Made by a program: the position numbers and the translations under genes
Source: Gyromitra esculenta
Lineage: Eukaryota > Ascomycota > Pezizomycetes > Pezizales > Discinaceae
Direction: 5' to 3'
NCBI GenBank assembly: GCA_038503075.1
Contig: JBCAML010000023.1
Coordinates: 248,001-312,000 of the forward strand
DNA: 64,000 nucleotides
Part shown: positions 1-64,000 of the stretch, piece by piece
How positions within the stretch are numbered: the stretch's first letter is position 1
Layout: each line of letters starts with the position of its first letter
The notes under the pieces: model-generated
Database searches by the model: none
Told to the model about the DNA's origin: nothing
What the model saw: only the letters and a program-made list of their open reading frames with translations

Positions 1-241
1 GTTCTCTAACTTGTCGTTCGAGGGTAGAAAATTTTGGAGGCCCCTCCAATTTCGTCCGTTTCCGTTTCGCGCATTCGTAAAGTGTCTCGTTCTCACTTGA
101 ACCTTGTGTACTAGGAACTGGTGTGCCTCGGGCGCTTGTGAACCAACTCCTAATATATTTTGAATCATATTTTGAATCAACAATTTCTGTTGATTCGATT
201 GCTTCTGCGAAATCGGACCAAATTTGACTAGCGGTGGGCAT
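1..241 (-). CDS. Hypothetical protein, 5' exon, runs off the left edge
   Basis: Reading leftwards from an ATG at 241-239, 80 codons stay open to the window edge, starting MPTASQIWSDFAEAIE and including WFTSARGTPVPS and a basic KRKRTK stretch. The region before the ATG is what a fungal promoter should be: a CT-rich tract (minus strand) directly upstream and a TATA-like ATAAATAG about 70 bases upstream. No stop, membrane segment or signal peptide is visible. I do not recognise the family. The start is chosen as the first ATG after the CT-rich leader. The basic run could be a nuclear signal, but that is a guess. Confidence 0.6.
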   Translation of the reverse strand, partial: MPTASQIWSDFAEAIESTEIVDSKYDSKYIRSWFTSARGTPVPSTQGSSENETLYECAKRKRTKLEGPPKFSTLERQVRE

Positions 242-716
242 GAGAGAGGGGAGAGAGGATTTGGGAGAGAGGAGGTCAGTGTGTTGAGAAAAAATGGTGG
301 AGGTGGCGTGGACTATTTATTGGGGCTGTAGGAAAGTGCGCAATCGAAAACCACGTACACGAGCTCCGAAGATGAGCCGCATACTGATAAATTCGAACTG
401 CTGCTAGCTCGAACTTAGGTTTGTAAACGTGACTCCATTTCACTGACGTTCTAAAATGGGCTGCCTTTGCTTAGCATCAGACCAGCATAAAGAAACCCCA
501 ATGCAAATGGGAGTCAGCCAACCAAACCCAAGAAGATTGGAAAAACAAGGAAGATCCCTGCGGCGAATGAGAAATGCAGAAGTCGTGACTTTGGAGACCC
601 CAAGCCAATCGATATTCCTTCAGGGATCTCTAAACTTCTTGCTAATTATGCTTCCTTGGGAGACGTTTTCCTCCAGCGCCTCTCCGCACGGAGAATTTGG
701 CAACTCTGCTGAAGCA
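242..716. other. Intergenic stretch, promoter side of the left-edge gene
   Basis: Apart from the CT-rich leader and TATA-like motif of the leftward gene (about 245-320) I see no convincing gene. The short open frames here lack codon structure or motifs. Confidence 0.4.
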
Positions 717-822
717 ACCGTGGGAAGATGAGGATACGGGTGGCCGTGATCTCGATACGTTATACTGATAATCCAGAGCCACGCCCTTAAACCAGCCCGC
801 ACTTAATTTGCTCATGTTCTAC
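717..822 (+). repeat. Dispersed repeat, second copy at 38677-38790
   Basis: The stretch beginning GTGGGAAGATGAGGAT and ending near GTTCTACTCT recurs at 38677-38790 at roughly 80% identity by eye. Neither copy is bounded by visible inverted repeats. It may be a fragment of an old transposon or pseudogene. Confidence 0.6.
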
Positions 823-834
823 TCTATGTGTGTA

Positions 835-1180
835 CTACGGGTGCAGGGGAAAGTCTGATGACCGGTGGCGGTGCAAGTAAGAGCTGCCAGTTTTTCTCCC
901 CACTCCACAACTCTTCGAGAGGCCTAATAAAATGTAAGAGGTGGTGAATTCAATATATTAGAGACTTTGCGCTTTTGAGCCAGCCCTGGTTTTTGACCAA
1001 CCGGAAGCTGATCTGCACCAGTTAAATTGCTAGAAATCGGAGCTGGATCTATCTGCGCAAAGTCTCTATTAAACCCTGGGTAAAGTTAGTTAGTAGAGCT
1101 ATGAAATTCAAGCGAGTTTGAGCCCCCCGAGAAAAGAGCCGCACCGCCACCTGTCATCAGACTTTCCCCGACACCCGTAG
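835..1180. mobile_element. TA-flanked MITE (family M3)
   Basis: Terminal inverted repeats of about 45 bases start CTACGGGTGYCGGGGAAAGT at both ends and are flanked by TA (833-834 and 1181-1182), as expected for Tc1/mariner-type MITEs. There is no coding capacity. The interior carries a second MITE (961-1066). A damaged copy in the opposite orientation lies at 12475-12660. Confidence 0.85.
961..1066. mobile_element. 106-bp TA-flanked MITE (family M2), nested in M3
   Basis: Begins GAGACTTTGCGC and ends with its reverse complement, with TA on both sides (959-960, 1067-1068). A near-identical 106-bp copy lies at 3019-3124. It sits inside the larger MITE 835-1180, so it is the younger insertion of the two. 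Confidence 0.9.
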
Positions 1181-1190
1181 TACCCTGGTA

Positions 1191-1392
1191 CAGTCACTCA
1201 CGGGGTGACGGCGAATCCTGTCTGATGGCGAACAAGGGTTGCAAGGACCAAGCCCTAAAATAACACCTATAATCAATAGACTGAAGAGATGATTGGGAAT
1301 CTAAAATTTCTGTGAACCCTATGGGTTGGAGATGTAACCGGACCCCTGTTCGCCACTAGGCAGGATTCGCCATCACCCCGTGAGTGACAGTG
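1191..1392. mobile_element. TA-flanked MITE (family M1)
   Basis: Inverted ends beginning CAGTCACTCACGGGGTGA, flanked by TA; the repeat extends about 50 bases inwards through GGCGAATCCTG and GATGGCGAAC. CAGT next to a TA duplication is typical of Tc1/mariner-related ends. Other copies are at 9401-9549 and 61663-62072. It lies only 8 bp from the right TA of the M3 element. Confidence 0.85.
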
Positions 1393-1536
1393 TACTCTAC
1401 TCGTATTCTCATGACGTTTTTAAAATGGGCCAGGTCCGCATACCATACAAACTGCCCTGAACCTACTTATTTTATATGGGGGGAACCTTTCGTATGCCAG
1501 CGTCCAACGTGCAGCACTTCCGGATGCCATCGACCA

Positions 1537-2799
1537 CCAAATAATGCCAGCTAAAAAGTGGAACCTTCGGTTGAAACACCCCTAACACCAAGCAGGCAAA
1601 GCAACTGGCACTGGCACACCCAGAAACACACCCAGAAACACACCCAAAAGCACTTGGACACGCCAGCACCAGCAAGCCCAGGCCAGGATTCTTGATAAAT
1701 ATTGCGAGCTCTTGTTTAATAGAGATAAACAAAATTAAAAGCTTGCAGCTATTTTACATAGTTGGACACTGCGGATGTTGTGTGGTGTCGCTTTTCTGGG
1801 TGGTAGGCTGTAAGCGAGCCCTATAGTCAGTCGCGTTATAGTACTAGATAACAACTAAGCATGCCAAATCAGTCAATACTACATGTAGCCCATTGTAAAA
1901 ATTTAAAGAATGTATGCTCACAGGTAATACGATTAATATATACAGCAGGCTAGAAGAGAATAATGTATTATTGTGATCAATCATTGCAACACTTGGTCGG
2001 GAAAATATAAGAATTCGCAGGATGTATGGGCTGCTTACTACACTACCACATGTATTCTGACTATGGCACGACAGCCCCACTAGTATTCACAAAAAACTCT
2101 CGCCAAACATAAACACTATTTTGTATATGCTAGGTCAATAATATGGCCCTTGTATATTAATTATTTGCTAATGGGGGTGTATTTATACATGTAAGTAATA
2201 AACGAATTAGATGTAGGATCGTGGCCGGAATCGAGTGCTTGTTCATGCTTGGTTGCTATGGTAGGATTGCGGAGCCCGCTTGCAGCCTACCACCTAGAAA
2301 AGCGACATCACCTAACAACTCCTGTGTTTAGTTATGTAAAATAATTATAAAATTTTAATTTTGTTTATCTCTATTAAACAAGAGCTCGCAATATTTATCA
2401 AGAATCCTGGCCTGGGCTTGCTGGCGCTGGCGCTTCCGAGTACTTTTGGGCGTGCTTCCGGGCCTTGTTTTTGCGTGCTTCTGGGCATGCTAGTGCTACC
2501 GTAGAACTTGTATAAATACAGACCGTTGCCAAGAGAGAGGCTTGGGGTGTTATACCTCCTTGGGATAAGTTACAATACATCGGGAGGGAGGGGGACGGCT
2601 CAGCTGAGGTTGTTGGAGTCTGTTCGCAGCGAAAAAACCCCCAAATCCGCGAATCTCTCCCTCTAATTGGAATAGTATCCTAAAAGCCACCATCTTGGCA
2701 ACGGTCTGTATTTATACAAGTTCTACGGTAGTTGCATTGCCTGCTTGGTGTTAGGGGTGTTTCAACCAAAGGTTCCACTTTTTAGCTGGCATTATTTGG
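1537..2799. mobile_element. Foldback element with long inverted arms
   Basis: Left arm about 1537-1820 and right arm about 2270-2799 are inverted copies: CCAAATAATGCCAGCTAAAA at 1537 reappears reversed at the right end, and matching continues through the ATTGCGAGCTCTTGTTTAAT block (1707 against about 2378) and the AGAAAAGCGACATCAC block. The 450-bp AT-rich centre has no gene. The left arm contains a short tandem CACCCAGAAACA repeat. The right arm is enlarged by a separate MITE at 2499-2728. No clear target duplication was found outside the arms. Confidence 0.8.
2499..2728. mobile_element. TA-flanked MITE (family M7) inside the foldback right arm
   Basis: Perfect inverted ends of about 36 bases starting CCGTAGAACTTGTATAAATA, with TA at 2497-2498 and 2729-2730. 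The other foldback arm lacks it and reads straight across the site (GTGC then GTTGC), so the empty site is visible in the same window. Confidence 0.88.
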
Positions 2800-3018
2800 A
2801 ATATGGGACCATGTCAATCAAGTCACTTCCACGTTTGGCTCTTGCTAGTCCTATCTTCTCCTAGTTGTAACCATTGTTTGCCCATAGTATTTTCTTTCGC
2901 TTTCCGTCATGATTGGGTCATTGTGTATTTAGCCACTATCTTGTCAACCGAGGTTAGACTTGTCTTATGACGGTTTTCAGAATAAAACAGTACTTGGGCT
3001 ATCTTCTTTTATAAACTA

Positions 3019-3124
3019 GAGACTTTGCGCTCTTGAGCCAGCCCTGGTTTTTGACCAACCAGAAGCTGATCTGTACCAATCAAATTGCTAGAAATCGGAG
3101 CTGGATCTATTTGCGCAAAGTCTC
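3019..3124. mobile_element. 106-bp TA-flanked MITE (family M2), second copy
   Basis: Same ends and length as 961-1066, TA at 3017-3018 and 3125-3126, with about six differences. It sits 34 bp upstream of the transporter start codon, inside its promoter or 5' leader. Confidence 0.9.
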
Positions 3125-3158
3125 TACTATCCTTTTACCTGCTGTGTCAAAATATCAA

Positions 3159-4824
3159 ATGCCGCCAGCACATATCCTACGTCTACAGCTAATTCGCTTT
3201 TTTATTCTTGCATTCGCTGTGTGCCTAACGGTGTTTGTTACTGCACTTGTACGTTCAGCAAAGACATGGTCGGGCTTTACTGAGTATGGTACAGGACCAA
3301 ATGATCATAACGACTGCTATCCCCATCATTACAGAGGACTTCAAGTCTCTAGATGATATTGCTTGGTATGGAACCACATACATGCTACCAGTTAGTTCAC
3401 ATACCCGCGATTTTATACAATACTATCAAATAGTTAATTGCTCGTAGACTTGCTCCTTGCAACTGATTTTTGGGAAGCTATACTCTTCGTTCGATCTCAA
3501 GTACTGTTTCCTTCTCACAACTGCGGTTTTCGAGCTGGGATCTCTTATATGCGCAATTGCTCCAAGTTCCCAAATTTTCATTCTCGGACGGGCGATTGCA
3601 GGAATGGGATCGGCAGGCGTATTTCCTGGTGCTTTGCTGATCTTTGCGACAATGGTTTCGCCAGGCAAGATGCCGATATATATTGGATTTCTGAGCGGCA
3701 TGTGGGGTATAGCAAGTATTGTTGGCCCACTTATCGGGGGCGCATTGACTCAATACTTAGGCTGGAGATGGTGTTTTTACATCAATCTGCCACTTGGTGG
3801 GGTTTCTGTTGCGCTTGTTTTCTTCAGCTTCACTACCCCTCCACGCCAGCGTCCTGCGGATAAGCAATGGGGCTTGTGCGATGTGGCAGTAATGGTTACC
3901 CTTCTCCCCGGTGTAGTATCGCTGCTGCTAGCTCTCCAATGGGGTGGCACAAAATATTCATGGAGACACCCCGTAATAATTGTTCTTTTGATCGTGTCCC
4001 TGTTTCTCATGATTGGATTCGGACTTGTGCAGAATAAGGCAGGCGAAAAAGCGCTTATACCTCTACGCATCGCGAGGCAGCGCACGGTCGCCTGCAGTGC
4101 AGTTTCGGCATTCGCTGTTGGCTCTTCTTACTCGCTTTGGGCTTACAACTTACCTCTCTGGTTCCAGGCGGTGAAGGGTGCGACACCATCGCGATCCGGG
4201 ATCATGAGTTTGCCCCTGTTGCTTGGGGTTTCGATAACAACCATTCTAGGCGCCATTTCGGTATCACTTATACGCTATTATAATCAGAACATGATTATCG
4301 GTGCGTTGCTCACACTTGCAGGCGCTGTTCTCTTGACGAGACTCGATCCCGACAGTAGACCGCTTGTTTGGATATCTTACCAAGCACTATGCGGAGTGGG
4401 TATTGGGCTACAGCAACCACTAGTTCCAACGCAATCGGTTTTGGACAGCGTTGACCAAGCATCCGGCATTTCACTTGTTTTGTTCTTCCAATCTCTTGGC
4501 GGAATCTGTGTTCTAACAATGTGGGCCCCCAAAAATAGAACAAGTGGAAACTGCACTAACGATTATAGTGGTCAAAGAGTTTTTATTACAGAGCTTATTA
4601 AGCAAATCGAGAGGATTATACCGAGTTTTGATCGCACTATCATCCTAGCGAATGGAGTTATGAGTATTCGAAACACGACAACAGGAGAACTTCTTTCACA
4701 GGTTATTATGGTTTATAATAGCGCACTTATAATGTCCTTTTATCCTGCTGTCGCTACTGCTTGTGTTGGAATTATCGGATCTCTGGGTATTGAATGGCTT
4801 CCGATTAAAGATACTAGTATGTAA
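3159..4824 (+). CDS. MFS multidrug/toxin efflux transporter, DHA2-like (4 exons)
   Basis: Proposed exons are 3159-3248, 3295-3390, 3448-4520 and 4569-4824, giving 504 residues. Introns of 46, 57 and 48 nt have GTACGT, GTTAGT and GTGGGC donors; the third has a CTAAC branch site shortly before its TAG acceptor. Joined exons read TALDQMIITTAIPIITEDF then SLDDIAWYGTTYML then QLIFGKLYSSF, the N-terminal signature of proton-driven 14-segment toxin exporters. The antiporter motif C is seen as GIASIVGPLIGGALTQ followed by WRWCFYINLPLGG. It should sit in the plasma membrane or vacuole and pump small molecules out. The N-terminus before the first membrane segment is short for the family, and a MITE lies 34 bp upstream, so the native start may have been lost. 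No stop or frameshift is needed, and the gene may be functional. Confidence 0.88.
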
Positions 4825-5344
4825 TAGGCGGACATTGTATACAAAGCTATATAACATTCAATTTTATTTATATTCATCGGACAATTCGTTTGCGATAGAT
4901 GCGGGTCCGAACACCTCTTTGAGGAGCTCGGTAACCTTTACACCACAATCTGCAGACCATATTTCAACATCCGCCAAAAAGTTGTTAATGTTTCCATGCG
5001 TTTATTGAGTTGGCTATATTAAGTCAGTGCTGCTATCAAGTAAGATTATAACGAGTACGCACATTAATTCTGTGCTGATTTACTGTATCGCTGTTTCATA
5101 TTGCATACGCGATGTCGTGTATTGGTCCCGAAATTCTCTGATACTGTTCCACTTAACAGAATGAATGAAAGTTGATGGAGATCAACTCTTACCTTGATTC
5201 AAGGGCCGACAAACGCAATTCAAGAGAATTTTCTGAGTGCTGCATCGACAAGAGGGTGTTATTTGTTTTGCATATTGGACAAGGCGCTGAGTTAGAGTGG
5301 TGTGGGTATGTGATTTCAGAGATAGTTTTATGTGTAGATTCCGT
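4825..5344. other. Intergenic stretch after the transporter
   Basis: No gene, repeat or RNA feature was recognised. It should hold the transporter 3' end, but no clear poly(A) signal stands out. Confidence 0.3.
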
Positions 5345-5450
5345 GTTAACTGTTTTACTGGAGCAAACGTTTAAAATACCATGGCTGACAGGGGGGGTCA
5401 GTTTAACATACTTTGCGGTACCATGTCAACGAAACTTGGACCGCCTACCA
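5345..5450 (-). repeat. Dispersed repeat, second copy at 12668-12790
   Basis: The reverse complement of this stretch (GCGGTCCAAGTTTCGTTGAC, then GTATGTTAAACTG and CCATGG) matches 12668-12790 at about 85-90% by eye. It has no coding capacity and no visible inverted ends. Confidence 0.6.
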
Positions 5451-5587
5451 ACACCAACATTAGTACATACACACACGCACACTTAAAGAATATATGTAAA
5501 AAAATGGCTTGCTTTATCTACTGAGGAAAGCTATAATTCTCTGATTAATTAAAAGATTCTAAAGAGGGGAAACGCTCCTAGCCCCCC

Positions 5588-5631
5588 CCTAACCCAAATC
5601 CCCCTAACCCTAATCTTCCTAACCCAAATCC
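5588..5631 (-). repeat. Degenerate interstitial telomere-like repeat
   Basis: Four CCTAAC units in irregular spacing (CCTAACCC AAATCC, CCTAACCCTAAT, CTTCCTAACCC) resemble the reverse complement of the fungal telomere repeat TTAGGG. The array is short and imperfect, so it could also be chance low complexity. Confidence 0.4.
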
Positions 5632-5716
5632 TTTTGTAACAGTACTACCATTAGGTACATGTCATGGGCGGTATTATCTTAGTCGTGTGCAGTCATTGAA
5701 CTAAGTAGGCAGGTGG

Positions 5717-5850
5717 AGCCCAGCACTGCAGGGTAACAGCTGGGAGCCAGTTACCCTACTTTAGTTGGAGAAGTGGAGTATGGCGCAGGGTCGATCCCAT
5801 GAGCCACACCACCACCCCATGACGCATATGACCTACAAGGTAACACCATG
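5717..5850 (-). repeat. Repeat shared with 45842-45975, encodes a common C-terminus
   Basis: This stretch and 45842-45975 (opposite orientation in the window) match at about 85-88% from CATGGTGTTACC to about 35 bases beyond a shared stop codon. Both encode a tail of the form MVLP-RSYASW-GGV then APYSTSPTKVG. Either two paralogous gene ends or a dispersed repeat that supplies a C-terminus. Confidence 0.6.
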
Positions 5851-6807
5851 CATCAGCAAAAACCGGTCTGCGCGTGCGCGCATGGGCAAGCGTCCGGACG
5901 CAGCCCTAAGAGCTCGTGTGTCTATATGCATCTATATGCGCCTACATGCGTTTAGCTGCACCAGTACGTCTAGTACGTTGTTAATATGGTGCTCCCGTAC
6001 GTCAATCCGCGCCAGGTACGTCCATCCATGCGTGAAGGAAGCCGGCTCAAATATCCGAGAGAGGGGCTAGGGTTCCGACTTAGAAGAATCCGACCGAGGG
6101 AGCTATTGGGCGTATGGGCGTATGGGCGTATGGGCGCATGGGCTATGGACGTATGGGCGTGGGCGTATGGGCGCACTGGACGTATTGGGCGCGCCATTCG
6201 GGAGGAGGTTGAAGCAAAAATATGGGCGTATGGGCGTATGGGCGTACTGGACATATGGACGTGTTATTCGGGAGGATATTGAAGCAAAAATATGGGCGTA
6301 CGGACGTACCAGACATGGATGGACGTACCTGGCGCGGATTGACGTACGGGAGCACCATATTAGCAACGTACTAGACGTACTGGTGCAGCTAAACGCATGT
6401 AGGCGCATATAGATGCATATAGACACACGAGCTCTTAGGGCTGCGTCCGGACGCTTGCCCATGCGCGCACGCGCAGACCGGTTTTTGCTGATGGCGTCTA
6501 AGAACGTGACGACATGGATGGAGTGGAGAGCCAGACCAATTAGGATGGCTTCTGTGTGAGAGAGGTTGGCGATAGCTACGTCTCTGAAGAGAGGGGCTAG
6601 GCCGGTTTGACCAAGTGGGGATTGAGCGATAAGTTCGTTCCGGAGGTTTTGAATGCCAGACATGGCTTCGGAGGAAATGAGAGTGGGAGTGGTAGGTCTC
6701 ACAGGAGAGCTGACTCTAGATGGGGTTCTGGAGACAGGATGGAGAAAAGAAGGAGTAGGAGAGCTCCTGGTGTTGGTGAAGGGAGAGAAAGGGGTGGATT
6801 CAGACAT
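5751..6807 (-). pseudogene. Small hypothetical gene interrupted in frame by a foldback element
   Basis: The N-terminal part reads leftwards from the ATG at 6807 (MSESTPFSPFTNTRSS...) to 6494, ending HVVTFLDA. Removing the foldback insertion 5851-6493 restores an exact in-frame join (GC plus C) to MVLPCRSYASWGGG and a stop at 5753-5751, making 137 residues. The N-terminal half is rich in Ser, Thr and Pro (residues 1-50); the middle is hydrophobic with helical character. I do not recognise the family. The C-terminus is shared with a fragment at 45842-45942. A CT-rich leader precedes the ATG. The gene is presumably dead unless the insert is spliced out. Confidence 0.55.
5851..6493. mobile_element. 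Foldback element with 180-bp inverted arms and a GGGCGTAT minisatellite core
   Basis: Arms at about 5851-6030 and 6308-6493 are nearly perfect inverted copies, starting CATCAGCAAAAACCGGTCTG. The core (about 6105-6305) is made of GGGCGTATG-type units plus two copies of a GGGAGGAKRTTGAAGCAAAA block. ATG occurs at both junctions and could be a 3-bp target duplication; otherwise there is none. It splits a small gene exactly between codons' bases without changing frame. Confidence 0.85.
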
Positions 6808-7129
6808 CACTAATGCTTAGGTGAAGCTGAAAGTTAAAGAGATTTGAGAGAGTTTGAGGTAAGCGAGAAGGTTGGTTGTCCCGAATAGGAAGGTGTTTTT
6901 AAAAAAAATTGTGTAGAGGAGACGGAGCATGCATCGTCCCTCAATCTACATCCGTAAGTATATATCCATGATAGGCTTTTTCAAATCTAGAGAATCGGAT
7001 AGGAATCGTCAAAATAGATAAATCACAGCATAATGAGAGTTTTTTTCTCCTTTCCCAAACAATATCCCCCTATCATTAGCATCGAGCTAGTCTTGTCATC
7101 CCGGTGTTCTGCAGTGACTACAAACTTTT
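6808..7129. promoter_or_regulatory. Upstream region of the interrupted gene, no other feature seen
   Basis: The minus strand here has a CT-rich leader close to the 6807 ATG and an A/T run near 6900. No TATA box is convincing and no second gene is visible. Confidence 0.3.
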
Positions 7130-8693
7130 ATTGGACTTCACCACTTTCTCGATCGAGGTCCGCTCCGACGATCCTAGTGGAATAATCACCAATCTTTACG
7201 ATTGGTTTGTGAAAATCATCGGGGTGCCATTACCAAGGAGCAGGTCTATGATGCCCTTAAGGACACTCACAGATAAATCCGCTACGGACCTAAGCAGGGT
7301 ACTAATTACCCTTTCGTTCACAACGGATGCCATGTAAAATTGAATTGGTCCAAAGAAGCTCCTTCAGCTTGCAAGGGAGGTGATTATGCCCTATTGCTTC
7401 GAGCTTTTCAGGAATGTCTTGAGTGGTATGTTATGGGAAGGTTCAGAGTTGTCCAACATGCGGCATTCACGGGTGTTGGTGATGCTCCAGATGGCGAATT
7501 TACAAAGATTCTGTACACCTAATAAAATATAGGCACAGGACAGCGGGTAAACATGATAGCTGGTATGAGGGAGATACTGAATGATATTGATGATAAACTA
7601 AACTACTCCCATGACTCGTACTTAAAGGAAATCCATCTCAGTACTGTTACCATAGTACTCGTGATCCAGGGTATGAACCTGAAAACATGGGGTGTGTGGC
7701 TTTGTATTCTATGGAGTCGTGCACGGATATTTCGCCATACAAATTCACCAACCATGTTTTCAGGTTCTTACCCTGGGCCACAAGTAATATCGCTCCCCAC
7801 GCACTATTCTATCCAACCCGATATAACATTCTATCCGAGTCGGTACAACTAACTACCCGCCGGGGTATCGCAACGCTGATCATATGATATACACGTGAGT
7901 CCTACTTTGACAACACCTACATGGCAACAATAGTCACCAAATGAGCGTCGGCCTAGCTCGAGTGTCATTTTAGACGGCGGAGAGGTGGAGAGGACCCTCG
8001 TTACGGTTCAAGTTTTCCTTGCTTCCGAGACGGGAAGATGTTTAATAGGATAGGCATCCCTACCGACTAGGCTTCCGTTTCCGCGGTCTATCAGGAATTG
8101 GGAAAACAAGTCTAGTGATGGCTACTACTGGCGAATTTAATCTTCCAATATACCAAATTTTACTTAGCAGGGTACACCTTAACGACAGCTCTCCCTAAGA
8201 ATGGTTCAATAACTTACCAAAGTGTACCTCGTTCTTATAGATGATACTGATTCTTTCATGAGCGAGATTTCGGACTAATCGAGAGAAGATTCACAACTAG
8301 TAGAGAATTTTGACGCTTTCGGCCTTCTCCAACTTACAGACGGAGCTGCCAGTAAGGAGGGACGTATTCTAATAATGGCGGCGAAGAAACGAGAAGGGAT
8401 TTCGAGCAATTTGTAACGCCCAGGGGTGATCGGCGAGAAAATTCAGTTCACACTAACATCGAGGGAAATTATAGGGAACATGTTTGTGCAATTTTATTCG
8501 ACAAACAATGCTGAAAGGAATGCTAACCTTGGGGAAATGGTGTCGAAATTTGTACAAGCTTTCTGAAGAAGTGCTCACGCCAGCAGACGTGCGGAGTTTT
8601 CTACCGGCTCATCTAGATAAATCGGAGATGGCGTTGCAAGCTGCAAAGGAGTGGATAGCGAAGCAAGTCAAAAACAATAGTGGCCTAGCTTAA
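7130..8693 (+). pseudogene. BCS1-like mitochondrial AAA-ATPase pseudogene
   Basis: Pieces in different frames follow the order of a BCS1 protein: an N-terminal block FTTFSIEVRSDDPSG (about 7137), a GTNYPFVHNGCHVKLNW block (about 7285), RPSSSVILDGGEVERTL (about 7951) in the linker, then a Walker A region GLSGIGKTSLVMATTGEFNL (about 8088) where the family has GPPGTGKT, a Walker B-like FLIDDTDS, DGAASKEGRILIMAAKKRE, REIIGNMFVQFYS, and a C-terminal TPADVRSFLPAHLDKSE with AAKEWIAKQ. Intact homologues are inner-membrane or related AAA-ATPases. There are several stops and frameshifts, and a repeat-derived insert around 7550-7900. The Walker A changes (Pro to Leu, Pro to Ser, Thr to Ile) are all C-to-T. 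It cannot encode a working ATPase. Confidence 0.85.
7672..7715 (+). repeat. Fragment of MITE family M6
   Basis: GAACCTGAAAACATGGGGTG and TGTGGCTTTGTA match the subterminal part of the M6 element seen at 12407 and 61767. It lies inside the BCS1 pseudogene and explains part of the non-homologous insert there. Confidence 0.55.
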
Positions 8694-9400
8694 AGTGGAG
8701 TAGTAAGAAAAAGTTCATCTATCACGGTGAAGGGCGGACTGTTATTTCATTTATATATTCCTAGGATACAATATGTTAACCTGTCTCGCCTCTCAGGGGT
8801 TCTCTTAGGCCACTTTCTACCAAACTGGGAGGAGTTTTCTCCAAACTATTATCGCTGGCGGCGGCAGGCGCTTGGCTAATACCATGAATCGCCGGCCAGA
8901 GATTTTACCTACAGTTTTGAACGCCTTCCTCCTGTATCCAACAACCGAATTCTACCTTTTCTAAAGCTTTCATCCGGTAAGCTTGTAGAAACTTAGATGC
9001 TTATTTCCCAGTGTCGTCTGCAACTCATCGATCCCTATCTTGCCGTTGATACTGCTCAGTAGCTTTCTAGCAGGTTCGCAAACAAGTGATGCCTATAACT
9101 TTATCATTCTCTTAGTAACTATGGCGCATGAGCGCTTGGTTAGAAATTCATCGGGGAGGAATGGGAGTCTGCTGAACTTCTCTCAAGAACGTGAGTTACA
9201 TCGAGTGATAATATGTGCATCCGCAATCCACTTAGGGTCCTAGACCCATTGCTGCCCGACAATCTTTACTCAAAAGCTCTCTCCTACCCGCCTAGGTAGT
9301 TATTCCTAAATTTCTCTTGCAGCTGTCTCATAATAATTAGGATCTGTTAATCTCATTGATTGAATGACTAAGCAACGGCCTCTGTGCTTCACTACATGTA
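8694..9400. other. Intergenic stretch
   Basis: No supported gene or repeat. Short open frames lack motifs and codon structure. Confidence 0.3.
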
Positions 9401-9549
9401 CAGTCGTTCACGGGGTGATAGCGAATACTAGGTGTTGACGAACGGGGGTTGTGTGGGAAAGAAAGTTGCCAAGTCGCAGATCTGGGCGGAAACTTCTAGT
9501 ACTTTATTGGTCTAAATCCCTCTGTTCGCTATCACCCCATGAACGACTG
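9401..9549. mobile_element. 149-bp TA-flanked MITE (family M1), second copy
   Basis: Ends CAGTCGTTCACGGGGTGATA and its reverse complement, with TA at 9399-9400 and 9550-9551. Shorter than the copy at 1191. It sits 130 bp upstream of the start codon of the next gene. Confidence 0.85.
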
Positions 9550-9680
9550 TAGCTATCATTACAGAACTGTGCCACACATTCAAGGTGCCACCGCCACAGG
9601 AATTATTGGACGGACTTTTCTTCAGGGAGCGGGGCAAAGCTATCCTTTCCTTTCATCATTCCGCACAACGCAAAAACACG

Positions 9681-10356
9681 ATGAGCACCGATCAAATCGA
9701 CCAGCCCCTCGACAATGAAGAAATTCTCGACCAAATCGACCCGCCTCTTACTGACGACGAAGTTTCTGGAGGTCGATTCACTGATGAAGAAATTCTCAAA
9801 GGTCTCCTCACCGGTAAACTTCCCTTCCTTCGTGGAGACCGCGGAGAGATAAAATCAGAGGAAAAAAGAAGCCTTCCTCTGCTCTGCGGACACGAGCGAG
9901 ACAAGATGCCGTGGGATCTCTGTAGCAAGTGTGGGGAGGCCGGGAACCAGGTGGTGATCCCTATTCCAGGCGCCACAATGACAAAGATACGCCCTGCGAA
10001 GTGCCACGAGCATTTCAGTCAGCGGCTACTGAGGGGACTAAGGGTAAGAATTCCTCTCAGGTCCAGTGTCAAACTAGAAGTTTATACAATGATAGCTTCG
10101 CTGCGTGCAACCACAAAGTGCATTTGATAGGACCTTTAAAAAAATATTTACCCAAAAACCGGAAACTTGGGGTCAAATGCGAGACATCCGTCAGCAAGCA
10201 CTTATGGTAGCTGTGTGTATAGATCTGCAATATCTTGAAGGGGATCATACAAAGAAGCAATTTCAGGAGTACCATTTCGATAAGAACTGGCTAATCGAAA
10301 ATATTACCTATAATACTTTCGAGATATATAGGAGAGGCCGGGGTAGTCGAGCATAG
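9681..10356 (+). CDS. Hypothetical protein with Cys/His cluster (2 exons)
   Basis: Proposed exons 9681-10043 and 10096-10356 (207 residues) around a 52-nt intron with GTAAGA donor and GATAG acceptor, phase 0. Residues 1-50 are acidic with repeated EEILDQIDPPL / DEEILKGLL phrases. A possible metal site follows: LCGHE, LCSKC, KCHEH. The C-terminal exon is charged, with ETWGQMRDIRQQALM and a basic RRGRGSRA end. I recognise no family, and no signal peptide or membrane segment is seen. An open frame one base off (about 9929-10210) overlaps the intron, so the splice model is the weakest part. Confidence 0.5.
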
Positions 10357-11140
10357 GTACGGTAGCCATGAAAAGTAAAGCAATCATACTTTCTCTCTCT
10401 TTATAATTACTTCCGAGATCCCCCCCTCCCCTCTACGATGTCATGATAAAAAAATAGCTCATGCAATCTTAAAGATAGTATAGGAACGCAAAGCGAGGTC
10501 CAAACGTTACCGCCAGCTACGTCATAATCTCTAAGAATAGTCATAGTGAACTTCAGTCTCTTGTTATATCTCTTTCTCTATTTAGCTATTATCTTCTTAC
10601 TGCCATGATCTCCACTGCTCAAAACCAACCCCATACACATAGCATACATTCAAATCCCTAAAGTTCTCTAGCTTTAATCATCTGGCGCTCCCCCTTTGAC
10701 CCTCAGCTAGGCCCTTGAACCTGAACCACGTCGGTACGGGATTCGAATTCCCGGTAGACTTTCCTTACTCTTATTTCTCTCAAGTAGCTAGAGTGTCATC
10801 CCCCCCAATCTCATTGTCGCAAAAAAATAATAAGATATGGTGTATTCTAACAGGTGGTTGAATCTCGCGTGTTCCTTTACTCTTGTGATTCAAGCGAACA
10901 GTTAATTCTTCCGGAGCTGCTTTCTCAATTCTCCTTCTCTTTACCTCTCTAGCCTCTTGCAAGTGACGTGCTCTATTACTCAATTGCAGTGGCTGCAGAT
11001 ATGGTCGTACTTTCATAGTTCTCATGAAGTTCTCCCCTCAACCTTACTCGATAGGAAGCTATCCTCTAAAAACAAACTCTATAAAACTGCGAGAAAAAAG
11101 GAGTACTACTATGTTAAAGTTACATGCATCCCTAATTATA
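10357..11140. other. Intergenic, AT-rich stretch
   Basis: No gene or repeat supported. Codon structure is absent from its short open frames. Confidence 0.3.
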
Positions 11141-11401
11141 CAGTTGCGTCCAACAAGTCCTGGCGGTTTTTGGGGTGTCACAACGCAATGAAACAACATG
11201 GAATTCAACTAAAAATAACTAGCTATTGCAATCTTCTCTTCTTGTGAAGCAATAAAAACTTAACAGCATGATAGGGTACCCTTTCTATTGTGTTTTAAAG
11301 CAAGGGTAAATTTTTTTTTAAATTTTTTTAGAGGAGTGGTCTGGCATCATCTGTTGTATTATGGTACTTCAAAAACCGCAAGGACTTGTTGGACGCAACT
11401 T
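11141..11401. mobile_element. TA-flanked MITE (family M4)
   Basis: Inverted ends AGTTGCGTCCAACAAGTCCT then GCGGTTTTTG, about 33 bases long with few mismatches, and TA at 11139-11140 and 11402-11403. The AT-rich interior has no coding capacity. Confidence 0.82.
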
Positions 11402-12132
11402 TACAAATGGATGAATGCAAACGGTGCACGTTTCCCCAATTTTCAACAACCACATGCTTAGATAATAGAGAGATTGAGCAATGAGTTGAAGGTGTTTTTG
11501 TAGCGGGGCAAGCCGGGATGACGACAGCCGTAAATACGTACCTAGATTAGATATAACTCCCAAATCCCGATCCGGCCCGGAAGACTCTACTTGCCTACCA
11601 GGAGAAGAACCCGGAAACAGGGGGCGTGTGACCTTAATGCTAATAGTATCGGACACGGTTCCGTTATGTATAAAGCCACACACCCCATGTCTCCCGGCCT
11701 TCTTTTGGAAAACAAGTATTATCTCAACTCTTTGCGCTCAATATTTTTGGAATAATATAGACAAATAGGGGTCTTACTTTATCATAGTTTCAGAGTTTAG
11801 GGCATTCTTGAAAACCAAAGAGTGGAGCGAGTATTCAAAAGTTGCTATGCGATAACAAGAACCTAACAGCGTAACTAATTTTTCTCGCCCAAAGCCTAGA
11901 TGACTACAATGGCGGTATTTGGTGAAACTCATTTCGGCGCTACTAGAGGCAGGCAATAAGTACTCGTAAGTGCAAGTCACTGGAGGTCTCAGTCGATTGG
12001 ACAAGTACCTCGGAGATACCGGACTTCGATAATTATCCGAACAAATATGATAGTGTGCATCTATTTTATATGTATAATTTGCGAAGCGTGGTGTGAGACA
12101 GTCGATTTCCGTGTGGTTAGGTATTCTGCATA
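11402..12132. other. Intergenic stretch with one M6 fragment
   Basis: Only a reversed M6 fragment at 11661-11699 (AAAGCCACACACCCCATGT) stands out. No gene is supported. Confidence 0.35.
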
Positions 12133-12352
12133 CTCGTGATACAATCGGGTATTCAATGATACAGAGATTCTAATGAAAGGGAAGCCCTATTAAGCAAGCA
12201 AGACTCAAGGCAGTGATGTATAGCACCGCCACTTCGTTGATCAAGCCATTTATGGAAGTTTTCGAACCATCTATGCCGCTTCTCACTATATTCGCCCTGT
12301 ATCTTGATTGGTTCAAATCCTTGTATCATTGAATACCCGATTGTATCACGAG
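12133..12352. mobile_element. 220-bp TA-flanked MITE (family M5)
   Basis: Near-perfect inverted ends of about 33 bases starting CTCGTGATACAATCGGGTAT, flanked by TA (12131-12132, 12353-12354). No coding capacity. Confidence 0.88.
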
Positions 12353-12406
12353 TAGTTCTAAGTAGCCAAGCGGCAGGGTATTCTGAACATTTTCCCAAAA
12401 AAGATA

Positions 12407-12467
12407 CTTGTTCGCAGGCATACGAACCAGAAACATGGGGGTGTGGGTTCGTATGCCTGCAAACAAG
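12407..12467. mobile_element. 61-bp hairpin MITE (family M6)
   Basis: Almost all of it is two inverted arms starting CTTGTTCGCAGGCATACGAA around a short ACATGGGGGTGTG spacer, with TA at 12405-12406 and 12468-12469. Related longer sequence is at 61767-61945 and fragments are at 7672 and 11661. Confidence 0.82.
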
Positions 12468-12474
12468 TACTTTA

Positions 12475-12660
12475 CTACGGGTGTCGGGGAGAGTCTGATG
12501 ACAGGTGGCGGTGCAACTCCTTTCTTGGGGAACTCAAACTCGGTTGAATTTCATAGCTCTACGAACTGACACGGCATAATATTTAATACATAGAACTTAC
12601 CAGCTCTTATCAATTTTATTAGGCCTCTCGAAGAGCTGCCGAATGGGAAGAAAGACTGGC
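12475..12660. mobile_element. Truncated MITE (family M3), second copy
   Basis: Starts with the M3 end CTACGGGTGTCGGGGAGAGT after TA (12473-12474) and matches the reversed interior of 835-1180 as far as about 12660, where the other end is replaced by the 12668 repeat. Confidence 0.75.
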
Positions 12661-12667
12661 CGCTATT

Positions 12668-12790
12668 ACGTACAGCGGTCCAAGTTTCGTTGACATGGTA
12701 TCGCATGGTATGTTAAACTGGCCACCCCCTGTCGGCCATGGCAGAGTATTTCCTAGAGAAAACGTTCGAAATACCATGGGTTTCGGGTAG
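12668..12790 (+). repeat. Dispersed repeat, matches 5345-5450 reversed
   Basis: CGGTCCAAGTTTCGTTGACA and the following GTATGTTAAACTG and CCATGG blocks match the other copy. It abuts the broken end of the M3 element. Confidence 0.6.
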
Positions 12791-12955
12791 AACACTACAA
12801 TATACCATGCCAACCATAAGACAGTGATTTTGACCAACAAAGTGCGCGCAACCTACAGGTAAAGCCTGTGCATGCCAAAAAGAATATGTACATAATTTTC
12901 AGTTGTGGCCGACCATACACCTCCTAGAATTATGACCCGCCTGTCTGCAACTACC

Positions 12956-13799
12956 TTTCACGGATGAAGAAGGATAAGGGGTTAGTCTCACGGTTGTGTT
13001 CCTCGTTAAGCCCTTCAGTATCCCTGAAGGTGAGCAGTGCTACTTAAGCGAGGTAACAACACGTTCAAAGAGAGCAGTGTTTTCTACAAGTTCTACGAGG
13101 GGTCTATCTCAAGGCGAGATAAGTGCAGCGGAGTGGACAGCGACAGCGAGGGTTCTGAGATAGAACCGAGGTAGTATTCCGACAAATACAGAAGAAGGTA
13201 AACGAGAACGTTGCTTAAGGAAAGAAGAAGAAAGAGTACAAAGACGACAAAAATCCTTCACTTAAATACCCCGCTTTCCCGTAACACAAGCCAACAACCT
13301 GACAACAACCAAAATGTAACCGAACAACAAAGCTATTATAATCAAAGGAAATTCTCCATAAACACCAATCCCTTCGTCCTAACCCATTACCCGGTTCCAT
13401 CCGTGAAAGTTAGGTTCAAAGTAATGTTTACGGGTTATGGGTTCTCTTTTGTTTAAACAAAGTCTTTGTTCTTCGGTTACGTTCGGTTATAAGTTTTGGA
13501 TAGGAAAAGCGGGGTATATAAGGAGGATGGTTTCATTGTTTTGTAGTTCTCTTCTTTTCCTTCTCTAAGCAACGTTCTCACTTTACTTCTACTGTATTGT
13601 TTTAATACTATCTCGATTCTACTTCAGAATCCTCGCGGTCGCTGTCACTGCAAACATCCTCATACTTAACTCGCCTGGAGTTAGACCCTCGTAGGACCTG
13701 TAGAAAACTCCGTCATTCTTATCGCAACGATTCTCGTTTAAGTAGCTCTGCTCACCTTCTGGGATACAGAAGGGCTTAGACGGGAACCGCTCCGTGAGA
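12956..13799 (+). mobile_element. Solo LTR inserted in the MULE zinc knuckle, itself interrupted
   Basis: LTR pieces 12956-12985 and 13409-13799 begin TTTCACGGATG and end CCGTGAGA; both outer flanks carry CTACC (12951-12955, 13800-13804). A reverse-oriented LTR fills 12986-13408. The second piece holds the TATA (GGGTATATAAGG), the AAGCAACGTTCTC start region and a hairpin CCTTCTG-GGATA-CAGAAGG. Confidence 0.9.
12986..13408 (-). mobile_element. Solo LTR nested in LTR 12956-13799
   Basis: 423 bp, TCTCACGG to CCGTGAAA on the plus strand, with GTTAG duplicated at 12981-12985 and 13409-13413. It contains the reversed AAGCAACGT block and the GGATA-loop hairpin. Confidence 0.92.
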
Positions 13800-15477
13800 C
13801 TACCACACCGCTGTTTGCCCTCCAAAGTCTCCTCCCCATTCATTTTTCGAGCATAATTTAGTGCAGCTAACCCTCTATCTCCTTTTTGGGCACGCTTTTT
13901 TTTCGGTCTTCCTGGCATTCTTCGCGCAACAGGAGGATAGCACAAACCATCAGAGTCCAAATCATCAACAGTAATCGGTCTCCAGTTTTGAAGATAAATA
14001 TTTTTCCAAGTTGCAATTGACAATGCAGGAGGAAAATAATTTAATGGTACCTCTCCCGGAAGAGCCAAAATAGTTGCATAGGCGTGTGAACACGGGATTT
14101 CATTTTCCTGAAAATGTGTACAGGTGCAGGTACGGTTTTGAACTATTACAAAATTGTTAGCTTTGAAAATAAATAGTAAATTATGTTGGAAGCTTACGGT
14201 TCATGACATGTGTTTTCGCGTTTTCTGAACCATTATCACTCAAAATATGTTGAATGACGCGTGCATGTGTATAGCTAGCTTGTTCCACTGAATGGCTTTG
14301 CGCCCAAATTCTACTGGTTTCGGCCTCAATATTACACAGCTTAGTAAATGGAAACCGGTATTGGGGGTTGCTGGCTTCTTCAAGTCGTGTAAATCGTAGC
14401 TTCATTTGCGAGTGCCAGATCTCATTTAAAAGATCCACCACTGGTAGCTCGCGTATATTCGATAAGGAACTGTTTAATGACTCGACAATATTTGAGGTAT
14501 TGTGCCCATAACGACGTCCTTCAAAAAAGGCAGTAACCCACAAATTTTTATCAATCGCTGATAAATAATCTGCTGCTGTAGGTTTTTGTGATCGTAAATC
14601 TGTCAAAAACTCTTGATACTGTTGCTCTGTCTTCGCATTTGCAATTTTCCAAAAGTATGAGTCGGTTAACCGCACAGCAAAGCGTGTTTAAAAGTTTTCT
14701 CGTAAATGAAAACAACAGTAAGCACGATAAATACCAGGGCCTAAGATTTCTTCTGCAGAAATTAAGCCTTTGTCTCGGTCGCTAATAACCGTAGCTCTTG
14801 TAACTGCTGGAATCGCATTCTTCAAATGCGTCATAAAATATGACCATGACTCTTTATTTTCGCCTTCAACTACAGCCCAAGCAAGCAACAATATATGGCC
14901 ATTTGCATCAATTGTAACAGCCAGCAACAAAGTCTGAATATGTCTCGCTTTGCAAAATGTCCCATCAACTGCAATAAACTTCCGGCAATAATCAAAAGAT
15001 GTTTGAGCTTCTCTGGGGCATATAAACACCCGTTTAAAGTGGTTTTGAGGTTCGTTATTGTTTCCGGAGTGTATAGTTGTTTCGAGATTTGTATAAACAT
15101 TCGGGTTGTTGGCATGTAAGCGAGTGAGGTAGGAAGGAATTTGCTGGTATTGTAGTTGCTCGTAACCCAAAACATCGTTAGTTAAGGAGGAAAGTGCTTT
15201 TAAAGCAGCTTGATAACTAACGATCTCGCTGTAATGCATTTGTATGGTTCCGATGATTTCACGTGGGGTGGTTTGCTTTGTAACAGCAATATGTTTTGGA
15301 ATGTGCTTGCAAAGCCATGTATGACTGTTGCACACTTTGCTACGTGTTCCTGGATTACTGAGAGCCGCTCCTAAACAAGTGTGCTCACAAACCAATTTGG
15401 ATATTTTTATATCGCCATGAGTTGTACGAGTAGCAAAGACTCTCCAATTGCAAAGAGTCAAGTGTGATCTATCATGG

Positions 15478-15897
15478 TCTCAAGGGGCGAGGTTTTCCTT
15501 CAAGCTCTCAGGTATCCCCCGAGGTGAGCAGTGCTACTTGAATGGAAAACTAAGCGACAAGAGTGTTCACGAAGTTCCACAGGCTCTACGAGGTGTTCAA
15601 GTGTAGAAGACTTGATAGCAGCAACAGCGTAAAGTTATGAAGTATAACCGAGGTTTGTATTGTGAAATACAAGAGTGTACAATAGAAGACGTTGCTTAAG
15701 GAGAAGAGAAGGAAAAGTACAACAGGAGGGCCTTCCTCTCGCTTATATACCCAAGATCCGACCTTTCGATGACACATGTCTGACTCATTGTAAATAAAAA
15801 CCAAAAGAAGAAAAGAGATAATCGCACAGCCACGCACTCATACACCCGAATAGAACAGTGAAACAACCATACTCCAACGCAACAACCATCCATGAAA
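15478..15897 (-). repeat. 3' LTR of element A
   Basis: 420 bp, plus-strand ends TCTCAAGG and CCATGAAA. In sense orientation it holds TATATAAG, then TTAAGCAACGTCTTC, and a U5 hairpin whose outer stem GTTTTCC..TTCAAG / CTTGAAGGAAAAC is almost perfect. Confidence 0.92.
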
Positions 15898-15909
15898 GTA
15901 CTCCCTCCC

Positions 15910-18900
15910 TCATAGCCGTGAGCTCCTGCGAACACTAACTAGACCTTCCTTTGGCTTATCTGGATAACGTTGGTGAAAGGCATCTACTGCCTCTGTCTCC
16001 TCATGATACTCCGCAAGTTCCCAGGTGGGCAAAGCATACGCTGTCCATTCAACCAAGTATTGGAGTTTTCCTCGGTGGAGGCGAGAGTTTAATATACTTT
16101 CAATGAGGTATTCTTCGACGTCATTTACTTGGATGGGGGGAGGTGGTGGGATGATTTGACCGGGGATTGGGTCATTGGGAGCTGCTTTGAGTAACGAAAC
16201 GTGAAATACTGGATGGTATTTCATTGACGTCGGTAAGTTTACTTCATAGGCATGCGCAGAAATCACTCGTTTCACAGGAAAGGGGCCACTCCATTTCCAG
16301 TCCAGTTTTCTTGAGTTTCGGGTCGTCCTCATATTCCTCATTGACACGAAAACTTGATCGTCGACTTTAAACGAAGGGGCGGGGGTACGGTGCCGGTTGG
16401 TACTAGTTTCGAAAATATCCTGGGCCGTTCTCATCTGAGTTCGAAGGAAGTCTCTAAGTTCTTCCATCTTTGAAGCGAAGAGGTTGGCATCGAGGGTTTG
16501 TGGGGATCGATCACTAGGGATAATCGCAGTATCGAAACGGGGGTGATAGCCGTAATTGGCGAAGAAGGGTGTGGCCTTGGTACTGGCTGACTCTTGGTTA
16601 TTGGCAGCAAACTCGGCCATTGGTAACCATTTTGCCCAGTCGTCTTGTTGATACGAGACATAACAACGAAGGTATTGTTCCATAACGGCATTGAGACGTT
16701 CAGTTTGACCATCTGTTTCCGGATGAAAGGACGTCGACATGCGAGCAGAAATATTTAAACGTTGGCAAAGATAATCCCAGAACTTAGCAGTGAATTGCGT
16801 TCCTCTATCAGATGTGATGAAGGAAGGTAGTCCGTGGAGTTTCCAGACGTTTTGGAGATAAAGTTCTGCTGTTTGTTCGGCGTTAACGGTGGTATTACAG
16901 GGGATTAAGTGTCGCATCTTCGATAATCTATCTACCACGACCATTATTGCATCAAAGCCGTTGGAATCTGGGAGGCCCGTAACAAAGTCCATCGATAATT
17001 CTTCCCAAGGGCGATTTGGGATTGGGAGGGGTTTGAGAACGCCGTGAGTACCAAGGGTATTAGGTTTTGCTCGTCGGCAGGTATGACAGTTTCGGGTATA
17101 TCGTCCGATATACTCTCTCATTTTTGGCCAATAAAAATATCTGGAGATGAGTTCGAAGGATTTTTCACGTCCTGGGTGACCTGCAGAGGGGGCATCATGG
17201 TATCGTTTAAGGATAGACAGGCAAAGGGGATCGTGATCGGGGACGTAGAACTTTTGGTGGTAAAGAAGATAGCCATTCGTTTCCGTACAGTCACCGAGGG
17301 ATATTTCCTTGGACTGTTGTTCGCCATTCCTGAGTGCTAGGAGGATTTTTTGTGGGAATGGGTCAGCGATATATCCGTCATTCATCAATGTTTTAAGGGG
17401 AGCATCCAATTCAGCGGGTTCATTTGATAAAGAACCCGAAAACAAACTTAGCTTGGGGTCCAAGTTTCTTTCCTTCAAGACTACTTGATGTTGGTATTGT
17501 AGTCTTTCATCTCCTTCTTCAGGGAGATCTCCCGATCTCCGAGTTAGAGCATCCGGCTTTCCTCCCTGTGTTCCTGGTCTGTATGTAATGACAAAGTTGA
17601 AACGTGAAAGGTACTCTGCCCATCTGACCTGTCTTCGATTTAATTGCTTGGTGGTCATAAAATGTTCCAAGTTTTTATGGTCTGTAATGACGGAGATGGG
17701 GAGTTCAGATCCTTCAAGTTCAGGGCGCCATTCTTCAAAACACCGGATAATGGCTAGTAGCTCCTTATCATAGATCTCATAGTTACATTCAGCAGGTGAA
17801 TGTTTCTTAGAGAAAAATGCCACAGGGTGAAGTACGCCGTTGTCATCGAGTTGGGAGAGGATACCGCCGGAGACGAAGTCAGAAGCATCGGATTCTACAA
17901 AGATCTTTTTTTGGGGGTTAAAGTGGATAAGCACCGGGGCTTTAGTAAAAGCATCTTTAAGGGCTTCGAATGCAAGCTCTGCTTTAACGGTCCATTCGAA
18001 GATAGTGCCTTTTTTTGTGAAGGCGGTGAGAGGCGCGGCGAGGCGAGAGAATCCTAGGATGAACCTTCGGTAGAAGTTTGCGAAGCCTAGGAATGCTTGG
18101 ACATCTTTAATGCATTTGGGTCGGTTCCAGTCTCGCACTGCTTTGAGTTTGTCTTCGTCCATTTTAATTCCTTCAGGGGTGAGGATTAGGCCAAGGTATT
18201 TTATTGACTGGACGTGGAATTCGCATTTTTCGGGTTTGAGAAGGATGTTATTCCTTTTTAGAGCGTCAAGAACTTGTTTGACATGCACTTTATGCTCTGC
18301 AAGGGTATCGCTATAGATAAGTATATCGTCAAGGTAAGCGGTACAAAAAAGGTCCAAGAATTCTCGAAGGGAATCATTCACAAATCATTGGAACGTGCCG
18401 GGGGCGTTGGTAAGGCCGAATGGCATTACCATGTACTCATATAAACCATATCGAGTCCGAAAAGCTGTTTTCCATTCTTCTCCCTCAGCTATGCGGATTT
18501 GATGAAAGCCGTCACGGAGATCTAGTTTTGAATACCATTGGGCTTTTGCAAGCCGGTCTAGTGTTTCTTTAACTAGGGGAGAAGTATAGCGATCTTTTAC
18601 TGTGAGGGCATTAAGACCACGGTAGTCGACACATAGACGAAGGGATCCATCGGGTTTGGCAGCGAAGAGGACTGGTGAGCCGGCAGAGGAAGAGCTGGCG
18701 CGAATGAAACCTTTCTCCAGATTATCTTCGATATATTTTTTCAGGACCAATAATTCGTCGCGGGACATGCCGTAGAGGGGTCCAAACGGTGGTTCTTTGC
18801 CTTCTTGTAGGACGATTTTATGGTCATAGGGTCGGCGAGGGGGAAGTCCCTGGGCTTTAGCCTTATCAAACATGTCGAGGTATTTGTGGTATTCAGCGGG

Positions 18901-19539
18901 TATTCGTTGTCTCCACTCTTCTTTAGTAGTCTTGCTATCAAGTACTCTATTGATTTCGTAGAGGGACATAGAATAAACCTGGATACCCTTTTTCCTAGCA
19001 AGCATGCGAAAGCTAGCAGCTCCGATAAAGGCGGCATTGAGCTTGGCTGGTGGGGGGATGGCAGTAGCCGAGACGATGGGTTGCTTTGGGGCGCAGTGGG
19101 TGGTGCAGAACTCAGAGTTGAATTCGATGCTTTTATTTGCAAATTGTAGGTGAACATCGTGGAGGTTCATCCAGGGAATTCCGAGTACTAGGGGGTAATG
19201 GCCTAGCTTGGTGACAAAGAAGGGAGCTTTCTCTGTGTGTTGTTGGATAGATAGCTCTAGATGGCAGAGATTGACAATGTCCCCCGAGGCAATTGTTCGG
19301 CCGTCAATGACTTCTAGTTGGCGAGGGGTCTTTAGGGGAGATAAGGGCAGGGAATGGTGACGCACAAAGTTTTCATCGATGAAAGCGAACCCTGAGGCTC
19401 CGGTATCAAGAAGCGCGTGTGTTTTTATAATTTTATTTTGGTGGGAAAGGTTACAAGAAACTACAAAATGTTCCCCATCCAAATTATCCTCCACACACAC
19501 ATCCGATACCGAAAACCCAGAAATAGAGAACGCTGACAA
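15910..19539 (-). pseudogene. Pol of element A: protease, RT, RNase H, integrase, chromodomain
   Basis: Domains in order: aspartic protease ([12 protein letters not shown]), reverse transcriptase ([13 protein letters not shown] and catalytic YLDDILIYS), RNase H ([12 protein letters not shown]), integrase zinc finger (H..H..CHTC) and catalytic core ([39 protein letters not shown]), and a C-terminal chromodomain (EEYLIESILN to LVEWTAYALPTWE). It is entered from gag by a -1 shift at 19590-19596. The only visible break is one in-frame TGA at 18384-18382 in the RT region where element B has CGC (Arg). With that codon repaired by readthrough or reversion the frame would be open over 1,200 codons. 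Confidence 0.92.
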
Positions 19540-19551
19540 AGGAGAAAAATG

Positions 19552-19596
19552 AACCAGAGCAGGGTCACAGGGCGACTCTGGTTGAACTAGTTTAAA
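19552..19596 (-). promoter_or_regulatory. Gag-pol -1 ribosomal frameshift signal, element A
   Basis: T TTA AAC (19596-19590, minus strand) sits in the gag frame directly before the gag TAG stop. Six bases later an eight-pair stem AACCAGAG / CTCTGGTT begins, with a loop of about 16. Pol lies in the -1 frame relative to gag, as coordinates confirm. U UUA AAC is a canonical slippery heptamer. Confidence 0.85.
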
Positions 19597-21254
19597 GACT
19601 CGACTGAGTCTGCTGCGTGGAAGGCGGGAAAACGTGGTGGTAACGGTGGTGGAAAGACAGAAGGAGCAGGAGGGGCAGCGGCGGCGTTAGTAACAGCCCC
19701 TCTCATAGCGGGGCGTTTGGAGGCAGAGGGACAGTTTGCAAAGATATGTCCTTCCCCGGCGCAAAACAGACAATGGTTATTCGTTTGTCTCCACGATTTT
19801 TCTTCAGGAGATAACTTTCTTCTCCCATTAACCTGAACGTATCGTTGATCAGGGGCAGGGCGCGAGACAGAGGTGCGGCCGAAGGAAAGATCCATAGGAA
19901 CAAGTCCTCCAGGGACGAAGGAGGAAGAGGCAGGGGTAATGGCAGCGGGGGCGGCAGCAGGGGCAGCGAATTGTCCCATGGTATTGCGGGCCGCGTTTTT
20001 CTTCTCCTCTCTTCTTGCTCGGATACGGTTATCTAAACGGAGGAGAAAGGCGCAGAGGGAGGTAAAGGTGGTAGGGAAGTCGGCAACGGTTACTACCGCC
20101 TCCTTCAGTTCGTCTGACATGCCAAATTCTAAAGCGTCGTTTTTTGCGGATTCGTCGTAGTTTAGGCGTCCCATGATGCGCTGGAAGTTGGCAAGGTCTC
20201 ACGGTTTCGTCTCTCGTTAAGCGCTTCAGTATCACGAAGGTGAGCAGTGCTTCTTAGCGAGATACTAACACGTTCGAGGAGTGCAAAGTTTTCTACAAGT
20301 TCTACGAAGGGTCTATCTCCAGGCGAGATAAGTGTAGTGAAGTGGACAGCGACAGCGAGGGTTCTGAGTAGAACCGAGATAGTATTTTGAGGTATATAGC
20401 AGAAGTATAACGAGAACGTTGCTTAAGAAAAGAAAAGGAGAAGACAAAGAATGATCGAAAATCCATCGCTTAAATACCCCGCTTCCACAAACAAAAACCC
20501 AATAGCCGATAACACCCGAAAATACAATAGCATTACAACACAATAACCCTCACAGCCTATATCCATCCCTGAACCGAAACCTAACCCTTATCCAATCCTT
20601 AATCCGTGAAACGAGGTAAGCAGAGAAATCTCTCTTTCCTTGTCGGAGTTGATGTAGCTCGCGGCGGGCAGTACCGAGGGGGTCAGGGTCGCCGAAAGCT
20701 GTTTCCAGGGCGGTGATTAGATCGGCAGCGGAGTTCCAGGTAGTGGTCCCATCAGGGAGGACTGAGTGGCGGATTTGTTCGAGGGCGGCTCCCTCGAGGC
20801 GGCTGATAGCATACAATATCATGTTATTGTTGCTGGAGAATCGGTCGGCGTTAACCGAGAGTTTGGAGCGCAGTTGTAGAATAAAGCCCGGGAGTTTGTC
20901 GCGAGACCCATTGAATTTATCTGGGTCGGGCATTTTGTCCGAGCGGCCGCCTTGATTGGGGGCTGGTGGTGGTGGAGGGGACGGCGCAGGAGGTGGGGGG
21001 GCGGTGTTGCGGAGGCGGACGATTTCTGCTTCTGCGGCTTGCAATTGGGACTGGCAAGTGTTGAACCTTGCCGTCATGTTGTTTCTTTCCTGTACAGCTT
21101 CTTCTAGCTGTAGGTCTGCGTATGTGAGGTTATCGACCCGTTGTTGATAGTGGGATCGAATCTCCTCGTAGGCAGAGGCGAGATCGGCATTGGCAGCGGC
21201 CTGGAAGTTCTCGAAAGTTGGGAAGGTCCAGGGGGCAGGGGCGGGGTTGCTCAT
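19587..21254 (-). pseudogene. Gag of element A, split by a solo LTR
   Basis: Starts MSNPAPAPWTFPTF at 21254, a start also conserved in element B. A coiled-coil-like segment and Pro-rich linker come first, then a capsid-like region (MPDPDKFNGSRDKLPGF, HQLRQGKRDFSAY), and a CCHC knuckle (CLFCAGEGHIFANC) near the end at 19.75 kb. The LTR at 20197-20611 cuts it after FSAYL. It ends ESLN-stop at 19589-19587, at the frameshift site. Confidence 0.9.
20197..20611 (-). mobile_element. Solo LTR nested in gag of element A
   Basis: 415 bp, TCTCACGG to CCGTGAAA, flanked by CAAGG (20192-20196) and CGAGG (20612-20616), a target duplication with one transition. Element B shows the uninterrupted sequence at the same point. 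Confidence 0.9.
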
Positions 21255-21323
21255 AGCGGCGTTGAGGTTTTTGTGGTGGTGTAAAGAAGCGGGGTAGAGG
21301 GTGTGGATGAGGAAGCAACGTAA

Positions 21324-21744
21324 TCTCAAGGGGCGAGGTTTTATCTTCAAGCTCTCAGGTATCCCCCGAGATGAGCAGTGCTACTTGAAGGGAAAACTAA
21401 GCGACGAGAGTGTTTACGGGATTCCACAGGCTCTACGGAGTGTTCAAGTATAGAGGACTTGAGGACGGCGACAGCGTAAGGTTATGAGGTATAACCGAGG
21501 TTTGTATTGTGAAATACAAGAGTGTACTATAGAAGACGTTGCTTAAAGAGAAAAGAAGGAAAAGTACAACAGGAGGGAATTCCTCTCGCTTATATACCCA
21601 AGATCCGACCTTTCGATGACACATGTCTGACTCATTGTAAAAGGAAACCAAAAGAAGAAAAGAGATAACCACACAGCCATGCAACCATGCACCTGAATAG
21701 AGCAATGAAACATCCATAACCCAACGCGACAACCATCCATGAAA
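21324..21744 (-). repeat. 5' LTR of element A
   Basis: 421 bp partner of 15478-15897. Sense-strand promoter TATATAAG, presumed transcript start AAGCAACGT, and U5 hairpin at 21338-21397. The primer-binding site is at 21323-21311. Confidence 0.92.
21338..21397 (-). ncRNA. U5 structured RNA element, element A
   Basis: Minus-strand RNA folds as an outer stem GTTTTCCCTTCAAG / CTTGAAG..AAAAC, a constant one-sided bulge TAGCACTGCTCA, and an inner stem CTCGGG / CCTGAG (one G-U pair) capped by GGATA. The same layout with different stem sequences recurs in the other LTRs. Confidence 0.75.
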
Positions 21745-21955
21745 CATGGTCGAGATTCGGTGGTAGATGTGGTTGAGGAGTTTGTCTGGGTCTTTTCTTA
21801 CTTGTAAAGCATTGATAATCGGCTCGATTGGTGTCTTTTATTGGTGTCCAAAACTGGAATTTATCGGTAATACTCCAGTCTTGTATTTTGGAACGGATCT
21901 CGTCAAAAGTTGAAAAAATTTCACCAATACAGAAAACTGGACTTGGAGGAGCCAT

Positions 21956-22298
21956 TGAAATACACAGAAATTGCTTGGAATAGGCGAGAAATAGATGAAA
22001 CCGAGTGAGAAAATATGAGTACGAGAGAGTTTAAGTGGTAAACTAGGTAGGCCTGGGTGAAAGGTTCAGGTTTTGTAAACTAAAATCAAAGTATTGGTTA
22101 GTTTAAGATGGCACCGGGATTATTATAATTATTTATAGTAGTAATGAATCGTTCCTACTTACTTTTCAATTCACAAGTATCTGAATGTCCGGATACCATG
22201 AATAGGATTCATTGTTGTTGTTTTACCATTTCTAGCCTTTTTCCGTGTTGATATGACGCCAGTACCTAATTTCCGGTGACAGTGCACTGATATGTATT
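21956..22298. other. MULE 5' flank, no gene seen
   Basis: This should hold the MULE promoter and end, but no terminal inverted repeat matching the 12.8-kb side could be found. Confidence 0.3.
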
Positions 22299-22717
22299 TT
22301 TCATGGATAAAATCGGATAATGGGTTAGGACGATTGTGGGTAGTTACAAAGGATTTTCGTTGAGTATAATGGCTTTGTTGTTCGGTTATGTTTCGGTTGT
22401 TGTCAGATGGTTGTTTGTGTTACGAGAAAGCGGGGTATTTAAACGGAGGATTTTGGTCATTTTTGTTCTCTCTTTCTTTCTTCCTTAAGCAACGTTCTCA
22501 GTTTACTTCTGTTGTATTAGTTTAATACTATCTCGATTCTATCTCAGAATCCTTGCAGTCGCTGTCGCTGTGAAAACCCCCTCACTGAACTCGCCTTGAG
22601 TTCGACCCTGTAGGACCTGTAGAAACATCGTATACCTTATCGCTTGACCTTTTCGTTTAAGTAGCTCTGCTCACCTTCAGGGATACTGAAGGGCTTAAAC
22701 GAGGTCATACCGTGAGA
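22299..22717 (+). mobile_element. Solo LTR
   Basis: 419 bp, TTTCATGG to CCGTGAGA, GTATT duplicated at 22294-22298 and 22718-22722. It has a TATTTAAACGG TATA region, AAGCAACGTTCTC, the GGATA hairpin, and a perfect outer pair CGTTTAAG / CTTAAACG. Confidence 0.93.
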
Positions 22718-22774
22718 GTATTCCTCAATCTGGAAGGTAAATCCGCTGAAACCTTTAAATTCTTTGTTGTCCAG

Positions 22775-23365
22775 GTAACGAAACAGATTAAATCCACTCC
22801 GGGCTGTAGAAAAGGCCCAGATCTAACAACAAAACTAGTACAAGCTGAGGCCATCCGGTAGAAAAATAAAAATGATCTGGTAGCGAAAAAATTGTGATTG
22901 TATGGGCAGTGTCAGTGTTATTGAGCCCTGATGGCGAGTACCGCAAGTGTAGAAACAGGGCTGACTTTTCTGGAAATCTGGCTCGGCAGCGAAACACATC
23001 GGCAGCGAAACAAAAGCCCGGCAGCGAAACAAAAGCGGAAGTTTAGGCCATAACATTCTAGCAATGAAGTTAGTATATAGAATGTAGACAGGTTTGGGGT
23101 AGCTTTTCCTGCAAAATGAGCCTGCTTGGCAGCGAAACAAACTGGTAGCGAAACATATCAGAACCGAAACAAGTGCAGCAGTGAGGCTATAGCCTGAGTA
23201 GACACCTGTAGATGGGGTTAGAATCTGCAAAGCATAAGTAGAATTGGAGGTAGACTTTTCTACATAATAGATCTGGTTTAGCAGCGAAACAAATACGCAG
23301 CGAAACAACCTCACAGCGAAACAGCCCCGCAGCGAAACAAGCCTGCAGCGAAACAAACTGGTAGT
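22775..23365 (-). repeat. Dispersed AGCGAAACA repeat cluster
   Basis: About a dozen copies of GCAGCGAAACA or close variants occur at irregular intervals (for example around 22985, 23005, 23025, 23130, 23285, 23300, 23315, 23330, 23345). On the minus strand an open frame reads repeated LFRC/SLRC phrases across them, but no family is recognisable. Confidence 0.65.
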
Positions 23366-23639
23366 CTGAGCTGTAAACAGATTGGAGATGATGTATCTGC
23401 AGTTGTTGTGAGGCTTATTCCAAAAAGATGATGGTGGTTCAGCCAGGCTGTGGTTCAGGTAGGAGGTCTCAGGTGATGCATTAGCTCATGGTATGTAGTA
23501 GTGTTCCACACCCGTTGCATGGTATTTTGAACGTTCGCCCTATTTCCTATTTCTTGCCACTAAGTCCTGACCCCTCGTGCTCTCCAGGACCCCATCACCT
23601 GCCTCCATGCTCGACGAATAGACGAACTCGCTTGCTTTC

Positions 23640-23760
23640 CTACAGGCTTTCGACCCCCCCAACTGCCAGCTAGGAGCGAGCTTTCGACCACCCCCCTAGG
23701 AGCGAGCTATTGACCCCCAAGACTGCCTGCCAGGAGCGAGCTTTAGAGCCTTCCTACTGC
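23640..23760. repeat. Short tandem repeat with AGGAGCGAGCT units
   Basis: Three to four units of AGGAGCGAGCTTTCGACC type. It resembles, reversed, the GAGCTTGCT/CTCGCT minisatellite at 54355-54885. Confidence 0.55.
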
Positions 23761-23934
23761 CTGCTTGCGACGCGCGTGTGCTTGCTGTCGTGTGGAAGAT
23801 GCTGCATAGCAGGAGAGAGCCAGTACATAAATAATGCGAATAGGGTACCTGTAGACATAGAAGCCTGTACAGCCGTGTAAGAAAAGTCCTGGCACCCCCG
23901 CCTCGCTTCGTGACAACCACCATCACCATGGCTC

Positions 23935-24348
23935 TTTCACGGATATAAAGGAGTAATCGGGTCAAGGATATTGTTGGGGTTGCGGCTTTCGGTTTAGGAT
24001 TATAATGTCATTGTGTTTCGGTTGTCTTCGGTTATTTCTTAGTTATGAGTCATAGGGGTCGAAAAGCGGGGTATTTAAGAGATGGATCTTTGTCGCTTGT
24101 GTTCTTTCTTTCTTCCTTAAGCAACGTTCTCGTTTACCTTCTTCTGTATTTGTCGGAATATTATCTCGGTTCTACCTCAGAACCCTCGCTGTCGCTGTCC
24201 ACTTCGCTGCACTTATCTCACCTCGAGATAAACCCTTCGTAGAACTTGTAGAAACGCTGCACTCCTCGAACGAGTTAGTTCCTCGCTTAAGTAGCACTGC
24301 TCACCTTCAGGGATACTGAAGGGCTTAACGAGGGACTGAACCGTGAGA
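23935..24348 (+). repeat. 5' LTR of element C
   Basis: 414 bp, TTTCACGG to CCGTGAGA. TATTTAAG is at 24072-24079, the presumed mRNA start AAGCAACGT at 24119-24127, and the U5 hairpin at 24274-24341. Confidence 0.93.
24274..24341 (+). ncRNA. U5 structured RNA element, element C
   Basis: Outer stem GTTAGTTCCTCG.TTAAG with CTTAACGAGGGACTGAAC, constant bulge TAGCACTGCTCA, inner stem CCTTCAG / CTGAAGG and GGATA loop. It lies immediately 5' of the LTR end and primer-binding site. Confidence 0.75.
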
Positions 24349-24422
24349 TTACGTTGCTTCCATCATCTACACCTTCTACCCCTCGATCCAAGTAACGAAC
24401 ATTCCCTCCGTCCAAACTCATC

Positions 24423-25754
24423 ATGGAAGGAGCCGCTGTCACCACAAAACGCTTCCCCACCAGAGAAGCTTTCGCCCAAGCGTACCGAGAAGACCCGGCA
24501 GAGAAGCTTTCGCCCAAGCGTACCGAGAAGACCCGGCAGAGCTATATAACGAGCTCAGAGACCTTAACCAAGCCCTTGAGGACCAAATCGATGTCCTCCA
24601 AGAAAGCGAGCGAGAGAATGAGGTCAAACTCAACACGGCTCGCATTCAGACGGATAACGCCCTCCGACATGCTACCGAACAAGACCAACGTGTCACGGAA
24701 GCAGCCAATTTGATCGCCCGGCTACGGCAAGAACGGAACGAGGCTCGCGCCACCGCTCAAGCACCCCCCGCTCCCCCAAACCTCAGTGCCACCCCACCAC
24801 CATCCACGAACTCCCATCGCTCAGAGCGCATGCCAGATCCCGAGAAATTCGATGGATCTAGAGCTAAGCTACCCGGTTTCATACTCCAGTTACGCTCCAA
24901 ACTCACGGTCAATCGGGACCGCTTTGCAAATGAAACCACAATGATCCTCTATACAATCAATCGATTGGAAGGAGCCGCTTTGGAGCAAGTCCGCCACACA
25001 GTTCTTCCCTCAGGCCTCACCACCTGGACCAGCGCTGAACAACTAATCACTGCACTGGAAACGGCATTTGGAGACCCCGACCCCACCGGCACCGCCCGAC
25101 GAGAGTTACACCAGCTTCGTCAAGGCAAACGGGACTTCTCAGCGTACCTGGCAGATTTTCAAAGAATCATGGGACAACTTAATTTCGATGAAAACTCGAA
25201 AATGGATGCCCTTGAACATGGCATGTCCGAGGAATTGAAAGAAGCCATGGTTTTCGCCCCCGCCGTCCCCACGAACCTTAATGACACAATTCTCACCCTT
25301 ACCCGCATGGATAACCGTATCCGAGCCCGTAAGGCAGAAAAACGAGGAAACACCCGCGATACCATGGGACAATTCAGTGCCCCCCCTGCCTTCTCCCCTG
25401 CCTCCTCTTTTACACCCGGAGGATTGGCACCTATGGACCTATCCTTTGGCCGAACTAGCAATCTCCCTCGCCCTCCTCAAGACCAAAGGTATACCATCGT
25501 TAACGGAAGACGGAAGCTCTCAGAGGAGGAAAAACAGTGGCGCCGCTCCACTGGGAAATGTATGTTCTGCGCTGCACCCAACCACTCCTACGCCAGCTGC
25601 CCCTCAGCTCCAAAGAAACCCGCCATGAGGAGATCTACAAATCTCGCCAATGCTCCCACTCCCCGCCTCCTCCGCTCGCCAACTTCCCCCTCCTCCGTTG
25701 CCTCCACAGTTCTTTGCTATCGATGCACCTGGTGCTTCTGAGGAGGCTTTAAAC
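24423..25754 (+). pseudogene. Gag of element C, frameshifted by a 38-bp tandem duplication
   Basis: Starts MEGAAVTTKRFPTREAF, the same start as element D and different from A and B. A perfect 38-bp tandem duplication (24464-24501 and 24502-24539) shifts the frame. The rest is open from about 24540: coiled coil, RMPDPEKFDGSRAKLPGF, HQLRQGKRDFSAYL, and CCHC knuckle CMFCAAPNHSYASC. A second frameshift near 25640 precedes the end. The slippery TTTAAAC is at 25748-25754, but the following TAG of the other copies is changed. Confidence 0.87.
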
Positions 25755-25867
25755 TCATTTCACCAAAGTCGACCAGTGACCCTGCTTCAGTCCCTTTTTC
25801 TTTACCTTTGTCTGCGTTTTCCATCTCGGGGTTTCAGTATCGGATATCTGCATGGAGGATCAGCTGG

Positions 25868-26276
25868 TCTCAAGGAGTGGGTTTCTTGTCAAGCTCTCAA
25901 GTATCCCTTGAGATGAGCAGTGCTACTTGAGTAGGAAACCAACAGCGAGAGTGTATACGGAGATTCTACAGGCTCTACGAGGCGGTCAAGTTATGATGAC
26001 TTGAGAACAGCGACAGCGGCGGGTTACGAGGTGTAACCGAGGATTGTATTGTGAAATACACGAGTAAACAATAGAAGACGTTGCTTAAAGAAAGAAGAAG
26101 GAAAAGTACAAGATGAGGGGAAACCCCTTCGCTTATATACCACGTTCCAACTCTTTCGATGACAAAGACATGACTCATTGTAACGAGAAACTCATGGAAA
26201 CACAAAGAACAACAACGAAACCTGACAACCGTGTACCCATGTACCTAGCCGATCAACATAACAACTATCCATGAAA
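25868..26276 (-). repeat. 3' LTR of element B
   Basis: 409 bp, plus-strand ends TCTCAAGG and CCATGAAA. It carries TATATAAG, AAGCAACGTCTTC and the hairpin CTCAAG-GGATA-CTTGAG in sense orientation. Confidence 0.92.
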
Positions 26277-26287
26277 GTAGCCCCCCC

Positions 26288-29200
26288 TCATAGCCGTGAG
26301 CTCCTGCGAACACTAATCACCCTTTCCCTTGGTTTATCCGGATATCGTTGGTGGAAAGAATCTACGGCTTTCGTCTCCTCATGGTATTCCGCAGGCTCCC
26401 AAGTGGGTAATGCGTAGCCAGTCCATTCGACCAAGTATTGAAGTTTTCCGCGGTGTAAACGGGAATCCAAGATTGCTTCGACAAGGTATTCCTCATGGTC
26501 GTTAACTTGAACGGGTGGGGGCGGCGTGATAACCTGACCGGGAAGTGGGTCATTGGGAGCTGCTTTGATCAACGAGACGTGGAACACGGGGTGATACTTC
26601 ATTGATCTTGGGAGGTCAATTTCGTAGGCGTGAGCTGAAATAACACGTTTTACCGGGAAAGGGCCACTCCATTTCCAATCCAACTTCCTTGAATTCCGCG
26701 TTGTCCTCATGTTCTTCATTGACACAAATACTTCGTCTTTTTCCCTGAACATTGGAGCGGGTGTACGGTGTCGATTTGCACTTGACTCGAAGGTGTCCTG
26801 GGCTGTCCTCATCTGTACTCGGAGGAAGTCTCTAAGCTCTTCCATCTTGGAAGCGAAACCATCAGCATCGAGAGTCTGGGGAGAGCGGTCATTAGGGACG
26901 ATTGAGGTGTCGAAGCGGGGGTGATAGCCATAATTCGCAAAGAAGGGCGTAGCCTTGGTACTTGCAGATTCCTGGTTATTGGCAGCGAATTCAGCGATGG
27001 GTAACCATTTTGACCAGTCGTCTTGTTGGTAGGAAACATAACAACGGAGGTATTGTTCCATTACGGCGTTGAGTCGTTCAGTTTGTCCATCGGTTTCCGG
27101 GTGGAAGGAGGTAGACATGCGGGCGGCAATATTCAAACGCTGGCAGAGGTGCTTCCAAAACTTTGCGGTGAACTGTGTCCCTCTGTCAGAAGTAATATGG
27201 GAGGGAAGTCCATGGAGTTTCCAGACGTTTTGGAGGTATAACTCGGCGGTTTGTTCGGCGTTAACGGTGGTATTGCACGGGATAAGGTGCCGCATCTTCG
27301 AAAGTCGATCCACGATGACCATAATAGCATCAAAGCCATTAGATTCCGGGAGGCCAGTGACGAAGTCCATCGACAGTTCTTCCCAAGGGCAATTAGGGAT
27401 TGGAAGAGGTTTTAGAACGCCATGGGTGCCAAGGGTACTTGGTTTGGCTCGTCAGCATATATGGCAGTTTCAAGTATAGCGTCTGATATACTCTTTCATT
27501 TTTGGCCAATAGAAGTGTCTAGAGATGAGCTCAAAGGATTTTTCACATCTTGGGTGGCCGGCAGAGGAGGCATCATGATGTCATTGGAGGATGAGGAGAC
27601 AGAGGGGGTCATAGTCAGGGATATAAAGCTTTTGTCTGTAGAAAAGGCGGCCATTTGTTTCGCACACTCGCCTAAGGTAATTTCCTTAGACTGACGTTCG
27701 CCGTTCCTGAGTGCTAGAAGGATTTTTTGTGGGAACGGGTCAGCATTGTATCCATGATTCATTAAAGTTTCAAGGGTGGCATCCAATTCAGCGGGTTCAT
27801 TTGATAAAGAACCCGAAAACAAACTTAGCTTGGGGTCCAAATTCTTTTCCTTCAAGACTACTTGGTGCTGGTGTTGTAGTCTTTCATCCCCTTCTTCAGG
27901 GAGATCTCCTGATCTCCGAGTCAGTGCATCTGGTTTTCCTCCTTGTACTCCTGGTCTGTACGTAATGACAAAATCGAAACGTGAGAGGTATTCAGCCCAT
28001 CTGACTTGTCGTCGATTAAGTTGCTTGGTGGTCATGAAGTATTCCAAGTTCTTATGGTCGGTAATAACAGAGATGGGTAGTTCAGAACCTTCAAGTTCTG
28101 GCCTCCATTCCTCGAAGCATCGGATAATTGCTAGAAGTTCTTTGTCATAGATCTCATAGTTGCATTCGGCAGGTGAATGCTTCTTGGAGAAAAATGCCAC
28201 AGGATGGAGCACACCATTATCATCAAGTTGGGAGAGAACACCACCGGAAACGAAGTCAGAAGCGTCAGATTCCACAAAGATCTTTTTTCGTGGATCAAAG
28301 TGGACGAGTACAGGGGCTTTAGTGAATGCCTCTTTTAGGGCTTCGAAGGCGAGTTCTGCTTCAACTGTCCATTCGAAGATGATGCCTTTTTTAGTAAAGG
28401 CAGTAAGGGGGGCGGCCAGGCGGGAGAATCCCAAGATGAATCGTCGATAGAAGTTTGCAAAGCCGAGGAAGGCTTGAACGTCTTTGACACATTTTGGGCG
28501 GTTCCATTCTCGTACGGCTTTGAGTTTATCCTCGTCCATCTTGATTCCTTCGGGTGTGAGGATTAGTCCGAGGTACTTTATGGATTGGACATGGAATTCA
28601 CACTTCTCGGGTTTGAGAAGTATGTTATTGGCTTTTAAGGCATCAAGGACTTGTCGGACATGGGTCTTGTGTTCGGCGAGGGTATCGCTATAGATCAGGA
28701 TATCATCGAGGTAAGCCGTGCAAAAAAGGTCTAAGTATTCTCGGAGAGAATCATTGACAAAGCGCTGGAAGGTACCGGGAGCATTGGTGAGGCCGAATGG
28801 CATAACCATGTATTCGTAAAGGCCATAACGAGTCCTAAAAGCGGTCTTCCATTCTTCTCCTTCTGCGATACGGATTTGATGAAATCCGTCCCGGAGGTCT
28901 AGCTTGGAATACCATTGTGCTTTAGCGAGGCGATCTAGGGTCTCTTTAACGAGCGGGGAGGTGTATCGGTCTTTGACAGTAAGAGCATTAAGTCCTCGGT
29001 AGTCCACACAGAGGCGTAGGGATCCGTCGGGTTTGGCGGCAAAGAGAACTGGGGAACCGGCGGGAGACGAACTGGTACGGATAAATCCTTTCTCCAGGTT
29101 GTCCTCGATGTACTTCTTAAGAACTAGAAGTTCCTCTCGTGACATGCTGTAGAGTGGGCCGAATGGGGGTTCCTTGCCTTCTTGGAGGGTGATACGGTGG

Positions 29201-29950
29201 TCATAGGGACGGCGAGGGGGGAGTCCTTGGGCTTTGGCTTTGTCAAACATGTCCAGGTATTCATGGTATTCTGCAGGTATTTGTTGCCTCCATTCCTCTT
29301 TAGTAGTTTTGCTATCAAGGACCTTATTTATCTCATATAGAGACATCGAGTAGACCTGGATACCTTTTCTTCGGGCCAGCATGCGAAAACTGGCGGCACC
29401 AATGAAGGCAGCATTAAGCTTGGCTGGAGGTGGGATGGCGGCAGCAGAGACAATGGGTTGCTTAGGAGCGCAGTGGGTGGTGCAGAATTCAGCGTTGAAT
29501 TCAATGCTTTTGTTGGCGAATTGCAAGTGAACGTCGTGGAGGTTCATCCATGGAATACCAAGTACTAGGGGGTAGTGACCTAGTTTGGTGACAAAAAAAG
29601 GGGCCTTCTCGTTATGTTGTTGTATGGAAAGCTCCAAGTGACAAAGATCGGTAATATCTCCTGAGGCAATTGTTCGGCCATCAATGACTTCTAATTGGCG
29701 AGGGGTTTTAAGGGGAGATAATGGTAGGGAATGGTGACGCACGAATTTTTCATCAATGAAAGCGAACCCTGAGGCTCCAGTGTCAAGAAGTGCGTGTGTT
29801 TTTATGATTTTATTTTGGTGGGAAAGGCTACACGAAATTACAAAATGTTCCCCATCCAAATTATCCTCCACACACACATCCGACACCGAAAACCCAGAGA
29901 TAGAAAACGCTGACAAGGGAGAAAAATGAACCAGAGCAGGGTCACAAGGC
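26288..29950 (-). pseudogene. Pol of element B
   Basis: Protease ([16 protein letters not shown]), RT (YLDDILIYS), and RNase H ([12 protein letters not shown]) are in one frame from about 29916 to 27690, where a single-base indel shifts the frame before the integrase zinc finger. The integrase knuckle carries two TGA codons where element A has CGA (RYT-stop-NCHIC-stop-RA near 27475). The integrase core ([16 protein letters not shown]) and chromodomain (EEYLVEAILDSRLHRGKLQY) are open again to the SSRL stop at 26288. Confidence 0.92.
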
Positions 29951-29973
29951 GACTCTGGTTGAACTAGTTTAAA
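29929..29973 (-). promoter_or_regulatory. Gag-pol -1 ribosomal frameshift signal, element B
   Basis: T TTA AAC at 29973-29967 (minus strand), gag TAG next, then stem AACCAGAG / CTCTGGTT after a six-base spacer. Gag and pol phases differ by -1. Confidence 0.85.
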
Positions 29974-31211
29974 GACTCAACTGAGTCTGTTGCATCAAAA
30001 GCAGAAAAGCGAGGTGGCAGAGGCGGTGGAAAAACGGATGGAGCAGGAGGGGCGGCGGCGGCATTGGTAACAGCTCCCCTCATAGCAGGCCTCTTGGAGG
30101 CGGAGGGGCAATTGGAGAAGATATGTCCTTCCCCAGCACAGAACAGGCAGCGGTTATTAGTCTGTCTCCACGATTTTTCTTCGGGAGACAGCTTTCTTCT
30201 CCCGTTGATCTGAACATATCGTTGTTCAGGGGCAGGGCGAGAGCTAGAGGTACGGCCGAAAGAGAGATCCATGGGTGCAAGTCCTCCAGGTGCGAAAGAG
30301 GAAGAGGCAGGAGTGAAGGCGGCGGGAGCGGCGGAGGGGGCGGTGAATTGTCCCATGGTGTTACGGGCAGAATTTTTCTTTTCTTCTCTTCTTGCTCGGA
30401 TACGATTATCTAGGCGAAGGAGGAAGGAGCAAAGGGAGGTGAAGGTGGTGGGGAAGTCGGCAACAGTCACTACGGCTTCTTTTAGCTCGTCCGACATTCC
30501 GAATTCCAGGGCGTCATTCTTTGCTGATTCATCGTAGTTTAACCGTCCCATGATTCGTTGGAAATCCGCGAGATAGGCGGAGAAATCCCGTTTCCCTTGT
30601 CGGAGCTGGTGCAGTTCGCGGCGGGCGGTACCCATAGGATCAGGGTCGCCGAAGGCAGTCTCCAAGGCGGCGATCAATTCGGCGGCGTTGTTCCAGGTGG
30701 TGGTCCCGTCAGGGAGGACAGAGTGGCGGATCTGCTCGAGGGCAGCTCCTTCAAGGCGACTGATAGCATACAATATCATATTGTTGCTATTGGAAAAGCG
30801 GTCGGCATTGACCGAGAGTTTTGACCGGAGTTGTAGAACGAACCCGGGGAGTTTGTCGCGGGACCCATTGAATTTATCTGGGTCGGGCATTTTGTCCGAT
30901 CGGCCTCCTTGTGTATGAGCTGGAGGCGGTGGTGGTGAGGGCGCAGGTGGTGGAGGAGCAGAGTTGAGAAGGCGAGCGACTTCTGCCTCAGCTGCTTGTA
31001 GTTGGGATTGGCAAGTGTTGAACCTTGCCGTCATATTGTTCCTTTCTTGAGTGGCTTCCTCAAGCTGAAGGTCTGCGTAGGTGAGGTTGTCTACCCGCTG
31101 TTGATAATGCGAGCGGATTTCCTCATAAGCGGAGGCGAGGTCTGCGTTGGCGGCGGCCTGGAAGTTCTCAAATGTGGGGAAGGTCCAGGGGGCGGGGGCG
31201 GGGTTGCTCAT
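29964..31211 (-). CDS. Gag of element B
   Basis: Open for 415 codons from MSNPAPAPWTFPTF at 31211 to ESLN-stop; a frame open further upstream enters the primer-binding site and is not used. Residues 20-75 look coiled-coil (DNLTYADLQLEEATQERNN), followed by a Pro-rich linker, the capsid-like MPDPDKFNGSRDKLPGF block, HQLRQGKRDFSAYLADFQRI, and a CCHC knuckle CLFCAGEGHIFSNC. It appears intact. Gag should assemble the cytoplasmic virus-like particle and bind the RNA. Confidence 0.9.
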   Translation of the reverse strand: MSNPAPAPWTFPTFENFQAAANADLASAYEEIRSHYQQRVDNLTYADLQLEEATQERNNMTARFNTCQSQLQAAEAEVARLLNSAPPPPAPSPPPPPAHTQGGRSDKMPDPDKFNGSRDKLPGFVLQLRSKLSVNADRFSNSNNMILYAISRLEGAALEQIRHSVLPDGTTTWNNAAELIAALETAFGDPDPMGTARRELHQLRQGKRDFSAYLADFQRIMGRLNYDESAKNDALEFGMSDELKEAVVTVADFPTTFTSLCSFLLRLDNRIRARREEKKNSARNTMGQFTAPSAAPAAFTPASSSFAPGGLAPMDLSFGRTSSSRPAPEQRYVQINGRRKLSPEEKSWRQTNNRCLFCAGEGHIFSNCPSASKRPAMRGAVTNAAAAPPAPSVFPPPLPPRFSAFDATDSVESLN

Positions 31212-31271
31212 GATGACTCTTGGTTGGGGGGGGGGAGCGGGGTAGAGGGTGTAGATTAGGAAGCAACGTAA

Positions 31272-31680
31272 TCTCAAGGAGTGGGTTTCTTGTCAAGCTC
31301 TCAAGTATCCCTTGAGATGAGCAGTGCTACTTGAGTAGGAAACCAACAGCGAGAGTGTATACGGAGATTCTACAGGCTCTACGAGGCGGTCAAGTTATGA
31401 TGACTTGAGGACAGCGACAGCGATGAGTTACGAGGTGTAACTGAGGATTGTATTGTAGAATACACGAGTAAACAATAGAAGACGTTGCTTAAGGAAAGAA
31501 GAAGGAAAAGTACAAGATGAGGGGAAATCCCTTCGCTTATATACCATATTCCAACTCTTTCGATGACAAAGACATGACTCATTGTAACGAGAAACTCATG
31601 GAAACACAAAGAACAACAACGAAACCTGACCACCGTGTACCCATATATCCAGCCGATCAACATAACAACCATCCATGAAA
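31272..31680 (-). repeat. 5' LTR of element B
   Basis: 409-bp partner of 25868-26276. The sense-strand U5 hairpin is at 31344-31284. Confidence 0.92.
31284..31344 (-). ncRNA. U5 structured RNA element, element B
   Basis: Outer stem GGTTTC..CTCAAG with CTTGA..GAAACC, bulge TAGCACTGCTCA, inner stem CTCAAG / CTTGAG, loop GGATA. The inner stem differs from A, C and D at paired positions. Confidence 0.72.
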
Positions 31681-34600
31681 GCTGGATGGGGAACATTTTC
31701 TTATTTCTTGTAGCATTTCCCATAGCAATAAAATCGTTAAAACCCATGCACTACTCAATACTGGAGCCTCTGGATTCGCTTTCATTGATAAAGAATTTGT
31801 GAGTCACCATTCCATACCTCTCTCTCCTCTAAGAACACCTAGACAGCTTGAAGTCATTGATGGCCGCCCTGTCGCCTCAGGAGCCATCACCCATATCACC
31901 AACCTCAACCTGTCCATTTAACAGCACCAAGAACAAGCCCCTTGTTTTGTAACCCAGCTAGGTCATTACCCCTTGGTGTTAGGAATTCCGTGGATGAACT
32001 ACCATGATGTTCGCCTTCATTTTGCCGACAAACGCATTGAGTTCAACTCTAAACTCTGCACCACCCACTGTTCCTCCGACACCGCTATCGTCTCCGCCCC
32101 TTCAATCCCCGCGCCAGCTAAGCTCAACGTTTCTTTTATCAACGCCGCCAGCTTTAGGACCCTTACTCGAAAGCGATCCCTACAAGCTTATGCGATGTCA
32201 CTCTACGAAATCAACAGAATTCTAGAGGAGAAAAACACAAAAGAGGAATGGAGGGCCCGAATCCCCGCCGAATATCACGACTTCTTAGATATGTTTGATA
32301 AGAAGAAAGCTCAAGGTCTATCTCCACGCCGACCGTATGACCACAAAATACAACTTCAAGACGGGAAGGAAGCACCATTTGGCCCTCTGTACGGAATGTC
32401 TCGGGAAGAGCTTATCGTCCTGAAAAAATACATTGAGGACAATCTCGAGAAAGGGTTTATCCGAGCCACCTCTTCACCTGCTGGATCCCCTGTCCTCTTT
32501 GTCAAAAAGGCCGATGTCTCTCTTCGCTTATGTGTGGACTATCGTGGCCTTAATGCGATTACAGTTAAGGACCGTTACACCTCTCCCCTCATCCGTGAAA
32601 CACTCGATCGATTAGCAAAGGCACAATGGTATACCAAATTGGATCTCCGAGATGGATACCACCAAATCCGCATCGCTGAGGGGGATGAATGGAAGACTGC
32701 GTTCCGCACCCGATACGGCCTCTACGAATACCAAGTTATGCCATTCGGCCTAACCAACGCACCCGGGACGTTTCAACGGTTTGTCAACGACTGCCTAAAA
32801 GAATATCTAGATATATTCTGCACCGCCTATCTGGATGACATTCTCATCTATAGCGATACCTTCGCAGAGCACCAGGTTCATGTCCGCAAGGTCCTCCAAA
32901 GCCTCCAAGATAATGATATCCTGCTAAAACCGGAGAAATGCGAGTTTGAGGTACAGACTACGAAGTACCTTGGTCTCATTCTCACCCCTGATGGCATCAA
33001 AATGGACGAGGAGAAACTTAAAGCCGTCCGAGAATGGGGGACACCAAAGAGTGTAAAGGATGTCCAAGCATTTTTAGGGTTTGCGAATTTCTACCGGCGA
33101 TTCATCCTAGGATTCTCCAAACTTGCAGCCCCGCTTACCGCACTCACGAAGAAAGGAATCGTATTTGAATGGACCATCGAAGCAGATATAGCCTTTGAAA
33201 ACCTCAAATATGCCTTTACCACTGCCCCCATCCTGATCCACTTCGATCCAGACAAGAAAATCATAGTGGAAACAGACGCCTCTGATTTCGTATCCGGAGG
33301 AGTACTCTCCCAATACGATGACGCCGGAATTCTACACCCAGTCGCGTTCTTCTCAAAAAAGCATTCACCTGCTGAATGTAATTATGAGATATATGACAAG
33401 GAATTACTAGCCATCATCAGAGTATTTGAGGAATGGCGTCCAGAACTCGAAGGTTCTAAACACCCTATCGATGTGATCAGCGACCATAAAAACCTCGAGT
33501 ATTTTATGAGTACAAAACAACTGAACCGGCGACAAGCACGATGGGCCGAATATCTTTCCCGCTTTGATTTCGTAATTACGTATCGCCCAGGTAGTCAAGG
33601 AGGAAAGCCAGACGCATTGACCAGAAGATCAGGAGATCTTCCCAAGGAAGGGGATGAAAGATTGGCACATCAAAGCCAAGTGGTGTTGAAAAAAGAAAAT
33701 GTGGACCCTAAGATAAGTTTGTTGTCGGCTTCTTTATCAAATGAAGCCGCTGAATTGGACGCCCCCCTCGTAGAACTCTTTCAAAAAGGTTATGATACTG
33801 ATGAATTCCCTCAAAAGATACTCGCAGCACTGGAAAATAAAGAACAACAGTCAAAGGAGATCACCCTGAGCGAATGTAGTAACATTCAAGGCCTATTATG
33901 TTATCGAGAATGCTTCTACGTCCCCGACTTTGATCCTCTCAGACTGGAACTCATCCGAAGACATCATGATACCCCAGCGGCAGGACACCCAGGACGAGAT
34001 AAGACCTTTGAACTTCTCTCGAGAAACTTTTATTGGCCAAAGATGCGGGAATCAATCAGTAGATATGTTCGTAACTGTTATACCTGCCAGAAAGCAAAAC
34101 CTACGAGTCAACGGACCCAAGGCGTCCTCCGCCCCTTACCCATCCCAAACCGCCCCTGGCAAGAAATATCGATGGACTTTGTTACAGGCCTCCCGGAATC
34201 GGATGGCTATGATGCTATCATGGTGGTTGTTGATCGCCTATCAAAGATGCGGCATCTAATCCCCTGTAATACTACTGTTAATTCCCGGGAAGTAGCTGAT
34301 CTTTACCTGCAACACATCTGGAAACTCCATGGCCTACCAACGTATGTCACATCCGATCGAGGAACTCAGTTTACCGCCCACTTCTGGAAAAATCTCTGCC
34401 AACGACTTGGAATCCAAGCTCGAATGTCAACAGCCTTCCACCCTGAGACCGATGGACAAACGGAGAGGTTGAATGCCGTCATGGAACAATACCTACGTTC
34501 CTATGTGTCCTATCAACAAGGAGATTGGAACAAGTGGTTACCAATGGCTGAGTTTTCGGCGAACAACCAGGAGTCAGCTAGCACCAAAGTTTCCCCTTTT

Positions 34601-35253
34601 TTCGCTAACTATGGGTACCATCCCCGCTTCGATACAACGATCCTTCCAACCAAAGCCAATGCACAAAGTCTGGACGCTGCCTCATTTAGCCAAAAGATGC
34701 AAGAACTCTACGATTACCTACGGACGCAGATAAGAGTCGCCCAAGACATCCAGGAAATCGCTACGAATAAACATCGTACGCCAGCCCCCGCGTACCAAGT
34801 GAATGATCAAGTCTTCATATCAATGAAGAACATCCGAACGACTCGTAATGCAAGGAAATTAGATTGGAAATGGATGGGACCATACCCAATAAAGAGGATA
34901 GTGTCTCCCTTCGCCTATGAGATTGACCTCCCGAGTTCAGTCAAATACCATCCTGTTTTTCACGTTTCTTTGTTGAAACCCGCGGCCCAAGATGCTCTTC
35001 CGGGTCAAGTAATTCCTCCACCTGCCCCTGTTGTTGTTAATGACCAGCAAGAGTATTATATCGAGAAAATTCTAGATCAACGAATCTATCGTGGAAAACA
35101 ACAATATCTCGTTGAATGGACCGGCTATGCTCACCCCACCTGGGAACCAGCCGAAGATCTCGAAGATACTGCTGCCCTCGATCAATTTCTCATTGTAACT
35201 CCCACGGAAATACCTCATGTTCGCAGGAGCTCACGCTTGAAGAGGGGGGCTAC

Positions 35254-35668
35254 TTTCACGGATATAAAGGAGTAATCGGGTCAAGGATATTGTTGGGGTT
35301 GCGGCTTTTGGTTTAGGATTATAATGTTATTGTGTTTCGGTTGCTTTCGGTTATCTGTTAGTTATGAGTCATAGTGGTCGAAAAGCGGGGTATTTAAGAG
35401 ATGGATCTTCGTCGCTTGTGTTCTTTTTCTCTTCTTTCCTTAAGCAACGTTCTCGTTACCTTCTTCTGTATTTGTCGGAATACTATCTCGGTTCTATCTC
35501 AGAACCCTCGCTGTCGCTGTCCCCTTCGCTGCACTTATCTCGCCTTGAGATAAAACCCATTGTAGAACCTGTAGAAACGCTGCACTCTCGAACGAGTTAG
35601 TCCCTCGCTTAAGAAGACTGCTACCTTCAGTGACGCTGAAGGGCTTAACGAGAGACTGAACCGTGAGA
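35254..35668 (+). repeat. 3' LTR of element C
   Basis: 415 bp partner of 23935-24348. Here the hairpin loop reads TGACG instead of GGATA, while the stem is kept. Confidence 0.92.
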
Positions 35669-36752
35669 GGCTCCTCCACACACGCAATTCAACCCCAGGT
35701 ACGATCGCAATCGAGATATAGCTGTGCTTGCAGATTATGGCCTCAGCTACAAGGAAATAATGAAGCAGAAAGGTTTAGGTCAATCTACAGTGCGAAATGT
35801 GGTGAAGAGGTACCATGAGCGGGGTCATGATCATGATGCGCCTAGGAGTGGAAGACTATCAAAAATCAAGAAGGAGGTGCAGAAGCGGATAGATTCCGTG
35901 ACATTAGCAAACCCATGAGCATCTTTCAATCAACTTACCAATCTGGTCTCTGATTTGCAAATATCACGTTTCACGGTTGATAAGGTGACAAAAGAGTTAG
36001 GTTTCAAGCTACAAATACCAAGAAAACAGCCATGGTTTCAAAAAGGACAAAAGCAGCGAAGGTTAGAATGGTGCCAGCGGAAGAAAAGATGGGGAAGAGA
36101 TGAGTGGTGGAAAGTTGTTTGGCTGGGTGAAACAAAAGTTGAATATATTGTTTATCAGCCTGGTTGGAAGATTAAAGTAAAACCTGGTGCTGAGTTGTTA
36201 GATCAAAATCTAGCTCCTAGTTTTCAGTTAGGGAGAATCTCAGTTGACTGCAGGGCTGCCTATATCCATGGGTAAAGAACTCCTCTTGTTCATATTGATC
36301 AATGTAGTGAAGATGAATGGGAAACCTTAAGGGATTGTTTAGGCCTTAACAGCAAACAATACGCCAATGAAATCAATTTACCGCATCTAGTACCTTTTGT
36401 ACTAGCCCTTGAAAGACTAGCCAATGACTTACAAATAGTAAAAGACAACACCTCCTACCACAAAGGTGGCATGAACTCTCTCATATATTCTGCATACAGT
36501 ATCAAAAGGATACTTATACTCGCCAACTCTCCAGATCAGAATGCAATTGAGAATGTTTGGCATATTTTAAAGACTAGGTGTCAAAAACGGTTTACAAATA
36601 GTGAGAAGAGACCTCATTTTGCAGATGAATTGTGTGAAGCAATGCAAGAGGAATAAAGTGGGATTGATCAAGATGTTTTGAATGATTTGGTAGATAGCAT
36701 GCCTCAATGTATTGAGAGTGTTATTGTTGTAGGAGGTAGCCATACAAAGTAG

Positions 36753-36876
36753 TAAATTATATATTAGCATGTTAGAATTTATATGTATATATCTTTTTTT
36801 TATCCACTATTTTTTGGTGTGCTGTGTAGCCATAGTGGTGGCCATAGTGGTGGTTGTTGTCATGAAATGAGGCAGG
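36753..36876. other. 3' part of the Tc1-like element before the LTR nest
   Basis: AT-rich, non-coding. It ends with the inner part of the right inverted repeat (GTGGTTGTTGTCATGAAATG), matching the left end reversed. Confidence 0.6.
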
Positions 36877-37039
36877 TTTCATCAATGGTTGTTTCGTTGG
36901 GTGATTAAGCACATGGGTACCTGGTTGCCACGTTTCATTGCTGTCTCCTGCGTTCCCTTTGGTTTCCATTGCAATGAGTCATACATTTGTCAGTGAAGAG
37001 CTGGTTTTCTGGTATATAAGTGAAAGGTTTCCTCCTCAT

Positions 37040-37862
37040 TTTCATGGATAGGAACGAATAATGGGTCTAGGATAGTGTGTGGGTTGTAAGGATTTCGGCT
37101 AAGGGTATAATGTCTTTGTTCATTGGTTATCTTTTGGTTATTGTTCCCTATTTGTTAAAAGCAGGGTATTTAAGTGATGGATTTTGGTCGCTTTGTAACC
37201 TCTTCTTCTTCTTTCCTTAAGCAACATTCTCATTTCACTTCTACCTGTATTATTCAATACTACTTCGGTTCTATCTCAGAACCCTCGCTGTTGCTGTCCT
37301 CGCCGCTTTTCATCGATGGATGCTGTGTTGGTTAGTTAGGTACATGGGTACATGGTTGCTAAGCGTTGTTGTTGTCCCCTATGTTTCTTTTGGTTTTTAT
37401 TTACAATGAGTCATACGTTTGTCATCAAAGGGTTGGAATATGGGTATATAAGCGAAGGGTTTTCCTCTCTTGTTTTACTTTTTCTTCTCTTCTCTTTAAG
37501 CAATGTTTTCTATAGTACACTCTTTGTATTTCGCAATACAAACCTCAGTTACATCTCATAACCTTCATCGCCGCCACTTTTGAGTCATCATAACTCGTAA
37601 AACACGTAGAGCCTGTGGAAACTCCGCTTAAACGCTTGTTGTTAGTTTCTCTTACAAGTAGCACAGCTCATCTCTGAGGATATCAGAGAGCTTGATGAGA
37701 TTCTCGCCCCTTGAGACCACTGCACTTAACTCGCCTTGAGTTAGACCCCATCGTAGAACCTGTAGAAACCTTGCACTCCTCGAACGTGTTGTTTCCTCTC
37801 TTGAGTAGCACTGTACATCTTCAGGGATACCAAAGAGCTCAAAAGGAGACACAGCCGTGAGA
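37040..37862 (+). mobile_element. Middle solo LTR of the nest
   Basis: Pieces 37040-37307 and 37717-37862 run from TTTCATGG to CCGTGAGA; CTCAT is duplicated at 37035-37039 and 37863-37867. It carries TATTTAAG and AAGCAACATTCTC. It is split by the innermost LTR. Confidence 0.9.
37308..37716 (+). mobile_element. Innermost solo LTR of the nest
   Basis: 409 bp, TTTCATCGATGG to CCTTGAGA, flanked by CCGCT (37303-37307) and CCACT (37717-37721). It has TATATAAG and the hairpin CTCTGA-GGATA-TCAGAG, another compensated stem. Confidence 0.9.
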
Positions 37863-38189
37863 CTCATGTTGTACTTTTTCTTCTCTTCTCTTTAAGCAAC
37901 GTCTTCTATTGCCACTCTCCTGGTATCCTACAATACAAGCCTGGATTCCAGTAGTCCATCCACATAACCACAATTTGCATAGCATCAAAATCACGTCACT
38001 ACACCAATTTAGTATCGCTATCAGAGCCTTCTTTATTCCTCATAGCCTTAGAGCTTGTGGAATCATCGCACAAATCTTTTTTCTCGTTTTTGTTCAGGTT
38101 GCACTGCTCACCTTTAGAGATACCAAAGTGTTTGATGAAACCTCATTCCTTGAGAGTGAGGGTGCCAGGACTTTTATTATACGGCTGTA

Positions 38190-38676
38190 CATAGATATTG
38201 TGCTAGAGATACATAAAAAGTGTGAATAAATAAATAATATTTTTGCTATTAAGGAACCATGCAAGCAAGTTCAAAAATGAGAAAACCTTTTCAATTCCAG
38301 TCATTTTGGCAACAAACCTTTACAATGCCAGTCACTTCTAAATGTAACCAAAGACATAGTGGAACCTCTGATTGAGACATGCGCTTACTGCTAACACCAA
38401 AGCAGGCAAGAGTGTTTTTCCCATTAAGGGATAGTATTGGGCAGGGTAATCTGCTTGGCAAAATCTCGCCATCTGCTTCTTCTTCTTTGGACTGCCTTAG
38501 ACACTCCAGTATTTAGGTTTAATGGGGACCCTTCTAAAAACAAGGACTCTGAAGCGTAGCTGTGTGAATATATGTGTATAATGGATAAAGATAATTGCTT
38601 AAGCAGAAAGTTGTAGCTTGCCAAACTAAATATTAATAAGGTTTCGCTTTGCAGGTAACTCACTATTGCTACTATT
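38190..38676. other. Sequence beyond the Tc1-like element, nothing recognised
   Basis: AT-rich and without gene or repeat evidence. Confidence 0.3.
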
Positions 38677-38790
38677 GTGGGAAGATGAGGATTCTTTACA
38701 GGTGGCTATGACTTCGATACTTTTATACTAGTAATCCAGACCCACAGCCTTGAACCAGCCTGTACTTACTTCACTCAGGTTCTACTCTGG
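38677..38790 (+). repeat. Dispersed repeat, second copy of 717-822
   Basis: Same GTGGGAAGATGAGGAT...GTTCTACTCT stretch; unknown nature. Confidence 0.6.
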
Positions 38791-38841
38791 CAGGTTTGCA
38801 TTCCGTCGCTGAGGAAACGCTTATCTCTTACGGTAGGCCGT

Positions 38842-39252
38842 TCTCACGGTTCAGCCCTTCGTTAAGCCCTTCAGTATCCCTGAAGGTGAGCAGTGCTACT
38901 TAAGTGAAGTTCTAACATGTTCGAAGAGTGCGATGTTTCTACAAGTCCTACAAGGGGTCTAACTCAAGGCGAGTTAAGTGCAGCGTGATAAAGACAGCGA
39001 CAGTGTGGATTCTGAGGTAGAATCAAGGTAGTATTTAGAACAATACAGTAGAAGTAAAACGAGAACGTTGTTTAAGGAAAGAAGAAGAAGTTACAAATCG
39101 ATCAAAACCCTATCCCTTAAATACCCCGCTTTTGACATATGGAAAACCAATAACCGAACGGCAACAGAACAACAAAGACATTATGTTCCCTAACTAAAAC
39201 CGTTACAACCAACACAATAGCCTTGATTCATTACCTGTTTTCATCCATGAAA
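38842..39252 (-). mobile_element. Solo LTR without matching flanks
   Basis: 411 bp, TCTCACGG to CCATGAAA, with GCCGT on the left and GTCTT on the right. The missing duplication suggests decay or recombination between two different insertions. Confidence 0.85.
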
Positions 39253-39446
39253 GTCTTACCGGTTGGTAGACTCAAGCCTGGGGATTATGCAGACATTCCA
39301 AGCGACAAAGCCTGCTGCAGAATACTGCATCGGCAGAAGGATCCGCTTCCGCAGTCTCCTCATCTCTCTGCCTTCAGCCTGAGGACCTGATATCGCTCCA
39401 AAGCAATTGACATGAGTCAGGGAGACATTACAGGCAGCCAACTTTG

Positions 39447-39894
39447 TTTCATGGATTGACTTAGAGTATGAATCGTGGTTTGACTAGCGATTGTATCGTT
39501 GCTTGGATGGTTGTATAATTCCTTTGTTGTTCGAGTATGTTTAGGGTTGTCGGAATAATGTCTTTGTGTTTCGGTTGTTGTCGGATTGTTGCTGGTGTTA
39601 CCAAAAGCGGGGTATTTAAGGAAGGATGATTTTGGTCGCTCGTGTTTTGCTTTCTCTTCTTTCCTTAAGAACGTTCTCGTTACCTTCTCCTGTCATTGCT
39701 ATAATACTACTTCGGTTCTACCTCAGAACCTCGCTGCCGCTGTCCAACTCGCTGCACCTATCTCGCCTGGAGATAAAACCCCTTTTAGAACTTGTAGAAA
39801 CACCGCACTCCTCGAACGTGTTAGAACCTCGCTTAAGTAGCACTGCTCACCTTCAGGGATACTGAAGGGCTTAACGAGGGACTGAACCGTGAGA
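39447..39894 (+). repeat. 5' LTR of element D
   Basis: 448 bp, TTTCATGG to CCGTGAGA. TATTTAAGG promoter; the start region reads CCTTAAGAACGTTC, having lost GC from AAGCAACG that the 3' LTR keeps. U5 hairpin at 39826-39879. Confidence 0.92.
39826..39879 (+). ncRNA. U5 structured RNA element, element D
   Basis: CCTCG.CTTAAG / CTTAACGAGG outer stem, TAGCACTGCTCA bulge, CCTTCAG-GGATA-CTGAAGG inner hairpin. Confidence 0.72.
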
Positions 39895-39967
39895 TTACGT
39901 TGCTTCCATCATCTACACCTTCTACCACCCAATCCACACAAAGACACCCACCCCCATCGACTCCAAC

Positions 39968-41267
39968 ATGGAAGGAGCCGCCGTTGCGACAAAACGCTTT
40001 CCCACCAGGGAAGCTTTCGCCCAAGCCTACAGAGACGATCCTGCGGAGCTCTATAATGAACTCAGGGACCTCAACCAAGCCTTGGAAGACCAGATTGATG
40101 TCCTCCAAGAAAGCGAACGGGAGAATGAGAAAAACTCAACACCGCCCAGATCCAAACCGACAATGCTCTCCGTCACGCCACAGAACAAGACCAACGGGTC
40201 ACAGAAGCCGCTAGCCTCATTGCTCGACTTCGACAAGAACGGAACGAGGCTCGATCCGCCACCCAAGTGCCCCCGCTCCACCCAACCTCACAGCTACTCC
40301 ACCTCCGCCGTCAAACACCCACCGATCGAACGCATGCCGGACCTGCAGAAGTTCGATGGATCCCGAGCAAAGCTCCCTGGTTTTATACTCCAACTACGCT
40401 CCAAGTTAACCGTCAACCGAGATCGCTTCGCCAACGAAACTACAATGATACTTTACACTATCAATCGACTGGAAGGAGCAGCCTTGAGCAGGTTCGCCAC
40501 ACAGTTCTCCCTCAGGCCTCACCACTTGGAACAGCGCTGAACAGCTTATCGCCGCCTTGAAACTGCCTTCGGAGACCCAGACCCAACTGGCACTGCTCGG
40601 CGAGAACTTCACCAACTCCGTCAGGGAAAACGCGACTTCTCGGCCTATCTAGCCGATTTCCAAAGCGATCATGGGCCAACTGAATTTCGACGAGAACTCA
40701 AAAATGGACGCACTGGAACATGGCATGTCGGAAGAACTAAAAGAGGCTATGGTGTTTGCACCAATCGCCCCCACCAACCTCCCGGAAATGATTCTTACCC
40801 TCACTCGACTAGACAACCGTATCCGAGCCCGCAAGGCAGAGAAACGGGGAAACGCTCGAGACAACATGGGTCAATTCAGTGCTCCCACCACTTTCCCCTC
40901 CGCCTTCACTCCTGCATCCTCTTTTACCCCTGGGGGATTAGCCCCTATGGACCTTTCTTTTGGCCGCACCAGCAACATCTCTCACCCCCCTCAGGATCAA
41001 TGGTGTACGATAGTTAACGGGAGAAGGAAGCTTTCGGAGGAGGAAAAACAGTGGCACCGCTCCACAGGAAAATGTATGTTCTGCACCGCCCCCGACCACT
41101 CCTACGCCAATTGCCCCTCTGCTCCAAAGAAACCCGCCATGAGGGGAGCACTCACCGCGCCCCCAGCCACCCGAACACCCCCTGCCTCTTCCCTGCCACC
41201 ACCACCACTCCCTCCTCAGTTTTTCGCGTTAGAATCAGCAGACTCCTCCAACGAGTCTTTAAACTAG
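39968..41267 (+). pseudogene. Gag of element D
   Basis: Starts MEGAAVATKRFPTREAF. Frameshifts near 40130 and 40480 and others before 40671 break it. The C-terminal 198 codons are open (QLNFDENSKMDALEHGMSEE to ESADSSNESLN-stop) with a CCHC knuckle CMFCTAPDHSYANC. Confidence 0.88.
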
Positions 41268-41302
41268 TTCAACCAAGGCCGAACAGTGACCCCGCCTTGG
41301 TT
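41258..41302 (+). promoter_or_regulatory. Gag-pol -1 ribosomal frameshift signal, element D
   Basis: T TTA AAC at 41258-41264 in the gag frame, TAG stop at once after, six-base spacer, then a nine-pair stem AACCAAGGC (41271-41279) / GCCTTGGTT (41294-41302). Both arms differ from element A and B but still pair. Confidence 0.85.
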
Positions 41303-44300
41303 CCTATTTCTTTACCCTTGTCAGCATTTTATATTTCAGGTTTTTCAGTATCGGATATGTGCATGGAGGATCAGTTGGATGGGGAACATTTTGTTATATC
41401 ATGTAGCATCTCCCATAACAATAAAATCATTAAAACCCACGCACTATTGGATACCGGAGCCTCAGGATTTGCTTTCATAGATAAAGAATTTGCGAGTCAC
41501 CACTCCTTACCCCTCACCTCTTTAAAAATACCTCGACAGCTTGAAGTCATTGATGGCCGCCCTGTCGCCTCAGGAGCCATCACCCATATCACCAACCTCA
41601 ACCTGTCCATTTAACAGCACCAAGAACAAGCCCCTTGTTTTGTCACTCAACTCAAACACTACCCCCTAGTATTAGGGATTCCCTGGATGAACCATCATGA
41701 TGTCCACCTCCACTTTGCCAACAAAAGCATTGAGTTTAACTCTAAACTCTGCACCACCCACTGCACCCCTCTCTCCCCTGTGGTATCTACTCCATCGATT
41801 CCCGCTCCTCCAAGAGTAAACATGTCTTTCATCAACGCCGCCAGCCTTCAGAACCCTTACTCGAAACGTTCTCTGCAAGCTTATGCGATATCACTCTACG
41901 AGATTAACAAAATTCTAGAAGAGAAAACAACCAAAGAGGAATGGAGAACAAGAATCCCCGTCAAATATCATGACTTTTTGGATATGTTTGACAAAAAGAA
42001 AGCTCAAGGCTTATCCCCACGCCGATCCTACGACCATAAGATACAACTCCAAGTTGGGAAAGAAGCCCCATTCGGCCCCCTGTATGGAATGTCTCGGGAG
42101 GAGCTAATAGTCCTAAAAAAATATATTGAAGATAACCTCGAAAAAGGGTTTATCCGGGCTAGCTCTTCCCCTGCCGGATCCCCTGTCCTTTTTGTCAAAA
42201 AGGCTGACGGCTCCCTCCGCTTATGTGTAGACTATCGAGGCCTCAATGCGATTACAGTCAAGGACCGCTATACCTCTCCCCTCATCCGAGAGACACTTGA
42301 TAGACTAGCAAAAGCACAGTGGTATACCAAACTCGACCTCCGCGATGGTTATCACCAAATACGCATTGCTGAAGGGGATGAATGGAAAACCGCCTTCCGC
42401 ACCCGATATGGTCTCTATGAATATCAAGTGATGCCATTCGGCTTAACCAACGCACCTGGCACCTTTCAACGCTTTGTCAACGACTGTCTGAGAGAATATC
42501 TAGATATTTTCTGCACCGCCTACCTCGATGATATCCTTATTTATAGTGATACCTTCGAGGAACACCAAGTCCACGTCAGAAAGGTGCTCCAAACCCTCAA
42601 GGAGAACGATATCTTGCTAAAGCCAGAGAAATGCGAGTTTGAGGTACAGACTACTAAGTACCTTGGTCTCATTCTCACCCCTGATGGTATTAAAATGGAC
42701 GAGGAGAAACTCAAAGCCGTCCGAGAATGGGGGACACCAAAGAGTGTAAAAGACGTCCAAGCCTTTCTTGCCAATTTTTACCGTCGATTCATCTTGTGAT
42801 TCTCTAAACTCGCTGCCCCACTCACCGCCCTGACAAAAAAAGGTATTACCTTCGAATGGACGGTAGAAGCCGATATTGCCTTTGAAAACCTAAAACACGC
42901 GTTCACCACCGCCCCTATCCTCATCCACTTCGATCCTGACAAAAAAATCATTGTGGAAACCGACGCCTCCGACTTTGTATCCGGAGGAGTGCTATCTCAA
43001 TACGATGACGCAGGAGTACTACACCCGGTAGCCTTTTTCTCAAAGAAACACTCCCCCGCCGAGTGCAACTATGAGATTTACGACAAGGAGTTATTGGCCA
43101 TAATCCGAGTGTTTGAAGAATGGCGACCGGAACTAGAAGGCTCAAAGCACCCCATCGACGTCATTAGTGATCACAAGAACCTTGAGTACTTCATGAGTAC
43201 TAAGCAATTGAACCGACGACAAGCCAGATGGGCTGAATACCTATCACGCTTCGACTTCGTGATCACTTACCGACCAGGGAGCCAAGGAGGAAAACCCGAT
43301 GCACTTACTAGGAGATCAGGAGATCTCCCCAAGGAAGGGGATGAAAGACTGGCACACCAGAGCCAAGTAGTGTTGAAGAAAGAAAACGTTGATCCTAAGC
43401 TAAGTTTGTTGTCGGCTTCTTTATCAAATGAAGCCGCTGAACTGACGCCCCTTAAAAACTCTTCGAAGAAGGATATATTGCTGATAAGTTCCCGGAAAAG
43501 ATACTCCTGGCGCTGAAAAATAAGGACCAACGCTCAAAGGAGATCACCCTAAGCGAATGCAAGGAAAAGATGGAATGCTCCACTACCGAGATTGCATCTA
43601 TGTTCCCGACCCGGCCCTCTCCGCCTAGAACTCATCAGAAGACATCACGATACCCCCGCAGCAGGACATCCAGGACGAGATAAAACCTTTGAACTCCTGG
43701 CGAGAACCTTTTATTGGCCTAAAATGAGGGAAATAGTGAGACGCTACATACGTAATTGCCATATTTGCCAAAATGCAAAGCCAGTCACCCAACGTACCCA
43801 AGGTGTCCTTCGACCCCTACCAATCCCTCAACAACCCTGGCAAGAGATCTCGATGGACTTTGTTACTGGCCTCCCCGAATCGAATGGTTATGATGCTGTT
43901 ATGGTAGTCGTTGATCGTTTATCAAAGATGCGACATTTAATCCCCTGCAATACCACGGTCAACTCTCGAGAAGTTGCAGATCTTTATTTACAGCACATCT
44001 GGAAACTTCATGGTTTGCCTACGCACGTCACGTCCGATCGAGGAACACAATTCACTGCCCATTTCTGGAAAGAACTTTGTCAACGCCTAGGAATCCAAGC
44101 CAGGATGTCTACTGCCTTTCACCCTGAAACTGACGGACAAACGGAGAGATTTAACGCGGTCATGGAACAATACCTACGCTCTTATGTATGCTATCAACAG
44201 GAAGACTGAGCAGATGGTTACCTATGGCCGAATTCTCGCGAATAATCAGGAGTCTGCAAGTACCAAAGTGTCCCCCTTTTTCGCCAATTACGGATACCAT

Positions 44301-44934
44301 CCCCGTTTCGATACTACGTTTGTTCCAATCAAAGCTAGCCCTCAAAGTCTGGATGCAGCCTCTTTTAGCCAAACCATGCAGGAACTCCATGACTACCTAC
44401 AAACGCAGATGAGAACCGCCAAGATATTCAGGAAAACGCTACGAATAAACACCGTATGCCCGCCTAATTATCAAGTCAACGATCGGTCTTCGTGTCAATG
44501 AAGAACATCAGAACTACACGGAACGCTAGGAAACTGGACTGGAAATGGATGGGACCTTATCCGATCAAGAAAATAGTTTCCCCTTTGCCTATGAAGTTGA
44601 CCTTCCGTCCTCGGTTAAGTACCACCCTGTCTTCCACGTTTCTTTATTGAAACCTGCGGCCCATGACGCTCTCCCAGGACAAATCATTCCTCCACCGGCG
44701 CCCGTTATTGTCAACGACCAAGAGGAATATTACATCGAGAAAATCTTGGACCAACGAACTTATCGCAAGAAACAACAATACCTCGTTGAATGGACCGGTT
44801 ATGCTCATCCTACCTGGGAACCCGCTGAAGACCTTGTAGATACCTCGGCACTAAAAGAGTTCTTAACTGTCCCGACCTTGGTTACTCCTAGTATTCGCAG
44901 GAGCTCACGTCAGGAGCCTACTTTCATGGATTGA
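41265..44934 (+). pseudogene. Pol of element D
   Basis: Protease ([16 protein letters not shown]) in the -1 frame of gag, ended by TAA at 41612-41614, the same position as in element C. RT ([21 protein letters not shown]) is open from 41687 to a TGA at about 42798, with two codons lost just before (QAFLANFYRRF). RNase H, integrase and chromodomain (EYYIEKILDQRTYRKKQQYL) follow in pieces with several frameshifts (43440, 43600, 44200, 44470). Confidence 0.9.
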
Positions 44935-45362
44935 CTTGTAGCATTTAATCGTGGTTTGACTAGCGATTGTATCGTTGCTTGGATGGTTGTATAATTCCTT
45001 TGTTGTTCGAGTATGTTTAGGGTTGTCGGAATAATGTCTTTGTGTTTCGGTTGTTGTCGGATTGTTGCTGGTGTTACCAAAAAGCGGGTATTTAAGGATT
45101 TTGGTCGCTCGTGTTTTGCTTTCTCTTCTTTCCTTAAGCAACGTTCTCGTTACCTTCTCCTGTCATTGCTATAATACTACTTCGGTTCTACCTCAGAACC
45201 CTCGCTGCCGCTGTCCAACTCGCTGCACTTATCTCGCCTGGAGATAGACCCATTGTAGAACTTGTAAACATCGCACTCCTCGAACGTGTTAGAACCTCGC
45301 TTAAGTAGCACTGCTCACCTTCAGGGATACTGAAGGGCTTAACGAGGGACTGAACCGTGAGA
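44922..45362 (+). repeat. 3' LTR of element D
   Basis: 441 bp partner of 39447-39894, with small deletions between the two and an intact TTAAGCAACGTTCTC. Confidence 0.92.
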
Positions 45363-45367
45363 CTTTG

Positions 45368-45981
45368 GAAGCTCAAAACTCAGCCAATACTTGACCTATT
45401 GAATTCATTTTTTCACAGGAGCTCCCTCACATACCCTCTGGGCTACATTCCGCCGGAAGGCTTGGCTGGACGACCCGGGAGTTACTTTTGCCCTCCGGAA
45501 CATGCTTTTTTAGCCCATATCCCTCCTTCTCTAATAATATGGATTAGGATGGCTTTTGCTGTCACAATGGGGCTAGTAGCACCTGATAAAACTGTCTAGA
45601 GACATCTTCTGAGCCCTCTACATGTGTTGGCTTGTACTGGATCGCTTGCGCCAGGCGCAGTGTAACTGCTACGTCAGTGGTTCTTACAGAGGGGTACTCT
45701 CAAGTACTATCCAATCCAACTGCCATGAGTGTTCACAATGTTATTATCAGCTTGTCATGTACCTAGAGTTCTTGGCCTATGGAAGAGAGTCTCCACCATA
45801 CAAGTATCGCACCAGTAGAGGTTGCCCTTCAGCAGAATCCTACATGGTGTTACCTCGTAGATCATATGCATCATGGCGTGGTGGTGTGACACATTTGAGC
45901 AACCTCGCACCATACTCCACTTCTCCAACTAAAGTAGGGTAACTGGATCCCAGCTGTTACCTTGCAGTACTGGGTAACAGC
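45368..45981 (+). pseudogene. Remnant of a repetitive fungal gene, interrupted by element D
   Basis: The last part, 45622-45942, is an open frame of 106 codons with paired cysteines (CNCYV, NCHECSQCYY) and a C-terminus MVLPRRSYASWRGGV...YSTSPTKVG shared with the gene at 5751-6807. Sequence left of D (39253-39446) joins this remnant across the CTTTG site but has stops in every frame. The cysteine pattern hints at a metal-binding domain. The family is not recognised. Confidence 0.45.
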
Positions 45982-46157
45982 TCTCATGGTCCAGTCCTGG
46001 TCAAGCCCTTTCTCAAGGGGCGAGGTTTTTCGTCAAGCTCTCAGGTATCCCCCAAGGTGAGCAGTGCTACTTGAACGGAAAACTTAGCGGCGAGAGTGTA
46101 TACGGAGATTCCACAGGCTCTACGAATTGTTCAAGTAAAGAAGACTTGAAGACGGCG

Positions 46158-46999
46158 TCTCAAGCAGCGAGATTCTTGTCAAGCTCTCTGGTATCCCCAG
46201 AGATGAACAGTGCTACTTGATTGAGAAACTAACAGCGAGAGTATATGCAATGATTCCACAAGCTCTATTTATGGTTCAAGTTATGATGACTTGAAGGCGG
46301 TGTGGTGGGGCGTGGGTTGCAGGCTTGAGGTTGCAGGCGTGGTAGGAGATGATGTCACGTGACTTATCACATGACCTGGGTTAGGGTATGGAGGTGGTAG
46401 TGGTGGGGGGGGATCGTGTGTATCTTTTGGCGGGGTTGCAGCTTTTTGTACATCACTCATCACTATTCTTTTACTATACTATAGACTATTCTCTACTCTA
46501 TATACGGGGTCTATTCTTGGGTGTGCCATTCAGGGCTCTCGCCCCCTCCCCGCCACAAAGCATACCTTAGACTTCGCTCGCAGGCGTCACTCTCAGAGCC
46601 ATTGGTGATAAGGTACCTAGGAAAGGCCTATCTAGTGGAAGTCCGCGTCGACGGGCCCTCCTACCATAAAGGGAATACGATGTCAGATCTCAAGGTTACT
46701 GCTAGGGCGTCCCTGCCGCCCGCCCACAGCGGCGACGGCGGAAGGCTAAGAGGTGTAACCGAGGTTTGTATTGTAAAATACACGAGAAACAATAGAATAC
46801 GTTGCTTAAAGAGAAGAGAAGGAAAAGTACAACAAGAGGGGAAGACCGTTCGCTTATATACTCATGTTCCGTCCCTTCAATGACAAACGCATGACTCATT
46901 GTAAATAGAAACCAAGAGAAACATAATGGGTAACCAACAAAAATAAACCAACCGAACACCCATACAACCAACCCGACAACAGAACAACCATCCATGAAA
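46158..46999 (-). mobile_element. Third-level LTR of the nest
   Basis: Pieces 46158-46300 and 46731-46999; CGGCG duplicated at 46153-46157 and 47000-47004. It is interrupted by an unrelated insert at 46301-46730. Confidence 0.9.
46301..46730. mobile_element. 430-bp MITE-like insert in the third-level LTR
   Basis: Compared with intact LTRs, 430 extra bases start TGTGGTGGGGCG and end CGCCCGCCCACA, imperfect 12-base inverted ends (10 matches). GCGG lies on both sides and may be the target duplication. No coding frame is convincing. Unlike the other MITEs here it is not TA-flanked. Confidence 0.6.
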
Positions 47000-47456
47000 C
47001 GGCGACAGTGAAAGGTCACAAGGTGTAACCAAGATTTGTATTGTGAAATACAAGAGTAGACTATAGAAGACGTTGCTTAAAGAAAGAAGAAGAAAAAGTA
47101 CAACAAGAGGGGAAAACCCTTCGCTTATATACCCATATTCCATCTCTTCGATGACAAATGCATGACTCATTATAGTGGAAACCAAAGGAAACATAACGAA
47201 CAAGGAACAAAACAAGGCAACCAAACAACCACACATCCTGTCCGACAACGCAACACCTTATCCATGAAACCCTTCTGTATCCTAGAAGGTGAGCAGAGCT
47301 ACTTAAGCGAAGTACTGTTGCAATAAGAATGACGATGTTTCTACAGGTTCTACGTGGGATCCAACTCATGGTGAGTTACGTGCAATACTGAGACAGCGAC
47401 AGTGAGGATTCTAAGGTAGAATTGAAGTAGTATTTAGATAATACAGGTAGAAGTAA

Positions 47457-48774
47457 TGTTATACCTATTGGTAGCTTAGTTGGTTACGACTTGAGTTCGC
47501 TTACGATGCACACATATGGACTAGCGTTCAATCCCCGACCTTGTCGATTATTATTAATCTTGGTTGATTATTAATAAGATTCGGATTGGATGTTTGGTTT
47601 CCTTGTGTCATCAATGGCCAACTCTTTCGATCGACACTTCCCCGATTCGCTTATACGTTGCGTCGCCGGTTAATTCAGACAATCACGCCATACGATAATG
47701 AGAGGGGTAGGAGCGAAGGAAAGCGTTTCAGGGTCTATGAGATTTTTCCATGTTAGTTCATGTTATTACATAGCCTTTGTATTTGACGCTTGACTACTAT
47801 AAGTAGTCCAGTGTTCTACTGTTGAGAAGGGTCTTCTTCCTGATCATTAGCGACGAAGAACGAGCCTTATCAATATTATATTGTATAGCTTAGCGGTATA
47901 CGACATTCATTCATACTCTCAAGGTCCTGTGTTCGTTTCATCTTCAAGTAATACTTTCTTCATGCAAAGAATCCTTTATTTCTTCAAGAGACTTTGTTGT
48001 TGCTTCACGCGACACGAACCTCAAAGTCAAGCGCGCGTCCACAACAAACCTCGTCCTTAGACGAAGAGTATATTCGAATGAACACGATACCAAACAAGCA
48101 AAGCAAGTGATATTCAAACTACACCCAGGCCAAGGACCCTTCAGAGTTAGTTATCAAAACCTTACTATTGGAAGTTCTTCACCAAACTTTCTTCAATCAC
48201 TACTTTGAACCCTACTTTCACGGTCTTGACTCTCGTTAAGTCCTTCAGTATCCCTGAAGGTGAGCAGTGCTACTTAAGCGAGAGATCAAGCGACAGAGGT
48301 CACAATGTTTCTACAGGTCCTACATGGGTCTAACTCAAGGCGAGTTAAGTGTAAAGGTTTTCACAGCGACAGCGACCGTGAGGATTTTGAGGTAGAATCG
48401 AGGTAGTATTAAAACAATACAGTAGAAGTAAAGTAAGAACGTTGCTTAAGGAAAGAGAAAGAAGATGATACAAGCGAACAAAACCCATCCTTTAAATACC
48501 CCGCTTTCCAACTCCAATAACTCATAACCGACAACAACCGAAACACAAAAACATTATAACCCGAACCAAAATCCTACCACAACTGGCACAATATTCCTGA
48601 CCCATTACCCATCCTTATTCATGAAACCTACCGTTATCTTTTAGCGGTTCATAAGAAGCAGTTAGGACTTGCACCTGTGTATTGTGTTGCGGATAGCAAC
48701 AAGGCGGGTTATAGCGTCTAGATTGTTATCTAAAGGCACGGAGATTTCATGCGGTAGAAATCTTTAGTCTTACA
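47457..48774 (+). repeat. Repeat with tRNA-like head, copy 1 (SINE-like), split by a solo LTR
   Basis: It starts TGTTATACCTATTGGTAGCT. A box A match (TAGCTTAGTTGG, 47472-47483) and a box B match (GTTCAATCCC, 47526-47535) are spaced as in a tRNA gene. A second tRNA-like pair lies at 47886-47896 (TAGCTTAGCGG) and 47930-47940 (TGTTCGTTTCA), absent from copy 2. The body matches copy 2 (51729-52864) closely at both ends; the end region holds a hairpin (GATTTC...GAAATC). There is no open frame. SINE is the best guess; the length of about 900 bp without the LTR is long for one. Confidence 0.6.
48216..48626 (-). mobile_element. Solo LTR inside tRNA-headed repeat copy 1
   Basis: 411 bp, TTTCACGG to TCATGAAA on the plus strand, CCTAC duplicated at 48211-48215 and 48627-48631. 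The outer U5 stem CTTGA..CTCTCG / CGAGAGTCAAG differs from other copies yet pairs. Confidence 0.92.
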
Positions 48775-49336
48775 GAACGCATAATAGTACCGGACAAGCT
48801 AAAAGGTAGTAAGGATCGCGTGAGTCTTTGTCATTCTTATGTGCTAGAGAATACCTCTTCTGCTGCTGTTTCAATGGAGTGGAACCAGCGAGAATAACGT
48901 TAGCGGAAGAGTCGATGATATATCTCGGGTGATCACAATACAGGAAGGCTCACTGTGGTGGCGTTCCCAATCTATCTGCATGCGCTAGCAGCCCAGAGCC
49001 ATTGGCGTGGCAATAGAGAATCTATTAAGTACAGGACACCTCACATGCAGCAATAGACTGATCAGCGCCGATTCTTGCATCGCATGGCATGGCATGCAGG
49101 TGGCGGATCTAGAAGGTCTAAGCTGGACACAACAGGGAGGAGAACGGTGAAGTGATTATTAGCTGTATCCTGAGGTGCTCCGCCAGCAATAGCATGGCAT
49201 GTTCTCAAGGTCTTGACAAGCCCCCAGCAGAGTAGAACAGAAAGAGGACGGTGAGTCAACAGTACTATAAAGATAGTGCATGACCCCGCCACCTGTTGCT
49301 CTTCTTCTCAGTTCTCATCAGGCAGAATACTACCGA
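48775..49336. other. Unassigned sequence
   Basis: No gene, repeat or RNA gene recognised. Confidence 0.3.
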
Positions 49337-49341
49337 GTAGA

Positions 49342-49749
49342 TCTCAAGGAGAGGGAATCTCGTCAAGCTCTCTGGTATCCCCAGAGATGAGCAGTGCTAC
49401 TGGAAAGAGAAACTAACACCACGAGTTATACATGAAGATTCCACAAGCTCTACTTGTTTGCGAGTTATGATGACTTGAGGGCGGCAACAACGAATGGTTA
49501 CGAGATGTAACCGAGGTCTGTATGGTGAAATACAAAGAGTGTACTATAGAAGACGTTGCTTAAAGAAAGAAGAAGGAAAAGTATAACAAGAGGGGAAAGC
49601 CCTTCGTTTATATATCCATATTCCGATCCTTGAATGATACACGCATGACTCGTTGTAATGGAAACCAAAGGAAGCATAAGGCATAACGACAAAACAGAAC
49701 AATCCGAAAACTCTTCCACTAACCGAACCACACGACATCCATCCATGAA
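49342..49749 (-). mobile_element. Solo LTR
   Basis: 408 bp, TCTCAAGG to CCATGAAA, GTAGA duplicated at 49337-49341 and 49750-49754. Inner hairpin CTCTGG-GGATA-CCAGAG in sense orientation. Confidence 0.93.
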
Positions 49750-49936
49750 AGTAGAGCCCTTAAGATTATTAAGTTCATTGCACGAAAATACTCTTAACAT
49801 CTCAACCTGATTTCTAGTATTTGCAACGGCAGTATTCCTATACTTATTCCCACTTAGCAGTTGGACTACCCTGTTACATTTATTTCCTGACCAATCGTTG
49901 TTTACGCTTGAGCTAATAACGTCAAGGTCATGAAGA

Positions 49937-50366
49937 TTGGGTAAAACAATGGATGAATAAACTTTGTGATCTAGATTGGCATAAAGTAGACACCTATCTC
50001 TTCAAACCAACTGGACCATCTACTTACAAATTTCCTTTAGATGCTCAAAATATTACTCTTTGTCTTGAGTACTTGAGAGGTTAGAGCAGTCAACCGGACC
50101 ACAGAGTAAAATATGGGAGTAGCAATGATAATACTAAGTTTTACCAGAATAAAAAGTCTGATATTGAGGAATTCATGAGGGACAAAATTAAGAAGCAAAA
50201 TGGACGTATCATTTTTTCAGGTAGGACTTGAGTATGACACAAAAACAGGGACTCTGCTGATGGTTTATCGCAATGTTTGCAAGCTTGTGGGTGGGATGCC
50301 AAGAAAGAATATTTGATTCGAAGAGCTACATTTTTACTCCTAAAGGATAATGGAGTACATAAGTAA
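49937..50366 (+). pseudogene. Decayed coding remnant of unknown family
   Basis: One frame reads WVKQWMNKLCDLDWHKVDTY, FPLDAQNITLCLEYLRG, a stop, DIEEFMRDKIKKQNGRIIFS, two stops, then GLSQCLQACGWDAKKEYLIR. The phrasing looks like protein rather than chance, but there are at least four stops and no recognised domain. It might be a transposase or replication-type fragment. Confidence 0.4.
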
Positions 50367-51728
50367 ATACTGAAACTTAGTTATCCCCAAAACTAGAGGC
50401 ATGCTTGGTGTGAGTAGTTGTTATGAAACAATAAAATAAACCTATGTGCCTACTATATATTACAGAACTCAAGACATAAATAAACCTCTGCTTAATACTC
50501 CCCAAAAAAATACTGCTGGTCATTCAAGTACAATCGTGAAGTCTAAACTTATAGTAACAGTAGCTGTAGTTCCTAGTAGGTCCAGCCTGGTGAATGATCC
50601 CTAGATGTGGCTTGCACTAGAAATTAACCTGTTCTATCCCTAATTTATTATACAAGATCTTAGCAGTATGAGAGAAATAGATAGCTGCTAGCTCTGGAGC
50701 ATGTCGATCATTTACTGATTAGTCAAAAATATCTAGTCAACTGTATAAGCGTATAGCTTTCTTGGCCCATTAGCTAAACCAAAATTTATTCTTTCCCACT
50801 CCTACAGAAGTTTAAGACTTACAGAAGTTGTAAGTAGGTAACCAACATATTTAAATAAGGAATTCTTAAATCCATCTAGCTGCTAGAAAGTTGGCGACAG
50901 GCTATAAAACCTGCACTCACTGTCAGTATCTAGCACCAAAAAGACAAACCATTGGTTATCACCAGTGCGCGGAACAAAATACAAAAGCCATGATACCAAA
51001 TTCTGTCTCCGAAAACCGGAACGCGAGAAATAAGTTTGGAAGGTGAAGAGATACTCTCATGAAAAAGGCTATTGAGCTCGGCAAGTTCTGCAACACAAAA
51101 ATTTTCTTGGTTATTGAGAGAGAGATGGCCGCTATTACACTTTTCGATCTATGGTGTATTGACTCTAGAACCTACACGTGAAACCGAATACGATCGGCAC
51201 GCTAACAACCCAAAGCGGAAACACAATCTAAATAGTCACTCAACGTTAAAGTTATTAACATTGTTCTAGAGAGATAATTCCATGTATTAGCTTAGTTACA
51301 TATAGGGCTGTGAAATTGGAGAATTTGGCAGGCTGTAATTGATTGTGGTTTTGGTGAGGCAAGCTGCATGTTTTTTCATACTAGCCCTATGTATATTTGA
51401 GCACCTGTTTCACTCTCACCAAAAATGACATTTTATCGCTTCTATTTCTTGCCATCAACATCACTTTTGAGAGAAATAAAATCTAGGTGAGATAGTCTTA
51501 GAGACAGCATGCGTGGGTTTTTTGTGTTAATTTCTATCAGTGAATTTAGTTATTCGAACAGGGTAGCGGCTTTCTGGGTGTAGGTTTTAGAGTCAATCCA
51601 CCATACTCGGGACAAATTTTTGCCCCCAACAGTAAAAGAAATTGTAAGACACTACCGCTCTGCATACTTGTGTCATGGTTACTAATCAACCTCAGCAAAG
51701 GGGTTGTCCTTTGCCTGAGAGCTCCCAG
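50367..51728. other. AT-rich stretch without recognised features
   Basis: No gene or repeat supported in 1.36 kb; short open frames look random. Confidence 0.35.
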
Positions 51729-52864
51729 TGTTATACCTATTGGTAGCTTAGTTGGTTACGACTTGAGTTCGCTTACTATGCATACATATGGACTAGCGTT
51801 CAATCCCCGACCTTGTCGATTATTATTAATCTTGGTTGATTATTAATAAGATTCGGATTGGATGTTTGGTTTCCTTGTGTCATCAATGGCCAACTCTTTC
51901 GATCGACACTTCCCCGCTTCGCTTATACGTTGCTTCGCGGTTAATTCGCATAATCACGCATACGATAATGAGAGGGTAGGAGCGAAGGAAAGCGTTTCAG
52001 GGTCTATGAGATTTTTCCATGTTAGTTCATGTTATTCCATAGCCTTTGTATTCGACCCTTGACTACTATAAGTAGTCCAGGTGTTCACTGTTGAAGAATT
52101 CTTACGATCATTAGCGACGAAGAACGAGCCTTATCAATATTATATTGTTTTTAGCAAAATTACTTCCGTGCAATTTACTCTTTTACTTGTGAATTACTTT
52201 TATCTCGCTTAGCAAGGCCTTGGCCCTTCAGCGTTCGTTATCAAAACCTTACTATTGGAAGTTCTTCACGGAACTTTGCTCAATCCCTACTTTGAACCCT
52301 AAGGTTATCTTTTAGCGGTTCATAAAAAGCAGTTAGGACTTGCGCCTGTGTATTGTGTTGCGGATAGCAACAAGGCAGGTTATAGCGTCTATTTCATGGA
52401 TGAAAAGGAATAGATGGGTCAGGGATGTTGTACGGGTGAAGTTAAGGGTTTCGGTTAAATAATATAATGTCTTTGTGTTTCGGTTGCTATCGGCTATGAG
52501 TCATAATGGTTGGAAAGCGGGGTATTTAAAGAGAGGGATTCTGTTCGCTTGTTACTTCTTTTCTTTCCTTAAGCAACGTTCTTACTTTACTTCTACTGTA
52601 TTGTTTTAATACTACCTCGATTCTATCTCAGAATCCTCGCAGTCGCTGTCGCTGTGAAAACCTTTACACTTAACTCGCCTTGAGTTAGACCCCCGTAGGA
52701 CCTGTAGAAACATCGTATACCTTGACGCTTGACCTTTCGTTTAAGTAGCTCTGCACACCTTCAGGGATACTGAAGGGCTTAATCAAGGTCAAACCGTGAG
52801 AGTCTAGATTGTTATCTAAAGCTTCTTGAAGATTTACCGTGCGGTAAGAAGTACCGGTCTTACA
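51729..52864 (+). repeat. Repeat with tRNA-like head, copy 2, split by a solo LTR
   Basis: Same start as copy 1, including the box A and box B matches (about 51744 and 51798), but lacks about 200 bp that carry the second tRNA-like pair in copy 1. Its end has a perfect inverted repeat TTACCGTGCGGTAA. The LTR 52392-52801 interrupts it at a different place from copy 1. Confidence 0.6.
52392..52801 (+). mobile_element. Solo LTR inside tRNA-headed repeat copy 2
   Basis: 410 bp, TTTCATGG to CCGTGAGA, GTCTA duplicated at 52387-52391 and 52802-52806. The outer U5 stem TTGACCTT / AAGGTCAA is a further compensated variant. Confidence 0.93.
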
Positions 52865-53937
52865 CAGAGCTCACTTCGAAAAGCTTCCTGTTGTTGACAT
52901 ACCTCCCCCGAAAAAAACCTAGCTTCGATCTTATCCCTCCTTCCTTAATTCCTGGTCAAACATTATTGATTAGCTCAGGATTTCAGCCTCTAACAAAGCA
53001 GTCACCATAACAGAACAAGCATTCGAAAGCAGATCAATTTTGGCAAGAAAAAAATAGTGGTGGAAGAACAGCAAGGGATCTGGCATAATGTGGCACAATG
53101 ATATTCATCTTTTTTTAACATCATTAGACGTCTTTCCCTAATTTCGTAATGTAAGAACCTTCACTCGGTATGCCGTTGAGACTATCTACTCTATATTTAA
53201 AATATAAGGCTATTTAGGAGCACTAGTTCGCTATAAATTTCCCTATTTAGTCCGTAAAGTAACGGCTTTCGTGGAGTGATTAGTAATACTCCGAAACATC
53301 TTCAAGGGGCGAGCCAAAAGTTTTGTGCAACGAAGCAAAATTCTTTCCTGATGCTTTATAAATGCTCGTATAATTGCTTTTGTTAGCATAAAACCTTGAG
53401 CCTCGGGTGCCATACTAATTAGCTTTATAAAACCGGAGCACAGTAAATACTTTATTCCATCTTATCTTATCTTGATGTATATTACACAGTCTTAGAGACA
53501 GCCTACTTGCCGGCTTGACATGGTGGAAGAGTGCAAATCTATTCACAAATCATAAAACGATCACTCCATTCAAATAGCTTTTTAAAAACGTTGATTTTAG
53601 AATCAGAGAATGTTTATTATACTATTAAAACCGAACCATACCAACTACACTTAATCTCACAAACTAACGGAAAATCAAAACAGAGCCAAAATCATATCAA
53701 GCAAGATGATCAAAGAAAAACAAGGGCCAGAGGTTTCAACACGGCTCAGGATACCCGATTCAATCGGCAACCTTGTAGAATTGTATCCGGTAGTCAGAAG
53801 TTGAAAGGTCATGTGATTATTCCCACCTTTGGAACATCAGCAAAAAATTCTCAGATCCGAAAACGCTAGCCAGGGGTCCTGAGCATGCCACCTGCTCCAC
53901 CCCTGGTCCTGGCGCATATGGCGTCGCCTCGACTGTC
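52865..53937. other. AT-rich stretch without supported genes
   Basis: A 112-codon open frame at 53531-53869 has a skewed, AT-driven composition and no motif, so I do not call it. Confidence 0.35.
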
Positions 53938-53949
53938 TAAGATTGGGCG

Positions 53950-54110
53950 CTTTGACTACAGGGGGTCTGTGGAGCTCGCTAAACCTCCCATACAAGCTCC
54001 TGGAGCATGCTGAACCTCGCATACTGTGGGCCATACACGCTCGTGGAGCACGTTGAACCTCCCATACAAGCTCATGGAGCACCATGGATCAGGCACAGCA
54101 AGCCATGGAC
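53950..54110 (+). repeat. Degenerate tandem repeat (CTCCCATACAAGCTC units)
   Basis: Three to four imperfect units of about 55 bases of the form GGAGCACGTTGAACCTCCCA then TACAAGCTC follow one another. No function is evident. Confidence 0.6.
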
Positions 54111-54194
54111 CATCGTGGATCTCCATGAGCTTCAGAGCTGCGCTCTATGAGCAGCTCTCCAACCCTGACCCTAGCGACTTAGAGATTTTTTCTG

Positions 54195-54300
54195 CTTTGC
54201 CAGCAACACCTATTCCTTCCCCCCTCCCGTCACCCCTATTCCTTCCCCCCTCCCATACCTACTACCCGACCACTTACCAACCCCCCATACCTACCACCCC
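54195..54300 (+). repeat. C-rich direct repeat
   Basis: CCTATTCCTTCCCCCCTCCC occurs twice in tandem, followed by CATACCTACTACC-type repeats. Confidence 0.6.
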
Positions 54301-54354
54301 CTTCTCTGCTTCACACAGTCTCGTTCTCGCTAATATGAGTGTCCTATAGGGTTT

Positions 54355-54885
54355 GCTTTCGACTGCTTTGCAGGTCTCGCTCTCGCTGCCCAGCAGGTCT
54401 CGTTCTCGCTGCCCAACAGGTCTGGCTCTCGCTCTCGCTGCCCAGCAGGTCTGGCTCTCGCTCCCTAGCAGGTCTGGCTCTCGCTGGCAGGAGCTTGCTT
54501 GGGAGGGCTCGCTGACGCGCTTTAGGAGGCCTCGCTCTCGCTGCCTGGAGCTTGCTCGATAGGTCTCACTGACGTGATTTAGGAGGTCTCGCTCGCGCTG
54601 CCTGCAGCTTGCTCGGGGGATCTGGAGCTCGCCTGGGGGGGTCTCGCTCTCGCTGCCTGGAGCTTGCCTAGGGGGTCTAGAGCTCGCTGCCTGGAGCTTT
54701 CTCGGTAGGTCTCGCTGACGTGATTTAGGAGGTCTCGCTCGCGCTGCCAGGAGCTTGCTTAGGAGGCCTCGCGCTGCCGGCAGCTTGCCTGGGGGGTCTA
54801 GAGCTCGCTGCTTGGAGCTCGCCTGGGGGGTCTCGCTGTCGCTGCTGGGAGCTCACTGGGGGGGGTCTCGCTCCCGTGGCTGTAT
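54355..54885 (+). repeat. Minisatellite of CTCGCTCTCGCTGCCTGGAG-type units
   Basis: Fifteen or more irregular units combining GGTCTCGCTCTCGCTGCC, TGGAGCTTGCTCGG and GGGGGTCTAGAGCTCG fill 530 bp. Units vary in length (about 25-60 bp). Open frames through it are a by-product of the repeat. Confidence 0.7.
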
Positions 54886-55289
54886 AGGGTATTGTATAGT
54901 ATATGTATAGAGTCGTGTGGTATCTAGTCATATGTATATAGAGTAGAATAGGTACATAGAATAAGCCGAATAAAGAGCATTTACTAGAGCAAAGCAGACC
55001 TAGTGACGTTAGGCGAAGTATACTCCCAAATAGCGTCCAAAGTCTGCAGCCTAGAGCTTTGGGAGGTTAAAAACAGTGGGTTCGTGGTTAAGAACAGTGG
55101 GTTCGTGGTCCAGGGTGGTCCAGGGTGGTCCACAGAGGTCCACGAGCTCCACGCCAAGGTCTAGGAATCACATGGATCGGATATGGCCGGTTCATGGAGG
55201 GGGACATAGGTGCGAAGGATCCATGCGGTCCATGGGTGTCCAGGAGCAACCAGGGGGGGTGAAAGTTTTTTGCTGATGAAGAATCACGC

Positions 55290-55631
55290 ATGCCAGTCCA
55301 GATACATCCAGAACATATACCTGTTGGCTCAACTTCATATGTGGAGCTCTCCCAAGGAGTATATAAGGGGGTTCCCGTTCCCACGGCGGTTCTGGTACCT
55401 GTCCCAACCCATCCGGTTGGCCTCCGGTATGGGTGCGTGCTTGTTGATCCAGTCCGACTCGTGAAGTTCCCCCAGGAAGTGCTAGAAGGGGTTTCCGTTC
55501 CCACAACACTTCCGGTACCTATCCAGATACGCCCGGTCCCAGTCCCGGCCCATCCGGTTGGCTTCGGGTATAGGCACGTGCTAGTTAATTCAGTTTGGTT
55601 TAGATGCGTTTCCCAAGTGTGGGAGGCCTGA
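55290..55631 (+). other. Open frame with two ~45-residue Pro/Val-rich repeats
   Basis: 113 codons contain two similar units: VELSQGVYKGVPVPTAVLV then HPVGLRYGCVLVDPVRL, and VKFPQEVLEGVSVPTTLPVP then HPVGFGYRHVLVNSVWF. The similarity holds at protein level with many base changes, suggesting past selection or an old tandem duplication. There is no signal peptide or known domain. It could be the end of a larger repeat gene, or non-coding. Confidence 0.35.
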
Positions 55632-56280
55632 AGACTTCAGTTTTTGTCAGTAACATGCTTGAAAAATTGATATCGAACGTGGTAGCTACCAGGACTTGCG
55701 TTCTAACTCAGCTGAACCTATAGAGACCAGAAACAAAATAAGAAAATAAAATAGAAAATACATGATTTGAGGTTAAAATCGGTTTTTTGGTTGATGTACT
55801 ACTTCTACGAAGAAGAGGAGGTTTAAATAATACTGTAGGTAATTTTTCTGGGGGCGATTTGGTTTGTTGGGGAGAAGGAAAGCTGCTCCCATGGCTCAAC
55901 TTCTGCCACACCAACTGCAGCCACAACTGGCTCCACGGAGCTACAACCTCAATTAGCTTCCTGAAGCCACAACTAGTACCTGTAACCATAATCAGCTCAC
56001 TATGCTGGATGTCGACCCCACAAACGCTAAAGTTGGCCTACTACAAAAACGTTAAACTGAGAGGGAACTAGAAACAGCCCTCTGCGGCTAGCAACCGAAA
56101 GTGGCTCCCTGTAAAGGATATAAAATCACCATGCTGGCCTAGAAATTCCCAGAAGAAACTATAAGAGACCCAGCAAAGAAAAACTACCATTCTTCAAAAT
56201 CCTCTAAAAAAAAACTACATATACCTCAATATCTTACAACCCCCGATAGGCACGTAGCGGAATATTCCCACCACCTAGCT
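55632..56280. other. Intergenic stretch
   Basis: No gene or repeat recognised. Confidence 0.3.
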
Positions 56281-56425
56281 ATTACTCTCTTCCTCTCTCT
56301 TCCTCTCTCTTCCTCTCTCTTCTCTCCTCCTCTCACCCCTCCCCCCCTGCCCCTCCCCCCCTGCCTCCTTTACCCTTTCTCCTTCTCGCCTCTCCCTTTT
56401 GCCCTACACCGCCACACAATCTACC
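56281..56425 (+). promoter_or_regulatory. CT-rich core promoter/leader of the following gene
   Basis: CTTCCTCTCT is repeated several times, followed by CCTCTCACCCCTCCCCCC and further pyrimidine runs up to six bases before the ATG at 56431. Long pyrimidine tracts next to the start are usual for strongly transcribed fungal genes. Confidence 0.55.
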
Positions 56426-56430
56426 TCAAC

Positions 56431-57925
56431 ATGGCCCCTGCCCACGGGGAGCCGAATGGCAAGAAGCTGAACGACAAGAAGTCAGGTGCTAGTAAGCCGA
56501 AGGTGGCTAAGGCATCTACCAAGGCGGATAAACTATGAGACCTAAAGATAAATCGAGATATGGTGCAAGGATTAAAGAAAGACCTCACGATGAGGAAAAA
56601 AGAGCTTGATAAGTTGGTGAGGGCAGTTGATGGTGGGGAGGCTTCGAAAGAACAGACGGAAGAGATGCAAAGTTTGAAGGAGGAGATTGAGCAGAAAGAG
56701 ACTGATATCGAAATGGGAAATACTAGTATAGTAGATGTGTATCTCGGAGAAGATATGGATCTTGATGATGATAACGCCCAGGACTCGGTGATGGAAAGGC
56801 GTAAGAGCTCATACCTCGGGGCTCTTAGGGCTTCGGAGGGAGCCCGCAAGGAACTCGTCGCTTTGCAAGGGCGGCCTGAACCGGTAGAGCTGGCACAGCG
56901 TATGATTGAATTAAGGAAACGCCAGACTGAGTTGGAGGAGGCCATTGGGGCAGAGGAAGTTGAGAAATTGAAAAAAATTAGTGCGGAAGAAGTGGATGAT
57001 GAAAAGAAGGAAGAGGAGAAGGAAGAGAAGAAGAAAGGGAAAAAGTCCGCAGATAAAGGAAACCCCAAGAAGTCCAAGAAGGAAACCGAGAAGGGAGGGC
57101 AATACACCAAAGAACAGCTTCAGGAGGATCCGGTTTTTGAACTTGATCAAAACATGTGGAGTTTTGATGGCCGAGTCGAAGCAATTCAGAAAGTTGGGTT
57201 TGGTAATCGATTGCTCATAGCACGTGAGCCAAAACGATTCTGTACATATCGCCCGATCGCCTCTAGCTCGTATCCGGGTGTGTGGAATAAGAAACTCCTG
57301 ACTATGAAAGGTAGGGGAGTCGAAAAGAGCGATAGGCATACTTTTTCGATTGTTGGGGTTGCGTACGACGATAAGGGCCCAGGGGCCAAAGATTCTGGAT
57401 TCAGCGCTCTATACGTCAGTCACAAAAAAAAGGTTCCCAGCTACTTACATGAAGGTTTGCTGGGATGATAAAGAAGTTACTTGGGGAACTAGGACGGTTT
57501 TCCGTTCATATCATGGGAGAGCTGGGGGGGGTATAATCATTTTTAATGCTGCAAAAAAATTCGAGGAGGGCGCAACGGAATTCATCAAGACGAACCCGGG
57601 CCAGCGCGACATAGAAGATCCGGCTTGGAAAGCAAGAGATGTCAAATCTGAGGACACAGATGATCCTATCGAGATCGACTCCGACTCCGACTCCGACTCC
57701 GATTCCGATTCCGATTCCGATTCCGACTTCAAATCAGAAAGAAGGAGAGTAAGAAAGAGAGCGAGCAAGACAAAGGCGGAGGAGAAGGAGAAGGCGGAGA
57801 AAAAGGCAGAGAAGACAAGGAAGAAGAAGGAGAAGAAGGCGGAGGAGAAGGCGGAGAAGGCAAGGAAGAAGGCAAGGAAGACGGCAAAGAAGGGGAAATC
57901 TGTGAAGGTTGAAGATCAAAAGTGA
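56431..57925 (+). pseudogene. Coiled-coil, acidic/basic nuclear-type protein with one stop and one frameshift
   Basis: ATG at 56431 in a good context (CAACATGGC) gives MAPAHGEPNGKKLNDKK. A TGA at 56536-56538 follows 35 codons, then the same frame continues for 300 codons: a long coiled coil (KKDLTMRKKELDKLVRAVDG, RMIELRKRQTELEEAIG), a Lys/Glu tract, then a globular part (QNMWSFDGRVEAIQKVGFGN, YRPIASSSYPGVWNKKLL, RHTFSIVGVAYDD). At a run of eight A (57423-57430) the frame must move +1 to continue RFPATYMKVCWDDKEVTWGT, an acidic Ser-Asp repeat (about 57675-57730) and a Lys/Glu-rich end to 57925. Without these two faults it would be about 498 residues. I do not recognise the family. It may be a recent pseudogene, or the A-run may be a sequencing error. 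Confidence 0.6.
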
Positions 57926-58520
57926 TGAGTTTAATATGGAACGTCGCAGCTGGCCTGCGGCATGAAACTAACTAGTTTTAAGAGGATGGAGGAAGGTTTA
58001 CTTGCTTGTATTTGCGAATTTTTCTTTACTATTCCTTTTCCAGCCTTATTTCTTTGTTTACTCTTTCATTTTTATTTCAAAATTTGGTTTCTCAAAACGT
58101 TTGTTTTCATCCTATAATAAACCCTAAAATTTATTCTTCGTTTCTATAAATCCCTATCAATAAACAGTACCCCTACCTACAGCCAGTGTGAACAAGTGAA
58201 GTATCAACACTAAGTGAACTTAGAGCCAAGAAAACTGCAGAAGAACAAGAACTAATAAATGAGAGTAGTAGAAACGAAACGTAAGACTAGCCAAGCCAGA
58301 AAATGGTAAAAGAATAAGGCGACAGAAACAAAGAGGACGGGCCAGCTGAGCCAAGAATGGAGTAATGGAGTAAAAACTAGTATGTGAGAGTAAAATCTAC
58401 TAAAACTGCACAATTAGGTGGCTTAAAATGAACTCCTATAAACTCAAATTCGTGTCAGCTAAGAAAGCGTGCTGGGACACTTGGGGGAAGTTCTTACATA
58501 GATTTCAGGAAACCCTAATC
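57926..58520. other. Intergenic between convergent genes
   Basis: No gene recognised. AATAAA-like signals near 58117 and 58160 could serve the upstream gene. Confidence 0.35.
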
Positions 58521-59292
58521 CTAAGTGATCTGGTCTGATCTAGTTATAGAACATCCGACGCTGCTCCGGTTATCGAGCAGAGCGTCTAATGAATCCGACC
58601 AACTCGACTTCCGGCCATCGCAGGCGACATGTTGAAGGGTGTTGTTTTTCCCCAGCGCTGAAACCCCTCGATGCAGATAGGTTTTATTTCTCGTATCATG
58701 ACGGCGTGTGTAACCATACGACCTTGTGGCACTTAAGGTCTTATTAGGAAAAGCAGCTGCCACCTGCTTCCCGGAACACTTTAGAATTCTCATGGCATTA
58801 ACGGCGTCTCTTTCCTCTTGCGTCCATTTAGCTCTCTTTGTGATCCGCTCGCGCCGGGGCCGGTTATTCATCAGCTGGATTATCTCAGTAAGAACACCTC
58901 CTTCTTGTGGGCCCTGGCCTTGAGCCGTTACAGAGAAGGGAATATTTCTATCCATGCACGAGCTACAAGTAATTGGGAGGATGACGCTGTATTTTTCTGA
59001 GTCTTTGTAGGGATATCCTTCTCTGAAGTCCTTCCTATGGCTTGTCGGCTTAATGATGAAAATACGGTATCAGGGGAGCTTACATCAGATTGACACTTGC
59101 TTCAAAGGTCCTATCTGTCTCCCAGAAGTAGCGAATATTCATATTCGTTGCCGTAGGTGAATATACTGCGCTAGGTTGAACCGTCGAGACCCTATTGATC
59201 TCCAATGGGGGAATTCTGATTTCTGTTGTCCCGTTTTGAATGGGGCGAGACTTGTCCATCTCCGGTGTGTGTATCAAAGATTGTATATCCAT
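58521..59292 (-). CDS. Putative Myb/SANT-like DNA-binding protein (2 exons)
   Basis: Proposed exons 59292-59084 and 59022-58521 around a 61-nt intron (GTAAGC donor, CTTCAG acceptor) give 236 residues. The second exon has a Myb/SANT-like helix set: RAKWTQEERDAVNAMRILKC then GKQVAAAFPNKT and SATRSYGYTRR, preceded by a basic RPRRERITKR. Such domains bind DNA or histone tails in the nucleus. The first exon (MDIQSLIHTPEMDKSR...) is unrelated to known domains. The second exon alone, from an internal ATG at 58955, would also give a 144-residue protein, so the intron is not certain. Confidence 0.5.
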
Positions 59293-59753
59293 GTTTATCG
59301 CCTTGGTTGATTGGAATGTTTGGGCTCAACTGTGCTTATAAGCGAATAAAGTCCCATACGCTCCTAGGCAAGAATTTGCAATTCAGTCACCCCTTTCTTA
59401 TAGACTCTGCGTTTGGACTGTCGCCAATGGATCCCGTCATGTCTTGAAACATGAAACGCTACATGTGCTACGCGCCAAAGATCTAGCAATCATTGTTGGC
59501 TGTGCGGCGGCGCCGTTACCACATTTAGTACCGTAATTACGTTGAATTAAACAATGCTTTGGCCCCCCCAATGTATCGCAGCGCCCCCAACGTACAACTG
59601 AAGTGATATTATCCGTAACGTCACAGGATGGCTCGAGGACCTACCGATCCCAAGTGTTGTCACACAAATACATGTTCTGAAAAATCGACCTATCTGCCAA
59701 GCCAAACAATCATTTTGCCCCACCTCGCCCACCCCCACTTCCTTCTTCAAGGT
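59293..59753. promoter_or_regulatory. Shared upstream region of divergent genes
   Basis: The genes at 58521-59292 and 59754-60264 point away from each other from this 460-bp gap, which should hold both promoters. No specific element is recognised. Confidence 0.35.
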
Positions 59754-60264
59754 ATGATGGACGCGAATACAGAAGCCTCGACTTCAGCCACCAAAGTTTC
59801 AGCACCTGCATTAAAACCTCACCAGTTGACGGCGGCGACAGTCTACAAACTTGTCAAAGTTTCTTATACCCGCCGGGTAGAGATAAACGGGGGTGAGCTC
59901 GGAATAATAGCATAATGATGGTTGATGAACTGACCTGATTGTTTCGATAGTAGTTCGAAGCGTCTATAACACTCACCTAAAAGATATTGAGGTTGCATTC
60001 GAGCAAATACCTGAAGAGCTTATGAGAAAGGCGGTGGAAGATCTAAAAAAAGAATTGCCTGACATATTCGAACAATGTAATGGGGACTGGTTTGGGCCAT
60101 GGGCGTTACACAATCGGCATAGGGGAAGGTTTCGGCCGAAAAAAAAGAGAAACAAGCTCGAGGGAACGCCTACGTCCGGTGATGATGAAGAACTTGGCAG
60201 AAAGAAAGACGATTCTGAAGGAACACCTGCACTAGGTGACGACGAAGAACAAGGTATGTTTTGA
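59754..60264 (+). CDS. Hypothetical charged protein (2 or 3 exons)
   Basis: Exons 59754-59892 and 59951-60264 flank a 58-nt intron with GTGAGC donor, CTGAC branch site and GATAG acceptor. The product (150 residues) reads MMDANTEASTSATKVSAPAL, then helical VAFEQIPEELMRKAVEDLKK, a WFGPWALHNRH segment, a basic RFRPKKKRNK patch and two copies of an acidic EGTP-SGDDEE / EGTPALGDDEE phrase. A second donor, GTATGT at 60254, could join to 60407-60654 in frame, adding about 80 residues. A nuclear location is suggested only by the basic patch. The family is not recognised. Confidence 0.5.
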
Positions 60265-61662
60265 CTAGTAATTTATTTCTACTACAAACTAAAACTTAGA
60301 CATTCTCTAGGAGAGGAGTAATAGAAATAGCCAGGTTCGTTTACCTTCAATTAGATAAATATTTCTACAAATCTACGGTATCTAGCAATTAGCTCTTTCT
60401 TGTCAGTGTTAAATGTCGAGAAATCATACCGGAGGTTCCAACATAACCAGACTCTATATCCAAATGGGCCCAGGATGTTTTTCTATTGTGGTAGTACTGC
60501 GCATATTTATTTGTCAGTAATTTCCGGCGGTATGAAGTGTTCTGGAACAAATTCTTGGAACGTACGTATAAAACCACGAACAGACAGCAGACGAGGATAC
60601 AAGCCAAGAATCCTAGCCAGATATCAACCCCTAGGAATGCCATTGGCGTCATGAAAAACATCGAAGAGCCAGACGCTCAAAGCTGATCAAATGAATCGGT
60701 CGATGACATCTGACTCTGTTAATGTTTACCACGGAAATAGAATATATTTTACACTAACTGTAATGAGTGGAGGAAGATTTCTAATTGGAGGTAATTTACT
60801 TGAAGTTGTTGATAAGCCAGGCTCTGCCGTGGTATGTGTGGATAGAGAAGCCACAAAAATGGGGGGGGACTGTTCAGCAGTTTATTCGCTCGGAGAATCA
60901 TATTTCTGGCCTGCCCGATTCATATATTACAGCCGGAAATAACTACATATAGTTTTACTTTTTCGTAATGAATACCTGTGTTGTATCATATCACTTGGCT
61001 TATAATTCTAGGCGCACCTACCCACATGACACGTTTAATGTTGCAAATTTAGGGTTGCACATTTCGTATTTCACGTCCAACATTTCGCATTTCGCATTTC
61101 GCATTTCGCATTCGTGGCCTGAGCATGGTATCCCAGCGCTAGCAGGAATGGGCGCATGTAAAGGCAAGAAAGCGGCTACCTATAACGAGCGCTGAAATAT
61201 CATGGATCCCCATTAGTGTCTTGGATGGGGAAACGGCTTGGTGTGCTCGGCAAATAATGAGCTATGGCTGATGGGTCAAGCAGCAACTAATCAAGTGTAA
61301 CTGGCGCAGTACGTTCAGCTGATTGGATATTACTTTTTTTTACAACTAGAAGAATTGGTAACCGGTCTATCACAGTATCACGGTCTACAATAGGAAAGGA
61401 TGGAAATCACAGAAATGTTGTATCAAGCCTAAGAACATCTAGCATATTTTGCATCGGAAAACCTAGAATCCCTTGTACAGCTAAGCCCAAGGAGCCCACG
61501 AAGAAACAGTTACTGATACAGCTGTAAAGGAAAACAGAACCAAAGCCACAATTCTTTTCGTTTCAATTAGCTCTAGTGTTATCCCTCGCCCCTTGTATTT
61601 CTATCCCCGGGAGCTTTTCCCCTAAACGCCTCAGCGCACCCTCGCTTGAAAGACTATGACTA
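60265..61662. other. Stretch with weak open frames only
   Basis: 60407-60654 may be a third exon of the preceding gene. A minus-strand frame at 60661-60389 has a hydrophobic segment (GFLACILVCCLFVVLYV) but overlaps it; neither is well supported. The rest looks non-coding. Confidence 0.35.
61076..61112 (+). repeat. CATTTCG microsatellite
   Basis: Four to five tandem CATTTCG units (CATTTCGCATTTCGCATTTC). Confidence 0.75.
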
Positions 61663-62072
61663 CAGTCACTCACGGGGTGACGGAGAATCCTGCCTGATGG
61701 CGAACCGGGGTCAGCGAGTATCAAGTGGCCTGTGCACACAACATGCGCCTCATAGAACTTACTTGTTAGCAAGCATACGAACCGGAAAACATGGGGGTGT
61801 GGCTCTGTGTGCTGCGGCACTACTTGTTAGCAGGCATACGAACCAGAAAACATGGGGGGTGTGGCTCTGTACGCTGCGGCATTAGGCACGGATTCCGTAG
61901 TATACAAAGCCACACCCCCATGTTTTCTGGTTCATATGCCTATGATTAATGGGCTGAAGAAACTAATTAGGAGTCTAAAATTTCCAATGTTTTGTGAATC
62001 CTGTGGTTTGGAGATGTAACCGGACCCCTGTTCGCCATCAGACAGGATTCGCCGTCACCCCGTGAGTCATGG
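61663..62072. mobile_element. TA-flanked MITE (family M1), third copy, enlarged by M6 sequence
   Basis: Starts CAGTCACTCACGGGGTGACG after TA (61661-61662); the reversed end lies at about 62030-62072. The interior matches 1191-1392 near the right end (ATGGGTTGGAGATGTAACCG-like) and carries the M6 cluster at 61767-61945. Confidence 0.8.
61767..61945. mobile_element. M6 MITE sequence, tandem left ends plus inverted end
   Basis: ACTTGTTAGCARGCATACGA is present twice in tandem (61767 and 61826), each followed by ACATGGGGG and TGTGGCTCTGT, and once reversed (CCCCCATGTTTTCTGGTTCA near 61925). It looks like one element with a duplicated end, nested in the M1 copy. Confidence 0.7.
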
Positions 62073-62979
62073 CTATATGGGTGTATCAGACATAAGGGTG
62101 TACGTTATTTAGTGTGCTGCGCTGCCGGTCCTAGCTGGAAGTATTTGAAGCTGGAGATATATTTTTTGCCAATGGATGTCGCCAGAGCTTTGCTGCTGGT
62201 ATATGCAATACTGGAAATAATGAGTCTCGATCTGGTAGAGTTATTTTTAGCGGTTACGGCGCATACCACCTGCTTACCATTGCGTATTACCTACTGTTTT
62301 ACTTGCCCACGTCGCCCATGCGCCACACACCTATGTGATTTATTGAACGTTTAGCGTATAGCATATACATCTATTTACCTACGATTCCCCTACATATTTT
62401 AATAATCCTAGCCTTTCCTGTGAAGACGGGACAGGCCAATTTGTCCAGCGACCCTACGGGGCTGATAACCCCACCGCTCGACCCCCAATTTGAGCACTTA
62501 GTTATTGCACATTTAGCATATCACAAATAGAGTTCCACCTACCCACGCTAGCTGCACGTTTAGTATTTAGTCACACCGCTCAACCGCGATACATTAAGGG
62601 TGTTTGGATGCGTTAGGGGTGTTTGGATATGCTGAAAAAAGAAACAGTCAGGAGGTTATACTCGGGGCAGCCAAACCACAAGATTTTACTTAATCATCGA
62701 ATCAACTAAACCCCTCCAGCAGCTTGCATTTCCGGGTACCTATTTCCTGCCCCGAGTGTGTGTTGACGGAACAAAAAGGGTGGGCAAAGAGATCGATCTA
62801 TCGACAAGTTTGCAATGATGAAAATATCGAATGGGGCTGGGCCGAAATTACGGAAATGGTTTGATATCCCCGCAATAGGCTTACAGAGTATCACTCGATT
62901 TTGTTGTCAAAATTTATTTAAATAACCAGGAATACCTGAGTAGAAACGGACAAGAAACCAGCTCAAATAAACGATTTAC
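62073..62979. promoter_or_regulatory. Upstream region of the right-edge gene
   Basis: A TATTTAAATAA stretch at about 62913-62924 lies some 60 bases before the next start codon and may be its TATA element. The remainder has no recognised gene; a duplicated GGGTGTTTGGATRYG phrase occurs at 62598-62628. Confidence 0.4.
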
Positions 62980-64000
62980 ATGATGGACCAGTCTCTGCCA
63001 CATTTTAATTTAACCGCCACTCAGTACAAAGAACCCCCTGAAGCCAAACAATCCCCAGACCCAGAAGCTGCTTTAGCTTCGTACTTTCAGCAAGTCTCTC
63101 GTATCGAGCAGAAGATTAGACGTAAATCTCTTGTAAGCCCTTTTCGTGCTCCAGGAGCTAGCGGACACACCTTAGAGCCTTCAATCTTGGTATCGTCTTT
63201 GGGTTTCCCACCGCCAAGGGGTTCCAGGTCTTTAGAAGACTCCTTGCAGAGTAGCCTATATAAAATCGTAGCGGCGGATATTCACGGCTTTCGGCAGTGT
63301 CTCGAAGAGTCAAGCCAAGCTGTAGTGGATGAAGGTGAGAATCAAATTTGCTGCAAGTTTTCCACCTTTTGTGCCCGGGGAACTGGGGAACGTCACCTTC
63401 AGCTAATACTTCTCGCAACGCTTTTCTAGATACTATGGAGGCCCTATATAGCACTACCGTGCTACCAGCAGCCCCAGGACATCTAGATACAGTACCCTTG
63501 TCCCCCGAGATCATACCAGAGGCTGAAGCGCTTCCAGAAAGCCCAATTCTGTCTCCAGAGCTCTTACCGGAAGCCATAGCACTTCTGAACGGACCTTCCC
63601 GCGATGTTTCACACCCAGATGATTTATTTATATCTCCAGAACGCGCTATAGCACCCCTAAATAACTCAACTCCGGGATCCCCGACGGAAGATACAGCACC
63701 CCTGGATGGAACCGGAGCGCATGGTTACTTCGGGGATCTGGGAAGAGAGGCAGATTCAAGTTTCTGTAAGTTCTGTATAAAATCATCTTCATGTTTCGAT
63801 GACTAACAGTACCCTCAGTTGATCCGCGCCCCTCTAATGATACCCGCTGTGGTAGAACCGAGTTTTCAGGGCCTGCGACACCCCCAGAGAGTTCTCCTGT
63901 GTACGATCAGTCGCGGTGTAGTTCCCGGATGGGCTTTAGGAGGGATGAGGAGAGTTATATGGATGAAGAAGAGGGTTGCACGGATGAAGTGGATAACTAT
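62980..64000 (+). CDS. Hypothetical protein, 3 exons seen, runs off the right edge
   Basis: Exons 62980-63334, 63430-63765 and 63819-64000 or beyond. Introns of 95 and 53 nt have GTGAGA and GTAAGT donors, CTAAT and CTAAC branch sites and TAG/CAG acceptors, and the joined frame stays open for 291 codons to the window end. Exon 1 (MMDQSLPHFNLTATQ) has a short helical RIEQKIRRKS and helical SSLYKIVAADIHGFRQCLEE. Exon 2 is Pro/Glu/Leu-rich with repeated SPEIIPEAEALPE and SPELLPEAIALLN phrases. Exon 3 is acidic at its end. No known domain, signal peptide or membrane segment. Composition suggests a disordered regulatory or adaptor protein. Confidence 0.65.

Follow-up and report, generated by a model that had tools for sequence, protein, structure and literature searches.

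What does the hairpin at the ends of these LTRs do? The window analysed here, a stretch of 64,000 nucleotides of Gyromitra esculenta DNA, had been read from its sequence alone, and that reading proposed that a hairpin with a one-sided bulge and an invariant GGATA loop is a selected RNA structure, lying in U5 just before the primer-binding site (PBS), for which priming, packaging and Gag binding were listed as roles. Judged from sequence and modelled folds, the hairpin is highly likely to serve a fungal family of chromodomain Ty3/gypsy elements as the U5-IR-like duplex of their Tf1/sushi-type self-priming signal.

Hairpins and host elements

By protein sequence, the host elements are chromodomain Ty3/gypsy retrotransposons. 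Pfam searches of the open reading frames in the window detected gag (DUF4939, Retrotrans_gag), protease, reverse transcriptase (RT), RNase H, integrase, SH3_Tf2-1 and chromodomain, in the protease-RT-RNase H-integrase order and with the chromodomain at the integrase end, as in Ty3/gypsy chromoviruses. Of two chromodomain matches, one lies above the Pfam cut-off of 25.1 bits (33.1 bits) and one below it (21.5 bits). For the RT-RNase H region, the two best matches among solved structures were 4ol8 and the Ty3-G Gag-Pol chain 7q5b. The LTRs of the family have the termini TT...GA (3′ end TGAGA), and of the 59 solo or 3′ LTRs for which both ends were located, 23 carry matching 5-bp flanks exactly at the LTR borders (shuffles: mean 0.46, maximum 3); CCAGC stands on both outer sides of the LTR pair 25868-26276/31272-31680.

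The window holds 21 hairpins (Table 1), including one truncated on its 3′ side (bulge 47290-47301) and two decayed ones (bulges at 37806 and 38099). The 12-base bulge alone, at up to two mismatches, occurs 25 times in the window against 4.4 expected, a count reached by none of 100 shuffles. Across the 47-Mb genome the bulge-plus-loop motif has 1775 matches, and the reversed bulge/loop pattern has none. None of 4227 Rfam models matched within the window at the gathering score, nor did any at E up to 1 at three loci with 5′ LTRs.

The stems quoted in the sequence-only reading were recovered at or adjoining the same places. The inner stems were CCTTCAG/CTGAAGG, CCTTCTG/CAGAAGG (LTR with bulge 13743-13754), CTCAAG/CTTGAG (bulges at 25914 and 31318), CTCTGG/CCAGAG (LTR 49342-49750), CTCTGA/TCAGAG (LTR 37308-37716) and CTCGGG/CCTGAG with its G-U pair (bulges at 15525 and 21372); the outer stems were those of the LTRs at 22299, 52392 and 15478. 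The loop and bulge are conserved, but "invariant" was too strong a word: among 167 distinct copies, a set biased towards conserved bulges and loops because it was gathered by that pattern, GGATA is found in 158 and the exact bulge in 124, with the T variant TAGCTCTGCTCA in 12. In a set free of this bias, 60 5′ LTRs retrieved solely by their PBS, 36 have the exact bulge, 19 have one mismatch in it and 5 have a worse one or none; 54 have exactly GGATA in the loop. The one-sided bulge is present too, but is itself predicted to fold: 13 of 14 sampled minimum free energy (MFE) structures show it as a mini-hairpin of 3 bp (AGC/GCT), the sole exception being a fold-back copy (L085). In these models the mini-hairpin, which is without covariation support because its helix hardly varies, would create a three-way junction.

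Table 1. Positions of LTRs, hairpins and predicted priming features in the window.
Feature	Position	Strand	Remarks
LTR with hairpin	12986..13408	-	bulge 13031-13042
Hairpin region	13713..13799	+	bulge 13743-13754
LTR with hairpin	15478..15897	-	bulge 15525-15536
LTR with hairpin	20197..20611	-	bulge 20241-20252; inner hairpin off usual register (indel)
Element A, duplex 3, leader strand	21294..21307	-	
Element A, PBS	21313..21321	-	2 nt past LTR end
Element A, 5′ LTR	21324..21744	-	bounds TTTCATGGA...TGAGA; bulge 21372-21383; PBS follows
Element A, U5-IR-like hairpin (outer stem, bulge, inner stem, GGATA loop)	21324..21413	-	
Element A, duplex 3, U5 strand	21423..21436	-	12/14 positions pair with 21294-21307
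Element A, predicted self-primer (9 nt, R)	21536..21544	-	exact complement of PBS 21313-21321; ~45 nt past end of TATATAAG at 21589-21596
LTR with hairpin	22299..22717	+	bulge 22662-22673
5′ LTR	23935..24348	+	hairpin bulge 24292-24303
Predicted self-primer (5′ LTR 23935)	24119..24127	+	exact complement of PBS 24351-24359
Duplex 3, U5 strand (5′ LTR 23935)	24239..24252	+	pairs with 24366-24379
PBS (5′ LTR 23935)	24351..24359	+	
Duplex 3, leader strand (5′ LTR 23935)	24366..24379	+	
3′ LTR with hairpin (element 25868-31680)	25868..26276	-	bulge 25914-25925
Duplex 3, leader strand (element 25868-31680)	31242..31255	-	
PBS (element 25868-31680)	31261..31269	-	
5′ LTR (element with LTRs 25868-26276, 31272-31680)	31272..31680	-	bulge 31318-31329; TATA 31536-31543
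Duplex 3, U5 strand (element 25868-31680)	31369..31382	-	pairs with 31242-31255
Predicted self-primer (element 25868-31680)	31482..31490	-	exact complement of PBS 31261-31269
LTR with hairpin	37308..37716	+	bulge 37659-37670
Decayed hairpin region	37776..37862	+	bulge 37806-37817
Decayed hairpin region	38069..38155	+	bulge 38099-38110
LTR with hairpin	38842..39252	-	bulge 38887-38898
5′ LTR	39447..39894	+	bulge 39838-39849; PBS 39897-39905; duplex 3 strands 39785-39798, 39912-39925; no self-primer 9-mer 130-260 nt ahead of bulge (≤2 mismatches)
LTR with hairpin	44922..45362	+	bulge 45306-45317
Hairpin, bulge to LTR end	46011..46069	-	
Hairpin, bulge to LTR end	46158..46215	-	
Bulge of hairpin lacking 3′ side	47290..47301	-	
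LTR with hairpin	48216..48626	-	bulge 48261-48272
LTR with hairpin	49342..49750	-	bulge 49388-49399
LTR with hairpin	52392..52801	+	bulge 52746-52757

Covariation of the hairpin stems

The paired stem changes exceed a tree-aware null. All 35 same-branch double changes in the hairpin keep pairing (null mean 4.0, maximum 9), as do all 18 on the most conservative tree (null maximum 6); slid partners, as a control, gave 0 or 1. In the 12 core pairs, 1551 of 1584 cells are pairing, compared to a mean of 1365 and a maximum of 1390 in shuffles. The top three of all column pairs ranked by covariation are hairpin pairs. With two-set testing, 4 of the 17 tested hairpin pairs reached E<0.05 when the tree came from the rest of the LTR, and 3 of 17 when it came from the hairpin itself, the fourth "significant" pair ranking seventh, behind three pairs outside the structure; when all pairs were tested, a single hairpin pair reached E<0.05 on each tree.

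The distal outer arms form more stable helices with their own partners (-12.6 kcal/mol) than after swapping (-9.4; 0 of 5000 permutations). Swaps between nearest relatives leave a small advantage (-12.6 vs about -11.6), with the own arm at least as good as both swaps in 24 of 52 cases, and in an ungapped alignment none of the five distal outer-stem columns took part in a significant pair. RNAalifold recovered the hairpin in part only (11 pairs) from a 125-column MAFFT alignment. The proposal of a selected structure would have fallen with covariation no higher than phylogenetic expectation; an approximation of that test on a sample of copies did not refute it, and the proposal is borne out both by the covariation and by the place of the hairpin in a larger conserved fold.

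A primer-binding site complementary to R, and a third duplex

A 9-mer in R is the exact complement of the nine bases beginning 2 nt past the LTR in 79 of the 94 copies that have a PBS-like site, a set in which many were retrieved by their PBS. Of the 60 retrieved by PBS alone, 50 carry it exactly and 7 with one mismatch, and in 3 it was not found. It lies mostly 160-179 bases ahead of the bulge. Its distance from the start of TATATAAG was obtained for 55 copies with the exact box (the other 110 gave none) and is 51-53 nt in 54 of them and 46 nt in one. The primer:PBS pairing is without covariation support because both 9-mers hardly vary.

Further pairing joins U5 to the leader just past the PBS in 85 of 87 leaders, with no recognisable duplex found in the other 2. 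Three columns of this third duplex alternate between A-T and G-C, with both strands changing (65/20, 56/27 and 66/17), pairing survives all six double changes that fall on one branch (null maximum 3), and the three top-scoring column pairs are duplex pairs, one with an all-pairs E<0.05 and the others with 0.55 and 0.62. Its middle holds a conserved 2x2 pyrimidine mismatch. Since one strand lies inside the LTR and the other outside, a solo LTR cannot bring the two together; a full-length element or its RNA is required. MFE structures were computed for 86 distinct leaders, preselected for an exact PBS and an R 9-mer with at most one mismatch. In 85 of them, seven or more of the 9 primer:PBS pairs form; 85 likewise have five or more of the 7 inner-stem pairs, and in 80, ten or more bases of the 30-nt outer arm pair across. 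As sequence and prediction, the primer:PBS helix, the U5 hairpin and the third duplex correspond to the three-duplex pretzel of the Tf1/sushi type.

Alongside the observed complementarity, predicted fold and covariation of the hairpin and downstream duplex, we propose the following mechanism. The first bases of the genomic RNA (AAGCAACGT, ~45 nt past the end of the TATA box where one is recognisable) would loop round to pair with the PBS, which starts 2 nt past the 5′ LTR, with the U5 hairpin directly upstream of the primer:PBS duplex and the long-range U5-leader helix, 5-6 nt downstream of the PBS, clamping its other side. Cleavage by the element's RNase H would fall after the ninth base, and RT would extend the 3′ end so freed into U5. 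We infer the start of transcription at the 9-mer, the cut and the priming itself, and the bulge and loop may be contacts for RT, Gag or RNA packing. On this sequence and modelling evidence the elements very probably prime reverse transcription from their own RNA start, like Tf1, rather than from a borrowed tRNA. We tentatively suggest that the nearly invariant tip of the U5 duplex (mini-hairpin AGC/GCT, CA joint, covarying inner stem and GGATA loop) and the pyrimidine 2x2 mismatch of duplex 3 could together form a recognition module, as yet undescribed in self-priming elements, that is read by RT or Gag; if so, the self-primer would be cut only in correctly folded, full-length RNA.

Alternative readings and known self-priming elements

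Of the three roles listed earlier, priming is much favoured by the sequences because the adjacent PBS complements the element's own R region, unlike a site for a tRNA 3′ end. A hairpin that acts mainly in packaging, dimerisation or Gag binding, its position beside the PBS being incidental or the hairpin serving both purposes, is rather unlikely, if a serious contender. Conserved unpaired bulge and loop letters amid changing stems are the trace expected of a protein or kissing site, and AGCA/TGCT in the bulge is nearly self-complementary; however, the T variant breaks this self-complementarity while AGC/GCT is kept, and the hairpin is one of three duplexes set around one primer:PBS helix, an arrangement for which a packaging signal alone has no need. 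It is very improbable that the structure works at the DNA level, or as an LTR site for integrase or a host protein, rather than as RNA. The hairpin does extend near the LTR terminus, where integrase acts, and Watson-Crick pairs change to G-U (20) about as often as to A-C (18), indicating no strand preference, but such equal decay is expected of dead copies undergoing repeat-induced or spontaneous C-to-T change. Moreover, a G-U pair occupies one inner-stem position in 31 of 132 distinct cores, where the other strand would have a C-A mismatch, and duplex 3, whose strands show compensating changes, ties the LTR to leader sequence beyond it.

We give even less credence to tRNA priming with the hairpin as a classical retroviral U5-IR. 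U5-IR stem-loops are known from tRNA-primed retroviruses, reportedly, by the title of a paper, including Rous sarcoma virus; they likewise lie in U5 directly upstream of the PBS, and Lin and Levin (1998) are said, again by title, to have drawn the analogy with the Tf1 structure. The retroviral primer is a tRNA, whereas the Gyromitra RNA very probably primes itself: a tRNA-type TGG after the LTR is absent from all 89 PBS contexts extracted from the 94 copies, 88 of these contexts starting with TTACGTTGCTT, and the nine-base self-complement in R keeps a nearly constant place. The slightest chance goes to the apparent covariation being mere shared descent of two or three subfamilies, since, although much of the signal lies between subfamilies and significance is lacking for 13 of 17 pairs, stems change within subfamilies (CCTTCAG, CCTTCTG, CCTTTAG, CCTTCGG; TCTCGGG, TCTCGAG, TCTCTGG, TCTCAAG) and tree-aware nulls are exceeded, by the covariation score on three trees and by double changes on both trees tried.

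Self-priming of the Tf1 type is already known, and the Gyromitra family is a new, richly documented case. In the passages cited, the three-duplex pretzel and self-priming are described for Tf1, on the basis of Tf1 work and inspected predicted folds in a few relatives (PMC10085805, PMC7175516). Tf1/Tf2, Tj1, Tosmo1-3 and Tcry1 of fission yeasts are, like the present family, self-priming chromodomain Ty3/gypsy elements, and in Tf elements, too, 5′ RNA bases complement a PBS just past the 5′ LTR (PMC7175516). As far as those passages describe them, the fission-yeast elements have 11 primer:PBS pairs and LTRs ending in CA, compared to 9 pairs and an end in GA plus two extra bases before the PBS in Gyromitra. 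The 2x2 pyrimidine mismatch in mid-helix of duplex 3 is a further difference from the Tf1 type; the long stem, conserved bulge and GGATA loop of the U5 duplex may be others. Other near counterparts are Tcn1 of Cryptococcus neoformans, a fungal chromovirus for which Tf1-like self-priming is proposed (PMC7175516), and Tcn1-like elements; for spikemoss SM-Tcn1 the cited passage reports evidence for neither tRNA priming nor self-priming (PMC2864245).

The ~1775 natural motif copies of a single genome provide independent compensating changes in two of three duplexes and map the rarely changing unpaired letters, a kind of evidence distinct from that behind the pretzel, making RT recognition in RNA self-priming directly testable. 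They also show that the LTR copies of a fungal genome can vary enough for a comparative solution of a leader structure. The self-primer, the third duplex and two further U5/R hairpins are additions to the sequence-only reading.

Occurrence and covariation of the U5 hairpin

The stem-loop in U5 near the 3′ end of the LTR, consisting of an outer stem, a 12-base bulge, an inner stem and a GGATA loop, occurs 21 times in the window, and the stems quoted for it in the sequence-only reading were all found in place. In the eukaryotic genome to which the window belongs (47.1 Mb, 23 contigs), the pattern TAGCNCTGCTCA-N7-GGATA has 1775 matches (858 + 917), and the reversed control pattern has 0. The window and 88 fetched loci, the latter all on contigs C1-C4, yielded 190 matches (170 distinct), about one-tenth of the genome-wide number; removal of a chance match in coding sequence, a fold-back copy and a truncated copy left 167 copies. 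At one fetched locus (L085, around 205) a long inverted copy of the 5′ side takes the place of the hairpin's 3′ arm, a fold-back perhaps produced by template switching during copying. Because the collecting pattern itself contained the bulge and the loop, though never the stems, conservation of these two parts was rechecked in 60 5′ LTRs fetched by the primer-binding site (PBS) only. The bulge was exact in 36, carried one mismatch in 19 and was worse or absent in 5, and the GGATA loop was exact in 54. In 13 of the 14 structure predictions sampled, the bulge forms a 3-bp mini-hairpin.

Small indels in the outer arms meant that RNAalifold, run on a simple MAFFT alignment of the LTR ends, recovered the hairpin only in part; an ungapped anchored alignment and an alignment-free arm swap were used instead. 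The alignment was an 80-column core anchored on the bulge and loop, with 132 distinct sequences among 164 copies, three of the 167 being excluded because their inner hairpin carries an indel. Pairs were scored in an R-scape-style test (G-statistic with average-product correction) against 200 null alignments, in each of which every branch's substitutions were moved to other columns. With a tree from the rest of the LTR, 4 of the 17 proposed pairs reached a two-set E<0.05 (three at E ≤0.001, one at 0.03); with a tree from the hairpin itself, three were below 0.01 and the fourth was at 0.09. The top three scores among all column pairs were hairpin pairs, the fourth hairpin pair was outranked by three pairs outside the structure, and only one hairpin pair reached E<0.05 in the all-pairs test. 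The other 13 proposed pairs were not significant in this test of the ungapped core: some hardly vary, and in the distal stem the register is probably shifted by indels.

Counts of changes on the tree give a clearer signal than this pair test. All 35 same-branch double changes keep pairing, where the null for pair-keeping changes has a mean of 4.0 and a maximum of 9; on the most conservative tree the figure is 18 of 18 against a null maximum of 6, and control partners slid by 1-3 columns gave 0 or 1. Of the 1584 cells that the 12 core pairs make up in the 132 distinct cores, 1551 pair (maximum of 500 shuffles, 1390). For the distal stem, 52 representatives gave -12.6 kcal/mol with their own arm vs -9.4 with swapped arms (0/5000 permutations), an advantage that falls to only about 1 kcal/mol when the arm comes from the nearest relative. 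The hairpin is a real, selected RNA structure, as the sequence-only reading had proposed for U5. Changes from Watson-Crick to G-U pairs, looked at for the sense strand, numbered 20, vs 18 to A-C. Sorting the copies into two subfamilies on their U5 tails put some rows in the wrong group (9 TCTCGGG copies fell in group I) and supports no claim.

Putative self-primer, PBS and long-range pairing in the leader

Past the LTR end (GAGA) lie two bases and then the nine-base PBS, ACGTTGCTT, whose exact complement AAGCAACGT, the putative self-primer, sits in R, mostly 160-179 bases upstream of the bulge. In 54 of the 55 copies with an exact match to the box TATATAAG, it lies 51-53 bases past the first base of that box, and an exact self-primer/PBS pair is present jointly in 79 of 94 copies having a PBS-like site. 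No TGG was seen in 89 extracted PBS contexts, and ARAGORN in its bacterial setting found no tRNA genes in the window or in a fetched locus, L035. In the latter, the leader past the PBS is unlike that of other copies, and one stretch called no tRNA by ARAGORN looks tRNA-like by eye. One 5′ LTR (39447-39894) is perhaps a decayed or rearranged copy.

Minimum-energy folds were predicted for 86 distinct leaders (the 5′ RNA regions of copies), preselected for an exact PBS and an R 9-mer with ≤1 mismatch. In 85 of these, seven or more of the 9 primer:PBS pairs formed, which, given the preselection, shows that no other leader pairing competes and does not measure how frequent the complement is. Five or more of the 7 inner-stem pairs likewise formed in 85, the outer arm was well paired in 80, and the median over leaders of the mean primer:PBS pair probability was 0.94. 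The LTR-terminal GAGA paired near the self-primer in 61 folds, with the hairpin base in 18, and elsewhere or not at all in 7; in four folds inspected, its pairing puts the two extra bases in a bulge or small internal loop where the cut is predicted.

A downstream duplex was sought in the leaders and found. In 85 of 87 leaders, this helix (duplex 3) joins a 14-base U5 word of the form GTAGRRCYTGTRGA to TCYACACCYYCTAC, 5-6 bases past the PBS; since one strand lies inside the LTR and the other outside, the pairing is meaningful only in a full-length transcript. Twelve of its 14 positions are paired in 80 or more of the 85 leaders, and the two middle positions, mostly C opposite C or U, are each paired in 1. 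Three columns swap A-T and G-C on both strands (65/20, 56/27, 66/17), and the 6 double changes that fall on a single branch all preserve the pair (null maximum 3). Duplex 3 also holds all three top-scoring column pairs, one reached by no null and the others with all-pairs E of 0.55 and 0.62.

Two more R/U5 hairpins have conserved loops, ACCTC and GCCTT, and by inspection of their stem types both sides seem to vary together. The two stretches searched held perfect short inverted repeats of several stem types in 83 and 80 of 87 leaders, respectively, the figure of 83 mixing the ACCTC type with an adjacent TTGTATT/AATACAA stem.

Features of the elements, with positions in the window
Feature	Position	Detail
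Duplex 3, example	21423-21436 with 21294-21307	same arrangement in other elements; conserved unpaired 2x2 pyrimidine mismatch mid-duplex
ACCTC- and GCCTT-loop hairpins, example	24119-24292	
ACCTC-loop stems		GGTTCT/AGAACC, GATTCT/AGAATC, GGTTAT/ATAACC
GCCTT-loop stems		TATCTC/GAGATA, TAACTC/GAGTTA, ATACTTC/GAAGTAT
5′ LTR	39447-39894	PBS and duplex 3 present; recognisable self-primer 9-mer absent at usual place
LTRs, examples	25868-26276, 31272-31680	5-bp target duplication
MULE-type transposase fragment	14688-15461 (-)	adjoins LTR at 15478

Comparison with Tf1 self-priming

A priming role for the hairpin structure is very likely. The 5′ end of the RNA would anneal to the PBS, a region clamped from either side by the U5 hairpin and duplex 3; RNase H would release the nine-base primer, and minus-strand synthesis would proceed into U5. 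The fission-yeast element Tf1 self-primes through a three-duplex RNA fold, the pretzel, in which the place of the U5-side duplex is the one that the hairpin occupies here; judged by this position, the hairpin would be that duplex. Lin and Levin reportedly named in a 1998 title a requirement for a structure resembling the retroviral U5-IR. A review gives Tf1 an 11-base primer, with RNase H cutting between bases 11 and 12 (PMC7175516).

The family is very probably a new, richly documented case of Tf1-type self-priming, a known kind, and the hairpin tip may be the one part new in kind. The bulge and the GGATA loop, which pairing leaves unexplained, may be contacted by protein. That AGCA/TGCT serves for kissing or dimerisation is less likely, because this complementarity is broken in the T variant. 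Rfam gave no match for the window and three 5′-LTR loci. No paper joining self-priming, covariation and a retrotransposon was found in a search whose coverage left out most subscription journals, and in the literature on Pezizomycetes, LTRs and self-priming no title among the matches listed named this family.

LTR borders and genomic setting

The repeated elements belong to the Ty3/gypsy retrotransposons and encode gag (DUF4939; six relatives found), protease, RT, RNase H, and integrase with SH3_Tf2-1 and a chromodomain. Their LTR ends are non-canonical, TTTCATGGA...TGAGA and not TG...CA. Among 59 solo or 3′ LTRs with both ends found, 23 have matching 5-bp flanks at these borders (shuffled partners, mean 0.46, maximum 3; shifted borders, 0); the LTR start was not found in 28 further LTRs. 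Identical flanks at TGAGA indicate that the LTR ends in GA, so that the two bases preceding the PBS would be lost on integration. The host is probably a pezizomycete fungus, since its gene for an MFS transporter has its nearest proteins in Morchella and Tuber (45-47% identity).
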